A DNA stretch of 34,552 nt from Bacteroidota bacterium. Lineage in GTDB: Bacteria > Bacteroidota > Ignavibacteria > UBA10030 > UBA8401. Below are positions 1 to 34,552 of the stretch, in pieces (within the stretch, counting starts at the first letter, position 1; each line of letters starts with the position of its first letter). Location of the stretch: contig JAGVPT010000073.1 of NCBI GenBank assembly GCA_020052095.1, positions 1 to 34,552 on the forward strand, written 5' to 3'. The notes under the pieces were generated by a model that saw nothing but the letters and a program-made list of their open reading frames with translations, ran no database searches and had not been told where the DNA came from. Position numbers and translations under genes: made by a program.

Positions 1-221
1 TAAAAAGTAATTATTTCCGATGCACGATTTGGAAAATGTAATCGCTGTGGGGAAAACGTTGCACCAATATCAACAATTCGTGATCGGGGACAATTGAATA
101 GATGAATCTGTGAAAAATAATCCCCACTGAAAATTCTTGAGATTACTTTTTACACAAGCTCTCGGAAAGAAAGTAACATTGTCCATCAGGGTTCGATGGA
201 TCCATCAACGAGGCTCTTTTT

Positions 222-254
222 GTCCCAAGGAAAGTGAGACCCTACCCGAGACGC
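222..254. repeat. 33-bp direct repeat copy 1 (GTCCCAAGGAAAGTGAGACCCTACCCGAGACGC)
   Basis: Identical 33-mer recurs at 415-447; flanks are also similar. Confidence 0.95.
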
Positions 255-300
255 TACTAGGAGTGTTTGCCACCACCCCTGGCCCTTCCGCCAAAAAAAC

Positions 301-325
301 GGTCGAAGACTCGACTCGTTGAGCG
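301..325. repeat. 25-bp dispersed repeat GGTCGAAGACTCGACTCGTTGAGCG, copy 1
   Basis: Exact match to 13128-13152. Confidence 0.95.
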
Positions 326-340
326 GACAGGTCGGGCATT

Positions 341-361
341 CCCCTCCTCAATGAGGAGGGG
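341..361. repeat. Perfect hairpin CCCCTCCTC-AAT-GAGGAGGGG, nested inside a CACCACCCCT (271-280)/AGGGGTGGTG (366-375) inverted repeat
   Basis: Direct reading of inverted repeats. Confidence 0.9.
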
Positions 362-414
362 AGTAAGGGGTGGTGCCTAAAGAAAAGATGGAACCCACCG
401 ACGAGACTCCCTCG

Positions 415-447
415 GTCCCAAGGAAAGTGAGACCCTACCCGAGACGC
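415..447. repeat. 33-bp direct repeat copy 2
   Basis: Identical to 222-254. Confidence 0.95.
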
Positions 448-491
448 ATTCTAGAGGCCTTCAAACAAAATAATGCGTATCTTTACCCATT

Positions 492-1826
492 ATGAAATCT
501 AAAAAACAGCGTTCGAGGCATTTGAAAAATATTTCTGCATGGGTTGTCTCCGCCGATATGGGGTACGGGCACCAGCGTGCAGTGTTTCCGCTGAAGGACA
601 TCTCCGAAGAAGGGATCATCACCGCTGGCAAGAATGACGGATCGAGCGCGAAAGAAAAAAAATCATGGAAACGGCTCCTGAACGTGTATGAATCGTTCTC
701 CCGCGCCCGCGGCATCCCGTGGGTCGGCAAACCGATCTTTGCGATATTCGACACGTTGATGCATATACCGGAGTTCTATCCAATCCGCAATCTTTCGCGC
801 AGTACGTATCAGGTCGATCTGTTGGAACGCAATCTTAACAATGGATTGTGCAAGGGGATGATGGAAAAGATCTCGACAACGCAACTGCCATTGGTCACGT
901 CATTCTATGCACCGGCAATTGCCGCGGATATGCGCGGGTACGAACCGGTCTTTTGCATTATTTGCGATGCAGACATCAATCGGGTGTGGGTAGCGAAACA
1001 ACCATGGGAAAGCCGCATTAACTATTTCGCTCCGTGCGGTAAAGCGGCACAGCGGTTAAAATCGTACGGTGTGCCGGAAGAAAGAATTTTTCTGACAGGT
1101 TTTCCCCTTCCTCTCGATCTGCTTGGAATAAATCTTGCCACAGTAAAGTCGGATGTAGGTCAACGGCTATTCTATCTTGATCCGAACAACAGGTTTTGGA
1201 CGAATCACGGACAAAGCGTGGAACATTTCCTTGGCAAAAAAAATAGCACCTTCCGTAATAAGCGCACGTTGACCATCACATACGCGGTCGGCGGTGCGGG
1301 CGCGCAAAAGGAGATCGGCGGCCGCATTGCCATGAGCGTAAAACAGAAAATCCGCAACGGCACGGTGCGATTGAATCTTGTTGCCGGCATCCGTCCGGAA
1401 GTGTTCTCCTATTTTCGCGATATCAAGACTGATATCGGATCCGGTAACGTTCGTGTCATGTATGCGGAGACACTTCATGAATACTTCCAGCAATTCAATG
1501 CGGCGATGCGCGAGACCGACTTGCTGTGGACAAAACCGAGCGAACTGTCATTCTATGCGGGACTCGGTATCCCGATCATCATGACGCCGTCGATCGGCTC
1601 ACAGGAACGCTTCAATCGGCAATGGCTCTACGAAATTCACGCGGGCATGGAGCAGAAAGATCCCGACTTTACGCATCACTGGTTGTTTGAAATGCTGAAT
1701 GACGGGCACATCGCCGATATGGCATGGTCCGGGTTTTTGAAAGCGCGCAAACTCGGCGCAGCAAGAATTATGGAAGTGCTTGAAACAGGAAAGATGACGC
1801 GCAGCAATTCACCGCTGGAACGGTAA
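492..1826 (+). CDS. Conserved protein with GT-B/MGDG-synthase-like N-terminal GxGH motif (putative glycosyltransferase-like)
   Basis: 444-aa ORF; ADMGYGHQRAV motif; adjacent to a second GxGH glycosyltransferase-like ORF. Confidence 0.6.
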   Translation: MKSKKQRSRHLKNISAWVVSADMGYGHQRAVFPLKDISEEGIITAGKNDGSSAKEKKSWKRLLNVYESFSRARGIPWVGKPIFAIFDTLMHIPEFYPIRNLSRSTYQVDLLERNLNNGLCKGMMEKISTTQLPLVTSFYAPAIAADMRGYEPVFCIICDADINRVWVAKQPWESRINYFAPCGKAAQRLKSYGVPEERIFLTGFPLPLDLLGINLATVKSDVGQRLFYLDPNNRFWTNHGQSVEHFLGKKNSTFRNKRTLTITYAVGGAGAQKEIGGRIAMSVKQKIRNGTVRLNLVAGIRPEVFSYFRDIKTDIGSGNVRVMYAETLHEYFQQFNAAMRETDLLWTKPSELSFYAGLGIPIIMTPSIGSQERFNRQWLYEIHAGMEQKDPDFTHHWLFEMLNDGHIADMAWSGFLKARKLGAARIMEVLETGKMTRSNSPLER

Positions 1827-1870
1827 AAGCTGATGCCATGACTATAAGTCGTGGCATCACTATCGATGGT

Positions 1871-3019
1871 ATGAACAGTCATAAGCAAAAATATTTTCTT
1901 CTCTATCTTAAGACCGGCGCGGGGCATTTCGCTCCGGCGAGCTCGATTGCTCACTATCTTTCTGCTGTTCATGGGGATGCCATTGAGCCGGTGCTGATAG
2001 ACGGACTTACGGATGCAAAATCATTTCCCCGTTCTATTATCGAAAACGGCTACCGACTTCTGCAGGCGCGGGCGAAGTGGTATTACGAGTTCCTCTACGC
2101 CACCAATAAGTTTCCCCCGATCGGATACCTTAACGTCGCCATTGCCAATTTTTTCATCAAACCGTATCTCAAGAAACGCATTGACGCAGAGCGCCCCGAA
2201 AAGATCGTTATTTTTCACTTTTTTCTCATTGCGCCCGTACTTGACATCTTAAGGGAATTGCAGTACCAGATTCCAGTGATTACGGCAGTCACCGATCCGT
2301 TCACGGCTCATCCGCTCTGGTTTCAACGAGCGGAACAGCGGTATGTTGTCTTCAGTGAACGATTGAAAAAATATTGTATTGAGCTGCGAAAGATCCCCGA
2401 AGCTCAACTCCAGGTTTTTCCATTTATCGTCGATGAAAAATTCTCGGCGTTTCTTCCACCTGCGGAAATAGCAGCAGTCAAACAAAAGTATGGATTCGCC
2501 CTCGACAAGAAATGTGTGCTCATTATCGGCGGGGGGGATGGCATCCCGAACGGAAAGAACATTCTTCGGCAGTTATTGCGCGCTTCGCTGGATGTTGAGA
2601 TCGCTATCGTCTGCGGCAAAAACAGACAACTCCATGCCGTTGCCCTTGAATTGCAGCTACAGTATCCGTCACTGAAAGTTTTTGGGTTCGTCGATTTTGT
2701 GTATGAGCTTCTCAACGCTTCGGATATCGTGATCACGAAATGCGGAGCTTCAACGATCATGGAAATATTGATGATGAAGAAGATACCCATCATCAATGAT
2801 TATATCTGGGAGCAGGAATTAGGCAACATGGAATTTGTCCGCGACAACGAACTTGGCATCTTTGAACGAGACATCGCAAAGCTTCCGTCTATTGTGCGAA
2901 AACTTGTTTCTGACGAAACGGAATACCATCACTTCCGGCAAAATATAGAGATGATGAAAATGCGGAGCGGAACGAGAGAAGTGGCGGAATTTTTGGTAAC
3001 AATGATCAATCAACAATGA
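1871..3019 (+). CDS. Glycosyltransferase, MGDG synthase/MurG-like GT-B family (ORF track opens at 1838; start 1871 preferred)
   Basis: KTGAGHFAPAS N-terminal motif; IIGGGDG and ITKCGASTIMEIL C-terminal GT-B type motifs. Confidence 0.75.
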   Translation: MNSHKQKYFLLYLKTGAGHFAPASSIAHYLSAVHGDAIEPVLIDGLTDAKSFPRSIIENGYRLLQARAKWYYEFLYATNKFPPIGYLNVAIANFFIKPYLKKRIDAERPEKIVIFHFFLIAPVLDILRELQYQIPVITAVTDPFTAHPLWFQRAEQRYVVFSERLKKYCIELRKIPEAQLQVFPFIVDEKFSAFLPPAEIAAVKQKYGFALDKKCVLIIGGGDGIPNGKNILRQLLRASLDVEIAIVCGKNRQLHAVALELQLQYPSLKVFGFVDFVYELLNASDIVITKCGASTIMEILMMKKIPIINDYIWEQELGNMEFVRDNELGIFERDIAKLPSIVRKLVSDETEYHHFRQNIEMMKMRSGTREVAEFLVTMINQQ

Positions 3020-3046
3020 ACTAAGAACTACGGACCACGGACTACG

Positions 3047-3214
3047 ATGCCCAAACAAAAAGACGATAAACCGTTAACCATCCGTTGCCCGAACTGTCAG
3101 AAAGTGGGGGAGCCGGATTTCAACGAGACGACACGACGTTATATATGCGCGGTTTGCGCATTCCCGGTTGATACGCAGGTAATTATCGAGAAGAAAAAGC
3201 GGGGAATAAGATAG
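3047..3214 (+). CDS. 55-aa zinc-ribbon-like small protein (MPKQKDDKPLTIRCPNCQKVGEPDFNETTRRYICAVCAFPVDTQVIIEKKKRGIR)
   Basis: Complete ATG-TAG frame with CPNC...CAVC pair; below the 60-aa cutoff of the ORF track. Confidence 0.6.
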   Translation: MPKQKDDKPLTIRCPNCQKVGEPDFNETTRRYICAVCAFPVDTQVIIEKKKRGIR

Positions 3215-3280
3215 GGGCTGCATCCGTAGGGGCGTTCCGGTCATACCGACCGTAGGGGCGTTCCGGATCACGGCGATCGT

Positions 3281-3304
3281 AGGGGCGTTCAATTGAACGC
3301 CCCT
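3281..3304. repeat. REP-type perfect palindrome AGGGGCGTTCAATTGAACGCCCCT upstream of RAYT (preceded by CGTAGGGGCGTTC units at 3225, 3251 and 3278)
   Basis: 24-bp perfect palindrome, repeated at 3669-3692 (core) and 4012-4035. Confidence 0.95.
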
Positions 3305-3320
3305 TGATCAATCCGCAAAA

Positions 3321-4007
3321 ATGGGGGGAACCATGAAATACAATCCATCCAAACACCATCGCCATTCCATCAGGTTGCAGGGATATGATTATTCTACAGG
3401 CGCATATTTCATAACAGCAAATGTACAAGACCGATTGTGTCTATTCGGTGCGGTAGACGAGAATGGTGTGCATTTAAACGATATCGGAAACATTGCACGA
3501 CAATGTTGGGAGGATATACCAGTTCATTTCCCGCACGTAGAATTGGATGAATTCATTATCATGCCGAATCACATGCACGGAATTATTTTTGTTTTACCGG
3601 ATGATGATAACCGTAGAGGCGTTCCGGATCATGGCAATCGTAGGGGCGTTTTGCATGACGGTGATCGTCGGGGCGTTCAATTGAACGCCCCGACATTGAA
3701 CGCAAAATTGAACGCCCCTACAACGAACGCCCCAACAGGAAACGTCACCACGAGAAAAGACAATTATTATTCAAACATTTCCCCCCAAAAGAAATCATTA
3801 TCGGTAATTGTCAGAACATATAAAGCGGCTGTTACGACAATATGCCGTGAAAATGGATTTCATCATTTCAAATGGCAACGCAATTACCATGACGAAATAA
3901 TCCGCAGCGAGTGTGAATTAAACGCAATACGCAAATATATTATTAACAATCCCCTTAGTTGGTGGTGCGATAAAGAAAATCCGGAGGGGCGTTCCGGAAA
4001 ATGGTGA
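3321..4007 (+). CDS. REP-associated tyrosine transposase (RAYT), IS200/IS605 Y1-type (start 3321 or 3333)
   Basis: HSIRLQGYDYSTGAYFITANVQDR, MPNHMHGIIF (HUH), FKWQRNYHDEIIRSECELNAIRKYIINNPLSW; flanked by its REP palindromes. Confidence 0.9.
   Translation: MGGTMKYNPSKHHRHSIRLQGYDYSTGAYFITANVQDRLCLFGAVDENGVHLNDIGNIARQCWEDIPVHFPHVELDEFIIMPNHMHGIIFVLPDDDNRRGVPDHGNRRGVLHDGDRRGVQLNAPTLNAKLNAPTTNAPTGNVTTRKDNYYSNISPQKKSLSVIVRTYKAAVTTICRENGFHHFKWQRNYHDEIIRSECELNAIRKYIINNPLSWWCDKENPEGRSGKW
3669..3692. repeat. REP palindrome CGGGGCGTTCAATTGAACGCCCCG inside the RAYT coding sequence
   Basis: Same 22-bp core as the flanking palindromes; translated as RRGVQLNAPT. Confidence 0.95.
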
Positions 4008-4011
4008 TCGT

Positions 4012-4035
4012 AGGGGCGTTCAATTGAACGCCCCT
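4012..4035. repeat. REP palindrome downstream of RAYT
   Basis: AGGGGCGTTCAATTGAACGCCCCT, identical to 3281-3304. Confidence 0.95.
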
Positions 4036-4277
4036 AAATTGAACGCCCCCACGAAGCAACAAACCCGCAGGGGATAGAAAATGAATCTATCTTTGTGGGT
4101 TTAATTATTCAAATTCCAAATGCAACCAGAACGTACAAGGGAAAAGTTCAACCGTTTGAAATTGCAGAATGCAACATCAGCCTGAATCATGTGCTTCATC
4201 GATCCTGCGGCACGTATCGACAGCGCTATCAATAGATCGCTTCATTCCCTCGCCTATCAACCAAACCTCGATTTTGC

Positions 4278-4300
4278 TGGTATCACAAAGTGTGATACCA
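4278..4300. repeat. Perfect palindrome TGGTATCACA-AAG-TGTGATACCA
   Basis: 10-bp arms, 3-nt spacer. Confidence 0.9.
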
Positions 4301-4327
4301 CAACCGAAGGGGGACTTTAAGTACTCA

Positions 4328-4350
4328 GCATATCACAATTTGTGATATGC
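4328..4350. repeat. Perfect palindrome GCATATCACA-ATT-TGTGATATGC
   Basis: 10-bp arms, 3-nt spacer; shares TATCACA half-site; centre 50 bp from the previous palindrome. Confidence 0.9.
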
Positions 4351-4561
4351 TTGAGACGAAGGTCGAGAAGCGCGACGAAGAGATACAATCGATCTTCGAG
4401 GCAATACGCCAGTTGATGGCTCCGCCACCGCAGAAGCCGAAACGGCCGATTGGTTTTTGAGCGGAGTCTTCATTAGCAGAAGGGAAAAAAACGGTGCTGC
4501 AAGGAACGGGGAAACGCGCATTGCCGATAATCCAACAGGGGGAGCCGTGAATTGCAATCCA

Positions 4562-4624
4562 CCCCGTGAGATAATATTACTTTGACAATTCGGTAAGAAC
4601 CGTGTAGAGGATTATCTCACGGGG
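4562..4624. repeat. 14-bp perfect inverted repeat CCCCGTGAGATAAT (4562-4575) / ATTATCTCACGGGG (4611-4624)
   Basis: Direct reading. Confidence 0.9.
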
Positions 4625-4733
4625 CCATCCAAACATCAGAAAGAAATTTTGCCGAGAGTCGAATCGATGACCTTACACCTCCGTGGGGGCTGGGGAAGGT
4701 GTGTGGAGTTCTTACGCAAAATCACTAAATTTA

Positions 4734-4754
4734 GTGTGCCCGGCGCGAATCGAA
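4734..4754. repeat. 21-bp direct repeat of the tRNA-Arg 3' end (GTGTGCCCGGCGCGAATCGAA), candidate att copy
   Basis: Identical to 5899-5919, the 3' terminus of the intact tRNA (minus strand). Confidence 0.9.
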
Positions 4755-4854
4755 TTCCAAAGGAATTCATTGAGAAAAACGTGGGATGCTCCTCAAACCC
4801 GGACGGCTTAACAACTTGGTCAATTGTTCGCCAATGTTACAATATTGAGGCAGG

Positions 4855-5799
4855 CTACCCAGCAGCTCTAAATTCTTCAAACCTCTGTTCTAACAACTTC
4901 CGATCCGGCGACAACTTCGACGGAGTCGGCAGGATGATTTTCCGATTGTTCAACTCTTGCAGTCCATGGATAAGCATCGGTCCGTCCTTCTCGCGCAACA
5001 CATCTTTCCTCACTTCCATGTGATAGTCGGGACGAATGCCGAAAAGGTTCGAATCAAAAGCGGCATGATGCAACTTACACAACGCAATTCCATTTCGCAC
5101 CGCAGGTATTCCTTCCGGTTCCGAATCTCCAATGATGTGTGCTGCGTCGAGCAATTCAACTCGTTTTAGCCGGCAGCAGGCGCATTGTTCGCGATACGCT
5201 TGCAGGACGCGTTGACGAAAGCTCTGTTGATGCAATCGTTGCCTTATCATAATCGTGGCATATGCTCGAGGTGGAACAACCTCCTCTGACACGGCATATT
5301 CTCTCCTCGCCATGAGAACCTGACTATCTGCGTCAATTTTGAACGCAAGTGCCTTACGATCGTCGCCAACAACAAATACAGGCCAGCGCGCAAGATACTT
5401 TCCGCGAACGACGGCGTGAAAATAGACAAGAGGAATCTTCCTTTCCATCGCCTCCCGCAGACCAACATTATCTCTATGGTCCGGGTCCGTTCCGCGATAG
5501 CGGTAGACAATAAGGTTGTTGACGTCGAAACTGTCGTCGTAAGGGCCTTCAATTGTCGTAATGATAGAGAGCGGGATTTCTGGGAGAATTTTTGGCTTGA
5601 AAATTCCTTGAGGGCCAACAAACGGCACGCGTTTTCCCTCAAAGAAAAACCCTTGAGCAAGCAGTTCTCTTGGCAGGACGTCTCCGTGAATCTGAGTCTG
5701 CTTCTCCAACCATTCAAAGGCGGCGAGGCGCACGCGGTGATCGATAGAGGCTTGGGGAGAACTCAAGATGGATTTCCTCGTTACACCATTCGAAGCCAA
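4855..5799 (-). CDS. HNH endonuclease domain protein (predicted restriction-endonuclease type)
   Basis: CACCRLKRVELLDAAHIIGDSEPEGIPAVRNGIALCKLHHAAFDSNLFGI HNH module; long N-terminal domain. Confidence 0.8.
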   Translation of the reverse strand: MASNGVTRKSILSSPQASIDHRVRLAAFEWLEKQTQIHGDVLPRELLAQGFFFEGKRVPFVGPQGIFKPKILPEIPLSIITTIEGPYDDSFDVNNLIVYRYRGTDPDHRDNVGLREAMERKIPLVYFHAVVRGKYLARWPVFVVGDDRKALAFKIDADSQVLMARREYAVSEEVVPPRAYATIMIRQRLHQQSFRQRVLQAYREQCACCRLKRVELLDAAHIIGDSEPEGIPAVRNGIALCKLHHAAFDSNLFGIRPDYHMEVRKDVLREKDGPMLIHGLQELNNRKIILPTPSKLSPDRKLLEQRFEEFRAAG

Positions 5800-5899
5800 A
5801 TCTACGCTTTGTTCCTACCCTCCATGGGATTGAAAGGGCGGCCTTTACAACGGAAGCGCACAATTAATCCGAGGGAACGGAACGCGCAACAAAAAATTG

Positions 5900-5973
5900 T
5901 GTGCCCGGCGCGAATCGAACGCGCAACCCCCAGCTTAGAAGGCTGGTGCTCTATCCAGTTGAGCTACGGGCAC
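5900..5973 (-). tRNA. tRNA-Arg (anticodon TCT)
   Basis: Minus strand GTGCCCGTAGCTCAACTGGATAGAGCACCAGCCTTCTAAGCTGGGGGTTGCGCGTTCGATTCGCGCCGGGCAC; 7-bp acceptor stem, CCAGC-CTTCTAA-GCTGG anticodon arm, GCGCG-TTCGATT-CGCGC T arm. Confidence 0.95.
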
Positions 5974-5999
5974 AGGTTTAGTCTTGTAAAATGTTTCTT

Positions 6000-6042
6000 A
6001 TGCGAAATCCGCCGCTTTTTGGCGGATTCAGCTACGGGCACA
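6000..6042. repeat. REP-like hairpin (ATGCGAAATCCGCCGCTTTTTGGCGGATTC) plus 13-bp copy of tRNA 5' end AGCTACGGGCACA (6030-6042)
   Basis: 13-mer identical to 5962-5974 and 6143-6155. Confidence 0.85.
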
Positions 6043-6068
6043 ATTTCAGTAGTAGTAGCGCTTCGCCA

Positions 6069-6155
6069 ATGCGAAATCCCGCAGCGCTTTTGCGGGATTC
6101 TCAATTCGCCATCTGCTCACTTCGTTCGCAGGGCGAATTGGAAGCTACGGGCACA
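6069..6155. repeat. Second REP-like hairpin (ATGCGAAATCCCGCAGCGCTTTTGCGGGATTC), CAATTCGCC/GGCGAATTG hairpin (6102-6140), and third AGCTACGGGCACA copy (6143-6155)
   Basis: Hairpin homologous to 6000-6029; same 13-mer. Confidence 0.85.
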
Positions 6156-6275
6156 GACGAGTTTGACAAATCAAATATAGCGAATGCATGTAGGGATTTC
6201 AAGACCGGAATTCTTAAGTCTTATTCCTGAGCGAGGGAAAAATATGGGACACGCGATTCTTACGGCGAGAAAGAC

Positions 6276-6299
6276 CCCTCATTAGTGAGGGTACTTTTT
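6276..6299. terminator. Possible intrinsic terminator hairpin CCCTCA-TTAG-TGAGGG followed by TACTTTTT
   Basis: Short stem followed by T run; weak. Confidence 0.3.
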
Positions 6300-6394
6300 G
6301 CATTGATTCTCCCATCGATTAAGGCTACATTCTCGCATGGAATTCACCACGGTGGGGCGGGTCAGCCTCCGTAGGCCGTATTCAATAATCAGAC

Positions 6395-8863
6395 ATGCTC
6401 TCGATCAATAAAATATTGCCCCGTCTTTCTATCCGCAGCAAGCTTATTATCGCTTTTACAGGATTGTCAGTGTTGCCGGTGATTCTTGTTGGTTTGCACG
6501 GGATCTTTTCAAATGTCAAACTAATGGAGAACACCGCGCTTGAGAACCTTACACACGATGTTCAGACCATTCGTGAGAACACCGCGAACTTTCTTGGAAA
6601 CATTGAGAGCGATCTCCGGGTTATCCGCCACTCTTCATCCCTGAAAGAACTGCTACCAAGCCTAGAGCAGTCTCCTCACGGATGGAACGATCCGCTTCTT
6701 CAACACCTCTCTGCCGACCTTCAGGCGTTTGCTAAAACGAAAGGTTCCTACTATCAACTCCGTCTCGTTAACAATGAAGGAGATGAACTGCTCCGAATTG
6801 AGGCTGATGATTCCTCTAGTTACAGAATTGCCAATAAGACAGAATTGCGGCGCACACGGGAATCCTTCTATTTTCTTTTGATTCAAAATCTCTCCAAAGA
6901 CCAAATTGCATTTGTTCCGGGGGAGCTTGTTGATCGCGAAAACCGCCGAGTTCCAGTCATTAGCTTCGCAATGCCGCTTGAAGGTGCGCGCGGGCGTGTC
7001 GGTATCCTTATTGCAAACGTCTTTGCGCGCAATCTCTTCCGCGTTATCGAATCCAAACGGCACCTCTCAGTGGAGGGAAAGATAGCTCTTGTCAGTGGCG
7101 ATGGATATTATCTCTATCACTCTGAGAAGAAGAAAGATTGGAATAAGCTACTCGCATCTCGTCTAGAAGATAACCTGCAGCATGATTATCCTCCATCGCT
7201 TGTCAAACTATTTTTGTCGGGCAGAGAAGGGAATGCAAGTGAAGGCATCGATGAAATTGTATCCTATGCACCTCTCTTCTCCGCAGAATCACCGTCTCCG
7301 GCAGGCGGCTCTGGCACGAATTTCGCCCTTTCATACTTTGTGATTGAGAGCGTGCCCAAGAATGTAATCCTGGCACCTGTGCGCTCATTCGCGTGGATGT
7401 TCGCCGGTTTCTTAGCGATATTCCTCACGGCGGCCGTCGGCCTGGGGCTGCTGGCAACTCGTCAGTTTACAAAACCAATCGCTGAGTTGCGGCGCGGCGC
7501 TGAAGTGATCTCACGAGGCGCGTACAGTCATCGTATCCACGTTGAAACGCATGATGAGATCGAAGACCTTGCCGAACAGTTCAATGCGATGGCTGCGTCA
7601 TTAGAGTCGCACGAGCGTGAGATTCAGTCACATAGGACTCGACTGGAGGAGATGGTCAAACAGCGAACAATCGAACTATCGGAAGAGAAGACGAAATTGC
7701 AGGCAATTCTGGATCATATTCCTAGCGCCGTTGTCTTGATAGGTAAGGACTTTAAGATCCAGAGTGCAAGCGCCGCGCTTTCCGGAATCACCGAGCAACC
7801 GCTTGAAAATGTCAAAGGAATGGACTGCTCGGAGCTCTTTAACAAAAATGGGTACATTTGGGAATGCGTATGCAGACGCGCCATGAGGTCAAAGAAGGTT
7901 GAATGCGATGTCGAACAAATCACCGATGGCCACGGAGAGGAACGATTTATAGAGCATGTCGCCATCCCTATGAGCGACAACGGCGAAGTCGAGTCAGTAT
8001 TAGAGATTATCACAGACGTTACGAAAAAAAAGCGCATCGAGCAGCAACTTCTTCGGACGGAGAAACTCGCCGCCGCAGGGGAGATCTCGGCAATTATCGC
8101 ACATGAATTCCGCAACGCCCTGACGTCCATCAAAATGATCTTGCAACTGAGACACGAATCGAAGCGGCTCAGTCGTCCTGAGAAACAATCGCTTGCTGTT
8201 GCGCTCGATTCCATCAGTCATATGGAGCAGATCGTGAATGAGTTGTTGGATTTTGCTCGGCCGAAGCCAATGGAATTCCGGGCGCTCTCGTTGAACAAGA
8301 TCGTTAACGACAGTCTTGCACTCGCCCTCTTACACATTGATAAACGGTCGATCGACGTCAGGAAAACTTTTGATCCGGAGCTTCCCGAAATGATGCTCGA
8401 CGAATCTCATCTCAAAGAGGCTCTCATCAACACGTTTCTAAACGCAGCTCAAGCTATTGATACCGATGGTGTATCCACAATCGATCAGGCAGCTCTTTCC
8501 ACATCGTCTGGAATAATATCTGTTGAGACGAAGAGGGTTCAACTGGGCAAAACACTTCGAGATTTTGCGTTTTCACAAGAGGCAATGTCGGATCGATCAG
8601 ATCCGAGAGGACACGAAGTTGTGCTCAAAAGGGGTAGTGAATGTGGCCTCATCAGAATTAAGGATACCGGATGCGGCATCGATCCGTCACAGCTGCTGCG
8701 TATCTTCGACCCCTTTTTCACGACGAAACCGAATGGTACGGGTCTCGGCTTACCGATGCTGAAGCGCACGATCAACGCCCATGGCGGAGTTGTTACAGTA
8801 ACAAGCAAAAAAAACCAAGGGACATCCTTTAACATCTATTTGCCATTGGATCATGCGACGTGA
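6395..8863 (+). CDS. Membrane sensor histidine kinase (periplasmic sensor-HAMP-PAS-HisKA-HATPase)
   Basis: N-terminal TM, second TM, HAMP-like FTKPIAELRRGAEVISRGAY, PAS, H-box IIAHEFRNALTSIKMIL, DTGCGIDPSQLLRIFDPFFTTKPNGTGLGL. Confidence 0.92.
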   Translation: MLSINKILPRLSIRSKLIIAFTGLSVLPVILVGLHGIFSNVKLMENTALENLTHDVQTIRENTANFLGNIESDLRVIRHSSSLKELLPSLEQSPHGWNDPLLQHLSADLQAFAKTKGSYYQLRLVNNEGDELLRIEADDSSSYRIANKTELRRTRESFYFLLIQNLSKDQIAFVPGELVDRENRRVPVISFAMPLEGARGRVGILIANVFARNLFRVIESKRHLSVEGKIALVSGDGYYLYHSEKKKDWNKLLASRLEDNLQHDYPPSLVKLFLSGREGNASEGIDEIVSYAPLFSAESPSPAGGSGTNFALSYFVIESVPKNVILAPVRSFAWMFAGFLAIFLTAAVGLGLLATRQFTKPIAELRRGAEVISRGAYSHRIHVETHDEIEDLAEQFNAMAASLESHEREIQSHRTRLEEMVKQRTIELSEEKTKLQAILDHIPSAVVLIGKDFKIQSASAALSGITEQPLENVKGMDCSELFNKNGYIWECVCRRAMRSKKVECDVEQITDGHGEERFIEHVAIPMSDNGEVESVLEIITDVTKKKRIEQQLLRTEKLAAAGEISAIIAHEFRNALTSIKMILQLRHESKRLSRPEKQSLAVALDSISHMEQIVNELLDFARPKPMEFRALSLNKIVNDSLALALLHIDKRSIDVRKTFDPELPEMMLDESHLKEALINTFLNAAQAIDTDGVSTIDQAALSTSSGIISVETKRVQLGKTLRDFAFSQEAMSDRSDPRGHEVVLKRGSECGLIRIKDTGCGIDPSQLLRIFDPFFTTKPNGTGLGLPMLKRTINAHGGVVTVTSKKNQGTSFNIYLPLDHAT

Positions 8864-10268
8864 GATAAAAAAAGCCCCACGAGTGTTGGTTGTCGACGAC
8901 GATGAGAAGATCTTGTTTGCGTTTAAGGAAGTTCTCAAGAAGGATGGATACGCCTATCTCACGGCTTGGAATGGTGAGGAGGCCGTAGAACAATTGCATC
9001 GCGGCCGACCCGACATCATCTTCATGGATATTACGATGCCGAAGCTGGATGGCCTGGAGGCGCTAAAGAGGATCAGGGAGGTAAACCAGAGGATCCCCGT
9101 GATCGTTATTACTGGATATGGCACAATGCAAACCGCCATCGAGGCAATGAAGCTCGGGGCGTTTGAGTATCTCACCAAACCGCTGGACGTGGAGAAAATC
9201 CGTGCGGTTGCGAAAAAGGCCCTTGCGAGCACCATAGGCCGGCCCTTACCGTCAGGCGATGACCAATGGATCAAGGTAGACAGTGGGGATCGATATCAAC
9301 TTGTCGGCAAGAATGTTCAGATAGAGGAAATCTACAAATTGATCGGATCGATCTCTGCAACTCCCGCACACACTTCCGTATTGATCGTTGGAGAGAGTGG
9401 AACAGGAAAGGAACTCGTCGCCAGAGCAATTCACAACAATGCGTCCAATGCCAAGGAGCCGTTCATCGGTATTAACTGCACCGTTCTTCCTGATACATTG
9501 TTGGAATCCGAATTGTTTGGGTATGAAAAGGGTGCTTTTACAGGTGCGGTCGAGCGGAAGCTGGGGAAGTTTGAAGTTGCGGGCAAAGGAACTATATTCC
9601 TCGATGAGATTGGAAACTTGTCGCCTCAGCTTCAACAGAAACTTCTGCGTGTCCTGCAAGAACGGGAGTTCGAGCGATTGGGTGGTAACGGCCCTATTCA
9701 TGTTGATGCGCGCTTCATTACCGCAACGAATCGAGACATTGAGAAGGATGTGAAAAAAGGAATTTTCAGGGAAGATCTCTTCTACCGCTTAAACGTTGTC
9801 ATGATACATGTTCCGCCTCTCCGAGAACGAAAAGACGATATCCCAATTCTGGCAAATCACTTTTTGTCGAAGTACAACAATCAATTCAAAAAAGCTGTTA
9901 AAGGTTTTTCGGACGACGCAATGGTGTTGCTCAAATCATACTCATATCCCGGCAACGTTCGCGAACTTGAGAACCTCATTGAGCGAGCACTCATGCTTAC
10001 GATGGGAGGAGTGATTCTGCCAGACACATTGCAGAATGTTTTGACCGCGCCCCTTCCTGGAATGCGGGACATCTCTATTATCAGCCCGGTCTTTAGTAAA
10101 TCGCGTGAACACGTGTTGAAAATATTTGAGAAGCAATTTCTCACTAACCAGCTCACCACGTATCGCGGGAATGTCACGGCAGCAGCGCGGGCATCTAAAA
10201 TGACTCGTCAAAATTTTCAGCGGCTCATGAATAAACACAAAATCCTCGCTGAACAATTCCGAATTTAG
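8853..10268 (+). CDS. NtrC-family sigma54-dependent response regulator (REC-AAA+-HTH)
   Basis: VLVVDDDEKIL REC, GESGTGKELVARAIH Walker A, ESELFGYEKGAFTGA loop, GNVRELENLIERA, Fis-type HTH; overlaps the HK stop. Confidence 0.95.
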   Translation: MRREIKKAPRVLVVDDDEKILFAFKEVLKKDGYAYLTAWNGEEAVEQLHRGRPDIIFMDITMPKLDGLEALKRIREVNQRIPVIVITGYGTMQTAIEAMKLGAFEYLTKPLDVEKIRAVAKKALASTIGRPLPSGDDQWIKVDSGDRYQLVGKNVQIEEIYKLIGSISATPAHTSVLIVGESGTGKELVARAIHNNASNAKEPFIGINCTVLPDTLLESELFGYEKGAFTGAVERKLGKFEVAGKGTIFLDEIGNLSPQLQQKLLRVLQEREFERLGGNGPIHVDARFITATNRDIEKDVKKGIFREDLFYRLNVVMIHVPPLRERKDDIPILANHFLSKYNNQFKKAVKGFSDDAMVLLKSYSYPGNVRELENLIERALMLTMGGVILPDTLQNVLTAPLPGMRDISIISPVFSKSREHVLKIFEKQFLTNQLTTYRGNVTAAARASKMTRQNFQRLMNKHKILAEQFRI

Positions 10269-10439
10269 CCACCCTCCTTTTTCATCGCATATCCCCACAT
10301 TCGTTCTGCATTCCACCGTCAAGCCGAGCTTGTCGTAGTGCCAAGTTTTTGTTGTCACCTTCCTTTTTCTCTGTCCGTCAGTGTGCTGAAATCTCCTTTA
10401 AAATAGCCAGTCTTGTCAAAATAGCGGGAGTCTCAGATC

Positions 10440-10455
10440 CGGCACACTGCTTGAT
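10440..10455 (+). promoter_or_regulatory. Candidate sigma54 -24/-12 element CGGCACACTGCTTGAT
   Basis: Close to TGGCAC-N5-TTGC consensus with GG...TTG spacing; upstream of receiver gene 10491. Confidence 0.45.
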
Positions 10456-10490
10456 AAGAGATAGATGTGAGATGAGGAAAAGGGTCAGCC

Positions 10491-10868
10491 ATGTCGTATG
10501 CAAAGACTGTCTTAGTTGTTGATGATGATCCAAACATCCTTTCGGCTTTTGAAGAGTTCTTTCGGAAGGAAGAATGTTCCGTGATTACATCGTCGAGCAC
10601 AGAAGGAGCTATGGAACTGCTGAAACAACACTCTGTCGATCTCATTATCACTGACATCAGATTGAAAGGACTGTCGGGTGTGACGTTTCTCTTGGAAGTG
10701 AAAAGAGTTCGGCGCGTTCTTCCTATAATCGTGATGACAGGCTATCCCGAAGTCATCAGCGAAAGCGAGGTGAAACAATATGGCGCGGACTACTTCTTCC
10801 AGAAGCCGTTGAACCTGGAAAAATTCCGCGATGCGGTAAGAAAGTGTCTTTATCGAAACGTTCGTTAA
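10491..10868 (+). CDS. Stand-alone receiver-domain response regulator
   Basis: VLVVDDDPNIL, LIITDIRLKG, IIVMTGY, FFQKPL: all canonical REC residues. Confidence 0.92.
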   Translation: MSYAKTVLVVDDDPNILSAFEEFFRKEECSVITSSSTEGAMELLKQHSVDLIITDIRLKGLSGVTFLLEVKRVRRVLPIIVMTGYPEVISESEVKQYGADYFFQKPLNLEKFRDAVRKCLYRNVR

Positions 10869-10905
10869 CCAAATTTCACATTCACACTAATCTAGAGAGG
10901 TAGTT

Positions 10906-12159
10906 ATGAAGAGAATTGTCTTTGGTTTCGTCGCAGCCGCGTTCCTCCTGCTTCTTGTTTCCGAGACGAGTCATGCGATCCCGGCATTTTCGCGGAAGTA
11001 TAAGACGAGCTGCAGCACCTGCCACTATGCGTTTCCGATGCTGAATGCGTTTGGAGAAGCATTTAAGAACAACGGCTACCGATATCCTGAAGGTAGAGAT
11101 CCCGAAATGACAAAAGAAGAACCTGTAAGCTTGGGGTCTGAAGCCTACAAAAAAGTATGGCCCAATGCTGTCTGGCCCAGCGATATTCCCGGCAGTTCCA
11201 CAATTTCGGTACATGCAGTGGGCCGCATCAATTATGGCGCATTGAACCCTGTCAAGTGGGAATTCGAAATTCCACATGAACTTGAGGTATTATACGGTGG
11301 AACGATCGGGGAGGATTTCTCATTCTTTGGCGAGATGGAGCTTGAGAATGAAGTCAATGAAACAGTTATTGCCTTTCCATTTGCACTGCAGTTCGATCCT
11401 GATCCTGTATTGCACGTAAGAGCGGGAATGGTCCATGCTGATCCCACTCCGACACATCTTCGTCTTACCCGGAATCATTACAATATTGCGAGTTTGCGAA
11501 GCCGGAACGGATGGCGATTCCGCGATGAACAGATAGGTCTGGAATTGTGGGGAGCCGGTAATGGTGCCGGCAGCCGCGGCGGCTTCACATATCGCTTGGG
11601 TGTAGTTAACGGACAAGGGATAAGCGATGTGAATCCCCAAAAGGACGTTTATGGAAAAGCAACATACAAAATCGGAGGGTTGGGTGAGATTGGAGGAGCG
11701 GAAGCAGAAGGGAGTGAGGTTTCGGAATTCTACATAGATAACTCAGTAACCCTCGGTGGATTTTTCTATAAAGGCACTGCATCCAAGAGTGGTGCAAAGG
11801 ATGAAGACTTCACGATCTTTGGCGGTGATGTGGATTTTTGGTACAATCGTATGATTCTGAACTGCGCACTAATGCTGATGAACTCTGATATTCCTAATAC
11901 CACTTCGCGCAAATCAATGGCATATTATGCCCAGGGTAACTATGTCCTTTATCCATGGTTGATTGGTCTCGTACGGTATGAGTGGGAGGACAAAGATACA
12001 GAAGAAGATGCTGTCAGCAAGCCCGTTAATGCTGTTATCCCCGGGATCACAGTTGTGGCTCGCGCAAATGTGAAATTTATTCTTGAGTTCAAAAAGTATT
12101 TGGACAAAGCAAACGAGAAGAATGATACGTTCGTGCTCCAAATGAATTTTGGTATTTAA
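10906..12159 (+). CDS. Fused monoheme c-type cytochrome / outer-membrane beta-barrel (Cyc2-like architecture)
   Basis: Signal peptide, IPAFSRKYKTSCSTCHYAFPMLNAFGEAFKNNGYR, then ~340 aa alternating beta-barrel-like sequence. Confidence 0.65.
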   Translation: MKRIVFGFVAAAFLLLLVSETSHAIPAFSRKYKTSCSTCHYAFPMLNAFGEAFKNNGYRYPEGRDPEMTKEEPVSLGSEAYKKVWPNAVWPSDIPGSSTISVHAVGRINYGALNPVKWEFEIPHELEVLYGGTIGEDFSFFGEMELENEVNETVIAFPFALQFDPDPVLHVRAGMVHADPTPTHLRLTRNHYNIASLRSRNGWRFRDEQIGLELWGAGNGAGSRGGFTYRLGVVNGQGISDVNPQKDVYGKATYKIGGLGEIGGAEAEGSEVSEFYIDNSVTLGGFFYKGTASKSGAKDEDFTIFGGDVDFWYNRMILNCALMLMNSDIPNTTSRKSMAYYAQGNYVLYPWLIGLVRYEWEDKDTEEDAVSKPVNAVIPGITVVARANVKFILEFKKYLDKANEKNDTFVLQMNFGI

Positions 12160-12191
12160 GACATGTGCTAACTATTGATGACAAATATGCT

Positions 12192-12229
12192 ACCAAGGAA
12201 ACCGCCCTCTACCGCGCGGTTTCCTTGGT
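12192..12229. repeat. 14-bp perfect stem hairpin ACCAAGGAAACCGC-N10-GCGGTTTCCTTGGT
   Basis: Intergenic, between porin-cytochrome and cupredoxin genes; no U-tract follows. Confidence 0.9.
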
Positions 12230-12274
12230 GTACTAAAAAAAGAAGTACAAACTCTATTTTGTAAGGAAAATTCA

Positions 12275-12865
12275 ATGAAAAATCTCGCTTTTATAACTGT
12301 TATCCTGATGTTTACAATCAATGTATCTTTCACCGGCGACATTAAAGGCAAAGTCAAAGCCAAAGGGGTAAAGCACAGCGGAAATGCTGTTATCTATATT
12401 GATGAGATTCCCGAAAAAAAATTCGACCCACCCAAAAATCACTTGACGATGGATCAGAAGAATCTTGTGTTCATCCCCCATGTGTTGCCCATTATTGTGG
12501 GAACGACGGTGGATTTTATGAACAGCGACGATGTTCTGCACAACGTCTTCTCTCCGGATGGTTGTGCGGAGAAGTTCAACCTCGGTACTTGGCCCAAAGG
12601 ACAATCGCGATCGTACAAGTTCAAGAATCAAGGATGCACACCGGTTCTGCTCTGCAATGTGCATCCAGAGATGGAAGCATACGTTGTGACACTTCAGAAT
12701 CCTTACTTCGCCGTGAGCGAGAAGGATGGAAGCTACACGATCAAGAATGTCCCGGCAGGAAAGTATACCCTCAAAATATGGCATGAAAAACTTAAGGGTG
12801 CTGCACAGGAAATCACTGTAATTGAATCTGGTGACGTGAATACAAATTTTGAGATCAAAAAGTAA
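12275..12865 (+). CDS. Secreted cupredoxin (plastocyanin-like) with C-terminal carboxypeptidase-regulatory-like segment
   Basis: Signal peptide; DDVLHNVFSPDGC...LLCNVHPEMEAYVV Cu-ligand pattern; DGSYTIKNVPAGKYTLKIWHE. Confidence 0.8.
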   Translation: MKNLAFITVILMFTINVSFTGDIKGKVKAKGVKHSGNAVIYIDEIPEKKFDPPKNHLTMDQKNLVFIPHVLPIIVGTTVDFMNSDDVLHNVFSPDGCAEKFNLGTWPKGQSRSYKFKNQGCTPVLLCNVHPEMEAYVVTLQNPYFAVSEKDGSYTIKNVPAGKYTLKIWHEKLKGAAQEITVIESGDVNTNFEIKK

Positions 12866-13097
12866 TTTTTCCGAAGCCCGGCCGAAAACATACACTTTTC
12901 CCGCCAAGACACGCCTGCCCGCCGAAACGCACTCTGACGTGCAGGCACGAGGAAAAACGTTCCCATTCTTTTACTCTTGTCACGCTTTATGTCCTTGTGT
13001 CTTATGCCGACACGAAGTGTTCCTTCGGAAAGGCATCACTTCGTGAGTGGCGATGCTTTTCAGCCGGACTTCCAGAGAGCTGTCCGGTGATGACGAC

Positions 13098-13670
13098 ATG
13101 AATGTGAAAGGATACCGCAGCGCCTTTGGTCGAAGACTCGACTCGTTGAGCGCCAAACTTTTTATCCCAAAGGGATTAATTTTTCTGACCGGAGTGATTA
13201 TACTCCTCTTGATCGTGATTGTATTGAGCAAAGGTGAGAGACAACCTATTGAATTCAATCATCAGATACATATCCAGAATAACGTCGGATGCATCACTTG
13301 TCATCAGTATTATGCTAGTTACACAACCGCCGGGATACCAGGAGTTGAAACGTGCACCAAGTGCCACGAAGATGTCATCTACTTGACTCCCGACAAGGAG
13401 AAGATTCAGAAGTATTATAAAAGTGGTGAAGAGATTCCGTGGAAACTAATGTCCTCCGTTCCGGCTCACGTTTATTTCTCCCACAGTCGCCACATCACGT
13501 TCGGAAAGGTCGACTGTGTGGAGTGCCACGGCGACGTGGCGAGCTGGACAAGACCGCCGCCCGGACCGGAAACAAATCTCGACATGAACACATGCATCCA
13601 ATGCCACCAAAAGATGCAAGAAAGAACTAAGCTTGCCGAGCCATACAACTGCAATCGATGCCATAGATAG
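13098..13670 (+). CDS. Membrane-anchored pentaheme cytochrome c (ActA/QrcA-like position)
   Basis: N-terminal TM; CITCH, CTKCH, CVECH, CIQCH, CNRCH. Confidence 0.85.
   Translation: MNVKGYRSAFGRRLDSLSAKLFIPKGLIFLTGVIILLLIVIVLSKGERQPIEFNHQIHIQNNVGCITCHQYYASYTTAGIPGVETCTKCHEDVIYLTPDKEKIQKYYKSGEEIPWKLMSSVPAHVYFSHSRHITFGKVDCVECHGDVASWTRPPPGPETNLDMNTCIQCHQKMQERTKLAEPYNCNRCHR
13128..13152. repeat. 25-bp dispersed repeat copy 2, within the 5' coding region of the pentaheme cytochrome
   Basis: GGTCGAAGACTCGACTCGTTGAGCG identical to 301-325. Confidence 0.95.
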
Positions 13671-13694
13671 CAAAAACCGCACCTGGGCGTCAAG

Positions 13695-16037
13695 ATGATC
13701 AAACGAAGAGAATTCTTGAAATATGTCGGATTGGGAGGTGCGGGCGTCCTAGGTTCTGGATGGCTGCTGGAAAAAGTTCTTTCCGATTCGGACGTTCAGT
13801 CTCTCAATGCCGTTTCTTTGACTAAGCCGGCCGTGGAAAGTTGGGTCACTTCGATTTGTCAGCAGTGTCCCGGCGGATGCGGCATAAAAGTTCGTTTGGT
13901 CGACAGACGACCTGTGAAAATAGATGGCAGCCCTCTCTATCCGATCAATCGTGGAACACTCTGTCCCGCCGGTCATTCGGGTTTGCAGGTACTTTACAAT
14001 CCTGACCGTCTTACGTCTCCCTTGAGGCGAGTTGGAACTCGTGGGGAAAACAAGTGGGAACCAATTTCATGGGATGAAGCGCTCCTGCTTGTTCAAAAGA
14101 AACTAAGTGAACTTAGAGAAAAGCACTTGTCGCACGAGCTCGTCTTTATGGATGGCGATTCACGAGGGCTGATGTCCACTCTCATCAGAAGATTTATGGA
14201 GGCGTATGGATCTCCAAATCATCTTCGGACGAACCTCAACGCTCATTCTGCCGTTTCCCTCATGCAAGGGGGGTCGGGGGAGATTGCCTACGATCTATCG
14301 AACGCCAATTACGTGCTGAGTTTTGGTTTCGATTTCTTGGAAGCCGAAGGTTCGCCTATATGGCTTGCGAGAATGTACGGTCAGCTTAGACAACGTGCGA
14401 ATCGAACGAGGGCGAGAATCGTTCAAGTCGACACACGATATTCAATCACAGCAGCGAAAGCGGATAAGTGGGTTCCAGTCAATCCCGGAACCGAAGGTGC
14501 ATTTGCATTGGGCATCGCCTACGTGATCGTGCAAGAAGAACTCTACGACAAAGAATTTATCGCGAAGAACACTTTTGGATTCAACGACTGGACGGATACC
14601 AAAGGAGTGAAGCATGCCGGCTTCACAACGCTCGTAATGCGAGAGTATTACCCGGAAGCTGTCTCAAGGATCACTGGCGTTCCCATCGAAGATATTATCC
14701 GTGTAGCTCGCGGGTTTGGTCAAGAACGACCTTCCATTGCATTGAGCGGCAAGGGAGCGACCTCATACTCAAACGGGTTCTGGAACGAGGCAGCGATTCA
14801 CGCGCTCAATGCGCTCGTAGGGAATGTTGGCAAACCCGGCGGAGTTGTTCCCCAGCCTGAACCACCGTTCACTCCTCAAGCCGATATTATCCACGACGAG
14901 ATCTCGAAGAAAGGATTATCCCGGCGGAAAATCTCCGAGGCGGGATTGTACACGAATGAGTTTCCAGCCCAGGTTCTGTTCCTCTATCACATAAATCCCG
15001 TCTTCGAATTTTCGAACACCAAGAAAATTATCGACGTCATACAAAAAATTCCCTTCATCGTCAGTTTCTCATCCTTCGTGGATGAAACCTCGGAATATGC
15101 CGACGTTATTTTACCCGATCATACGTACCTCGAGAAATGGCAGGACGACACCGAAGTTCCTGGAATCGGTTTCCCGCACGTTGGAATTCGAAAACCGGTT
15201 GTCGATCCGCTCCATAACACGCGGCATACCGGCGACGTGTTGATTCGACTTGCTCATGCTCTTGGTGGGACAGTAAGTACATCGTTTGGACATTCAGATT
15301 TTCTGTCTCTCATGAAACACTCTTTTAGAAAGATGTACGAATCGGGTAGTGGTTCGGTGGTTTCGGAAGAGTTTGAAGAATCGATGATGATCTATTTAGA
15401 GAAGCGTGGGTGGAAAGTAGAACGCGCAGCGTCATTTGATGAATTTTGGGGACAGCTTGTGGAGAAAGGCGGTTGGGTCGCCGCTCCTCGCTATCCGACA
15501 TCGCTGCCGGATATGTTCCAAACCTCTTCAGGAAAATTTGAATTTTATCTTCATTCATTGAAAGAAAAGTCTCAAAACAAAGACGACCAGCTTTTGTTGC
15601 CGCATTATGAACCTCCGGAATTCATCGGCTTCGAAAATGATTACCCCCTCTATTTTAAAATTTATGATACAAACACACTGTTTGGAGGAACGGGCGCAAA
15701 TCAGGAAATGCTTCTCGAAATGGTGGGACACAGGTTTTATCAGCGGTGGGACAGTTGGGTGGAGATCAACCCTGAGACAGCGGCCGATCTTGGAATCAAT
15801 CATGATGAGCTCGTGTCGATTGAATCCAGTAGTGGGAGAATTGAGGCAAGAGCCAAGCTCTTCCCGGGTGCGATGCCCGATGTGATCAGCATGCCAGTCG
15901 GATTAGGTCACACATCGTACGGCAGATTCGCCAAGAACCGCGGGGTAAATCCCAATGAAATCATCGCTGAGAAGTTTGATTCCGTGAGCAAGACGGCAGT
16001 AAAGTTTTCGACACGGGTAAGAGTACACAAGGTGTGA
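13695..16037 (+). CDS. Molybdopterin oxidoreductase-family (DMSO reductase superfamily) catalytic-type subunit with Tat-like signal; ActB/QrcB-like
   Basis: MIKRREFLKYVGLGG Tat motif; CQQCPGGC...LCPAGHSG Fe-S motif; full-length Mo-bisMGD fold sequence. Confidence 0.85.
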   Translation: MIKRREFLKYVGLGGAGVLGSGWLLEKVLSDSDVQSLNAVSLTKPAVESWVTSICQQCPGGCGIKVRLVDRRPVKIDGSPLYPINRGTLCPAGHSGLQVLYNPDRLTSPLRRVGTRGENKWEPISWDEALLLVQKKLSELREKHLSHELVFMDGDSRGLMSTLIRRFMEAYGSPNHLRTNLNAHSAVSLMQGGSGEIAYDLSNANYVLSFGFDFLEAEGSPIWLARMYGQLRQRANRTRARIVQVDTRYSITAAKADKWVPVNPGTEGAFALGIAYVIVQEELYDKEFIAKNTFGFNDWTDTKGVKHAGFTTLVMREYYPEAVSRITGVPIEDIIRVARGFGQERPSIALSGKGATSYSNGFWNEAAIHALNALVGNVGKPGGVVPQPEPPFTPQADIIHDEISKKGLSRRKISEAGLYTNEFPAQVLFLYHINPVFEFSNTKKIIDVIQKIPFIVSFSSFVDETSEYADVILPDHTYLEKWQDDTEVPGIGFPHVGIRKPVVDPLHNTRHTGDVLIRLAHALGGTVSTSFGHSDFLSLMKHSFRKMYESGSGSVVSEEFEESMMIYLEKRGWKVERAASFDEFWGQLVEKGGWVAAPRYPTSLPDMFQTSSGKFEFYLHSLKEKSQNKDDQLLLPHYEPPEFIGFENDYPLYFKIYDTNTLFGGTGANQEMLLEMVGHRFYQRWDSWVEINPETAADLGINHDELVSIESSSGRIEARAKLFPGAMPDVISMPVGLGHTSYGRFAKNRGVNPNEIIAEKFDSVSKTAVKFSTRVRVHKV

Positions 16038-16038
16038 T

Positions 16039-17025
16039 ATGACAAGATTGGCCAGCGGATATGGTGTTTTCAAACCCGTGAAGCTTTTTTTTGCAGCAGT
16101 GGTGAGCACGATGTTTGCCGTGAGTGAGCTCCATGCTCAATCGCATGCAGTGTCAAGCGAGGCGGCAGGAAATTATTCAGGTGAGTTTTTCGGATTGGCA
16201 GGCACATCAGGATTGCGAAACGGACGCAACGAAATTCCTGATACAATCGGAAGTAAAAACTCAGAGATGGTCTTGCTCTCGACACTTTATGTACCTGTCA
16301 GTGGCGACATCACTGAGTCGTCCACTTTTGCCGTGGGTGTGGAAATTCCGTATTCCCGGAGAATACACACAGAACACGGACGACAACAAATCTCCCACAC
16401 AGGTATCGGTGACATTGTCGTAGCGGGAAAATACGGGTTTACGTTGTATGATGAGTCACCGTCGAGGTGGGTACCGCGAAAGGCGAAGATTGATCTTATT
16501 GGCAAAGTTAAATTTCCAACAGGCGAAGATCACACCACGGATGCTCAAGGTATCGAACTCCCCCTCCATCTGCAGTTAGGAAGCGGCTCGACCGATGTCG
16601 CTCTCGGTGTCGCCTTCCTTACGGAAACAGAAAAGTATTTCATGATTCATGGGCATGCACTGTACTGGATGAACACTTCGGCGAACAACCGCAAGATGGG
16701 CAATGCCATTAATTATGAGGTATCATTCATTCTAGCAGCTCTTGCCGCCAGTGTAGAACCTGTTGGCACGTTTTTGCCGAAAATTGGGGTGATGGGGATG
16801 CACAACTCGATGGATGAGATGAATGGAATGGTAATGAATAACTCCGGCAGTGATGTGCAGGCGCTTTCCATTGGAGTGCAATCACTGTGGAGCTATGTAC
16901 AGACAATCGGATCGTTCTGGATGATTGACGCATCTTATCAGCTTCCGATTTTCCAAAGGATGACGGGTGTGCAGCCTGGTTACATGCCTTCATTCAGTCT
17001 TGGATTACGAATCTTTGTTAAGTAG
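16039..17025 (+). CDS. Putative outer-membrane/porin-like secreted protein
   Basis: Signal peptide and beta-rich repeats; 1-bp intergenic gap to the upstream gene. Confidence 0.55.
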   Translation: MTRLASGYGVFKPVKLFFAAVVSTMFAVSELHAQSHAVSSEAAGNYSGEFFGLAGTSGLRNGRNEIPDTIGSKNSEMVLLSTLYVPVSGDITESSTFAVGVEIPYSRRIHTEHGRQQISHTGIGDIVVAGKYGFTLYDESPSRWVPRKAKIDLIGKVKFPTGEDHTTDAQGIELPLHLQLGSGSTDVALGVAFLTETEKYFMIHGHALYWMNTSANNRKMGNAINYEVSFILAALAASVEPVGTFLPKIGVMGMHNSMDEMNGMVMNNSGSDVQALSIGVQSLWSYVQTIGSFWMIDASYQLPIFQRMTGVQPGYMPSFSLGLRIFVK

Positions 17026-17033
17026 GAATTGCT

Positions 17034-17726
17034 ATGGCACGATGGGGAATGGTCGTAGATCTCGACATGTGCACAGGCTGCGGAGCTTGCATTGCTGCCT
17101 GCAAAGAAGAAAATAATGTCGCGTACGTATCCCCTGAGGAAGCAGAGAAGGGACGAGCCATCTCTTGGATGCAAATGGTGAACTTCGTCGAAGGTGAATT
17201 CCCCAATGTTCACATAAAATACATGCCTCGTCCCTGTATGCACTGCGATAATCCTCCGTGCATCAAAGTTTGCCCTGTGCACGCAACGTTCAAAGACGAG
17301 GAAGGAATCGTCGGACAAATCTACGAGCGGTGCATCGGCTGCAGGTACTGTATGAGTGCATGTCCGTACACGGTGAAGTATTTCAATTGGTTTGAGCCAG
17401 AATGGACCGAAAGCACAATTGCCTCGATGAATCCTGATGTGTCCTTAAGAAAAAAAGGTGTGGTGGAGAAGTGCACGTTCTGTCATCACCGGCTGCAAAA
17501 GGCTCGTGACAAAGCCCGTGCGAAGGGAATGGAAGTCGTCGACGGTGATTACACTACCGCCTGTGCCGACACGTGCCCCACCCAAGCGATCAGTTTTGGT
17601 GACCTCGATGACCCTAACAGCAACACCGCGCGGCTCTCCAAGAGTAAACGTGCGTTTAGGATGCTCGAAGATCTCGGAACTGAACCGAAGGTATTCTATT
17701 TATCCGAGGGTGAGAAAAATGTTTGA
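17034..17726 (+). CDS. Four-cluster [4Fe-4S] ferredoxin subunit (DmsB/NrfC/QrcC-like)
   Basis: CTGCGACIAAC, CMHCDNPPCIKVC, CIGCRYCMSAC, CTFC...CADTC. Confidence 0.92.
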   Translation: MARWGMVVDLDMCTGCGACIAACKEENNVAYVSPEEAEKGRAISWMQMVNFVEGEFPNVHIKYMPRPCMHCDNPPCIKVCPVHATFKDEEGIVGQIYERCIGCRYCMSACPYTVKYFNWFEPEWTESTIASMNPDVSLRKKGVVEKCTFCHHRLQKARDKARAKGMEVVDGDYTTACADTCPTQAISFGDLDDPNSNTARLSKSKRAFRMLEDLGTEPKVFYLSEGEKNV

Positions 17727-19056
17727 CGCTACCGACTACGAAGATTTTCCCCTCATCGAACCAATAGAGAATACCGGCAAAGCATTCTATCGGACCGTTG
17801 TCGTGTTGGTGGCGGTAATCGTCTTTGCGCTCTTCATGTATGTGAGACAATTACGGATCGGACTTGGCGTCACCGGCTTAAATGAACCCGTGGCGTGGGG
17901 ATTCTACATTGTCAATTTTGTTTTCTTCATCGGTATCAGTCATGCCGGCACGTTGATCTCCGCAATTTTGCGGCTCTCCAAGGCTGAGTGGAGAAGACCG
18001 ATCACACGCATGGCAGAAGTGATTACGGCAATTGTCCTTGCGATCGGTGGATTGCATCCCATTTTGGATTTAGGCAGGCCTGATAGAATGATGAATATCT
18101 TCCAGTCGGGAAGGTTGCAGTCTCCGCTGCTCTGGGACGTCACCAGCATCACTGCTTATTTTACTGCGAGCACGGTGTATCTCTACCTTCCGCTGATTCC
18201 CGATATCGCCATCTTGAGAGACAGAGGCACGAAGCCGAAATGGTTATATGAGTTCTTGTCGTGGAACTGGAAAGGGACAGAATACCAAAAGAAAGTGTTG
18301 GAGCGGGCAATCAGTATCCTGATGGTAATGGTGATACCGATTGCCATTTCAGTTCATACGGTTATCTCCTACATCTTTTCGATGACGCTGCAACCAGGAT
18401 GGCACAGCACTATCTTTGGGCCTTATTTCGTTGTTGGAGCAATCTTCTCAGGTATTGCCGCACTGCTCATTGTCATGATAGCATTTCGAAAAGTGTTTCA
18501 CCTCGAAGGGTATCTCAAAGAGATACATTTCTCGTACCTCAGTATTCTTCTTCTCATCATGTCGCTGCTCTGGTTCTACTTCACGTTCTCCGAGTATCTG
18601 ACTGGCTATTTTGGTCACGAGCCGTATGAGATGAAAGTGTTTTGGTACAAATTCGCCGGAGAGTATGCGCCATATTTTTGGACGATGATCTTCTGTAATT
18701 TTCTTTTTCCCCTGATCATTTTGAGCAACAAGCGGACACGCAAAATTCCGGGCATTCTTGCCGCTTCGTGCGGAGTCGTTGTAGGGATGTGGTTGGAGCG
18801 CTTAATTATTGTTGTGCCGTCGCTTACCAATCCCCGGTTACCCTATCCTCAAGGGGTTTATATTCCGTCATTGACAGAGTGGAGTTTATTTGCTGGAGCG
18901 CTGTCGGTGTTCGTCCTGGGGTTTGTGCTCTTTGCAAAGTTTTTCCCCGTCATCTCCATTTGGGAAGTACGAGAGGGAAGGGAACGTGCCGTCCGAGAGG
19001 TCACGGAACGGATCGAGAGCTATTTGCCAACACCGCATGGTGCAAAAAGCGGATAA
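17719..19056 (+). CDS. NrfD/PsrC-family integral membrane quinone-interacting subunit (ActC/QrcD-like)
   Basis: ~10 TM; GLNEPVAWGFYIVNFVFFIGISHAGTLISAILRL, HPILDLGRPDR; in-frame ATG at 17719 overlapping the ferredoxin stop. Confidence 0.88.
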   Translation: MFDATDYEDFPLIEPIENTGKAFYRTVVVLVAVIVFALFMYVRQLRIGLGVTGLNEPVAWGFYIVNFVFFIGISHAGTLISAILRLSKAEWRRPITRMAEVITAIVLAIGGLHPILDLGRPDRMMNIFQSGRLQSPLLWDVTSITAYFTASTVYLYLPLIPDIAILRDRGTKPKWLYEFLSWNWKGTEYQKKVLERAISILMVMVIPIAISVHTVISYIFSMTLQPGWHSTIFGPYFVVGAIFSGIAALLIVMIAFRKVFHLEGYLKEIHFSYLSILLLIMSLLWFYFTFSEYLTGYFGHEPYEMKVFWYKFAGEYAPYFWTMIFCNFLFPLIILSNKRTRKIPGILAASCGVVVGMWLERLIIVVPSLTNPRLPYPQGVYIPSLTEWSLFAGALSVFVLGFVLFAKFFPVISIWEVREGRERAVREVTERIESYLPTPHGAKSG

Positions 19057-19298
19057 TGGTGATGAATAAAAAAAACATCTTCATAATGCAAATTATCTCG
19101 TTATCACTGATCTGGATTTTTGTCGCCGGCATCAGCGTCTGGATACTGAATCTGTTGAACTTGTCTTTGGAGCTGAGCGACGTTCCTTCAGCCACAATCG
19201 CAATTAGTCTCGTTGCGATTCCAGTCTTTGTCACTATCGCGATAGTGCTGACCTACGTATTCGTTGGACTACAGAGAGGAAATTCTCAAGACCGATGA
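19056..19298 (+). CDS. 80-aa two-TM membrane protein of the complex
   Basis: TAATG overlap with upstream stop; hydrophobic segments. Confidence 0.6.
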   Translation: MVMNKKNIFIMQIISLSLIWIFVAGISVWILNLLNLSLELSDVPSATIAISLVAIPVFVTIAIVLTYVFVGLQRGNSQDR

Positions 19299-20695
19299 TG
19301 ATGAATTACCATAGAAAAGAAACCTTGCTGCACTGTTGCGAGTCCGCATTCAATCGGAACGGCCCACCCTCTCGCGGCGGAATTGAAGATCGTATGCTAG
19401 AAGCGCGGCCGAATAACCTCTCTTTTGCCACAAAGACTCAAAGACACAAAGAAAAACATTTCAAATTTGTAAGTCTTTGTGACTTCGTGCCTTGGTGGCG
19501 ACACTTTTCGTCCACGTCTTTGGCGATTTCGTCCCTTGCTGTTTTGTTACTTCTCCTTCTCTCTGCTCAGACATTCTCCCAAGAAATGCAGCTCCCGAAG
19601 AATTCTCTTGCTGGTCAGAAATTATTCACTGCTAAAGGTTGTGTTAGCTGCCATTCCATTATGGGGCAGGGCGGAAAGATTGGTTCTGATTTAGGAAAGA
19701 CACAAGCTGGGAAAAGCCCGATCGGTATTGTCTCGATGATGTGGAATCATGCATCGGATATGACACGCGCGATGGAGAAATCGTTTGAGATGCCGAAGTT
19801 CACGGGAGAAGAAATGGGAGGCCTTATTGCGTTTCTCTACTTCTTGAATTATTTCGACGAACCTGGAAATGCAGATGAAGGAGCGAAAACAGTTTCTGAA
19901 AAAAGATGCATGACGTGTCATGCCGTTCGGGGTGAAGGTGGAAAGTTCGGTCCGCCGTTAGATAAGATGAATCAATATGCCTCACCAATATTCTTGGCTC
20001 AAGCGATGTGGAATCATGGGAGTGGAATGTCGGGGACAATGAAGAAACTTTCTGTTGAACGTCCATCGCTTCAAGGTAAGGACATCGCGGATCTGTTGGC
20101 GTTTATCCGCAGCATCAGTCAAATAAAAGTCGCGGAACCCATCTATATGCTTCCGGGTGAGCCTGAGGCGGGAAAGAAATTATTTGAATTGAAGAAATGT
20201 ATTCAATGCCACAAAACAGGTAATCATGGGAGGGGAATCGGACCCGATCTGACAAAGAAAGAATTCAATATCGGGGCAACCGAGATCGCTGCGAAGATGT
20301 GGAACCATGGCTCAAAAATGTCTTCAAAAATGAGTGAACTTCACATCGATCAGCCAAAATTTCACGGTAGTGAAATGGCCGATGTTATAGCCTATCTGTA
20401 CTTTCTCGGATTCCGGAGCCAATCAGGAAACATCGACCGTGGGAAGAAGATTTTTTCTGAAAAGAAGTGCTCAGAGTGCCATGCGATCAGAGGTGAAGGA
20501 GGGAATGTCGGTCCGGACTTAGCAAAGTCGATGAATGTATCCAACTTCATTGCCGCTGCTGCTGCGATGTGGAATCATGGATACAACATGCGACAGCTAA
20601 TGCAGAAAGTGAATATCCCGATACCACGATTCACGGGGGAAGAGATGAACGATCTTCTTACATACATCCGTTCTCAAAAGTTACAAAAAGAATGA
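19295..20695 (+). CDS. Secreted tetraheme cytochrome c made of four tandem monoheme domains
   Basis: CVSCH, CMTCH, CIQCH, CSECH, each followed by MWNHxxxM; signal-peptide-like segment near residue 75. Confidence 0.85.
   Translation: MMMNYHRKETLLHCCESAFNRNGPPSRGGIEDRMLEARPNNLSFATKTQRHKEKHFKFVSLCDFVPWWRHFSSTSLAISSLAVLLLLLLSAQTFSQEMQLPKNSLAGQKLFTAKGCVSCHSIMGQGGKIGSDLGKTQAGKSPIGIVSMMWNHASDMTRAMEKSFEMPKFTGEEMGGLIAFLYFLNYFDEPGNADEGAKTVSEKRCMTCHAVRGEGGKFGPPLDKMNQYASPIFLAQAMWNHGSGMSGTMKKLSVERPSLQGKDIADLLAFIRSISQIKVAEPIYMLPGEPEAGKKLFELKKCIQCHKTGNHGRGIGPDLTKKEFNIGATEIAAKMWNHGSKMSSKMSELHIDQPKFHGSEMADVIAYLYFLGFRSQSGNIDRGKKIFSEKKCSECHAIRGEGGNVGPDLAKSMNVSNFIAAAAAMWNHGYNMRQLMQKVNIPIPRFTGEEMNDLLTYIRSQKLQKE
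19427..19499. repeat. Imperfect palindromic element (GCCACAAAGACTCAAAGACACAAAG / CTTTGTGACTTCGTGCCTTGGTGGC) in the N-terminal coding region
   Basis: 25-nt arms, 20/25 complementary by eye. Confidence 0.8.
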
Positions 20696-22665
20696 TGCGG
20701 CCAGGCAGCTTGAAAATAGTTTTCACGCGGGTGCTGTTGGCTTCCCTGCAGTTCGTCGTCGTCTTTTTTATTAATGGATGTGATGAACGCTGGAAGACTT
20801 ATCAGGAGCAATATTATGAGATCAGCTCTGCAAAAAATTCCAGCATAAAAATAGTGTCGCAGGTCAAAGAAAGGGTTATTCGGAACGCCGATCTGAAAAT
20901 CAGCGACAAATGTGTGACGTGTCATCTGGGCGTGACCGACACATTGATGATAGGCGAAAAGGTCCCATTCAAAAAGCACCCGGGAAAATATCTTGGACTC
21001 CATCCGCCTGAGACGTACGGCTGCACGGTGTGTCATCGCGGGCAAGGAGATTCGGTTCGTGAAGAGATAGCACACGGCGACGGCACTAGAGACGCTGTCC
21101 TGAAAGGCGACCTGATCGAGCTTTCCTGTTATGTGTGTCATCGAGAAAAAATACTTGAAGGATCTCCCGTCGTGTCGCGAGGCAAGCAATTACTTTTGGA
21201 CAAGAACTGCGTCGGATGCCATCTGATCGACGGTCTGTCCCCGATAAAAAGAACGGGACCAACTTTGAAAAGCATCGGCAGCAAAGTGAGAAGGAAGTGG
21301 CTCTTCAAGTGGTTAAAGAATCCGAAAGATTGCTTGCCGAATGCAACGATGCCGAGATTCGAACTGCTGGATGAGCATGCCGATGCGCTCGCTGCGTACC
21401 TCATGACATTCAAGGATGTCGATATTGAGAGTGCAAAAGAAGTTTCTGTTGGAGATAGCAAGGAAGGTGGAAACTTAGCAAGGTTGGTTCGTTGCATCAG
21501 TTGTCACCCATTCAACGGCACGGGGGGACATCTTGCTCCGGACCTCGGCAAAATTGGAAACAAGGTGAACAAGAAGTGGCTCGCTGCGATGTTGAAAGAC
21601 CACCGACGGTTCCAGCCGGAGAGCACAATGCCTCAATTCAATCTTTCGGATGGCGATGTAAAGAATCTTGTCGCGTGGCTAGCGGAGGAGTTCACCGATT
21701 ATGAAATCGCCGAATCAGAGATGCAAGATTCGACCAAGGAGAAAAGTGATTCTCTATCGATCGACATCGGCCGGCGAATCTATAAAGAGCTTCGATGTTC
21801 CAATTGTCACGATCTTCGGGGAAACGACGACTGGCTTGAGTTGGGCCCCGTGCTGACGAAGACCGTCAACAAAAAAGTTGACAAAATTGATTTTGGCAAC
21901 AGCACAATTCCGCGGACTCTTCCTGACTACATCTTCGAAAAAATCAGACGTCCTAAAGTGTTTGCCACAAAAACAAACTTAATGAAAATGCCGTCTTACG
22001 ACATCTCAGACGAAGATGCGAAAGACATGACGCTGGCCTTGCTTAGTTTTGCCTCCACGAAGATGGATACAGGAAAGTACGTCGTTGCCCAGAAAGAGAC
22101 GACGCCTTTCGAACCGCAAGGGGAGGCAGGAAAACTCGTTGAGAAGTACAAATGCTTTTCATGCCATGCAATAAAGGGGCGCGGTTATAATCTTGCATAT
22201 GATCTCTCTCTTGAAGGAAGCCGACTGACGAGGGACTGGCTGTATGATTACCTGATGTTATCGTACTCGATTCGCCCAATCCTTGTTGAACGTATGCCAG
22301 TGTTCCGATTTAAGTCCGAGGAAGCGAAAGTGCTCACCGAATACATTATGGAGAAACTAGTAAGCAGCGATCTTAATAACAGCGTTGTTAACGGAGCTAC
22401 CTCTGAAATGATTGCGCGCGGTAAAACACTTTTTGATGAAAAAGGATGTATGGCATGCCACATTGTTGGGGAAAAAGGTGGATACGTCGGACCAAGTTTT
22501 ACGATTGGAATTCCCATTGGCAACAAATTGCAGGCAGGATGGGTGTATGCATGGTTGAAAAATCCGCAGGCGATTAAACCGGACGTGCTTGAGCCGAATT
22601 ATGGTTTCTCAGATGAGGATGCAAAGGCTCTCACGACGTATCTCATGAGTCTGAAGAAGCGATGA
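20692..22665 (+). CDS. Octaheme c-type cytochrome (paralog 1)
   Basis: Eight CxxCH (CVTCH, CTVCH, CYVCH, CVGCH, CISCH, CSNCH, CFSCH, CMACH); N-terminal hydrophobic anchor; ATG overlaps upstream stop. Confidence 0.88.
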   Translation: MMRPGSLKIVFTRVLLASLQFVVVFFINGCDERWKTYQEQYYEISSAKNSSIKIVSQVKERVIRNADLKISDKCVTCHLGVTDTLMIGEKVPFKKHPGKYLGLHPPETYGCTVCHRGQGDSVREEIAHGDGTRDAVLKGDLIELSCYVCHREKILEGSPVVSRGKQLLLDKNCVGCHLIDGLSPIKRTGPTLKSIGSKVRRKWLFKWLKNPKDCLPNATMPRFELLDEHADALAAYLMTFKDVDIESAKEVSVGDSKEGGNLARLVRCISCHPFNGTGGHLAPDLGKIGNKVNKKWLAAMLKDHRRFQPESTMPQFNLSDGDVKNLVAWLAEEFTDYEIAESEMQDSTKEKSDSLSIDIGRRIYKELRCSNCHDLRGNDDWLELGPVLTKTVNKKVDKIDFGNSTIPRTLPDYIFEKIRRPKVFATKTNLMKMPSYDISDEDAKDMTLALLSFASTKMDTGKYVVAQKETTPFEPQGEAGKLVEKYKCFSCHAIKGRGYNLAYDLSLEGSRLTRDWLYDYLMLSYSIRPILVERMPVFRFKSEEAKVLTEYIMEKLVSSDLNNSVVNGATSEMIARGKTLFDEKGCMACHIVGEKGGYVGPSFTIGIPIGNKLQAGWVYAWLKNPQAIKPDVLEPNYGFSDEDAKALTTYLMSLKKR

Positions 22666-22669
22666 TCGC

Positions 22670-23170
22670 ATGAAAACACGTAGCTCATTATGGATTACCA
22701 TCACAGGCTGCTGCGGATTGTTTTTGTCAACGATGATTTTCTTCGGCTGCAAGATTCAGAGTGGGAATACTATTGCAGCGATGAATGATTCCACTAAGTC
22801 ATTCACAGCGATTGTTACTTCGGCAAAATATGCTGACAATCTGACGCGAGTCGAGTATAAAGGAAGATCGGTGTACAACCAGTATTGTCGTGTGTGCCAT
22901 GGAGAGGATGGCGATGGAAAAGGGTTTAATGCGTATAACCTGAAGAATTCTTTTGGCGTTGAGCCGGCGGATTTCACCGACAGCACATTCATGGTTAATC
23001 ACACGATGGAGAACATAATGAATGTCGTTGCAAAGGGTGGTAAGAGAATGAACAAGAGTCAGTACATGCCCCCCTGGGGTGAAACGTTGAACCGGGAAGA
23101 GATTGAAAACGTAGTTGCATACATTAAGGTGTTTTCAAGGTTGAAGGCATTGGGAGATTTATCGAAATAG
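22670..23170 (+). CDS. Monoheme cytochrome c lipoprotein (paralog 1)
   Basis: Lipobox-like FFGC; YCRVCHGEDGDGKGFN; distal Met MPPW. Confidence 0.88.
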   Translation: MKTRSSLWITITGCCGLFLSTMIFFGCKIQSGNTIAAMNDSTKSFTAIVTSAKYADNLTRVEYKGRSVYNQYCRVCHGEDGDGKGFNAYNLKNSFGVEPADFTDSTFMVNHTMENIMNVVAKGGKRMNKSQYMPPWGETLNREEIENVVAYIKVFSRLKALGDLSK

Positions 23171-23194
23171 TTTCTGGGTTTCATCTTTGAACCG

Positions 23195-23208
23195 TACACA
23201 ATTGTGTA
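23195..23208. repeat. 14-bp perfect palindrome TACACAATTGTGTA just upstream of the RBS of 23219
   Basis: Direct reading. Confidence 0.9.
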
Positions 23209-23218
23209 GGAGGATTCC

Positions 23219-23452
23219 ATGAGTGAGTCGACAAGAACCGTACTACAAGTAACAGTGGGCGTGTGTTTTCTTCTCGGACTGCTGCTTTTCTTGAACGAGA
23301 CGCGGTCAACGGGGGAAGCACCGGAAACATTCAAACTAATTGTATCGACAAGTGCCGCGTCGATAGTTGGCGGGGCAGTCGCCGTGCTTGCATTGGTAGC
23401 AATGCTGGTTCTCTATTTCTTGGAACGGAAAAGAACTCTAAAACATCGTTAA
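23219..23452 (+). CDS. 77-aa two-TM membrane protein
   Basis: AGGAGG RBS, hydrophobic segments. Confidence 0.65.
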   Translation: MSESTRTVLQVTVGVCFLLGLLLFLNETRSTGEAPETFKLIVSTSAASIVGGAVAVLALVAMLVLYFLERKRTLKHR

Positions 23453-23456
23453 CCTG

Positions 23457-25340
23457 ATGCCCGACCAGATCAAGTTCGTAGACCTCGATTGGCTCGATGC
23501 CAACTTCCCTTGTATGGCGGCGTGCCCTGTTCACACCGAAGCGGGAAGGTACGTTGCGCTGATTGAAGAAGGACGTTACCGGGAAGCGTACCACATTGCG
23601 CGAAAGCCGAATCCCTTTGCGTCGATTTGCGGACGCATCTGCGCCGCTCCGTGTGAACAGAAATGTCGCCGTGGAGAGATTGACCAGCCGATCGCCATCC
23701 GTGCGCTCAAGCGATTCGTGTGTGAACGCCACGGGGTGGAAAGCATGGTTGATCTCGAAAAATTGAAGGAGATTTTCGGGAAGACAGTGAAGAAAAACGG
23801 AATTAAAGTTGCAGTTGTTGGCGGCGGCCCGGCCGGACTCTCATGCGCGCATGATCTCGCCCTTCTTGGATACGCCGTAACGGTCTTCGAAGCTCAATCT
23901 GTCGCAGGCGGAATGCTCCGATTGGGCATACCGGAATATCGCCTTCCACGGGAACTCATTCGACTCGAAATCAATGCCATTTTAAGCCTCGGGGTAGAGT
24001 TGAAAGTCAATAGCGCTATCGGGCGCGATTTTACCGTTGCCGATCTGAAGAAACAAGGGTACCAAGCCGTTTTCCTTGCCATCGGCGCGCATAAGAGTCG
24101 TGACTTACAAATTGAAGGAATCGAATTAGATGGCGTGTTACGGGCAGTAGATTTTCTTCTAAACGTTAACCTTGGCTATCGGGTTGAGCTGGGAAGTAAA
24201 GTGATCGTCATCGGTGGCGGAAATGTCGCCATTGACGTCGCTCGGACGGCTGCCCGACAGGAAAAAATTGACGTTGGTCATGTGACAGAAGTAGCCGAAG
24301 CGCTCGATGTCGCCCGCTCGGCAGTTCGCTTCGGCGCAAAGGAAGTACACTTAGTGTGTCTTGAAGACTGGCACGAGATGCCCGCGAGCAAAATAGAGAT
24401 TGAGGAGGCACGTGAGGAACACATAGAGGTTCACCCCAGGAAAGGTCCCAGCAAAATTATAGGGATAGAAGGTAAGGTTGTCGGTTTCGAGACTGTTGAT
24501 TGTGTGTCGGTCTTCGATGAAAAGGGAAAATTTAATCCGAAGTTTGCACCCGGATCAGAATCGGTGAGGGAAGCCGATACGGTCATTATGGCAATTGGGC
24601 AATCATCCGACCTATCGTGGATCCATCCTGGGGATGGCATTGAGGCCACTCCTCGAAATACTATCAAGACCGATCCCACAACACTTGCAACCACCGCGCC
24701 CGGAATTTACGCCGGGGGTGATGTTTCTTTTGGTCCGAGGAATGCCATTGACGCAGTTGCCAATGGAAAGAAAGCAGCTCAATCCATCCATCGTTTTCTG
24801 TCGCATAAAGACGAACAAGCCCCGGAGGTTCATTTTCACGCTACAGGAGTTGATATTGTCGTTCACGATACCAAACAGTACCGGAGAAATTGGGGATACG
24901 AGAACGAAGATCGTGTACAAATTCCCACTCTGGCGATCGATCGCCGCATCGGAGTTTCCCAAGTCGAGCTCGGCTACACTGAAGAGCAAGCGCGCTGCGA
25001 GGCATCACGCTGTCTTCACTGTTGGACCAATACGATCTTCAACCTAACGGGCGAAGATACTGGAACCGAATGTATTCTCTGCGGCGGCTGTGTGGACATT
25101 TGTCCGGAATATTGTATTGAGCTTGTGACGCTCGATCGGGTTGATGCCGACGCAGCCATGATCGAAGAGATGGAGAAAGAGTACGATGTCGTGCTCCATG
25201 GTGAAAGAGAGACCACAATCGGATCGGTGATGATAAAAGACGAAGATCGCTGTATCCGATGCGGGCTGTGTGCGATGCGCTGTCCGGTCGGCTGCATCAC
25301 CATGGAAAGTTATGCAGTTACGGAGACGGTGGCAGTTTGA
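23457..25340 (+). CDS. GltD-like NAD(P)H:FAD oxidoreductase with two C-terminal [4Fe-4S] ferredoxin motifs
   Basis: Cys-rich N-terminus CGRICAAPCEQKC; two dinucleotide motifs VVGGGPAGLSCA and VIGGGNVAIDVA; CILCGGCVDICP, CIRCGLCAMRCP. Confidence 0.9.
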   Translation: MPDQIKFVDLDWLDANFPCMAACPVHTEAGRYVALIEEGRYREAYHIARKPNPFASICGRICAAPCEQKCRRGEIDQPIAIRALKRFVCERHGVESMVDLEKLKEIFGKTVKKNGIKVAVVGGGPAGLSCAHDLALLGYAVTVFEAQSVAGGMLRLGIPEYRLPRELIRLEINAILSLGVELKVNSAIGRDFTVADLKKQGYQAVFLAIGAHKSRDLQIEGIELDGVLRAVDFLLNVNLGYRVELGSKVIVIGGGNVAIDVARTAARQEKIDVGHVTEVAEALDVARSAVRFGAKEVHLVCLEDWHEMPASKIEIEEAREEHIEVHPRKGPSKIIGIEGKVVGFETVDCVSVFDEKGKFNPKFAPGSESVREADTVIMAIGQSSDLSWIHPGDGIEATPRNTIKTDPTTLATTAPGIYAGGDVSFGPRNAIDAVANGKKAAQSIHRFLSHKDEQAPEVHFHATGVDIVVHDTKQYRRNWGYENEDRVQIPTLAIDRRIGVSQVELGYTEEQARCEASRCLHCWTNTIFNLTGEDTGTECILCGGCVDICPEYCIELVTLDRVDADAAMIEEMEKEYDVVLHGERETTIGSVMIKDEDRCIRCGLCAMRCPVGCITMESYAVTETVAV

Positions 25341-25364
25341 ATTTTGCTCAGAACACAGGATTGA

Positions 25365-25859
25365 ATGATGGATGAAAAGCCGAATACGGAAGAAAAGAAG
25401 GATACCCTGATGACCCGGCGTTACTTTCTTGAATTTGTCGGAGGCGGTGCTATCCTTGTGGCTGCAACCGGCAGCGCGGTTCTCACAGGTCAATTCCTTT
25501 CTCCGAATGTTTTGCGCGAGCCGTCGCTCCGCTTCAAGGCCGGCTCAGTCGAGATCTACCCGCCCGATTCAATTACGCTGGACAAAGAACAAAAAGTCTT
25601 CATTGTACGGGCGAAAGAAGGATACTTCTATGCGATCTCGGCGGTGTGCACTCACCTTGGCTGCATTGCAAATTGGAAATCGGAAGACGACATCATTGCT
25701 TGCCCTTGTCATGGCAGTAAATTCGACAAGGAAGGGAGAATCATCGATGGCCCGGCTCCGCGACCGCTGCAACGATTTGCAATAATGGTGGATGAACAGG
25801 GTCAACTGATCGTCGATAAAGGGGTGATCGTCAGTGAGGACACCATCTTAAAAGTATAA
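25365..25859 (+). CDS. Rieske [2Fe-2S] iron-sulfur protein, Tat-type
   Basis: TRRYFLEFVGGG; CTHLGC...CPCHGSKFD. Confidence 0.93.
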   Translation: MMDEKPNTEEKKDTLMTRRYFLEFVGGGAILVAATGSAVLTGQFLSPNVLREPSLRFKAGSVEIYPPDSITLDKEQKVFIVRAKEGYFYAISAVCTHLGCIANWKSEDDIIACPCHGSKFDKEGRIIDGPAPRPLQRFAIMVDEQGQLIVDKGVIVSEDTILKV

Positions 25860-25869
25860 GGAGGACGCA

Positions 25870-26406
25870 ATGGGACCGACCGTAGAGAGCCAGTCGAAAA
25901 GTGTCGCCACAAAGTCACGAAGACACCAAGGTGTGAAAGAACTTCACTTTTTCTCTTCTTTCTCTTTGTGCCTTGCCTGCCCGCCGCTGCGCTTTGGCAG
26001 GCGGGGTGCCTTTGTGGCTAATAACGGGTTTTCGTCCAAGCTTATAGAAAACTACTGGTGGGAATCCATCCCCTTGGGACAGGCAGTACAACAAAGAGTC
26101 TGCGCAAAATGCGTCGATGGAGACAGGCTAGGGAATTGTCTCTTGAGTGCAAAGGAAACCTGTGGTCTCAAAGCGTATTTTCCACAGATTGTTGAATCCG
26201 TCCTTTCCGTTCAGAGTGCCGCGCTCGACTCCTACGTTGCCGCATTGCGCAAGAACGTTTGTTCCGGATGTCGACATCAGTCATCTGATGGAACATGTTC
26301 CCTGCGACGCTCCCTCGACTGCGGGCTTGACCGTTATTTTCCCGTGGTCGTCGAAGTCATTGAAGAAGTGAATTATGCATTCCACCCTATCACTCATACG
26401 GTTTGA
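25870..26406 (+). CDS. Cysteine-motif protein with duplicated CxxC...C...CGL unit, between Rieske and cytochrome b
   Basis: AAGGAGG RBS; VCAKC-x8-C-x7-CGLKAYFP and VCSGC-x8-C-x7-CGLDRYFP. Confidence 0.65.
   Translation: MGPTVESQSKSVATKSRRHQGVKELHFFSSFSLCLACPPLRFGRRGAFVANNGFSSKLIENYWWESIPLGQAVQQRVCAKCVDGDRLGNCLLSAKETCGLKAYFPQIVESVLSVQSAALDSYVAALRKNVCSGCRHQSSDGTCSLRRSLDCGLDRYFPVVVEVIEEVNYAFHPITHTV
25906..26018. repeat. Palindromic element (GCCACAAAGTCA ... TGCCTTTGTGGC) with nested GCCTGCC/GGCAGGC hairpin inside CDS 25870
   Basis: Terminal and internal inverted repeats; same family as 19427-19499. Confidence 0.8.
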
Positions 26407-26414
26407 GATAAACA

Positions 26415-27125
26415 ATGAAGAAATTACTGCATCAACTATATCGATCACAAGTATGGCGGTCAATTTTTCGGCACGGTTTGCCGGAATCGAACAGGACGCG
26501 TGCCGAGGCGGTTTTCTATAATTTCTTCTTGCACGTTCATCCGACAAAAGTCCGGAAGCGATCGGTCATATTCAGCTACACTTGGGGACTCGGGGGACTC
26601 TCATTCGGGTTATTCATCGTGCTCGTTGCAACGGGTGCGCTTCTGATGCTTTACTACCGTCCTTCAGCGCCGCAAGCATACTGGGATATGAAGGATTTGC
26701 AGTTCGTCGTTTCGTCCGGTCAGTTCTTGCGCAACATGCACCGCTGGGCCGCACACGCAATGGTCGCCGTAGTGTTTCTTCACATGCTGCGTGTGTTCTA
26801 CACGGGTGCATACCGCCCTCCGAAAGAATTCAATTGGGTTATCGGAGTAATTTTGCTCGTCACAACAATCCTCCTCAGCTATACGGGCTATTTATTGCCG
26901 TGGGATCAATTGTCGTTCTGGGGAATTTCCGTCGGGACGAACATGATACGAGCTATGCCCCTTGGTTTAGGTGAGAAGGTATCATTCCTTCTCCTCGGAG
27001 GCAACATAGTCGGCGAGAATGCTCTCGTACGATTTTACGTGCTGCATTGTTTCATTATTCCGGTCGCTGCAATTATGCTGATGGTGATTCACTTCTGGCG
27101 GGTTCGGAAAGATGGTGGTGTGTAA
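26415..27125 (+). CDS. Cytochrome b6-type subunit (N-terminal four-helix cytochrome b)
   Basis: [21 protein letters not shown] and [21 protein letters not shown] heme ligands, 13- and 14-residue spacings. Confidence 0.92.
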
Positions 27126-27174
27126 ATAGCTCTTGCTGTCTGACCTCATTAGATCCTATAAGGAAAAGCTCATT

Positions 27175-27873
27175 ATGGATAAAGATTTCAAAGCGGAAGA
27201 AAATTCTGACGCAAAGAAAGCACCTAAACGGCTGGCTTTCATTAAAACCCGAACTGCTGCGCGAGTAAAGAGCGAAGAGGAAGAAATGGTGATGACCTTT
27301 CCGAACCTCGTGGTGAAGGAAATTATCGCCTTCCAAGTGATGGTTATTGTTCTTGTGCTCATTTCCCTTTTCGTGAACGCACCGCTGGAGTGGATCGCAA
27401 ATCCCGACCATACTCCGAATCCAGCAAAAGCGCCATGGTATTTCCTTGGACTGCAGGAGTTGCTTCATTATTTTCCTCCGGTCGTCGGTGGAGTTATTCT
27501 ACCAACGCTGACGGTCATCGCTCTTATCGCAATCCCGTACTTCAAGATCAACCTAAAGAAAGATGGAATGTGGAAGGAACATCCGCGCCAAACATTGACG
27601 GGCTTTCTGATTTTCGTCGGAATAGTCTCACTCATCTTGTTGCTTTTTCGTGTGTATGCAATGCTCGTCCCGACGATCATGATTAGCGCCATCATGCTCA
27701 TCCCGTACGTCTCAAGACGAGAGGGTGGCATTGTAGGCTGGCTCGGAACCCGCCCGCTTTCCTGGTGGGTCATGACATGGTTTGTCATCATTGCAGTCGT
27801 TCTCACGACAATCGGAACGCTATTTCGGGGCCCTGAATGGAGATGGACATGGCCGTGGCAGGGAATTTACTGA
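27175..27873 (+). CDS. Cytochrome b C-terminal / subunit IV-like protein
   Basis: NPDHTPNPAKAPWYFLGLQELLHYF Qo region; three to four TM. Confidence 0.88.
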   Translation: MDKDFKAEENSDAKKAPKRLAFIKTRTAARVKSEEEEMVMTFPNLVVKEIIAFQVMVIVLVLISLFVNAPLEWIANPDHTPNPAKAPWYFLGLQELLHYFPPVVGGVILPTLTVIALIAIPYFKINLKKDGMWKEHPRQTLTGFLIFVGIVSLILLLFRVYAMLVPTIMISAIMLIPYVSRREGGIVGWLGTRPLSWWVMTWFVIIAVVLTTIGTLFRGPEWRWTWPWQGIY

Positions 27874-27921
27874 GATTGCAGATCGAGCAGCAACTCAAAA
27901 CTTAGAACTTAGAACTCTTCT

Positions 27922-29865
27922 ATGAACAAACTAAGACTCTACTTCGCTATCTCAAGCGTTATCTTCCTTTTCGTTCTCGCAATTTCACCATTGAAGGATT
28001 TCTTCAGTGAGTGGAAAGGGTACCAACATGAGTACAACGGGATGATCAAAGAGATGCCTCAGCGTATCAAGCCGGCCGAAATCGGCATCAAACAAATATG
28101 GGTGAGGAAGCTTGACAAAGTTGACAGATGTAACACATGTCATCTCGGCCTCGAGGAAAAAGCTCTGGCGGGGGCAAAGGAGCCGTTCCGTACACATCCG
28201 CATATCTATCATAACCTCGAAGAATTCGGCTGCACAACCTGCCACGAAGGACAGGGTCCTGCGACGTCGTACAAAGAATCCATCGGAAAAGTTGAATATT
28301 GGGACAAACCAATCTTCCCGAGAGAATACATGGAAGCTTCCTGCGGCAAATGCCACAAAGAACAATTGGTGCGACAGGCGCCGATCCTTTCGCTCGGACG
28401 TAAACTCATTGAAGAATACAACTGCGTGGGATGTCATAAGCTGGAAGGATACCAACGGCAGTGGGTGCCGAGCTTGAATGGAATCGGCTCGAAAGTGAAT
28501 CGTCCGTGGTTGGTCAACTGGTTGAAGAATCCAAAGGCGTACTTCTCAACGACAAAGATGCCGAACTTTCAATTCTCTGATGAGGAAGTAAATATTCTCG
28601 CCGATTTCCTGATGACCTTGACGTCATTTCCGAACAACGCGACCCTTGAACCGCTCCCCTCTCAATTGGTGCAAGTGTCCGGAAGTCGGAAAACGGCGAT
28701 GGAGGAGCTTGGCTCAACACGACTGAGAGAGGCTCGATGCATAAGCTGTCACCCGATAAATGGTAAAGGAGGATATGTCGCAACAGATCTCGGCAAAGTG
28801 GCGAGCAAAGTGAAGCAGGAGTGGCTGTACAACTACATCAAGAATCCGAAACATTTGCAGCCCAATGTTGAAATGCCGAGGTTCCGGTTTAACGAAAATG
28901 AGCTCGCCGGAGTAGTTGCGTATATGAAAAGTGAGTATGTCGATTTCGATATGGCCGAGCCGTCGGCGCATACTCCTGATCCGCAGTTCTACGAAAAGGG
29001 GCTCGCTCTTGTCAAGAAGTACAATTGCAGCGGATGCCATGAGCTTGGAAATATGAAGAGCTACGGAGAACTGGGCCCTGAGCTGTCATACGTCGGGAGC
29101 AAGAAAATGTACGAAATTGACTTCGGCCAATCAGGAATCGATCAGTCGCTTTCGTTATATCTGTTCACGAAACTTAAGTCGCCGCATATATTTTCGTCCA
29201 AAATGAAAATGCCGAATTATGAACTCGGCGATGAGGAAGCGCAGGCAATCGTCGTCGCGCTTCTCGGCAATACGAATGAGCCGATTCCGGAGGAACTGAT
29301 AATCAGACAGAAACCGGTGAGCACCTATGCTCCTCAGGGAGAATTTGGAAAGTTGGTGAACGATTTAGCCTGTTTTGGTTGTCACACAATGTTCGGCCAC
29401 GGACGTGTGGTTGGCACCGACCTCACGCTCGAAGCGAGTATGGCAAAGCGGGAATGGATAGAACACTACTTCAAGGTGCCGTATTCTCTTCGCCCCATTC
29501 TCACGGAGAGGATGCCGAATCTCTTTTTATCCGATGATGAAATCAAAACACTTGTTGATTACATGGAGAAAGTCTTCATCGGCGATAGTCTTGCTATTGA
29601 CATCACCATGAACGAGACAACGATCGCAAAAGGGAAACTCCTCTACAACGAGAGATATGCGTGTTACGCATGCCATCAGATCAATGGCAAAGGAGGCTTT
29701 GTCGGACCCCCTCTTGATAAAGTTGCCTCACGATTACAACCCGGTTGGATTTTCCATTGGCTGAAGAATCCCCAGGCGTACAAGCCGCAATCTATCGAGC
29801 CGAATAATAATCTTACTGATCAGGAAGCGGAAGCCCTTACCGCCTATCTCATGACCCTACACTAA
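27922..29865 (+). CDS. Octaheme c-type cytochrome (paralog 2)
   Basis: Eight CxxCH (CNTCH, CTTCH, CGKCH, CVGCH, CISCH, CSGCH, CFGCH, CYACH); collinear with 20692-22665. Confidence 0.9.
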   Translation: MNKLRLYFAISSVIFLFVLAISPLKDFFSEWKGYQHEYNGMIKEMPQRIKPAEIGIKQIWVRKLDKVDRCNTCHLGLEEKALAGAKEPFRTHPHIYHNLEEFGCTTCHEGQGPATSYKESIGKVEYWDKPIFPREYMEASCGKCHKEQLVRQAPILSLGRKLIEEYNCVGCHKLEGYQRQWVPSLNGIGSKVNRPWLVNWLKNPKAYFSTTKMPNFQFSDEEVNILADFLMTLTSFPNNATLEPLPSQLVQVSGSRKTAMEELGSTRLREARCISCHPINGKGGYVATDLGKVASKVKQEWLYNYIKNPKHLQPNVEMPRFRFNENELAGVVAYMKSEYVDFDMAEPSAHTPDPQFYEKGLALVKKYNCSGCHELGNMKSYGELGPELSYVGSKKMYEIDFGQSGIDQSLSLYLFTKLKSPHIFSSKMKMPNYELGDEEAQAIVVALLGNTNEPIPEELIIRQKPVSTYAPQGEFGKLVNDLACFGCHTMFGHGRVVGTDLTLEASMAKREWIEHYFKVPYSLRPILTERMPNLFLSDDEIKTLVDYMEKVFIGDSLAIDITMNETTIAKGKLLYNERYACYACHQINGKGGFVGPPLDKVASRLQPGWIFHWLKNPQAYKPQSIEPNNNLTDQEAEALTAYLMTLH

Positions 29866-29880
29866 AGAGGTTTAATCGTT

Positions 29881-30348
29881 ATGCTTTCTCTAAAGATGAC
29901 ACGTGATCTTTCTATCGTCTTACTTGTATCACTGCTTCTCCTGAGTTGTTCGCGAAAAAATGGATTGTCGCAATCCTCGTCTGCAAGTCCCGATAGCATC
30001 AATACTGCAGATAGTTCGAAGGCTGGACCGGCAGCCGCCGCTTCAATCCGTCTGACGTATGAACAGCGCCAGGGAAAGCATCTCTACACGAAGTATTGTG
30101 CGGTATGCCATGGTGAAGAAGGAAAAGGCGATGGCTTCAACTCATACAATCTCGATCCTAAGCCACGAAATTTTACTGACACAATCTATATGAGTGCCTT
30201 CAGCGACACACGCCTTCTTGAAACAATTCGTGAAGGAGGCAGAGGAGTAAACAAGTCTCCACTCATGCCTTCATGGGAGGGAAGATTAAAGAGAGTAGAA
30301 ATAGAATATGTGGTATTTTATATTCGCCGCTTTGCAAAGTCTAATTGA
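29881..30348 (+). CDS. Monoheme cytochrome c lipoprotein (paralog 2)
   Basis: LLSC lipobox; YCAVCHGEEGKGDGFNSYNL; paralogous to 22670-23170. Confidence 0.88.
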   Translation: MLSLKMTRDLSIVLLVSLLLLSCSRKNGLSQSSSASPDSINTADSSKAGPAAAASIRLTYEQRQGKHLYTKYCAVCHGEEGKGDGFNSYNLDPKPRNFTDTIYMSAFSDTRLLETIREGGRGVNKSPLMPSWEGRLKRVEIEYVVFYIRRFAKSN

Positions 30349-30390
30349 ATTCGATCACTTACCTCATTATGTCAGTGAGAAAATCTTAAC

Positions 30391-32340
30391 GTGGTAATTA
30401 AGAATATCAAAATCTCATCAACGAATGGTAATTTTAGTCTCTTCCGGTACATTGCTGTCAAATATATCTTTGTCGTTATTACGCTTGTTACAGTTGGTGG
30501 TATGCTATTTTACTATGCTGGGAAAAAATACCTTATCGGATCGGCAGAACGTTATTCTGTTGCAATAGCAAAAAATCTCAATCACGAACTCTTTCAACAT
30601 TTTTTCCTGCCATATCAAAAGACTCCCGAAACGTATAACCCGCAAGATTCAACCCAGTTTAAAATCCTTGACGAGATTTCCGGAAGATTTCTCGAATATC
30701 TTGAGGTAACAAAGATAAATATTTTCAATCGACAAACTGTACTCATTTATAGCACAAATCCTGAAATCATTGGTGAATCGACACCAAAGAATCTGAAACT
30801 CCTGCGGGCATTACAAGGCGAGCTGGTATCGAGTCTGGAACTTGCTCATGAAGAGCCCGACATCGTCTACGATGTACATCCTGTTGATTTTCTGGAGACG
30901 TACATTCCTCTACGCAAAATGGGTTCTGATTTGAAGTACGAAGGAGAAATTGTAGGTTCATTCGAAATTTACCAGGATGTATCGGTTATCTACGGTCAGA
31001 TTTCTTCACTCCGTGACCTCGTCATACTTTTTTCGTTACTGATTATTATAGCACATATTGGAATCGTATCGTTTATCACAAGGCGCGGAGATAAATTTCT
31101 CACGAAGGAGCGGAAGCTCAAAGAACAACTTGAACTTTCGATTCGGGTGAAATTAGAGGAAATGGTGAAGGAAAGGACACGTGAATTGGAAGAAGAAAAA
31201 AACAAGTTGCAAGTCATTCTCGACAGTGTCCCAAGCGCATTAATTTTGCTGGATAGGAGTCTTTGCATTCAATCTGTGAGCGCTGCATATAGTACAATAA
31301 CACGGAATCCCCTTACCAATATCCAGGGCAAGGTCTGTACACTCTGCGCGGAGTATGGTACATCGCCACAACAATGTTCGTCGCGTAGAGCTCTCATCTC
31401 TGGACACATCGAAAATCACCTGGTTGAGATCGAGAACGGTAAAATCTGTTTCGAGCATACCGCGGTTCCAATAAAGCATAATGGACAGATCGATGCAATT
31501 CTTGAAATTATCACCGATATTACAGAGCGCAAACGATTGCAGGACCAAATGGTGCGGGCTGAAAAAGCCTCCGCTGTCGGCGAAATGGCCGCGGTCATTG
31601 CACATGAGGTGCGGAACTCACTGACGTCTATTAAACTCATTCTCCAGTATTTTATCGAGTCGAACAAGCTGAAAAACCGCAGGGAAAAAGAATCTATCAA
31701 AGTGGCAATGAGTTCTCTGTATCGATTAGAAGGAATCATCAACGAGTTGCTGCATTTCGCACGACCTCAAGAAATGCAATTCAGTATGCAGGACGTTAAT
31801 CAAATTGTGATGGAATGTGTCATATTCTCACGCCATCAGTTTGAGAGAAAGCGGATCTCCCTGGTTGAAGATCTCGCTCCCAATCTCCCACGCCTCACTA
31901 TTGATGCTGCAAGTATCAAAGAGGTCATCATCAATCTTTTGTTGAACGCTGCTCAGGCCGTTACCGAAGGCAGCCCGCCTGACAGTCGGGCAGACAGAAT
32001 TGTTAAAATCAAAACCGCTCCGCTGATACTCCGGGAAACTCTTCGTCTTTCGCTCACCGATTACCATCTCTTTCCAAGAATTGGCAATTACATCGAGTTG
32101 AAACAAGGTGAGAAGGTGATTGCTATCGAAATCAGCGATAATGGATGCGGCGTCACTCCTGTAAATCTCGCTCGAATCTTCGATCCGTTTTTTACAACAA
32201 AAACAGATGGAACCGGTTTAGGATTAACACTTGCAAAACGGGTCGTCACCGAGCATGGCGGCGTGATTCTTGTGAAGAGCCAGGAAGGGAAAGGCAGCAC
32301 GTTTACAATCTTTCTACCCGTCAGAGGGACAGTGAAATGA
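30391..32340 (+). CDS. Membrane sensor histidine kinase, paralog of 6395-8863 (GTG start)
   Basis: Two TM, PAS, IIAHEVRNSLTSIKLIL, DNGCGVTPVNLARIFDPFFTTKTDGTGLGL. Confidence 0.92.
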   Translation: MVIKNIKISSTNGNFSLFRYIAVKYIFVVITLVTVGGMLFYYAGKKYLIGSAERYSVAIAKNLNHELFQHFFLPYQKTPETYNPQDSTQFKILDEISGRFLEYLEVTKINIFNRQTVLIYSTNPEIIGESTPKNLKLLRALQGELVSSLELAHEEPDIVYDVHPVDFLETYIPLRKMGSDLKYEGEIVGSFEIYQDVSVIYGQISSLRDLVILFSLLIIIAHIGIVSFITRRGDKFLTKERKLKEQLELSIRVKLEEMVKERTRELEEEKNKLQVILDSVPSALILLDRSLCIQSVSAAYSTITRNPLTNIQGKVCTLCAEYGTSPQQCSSRRALISGHIENHLVEIENGKICFEHTAVPIKHNGQIDAILEIITDITERKRLQDQMVRAEKASAVGEMAAVIAHEVRNSLTSIKLILQYFIESNKLKNRREKESIKVAMSSLYRLEGIINELLHFARPQEMQFSMQDVNQIVMECVIFSRHQFERKRISLVEDLAPNLPRLTIDAASIKEVIINLLLNAAQAVTEGSPPDSRADRIVKIKTAPLILRETLRLSLTDYHLFPRIGNYIELKQGEKVIAIEISDNGCGVTPVNLARIFDPFFTTKTDGTGLGLTLAKRVVTEHGGVILVKSQEGKGSTFTIFLPVRGTVK

Positions 32341-33875
32341 AACGAGAAAAAATTCTCATCATTGATGACGATCCCAATATTCTTTTTGCAGTAAGAATGA
32401 TTTTTGAAAAAGAAGGGTACAGTGTGGTTGAAGCGAATGGTGGTCAGAATGGTCTTCAGATGTTTGAGACAGCGAAACCCGATGTTGTTTTTTTAGACGT
32501 TACTATGCCGGATATGTGTGGCTTGGATGTGATGAAACAAATGAAAGAAGGGGCTGATGTCCCCGTCATTATCATAACCGGATACGGCACGATGGAAACT
32601 GCCATAAAAGCTATTCAACTCGGTGCTTATGAATATATTACCAAACCGCTGGACACAGAAAAAATTCGTTTACTCGCAAGGAGGGCACTGGAAACGTTTC
32701 AGCTCAAGAAAAAAGTTGAGCAGTTACAATTACGTCTCGAAAAGCAAATCCAGCCTTACGTAATCGTTGGTAACTCTTTGGCGATGCAAGAAGTGTACAA
32801 GACCATTGGTGCTATCACTACAACACCGAACATCGCAACCGTCCTTTTACTGGGCGAAAGTGGAACCGGAAAAGAACTGGTAGCAAGGGCAATCCATGAG
32901 AATGGTCCAACTGCCTCCGAGCCGTTTGTTGTTGTCAATTGTACAGTGCTTCCAGAGGATTTACTCGAAAGCGAACTCTTCGGTCATGAAAAGGGTGCGT
33001 TCACAGGGGCTGTGGATCGGAAAATGGGTAAACTTGAGCAGGCTAAAAATGGGATAATCTTTATTGACGAAATCTGTGAAATGAGTCAGAAACTCCAGGC
33101 AAAGTTGCTCCGCCTGTTACAAGAACGAGAATTCGAGCGCCTCGGAGGGGATGATGTACTCAAAGTGCATGCCCGTTTTATTGTTGCAACCAACCGGAAT
33201 TTAGAAGATGCCGTGAAACAAAAACAATTCCGTGAAGATTTATTCTTCCGCATCAACGTTCTTTCAATTCATTTGCCGCCACTGCGTGAGCGAAAAGATG
33301 ACCTGCCGCTGCTGGTGAATCACTTTATCGCAAAGTACAATACCATATTGGGTGGGAGTTCTCCTCCGAAAGGAGTCCTTCGGACAAAGGAGTCGTCCGA
33401 AGAAGTCCATTCGGACATTCGGACATCCCTTCGGGAAAAGAATATAACTGCTTTAGGACATGGTGTTATTGAGAAATTACAAAAATACAATTTCCCCGGA
33501 AACGTCCGGGAGTTGGAAAATATCATTGAACGAGCAATGATTATTTGCAAAGGGAGCGTGCTTACTACTGATGCAGTAGATATGACGTCTTCTGGGAATC
33601 CTTCTCCGAAAGGAGTCCATTCAGATATTCGGACATCCCTTCGGGAAAAAAAATTACTCATCGGAATGGAAGAAATTTCTCTCTCAAACCTTGAGTTTCA
33701 TAAAGCACGATCAGATTTTCTGGCGGAATTCGAAAAGAAATACCTTCAGGAACTCCTCACTGCTGCAAAAGGCAGTATCACCGAGGCTGCAAAGATTGCC
33801 AAGGTACGTCGTCAAAGTCTTTATCGGATGCTCAAGCGGCACAATCTCACCCCTGAACAGTTTCACATAGCATAA
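32337..33875 (+). CDS. NtrC-family sigma54-dependent response regulator, paralog of 8853-10268
   Basis: ATG overlapping HK stop; REC, GAFTGA, GNVRELENIIERA, Fis HTH. Confidence 0.95.
   Translation: MKREKILIIDDDPNILFAVRMIFEKEGYSVVEANGGQNGLQMFETAKPDVVFLDVTMPDMCGLDVMKQMKEGADVPVIIITGYGTMETAIKAIQLGAYEYITKPLDTEKIRLLARRALETFQLKKKVEQLQLRLEKQIQPYVIVGNSLAMQEVYKTIGAITTTPNIATVLLLGESGTGKELVARAIHENGPTASEPFVVVNCTVLPEDLLESELFGHEKGAFTGAVDRKMGKLEQAKNGIIFIDEICEMSQKLQAKLLRLLQEREFERLGGDDVLKVHARFIVATNRNLEDAVKQKQFREDLFFRINVLSIHLPPLRERKDDLPLLVNHFIAKYNTILGGSSPPKGVLRTKESSEEVHSDIRTSLREKNITALGHGVIEKLQKYNFPGNVRELENIIERAMIICKGSVLTTDAVDMTSSGNPSPKGVHSDIRTSLREKKLLIGMEEISLSNLEFHKARSDFLAEFEKKYLQELLTAAKGSITEAAKIAKVRRQSLYRMLKRHNLTPEQFHIA
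33358..33439. repeat. In-frame palindromic element copy A in NtrC-family gene
   Basis: CTCCGAAAGGAGTCC...ATTCGGACATTCGGACATCCCTTCGGGAAAA; shared with 33601-33649. Confidence 0.85.
33601..33649. repeat. In-frame palindromic element copy B in NtrC-family gene
   Basis: CTTCTCCGAAAGGAGTCCATTCAGATATTCGGACATCCCTTCGGGAAAA. Confidence 0.85.
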
Positions 33876-33999
33876 CTGTCACCCCAGGGTTTCCTCATGT
33901 CACTTCCAGAGTGACATTGACCATCGCCTTAAAAAGTCGACCTCCCTCTAAATCCCCATTTATGCTGTTTGTCATTAAGGTTTCAGCAGCGTAACCTAC

Positions 34000-34015
34000 T
34001 GGCACATATCTTGTA
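34000..34015 (+). promoter_or_regulatory. Candidate sigma54 -24/-12 element TGGCACATATCTTGTA
   Basis: TGGCAC-N5-TTG with correct spacing; directly upstream of receiver gene 34029. Confidence 0.45.
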
Positions 34016-34028
34016 GTATTGTTTGCCG

Positions 34029-34442
34029 ATGGATACTCGGCATAAAATCCTCATTGTTGACAACGATAAAAACATTCTCGCAGCATTTCGCATTTTCCTG
34101 ATTGGCGAGGGCTATCGTCCACTCGTATGCAGCAATGCTGAGGATGCATTAAGGATGATAGATCGTTATCGAATTGATCTTGTAATTTCAGAAATTCACA
34201 TCAATGGACACATCGAATCTGGGCTCCTTTTCTTAACAAATCTTCGACACAAACTACCACACCTTCCGGTAATTATCGTCAACAATCAGATTGATGGTGC
34301 AGTTGAACGAAGGCTCAAGTCTCTGGGTATTAACGGAGTGTTGACGAAGCCTATAGAACTAAGGGTTATAAAACGTACAATAAAATCTGTTCTGAGATTA
34401 CGGAAATCACGGTATTCTAAAAATAAGATTCTTGATCAATAG
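34029..34442 (+). CDS. Stand-alone degenerate receiver-domain protein (ORF track opens at TTG 34023)
   Basis: KILIVDNDKNIL, DLVISEIHING (E at phosphosite), IIVNNQ, LTKPI. Confidence 0.82.
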   Translation: MDTRHKILIVDNDKNILAAFRIFLIGEGYRPLVCSNAEDALRMIDRYRIDLVISEIHINGHIESGLLFLTNLRHKLPHLPVIIVNNQIDGAVERRLKSLGINGVLTKPIELRVIKRTIKSVLRLRKSRYSKNKILDQ

Positions 34443-34552
34443 TGTAGACATACTGGCTGAGTTTGGTATAAAAGCGTACCCCCTTTAAGGGTGGTACACC
34501 AATAGAAGTTAGTATATTACATCATTTGGGATTTATGATCCTTTACACACAA

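Follow-up and report, generated by a model that had tools for sequence, protein, structure and literature searches.

The question raised by this locus is whether an outer-membrane electron conduit and two dissimilar quinone complexes, whose genes follow one another in a single run, would serve one electron path, and in which direction electrons would travel along it. The window, i.e. the whole stretch of DNA analysed (34,552 nucleotides), is one entire contig of a subsurface Ignavibacteria bacterium.

The gene run and its flanks

An initial annotation proposed about 19 consecutive plus-strand genes with tiny gaps or overlaps, and the count was confirmed: 19 plus-strand genes occupy positions 10906-30348 in an operon-like run. 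Only two intergenic gaps exceed 100 bp (OMcyt-cupredoxin, 115 bp; cupredoxin-pentahaem, 181 bp), the others being of 48 bp or less and several being short overlaps. Domain identities were checked against Pfam and NCBIfam. The domains of the earlier inventory stood, while a 77-aa gene (tm2) had been overlooked and the NrfD start had to be corrected to about 17719; the inventory was further extended by a 328-aa probable outer-membrane protein (OM2) and an 8-Cys protein (CysP). The genes and their flanks are as follows.

6395..10268 (+): histidine kinase sensor with Cache/HAMP/PAS domains, together with a sigma-54 response regulator (Pfam; NtrC-like sequence)
10491..10868 (+): single-domain response regulator (REC, PF00072), 37 bp ahead of OMcyt
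10906..12159 (+): OMcyt, 417-aa Cyc2-type outer-membrane monohaem protein; signal peptide-like start, Cyc2 motif
12275..12865 (+): cupredoxin, a type-1 copper protein with a CarboxypepD_reg-like domain at its C-terminus; ligands, AF2, Foldseek
13047..13670 (+): pentahaem c, ActA/QrcA-like; 5 CxxCH, one TM helix
13695..16037 (+): QrcB-like molybdopterin-fold protein
16039..17025 (+): OM2, 328-aa probable outer-membrane protein; PF13557 at 20.5 bits, under cut-off
17034..17726 (+): ferredoxin subunit with four clusters, QrcC-like
17719..19056 (+): membrane subunit, NrfD/ActC-like and quinone-reactive
19056..19298 (+): small subunit with two TM helices, conserved beside NrfD/c4
19295..20695 (+): tetrahaem c built of four monohaem domains; most complete Qrc-like loci have an orthologue
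20692..22665 (+): c8A, an octahaem c and old paralogue of c8B
22670..23170 (+): monohaem c, c1A; lipoprotein-like start
23219..23452 (+): tm2, 77-aa two-TM protein
23457..25340 (+): NADox, FAD-NAD(P) flavoprotein of the GltD/Nfn type; Fe-S clusters at both termini
25365..25859 (+): Rieske protein; high-potential-type Ser (CHGSKF)
25870..26406 (+): CysP, 8-Cys protein with duplicated sequence motif
26415..27125 (+): b6-type cytochrome subunit that retains the four b-haem His
27133..27873 (+): subunit IV-like, APWY motif; five TM helices by hydropathy
27922..29865 (+): octahaem c, c8B, substituting for cytochrome f/c1
29881..30348 (+): c1B, a monohaem c that starts like a lipoprotein
30391..33875 (+): a further kinase/regulator pair (histidine kinase, sigma-54 response regulator), downstream flank of the run

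The 28 CxxCH haem sites previously counted by eye were found again on recounting, with the ferredoxin-type subunit left out (1+5+4+8+1+8+1); in shuffled proteins the mean was 0.07 and the maximum 2. A 29th motif, CTFCH at residue 147 of the QrcC-like protein, a ferredoxin subunit of the QrcC type, is read as Fe-S ligands and not as a haem site. Sigma-70 promoter-like and terminator-like sites inside the run were in no excess over shuffles, and the sigma-54 promoter pattern, with 20 matches across the window where 15.6 were expected, gave no signal. The first kinase/regulator pair also lies upstream of the cassette in relatives, where the position of the REC regulator is likewise conserved.

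Components and their nearest families

The run begins with OMcyt and the cupredoxin. The motif of OMcyt (AIPAFSRKY-KTS-CSTCH-YAF-PML) bears out its description as a Cyc2-like outer-membrane cytochrome: it fits the Cyc2 motif, AXPXFAR[Q/K][T/Y] ahead of CXXCH and PXL behind (PMC8406198), except for one substitution (Ser for Ala), and several OMcyt relatives have the motif exactly. The AF2 model, built from four close sequences, reached a pLDDT of 28, too low to show the 16-strand porin domain. Cyc2-type genes are known from Ignavibacteriales (PMC8478452, PMC6344600). The predicted fold of the cupredoxin (AF2 pLDDT 72; top Foldseek matches NirK, amicyanin and plastocyanin) and its His-Cys-His-Met ligands (H89, C127, H130 and M133, conserved in 26/26) are those of a type-1 copper protein. 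The fused cytochrome-porin Cyc2 occurs with rusticyanin in Acidithiobacillus and with ACIII in Ca. Tenderia (PMC5371394). The window shares with the Cyc2 pathway a monohaem outer-membrane protein with the Cyc2 motif, a cupredoxin and a quinone complex of the kind proposed for electron uptake, but it differs at one motif position and has quinone and NAD(P) complexes in one gene run.

The left half (13047-23170) is predicted to be a molybdenum-less Qrc/ACIII-like module with ActA- and ActC-like subunits, and the right half (23219-30348), which combines Rieske, b6 and subunit IV with an NAD(P) flavoprotein and an octahaem c, is by its sequence a probable Rieske/b-NAD(P) complex of the Kuenenia type (Kustd1480-1485). 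Both assignments agree with the halves first proposed, and profile and PDB matches support them. On the left, QrcB and QrcC of the menaquinone reductase of sulfate reducers are the top NCBIfam matches, although all scores fall under the curated cut-offs: 98 bits of 180 for the pentahaem c (QrcA), 343 of 440 for the QrcB-like and 317 of 400 for the QrcC-like protein. When aligned to ArrA/PsrA and orthologues the QrcB-like protein retains the [4Fe-4S] Cys and has lost the Mo-ligand Cys, a condition that it shares with Qrc and ACIII. The search for a QrcD membrane subunit gave only 36 bits for NrfD against a cut-off of 570; in this the window is unlike Qrc, the subunit being ActC/DsrP-like. The nearest PDB sequences are those of ACIII (ActABCDEF; 6f0k, 6btm, 6lod), namely ActA for the pentahaem c (82 bits) and ActC for NrfD (247 bits). 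Unlike ACIII, the module has no second NrfD (ActF), its counterpart of ActB is divided into separate Mo-fold and Fe-S genes, and a tetrahaem and an octahaem c replace the monohaem ActE. NrfD is 70-78% identical to most relatives and the quinone site is partly kept (1/3 residues, ActC numbering). The N-terminus of the tetrahaem c bears an interspersed-repeat peptide, and the N-terminal 60 aa of CysP are also an interspersed repeat. Orthologues of c8A (58-61%) were found only in genomes G380 and G383. A recent tandem duplication of c8A and c8B was ruled out by their 37% identity.

In the right half, tm2 precedes NADox, as it does at 8 other loci. The gap between c1A and NADox had been considered as a scar of a lost OMcyt/cupredoxin pair, which was rejected as the tm2 gene occupies it. 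NADox resembles NfnA/9bp5, the template structure for the Kustd1483 model. The nearest PDB chains of the Rieske protein are 9rk4 (91 bits) and 9rk3 (82 bits; the next scores 79), which we take to be two Kuenenia Rieske proteins. The Ser is kept and Phe stands for Tyr, as in Kustd1480 (PMC12954380). The Kuenenia Rieske potentials, measured at +303 and +335 mV, were argued together with models to mean NAD(P)H production (PMC12954380). In the b6 subunit His40 lies just ahead of helix A; it is common to NAD(P)-type b subunits and has no equivalent in the other Rieske/b complexes examined. It is in this region, close to the interface of the b dimer, that an additional haem b is proposed in the Kuenenia models (PMC12954380). 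In contrast to cytochrome b6f, which has the haem c_N Cys and cytochrome f, the window has Gly58 in place of this Cys and the octahaem c8B in place of cytochrome f.

Kustd1480-1485 and Kuste4569-4574 of Kuenenia stuttgartiensis similarly comprise a Rieske protein, a four-helix b6-type b, a five-helix subunit IV, a multihaem c replacing cytochrome f and an NAD(P) flavoprotein with Fe-S clusters (PMC12954380). Compared with them the window adds tm2 and CysP, is without the haem c_N Cys, has an outer-membrane conduit and a cupredoxin, and belongs to an Ignavibacteria lineage and not to anammox bacteria. An anammox host, which the Rieske complex had at first suggested, was rejected since the relatives of this genome are Ignavibacteria MAGs. 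A split b together with an octahaem c is likewise found in the Rieske/b6/IV/octahaem operon described for Nitrospina gracilis, for Kuenenia and for Methylomirabilis, and the part of the source considered here mentions neither an NAD(P) flavoprotein nor an outer-membrane cassette (PMC3578206). The locus had been put forward as an undescribed system. This is too strong for its parts, since the Rieske/b6/IV/octahaem/NAD(P) complex has already been reported from Kuenenia, the Rieske/b6/IV/octahaem operon also from Nitrospina and Methylomirabilis, and Cyc2-type genes from Ignavibacteriales; we could find no description in the literature of the combination of outer-membrane cassette, Qrc-like and Rieske-NAD(P) modules.

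Linkage and module exchange in relatives

The survey covered 391 genomes of the class and, at the level of the order, 98 genomes. The Rieske-NAD(P) module was found in about 20 of the 391 and the Qrc-like module in 32; about six class genomes have both, and these are linked in only three. The cassette accompanies the Rieske-NAD(P) module alone in about 17 loci of relatives and the Qrc-like module alone in 6, and the latter, from six other genomes, have the same regulators, Cyc2-type protein and cupredoxin as flanks. All Rieske/b-NAD(P) loci with visible upstream sequence have an outer-membrane conduit and/or a copper gene. In one of them (L019) MtrA (258 bits) and MtrB/PioB (403 bits) stand in place of OMcyt. 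The joined form occurs in 3/98 order genomes, of three families; the two besides the window have the same gene order, each split across two contigs. The Qrc halves of the joined loci are one clade (100/98) and the Rieske halves form no clade. OM2 (2/98 order genomes, both with joined clusters) and c8A-type octahaem proteins are confined to joined loci.

The joined cluster is thus real, conserved and modular, a rare fusion of two modules, because the cassette pairs with either module, the joined form recurs and its Qrc halves are one clade. It is no assembly chimera, since the same joined order exists in two other genomes. The synteny comparison returned a mixed answer to the initial annotation: the joined order recurs, while the halves are mostly unlinked. 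The statement that they are normally encoded apart holds as a usual condition (three of the about six genomes with both have them linked) and is too simple, because a separate clade of Qrc-like modules adjoins an ordinary Rieske/b complex in ten loci.

Direction of electron flow

The preferred reading, tentative and close to an even call, is that the outer-membrane conduit is wired to two inner-membrane quinone complexes for electron uptake to menaquinone and NAD(P)H. The conduit would consist of the Cyc2-type monohaem protein, the type-1 copper protein and the small c cytochromes, and would pass electrons from Fe2+ or another extracellular donor into a periplasmic pool. A share of these may go to the O2 and N2O reductases of the cell, and another share would be raised to menaquinone by the Qrc/ACIII-like module, using the proton motive force. 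The Rieske/b complex would then split menaquinol, one electron returning to the high-potential pool and the other reaching FAD and then NAD(P)+ by way of haem b and the Fe-S clusters, with the flavoprotein on the cytoplasmic side of the Rieske/b6 complex. The tight 19-gene run, the Kuenenia-type Rieske protein, the NfnA-like NADox, H40 and the conduit and/or copper gene at all loci with visible upstream sequence were counted in favour, and this last point, with the MtrA/MtrB replacement, is the strongest support for the earlier idea of a path from outside through quinone to NAD(P)H. Counted against were the NosZ and COX1 neighbours, the absence of RuBisCO, the OMcyt pLDDT, the missing c_N Cys and the one-third of quinone-site residues. 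The fuller version, in which Cyc2-type protein, cupredoxin, Qrc/ACIII-like module and bifurcating Rieske/b-NAD(P) complex form a one-operon two-step ladder that would bypass complex I in raising extracellular electrons to the level of NAD(P)H, the second electron returning to the same periplasmic pool, is unlikely as a whole.

Electrons may instead run outwards, which is a serious possibility if not the expected one: menaquinol from organic matter would be oxidised by both complexes, an acceptor outside the cell receiving the high-potential electron by way of octahaem and monohaem c, the cupredoxin and OMcyt, and the Rieske/b complex bifurcating to NAD(P)H as proposed for Kuenenia. The host genome has three Rieske/b complexes, of which one adjoins NosZ and is a second NAD(P)-type copy, and another adjoins cytochrome oxidase (COX1). 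Such neighbours suggest that complexes of this sort deliver electrons to acceptors, in which case the conduit could serve as a way out. Nor is it evident that the cell would need reverse transport, since RuBisCO was not found in the host genome search and Ignavibacteriales have been described as heterotrophic (PMC8478452); moreover Ignavibacteriaceae are among listed Fe(III)-reducing taxa (PMC6344600), and MtrAB in L019 suits export as much as import. Against export, the activity-characterised Cyc2 proteins are Fe2+ oxidisers (PMC8406198). A Rieske centre above +300 mV, moreover, requires a high-potential acceptor, and the potential of Fe(III) minerals is too low for this at neutral pH. We slightly favour uptake over export.

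Two parallel conduit-to-quinone systems, set in tandem, co-regulated and used under different conditions with no direct handover between the complexes, seem improbable. In their favour, an octahaem and a monohaem c belong to each half, either half can accompany the cassette by itself in other genomes, and the locus lies between two kinase/regulator pairs. In G380, moreover, MtrAB and a cupredoxin go with the Qrc half and a separate OMcyt with the Rieske half; but in the window a single OMcyt and cupredoxin serve both halves, and promoter- or terminator-like sites are not in excess between them. That the neighbourhood is an accident or a chimera, functionally meaningless, is highly improbable: the linkage in so few order genomes and the scattered Rieske halves would agree with it, but not the same gene order in three families, the single clade of Qrc halves or the components specific to joined loci. 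On balance we infer that the modules would work as partners and connect extracellular electrons with menaquinone and NAD(P)H.

NAD(P)-linked Rieske/b complexes have been discussed as an anammox peculiarity with an unproven role, and bifurcation in Kuenenia is itself a proposal. The same type exists here in an Ignavibacteria-related class, and the loci examined have an outer-membrane conduit and a copper protein. The replacement of a Cyc2-type protein by MtrAB at one locus is independent support for Cyc2-like electron conduits in the class. Moreover the conduit, the copper protein and the N2O reductase neighbourhood are candidate high-potential partners for complexes of the Kustd1480-1485 type, and with such partners named the bifurcation idea becomes testable outside slow-growing anammox cultures.

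Gene run and outer-membrane cassette

The window is the entire contig C174 of a 3.9 Mb MAG (98.8% complete), whose closest named relatives are Ignavibacteria/Ignavibacteriota MAGs, several of groundwater origin. The plus-strand cluster of about 19 genes with 28 haem sites proposed in the initial annotation was borne out, since 19 plus-strand genes were found across 10906-30348 and 28 CxxCH sites were counted with the ferredoxin-type subunit left out (mean in shuffled proteins 0.07). With the NrfD start taken at about 17719, four neighbouring gene pairs overlap and no gap is longer than 48 bp, the exceptions being the 115 and 181 bp flanking the cupredoxin gene. The main features, all on the plus strand, are:

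10906-12159, plus: OMcyt, Cyc2-type monohaem protein
12275-12865, plus: cupredoxin
13047-23170, plus: left half, Qrc/ACIII-like module
16039-17025, plus: OM2, probable outer-membrane protein between the QrcB and QrcC genes, restricted within the order to two genomes
23219-30348, plus: right half, Rieske-NAD(P) module, with genes for Rieske, b6, subunit IV, octahaem c, monohaem c and FAD/Fe-S oxidoreductase
23219-23452, plus: tm2, 77-aa protein with two helices
23457-25340, plus: NADox, FAD/Fe-S flavoprotein
25870-26406, plus: CysP, 8-Cys protein

The tm2 gene, absent from the initial gene list, is preceded by AGGAGG and kept upstream of the flavoprotein gene in eight other loci. Upstream of the cluster lie two glycosyltransferase-like genes (492-3019), the second matching MGDG synthase and GT28 models, and a gene (3321-4007) which by eye resembles a REP-associated (Y1) transposase and gave no Pfam match above threshold. 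A related peptide, TKxQRHKE...SLC..., stands at the N-termini of the tetrahaem gene (19295-19510) and of CysP (25870-26050); it is an interspersed repeat with many genome copies, in frame as protein, and the CysP of relatives is without it.

OMcyt (417 aa) carries AIPAFSRKY, three residues, CSTCH, three residues and PML, with one mismatch to the Cyc2 signature of AXPXFAR[Q/K][T/Y] upstream of the haem site and PXL downstream (PMC8406198), which several relatives' proteins match exactly. Its barrel is putative, the AF2 model having been unusable. All 26 cupredoxin sequences compared share His89, Cys127, His130 and Met133, and the predicted model of the window protein matches NirK, amicyanin and plastocyanin. 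A search of the host genome for MtrB found none.

The two quinone modules

The top NCBIfam models for the left half are QrcB (343 bits) and QrcC (317 bits), both under curated cut-offs, whereas the Qrc membrane subunit QrcD reaches only 36 bits. The nearest PDB relatives of the membrane subunit and of the pentahaem protein are ACIII ActC (247 bits) and ActA (82 bits). Of the three quinone-site residues named for ActC, D169 alone is conserved, with Asp in place of H139 and Ile in place of D253. The left half is an electron-transfer module of Qrc/ACIII type, strictly a member of neither family, and not a molybdoenzyme, because its molybdopterin-fold protein and the orthologues retain four Fe-S cysteines and in the alignment lack the Mo-ligand cysteine of ArrA and PsrA.

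In the right half, the nearest sequences to the Rieske protein in the whole PDB are 9rk4 and 9rk3, whose molecule names and residues agree with those of the two Kuenenia Rieske proteins that have published structures and measured potentials of +303 and +335 mV (PMC12954380). The same study argues that NAD(P)H is made via quinol bifurcation in Kuste4569-4574 and Kustd1480-1485. The window protein retains the potential-raising Ser and, like Kustd1480, has Phe at the Kuste4569 Tyr position. NADox has its nearest PDB matches in 9bov/9bp5 and NfnA, 9bp5 also being the structure on which the clusters in the NAD(P) reductases of Kuenenia were modelled. Subunit IV is predicted to have five helices, the number also given in the Kuenenia models. 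In the alignment b6 retains all four b-haem histidines, whereas the haem c_N cysteine of cytochrome b6f is replaced by Gly58. His40, directly N-terminal to helix A, is common to every NAD(P)-type b examined, including the second copy in the genome, but is not conserved in ordinary Rieske/b complexes of the class; it falls in the region of the unexpected haem b of the Kuenenia models, a likeness by region rather than by alignment with Kustd1481 itself.

A Rieske/b6/IV/octahaem operon was earlier noted for Nitrospina, Kuenenia and Methylomirabilis (PMC3578206). CysP belongs to a small family, whose duplicated motif (C..C...G.C....CGL..YFP) is found at 25870-26406, at L056:6840-7181 and in two copies in locus L090, and family members adjoin Rieske/b complexes and also a NarG/NXR-like type II molybdoenzyme. 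CysP may be what has been called a 'putative zinc finger' gene in NXR clusters (PMC3578206).

The host genome holds at least three Rieske/b complexes, the window one included. The second, an NAD(P) type on C275 (L055), has a 49% identical flavoprotein, a fused b/IV and a five-haem c; it adjoins the nitrous oxide reductase gene (NosZ), which suggests N2O as its high-potential partner. In the third (C21, L192:3699-11977), an octahaem c of 860 aa is accompanied by a cupredoxin and COX1/COX3; octahaem proteins about 840-900 aa long occur widely across the class. In addition, C154 (L056:7413-14158) holds an NXR/NAR-like cluster within an Ignavibacteria genome: a 1181-aa alpha subunit of the type II DMSO-reductase family, a beta subunit and a fusion protein of dihaem/haem-b type.

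Distribution in relatives

For comparison the cassette was taken as kinase, sigma-54 regulator, REC, outer-membrane protein and cupredoxin. In about 17 loci it precedes the Rieske-NAD(P) module without a Qrc-like module, and all Rieske-NAD(P) loci with visible upstream sequence carry a conduit and/or cupredoxin. One of the relatives' loci, L019 (83% identical to the window across b6, IV and the right-half octahaem c), has at the OMcyt position an 11-haem cytochrome of MtrA/DmsE type together with an MtrB/PioB barrel, each scoring over its curated cut-off. The cassette, here with REC, a Cyc2-type protein (ARQT motif) and cupredoxin, lies around a lone Qrc-like module in six genomes from two further families. 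A third Qrc-like clade is found next to an ordinary Rieske/b complex, in most cases together with an 11-haem cytochrome.

The joined locus is found in three of the 98 genomes of the order, each of a different family: the window genome, G380 (split over C255 and C232, both ending inside the left-half octahaem c) and G383 (split over C212 and C183, both ending inside NADox). Their Qrc halves form a single clade (100/98) and their Rieske halves are held apart by starred branches, so that one specialised Qrc-like subtype has either remained with Rieske-NAD(P) loci or joined them repeatedly. Usual unlinkage of the two halves, which would speak against the system proposed in the initial annotation, is seen class-wide, about six of 391 genomes having both modules and three of these having them on separate contigs (G184, G310, G358); it is not seen for the joined Qrc-like subtype.

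Each component of the cluster belongs, or is close, to a known kind, and Cyc2-type genes of Ignavibacteriales were already reported by pipeline (PMC8478452, PMC6344600). In a search of open-access journal papers we found no description of Kuenenia-type NAD(P) Rieske complexes in the class, of their coupling to outer-membrane conduits, or of a joined Qrc-like and Rieske-NAD(P) locus.

Direction of electron flow

The locus would connect a conduit in the outer membrane with a quinone reductase/oxidase and with an NAD(P) reductase that splits quinol. Qrc and ACIII link the quinone pool and periplasmic cytochromes, and in iron oxidisers Cyc2 carries Fe2+ electrons inward. In Ca. Tenderia electron uptake and reverse transport were linked to Cyc2 and ACIII (PMC5371394).

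Chance neighbourhood or artefact is highly improbable. Two independent systems in tandem, as suggested by G380 where MtrAB stands ahead of one half and OMcyt ahead of the other, are unlikely. An outward route, by which electrons would leave the cell via the conduit, is a serious possibility and nearly as good as uptake, because the sister Rieske/b complexes adjoin acceptors (NosZ; COX1/COX3) and the host genome, where a RuBisCO search found none, gives no sign of RuBisCO-based autotrophy. Electron uptake is tentatively favoured, because it would explain the usefulness of the two quinone modules together.
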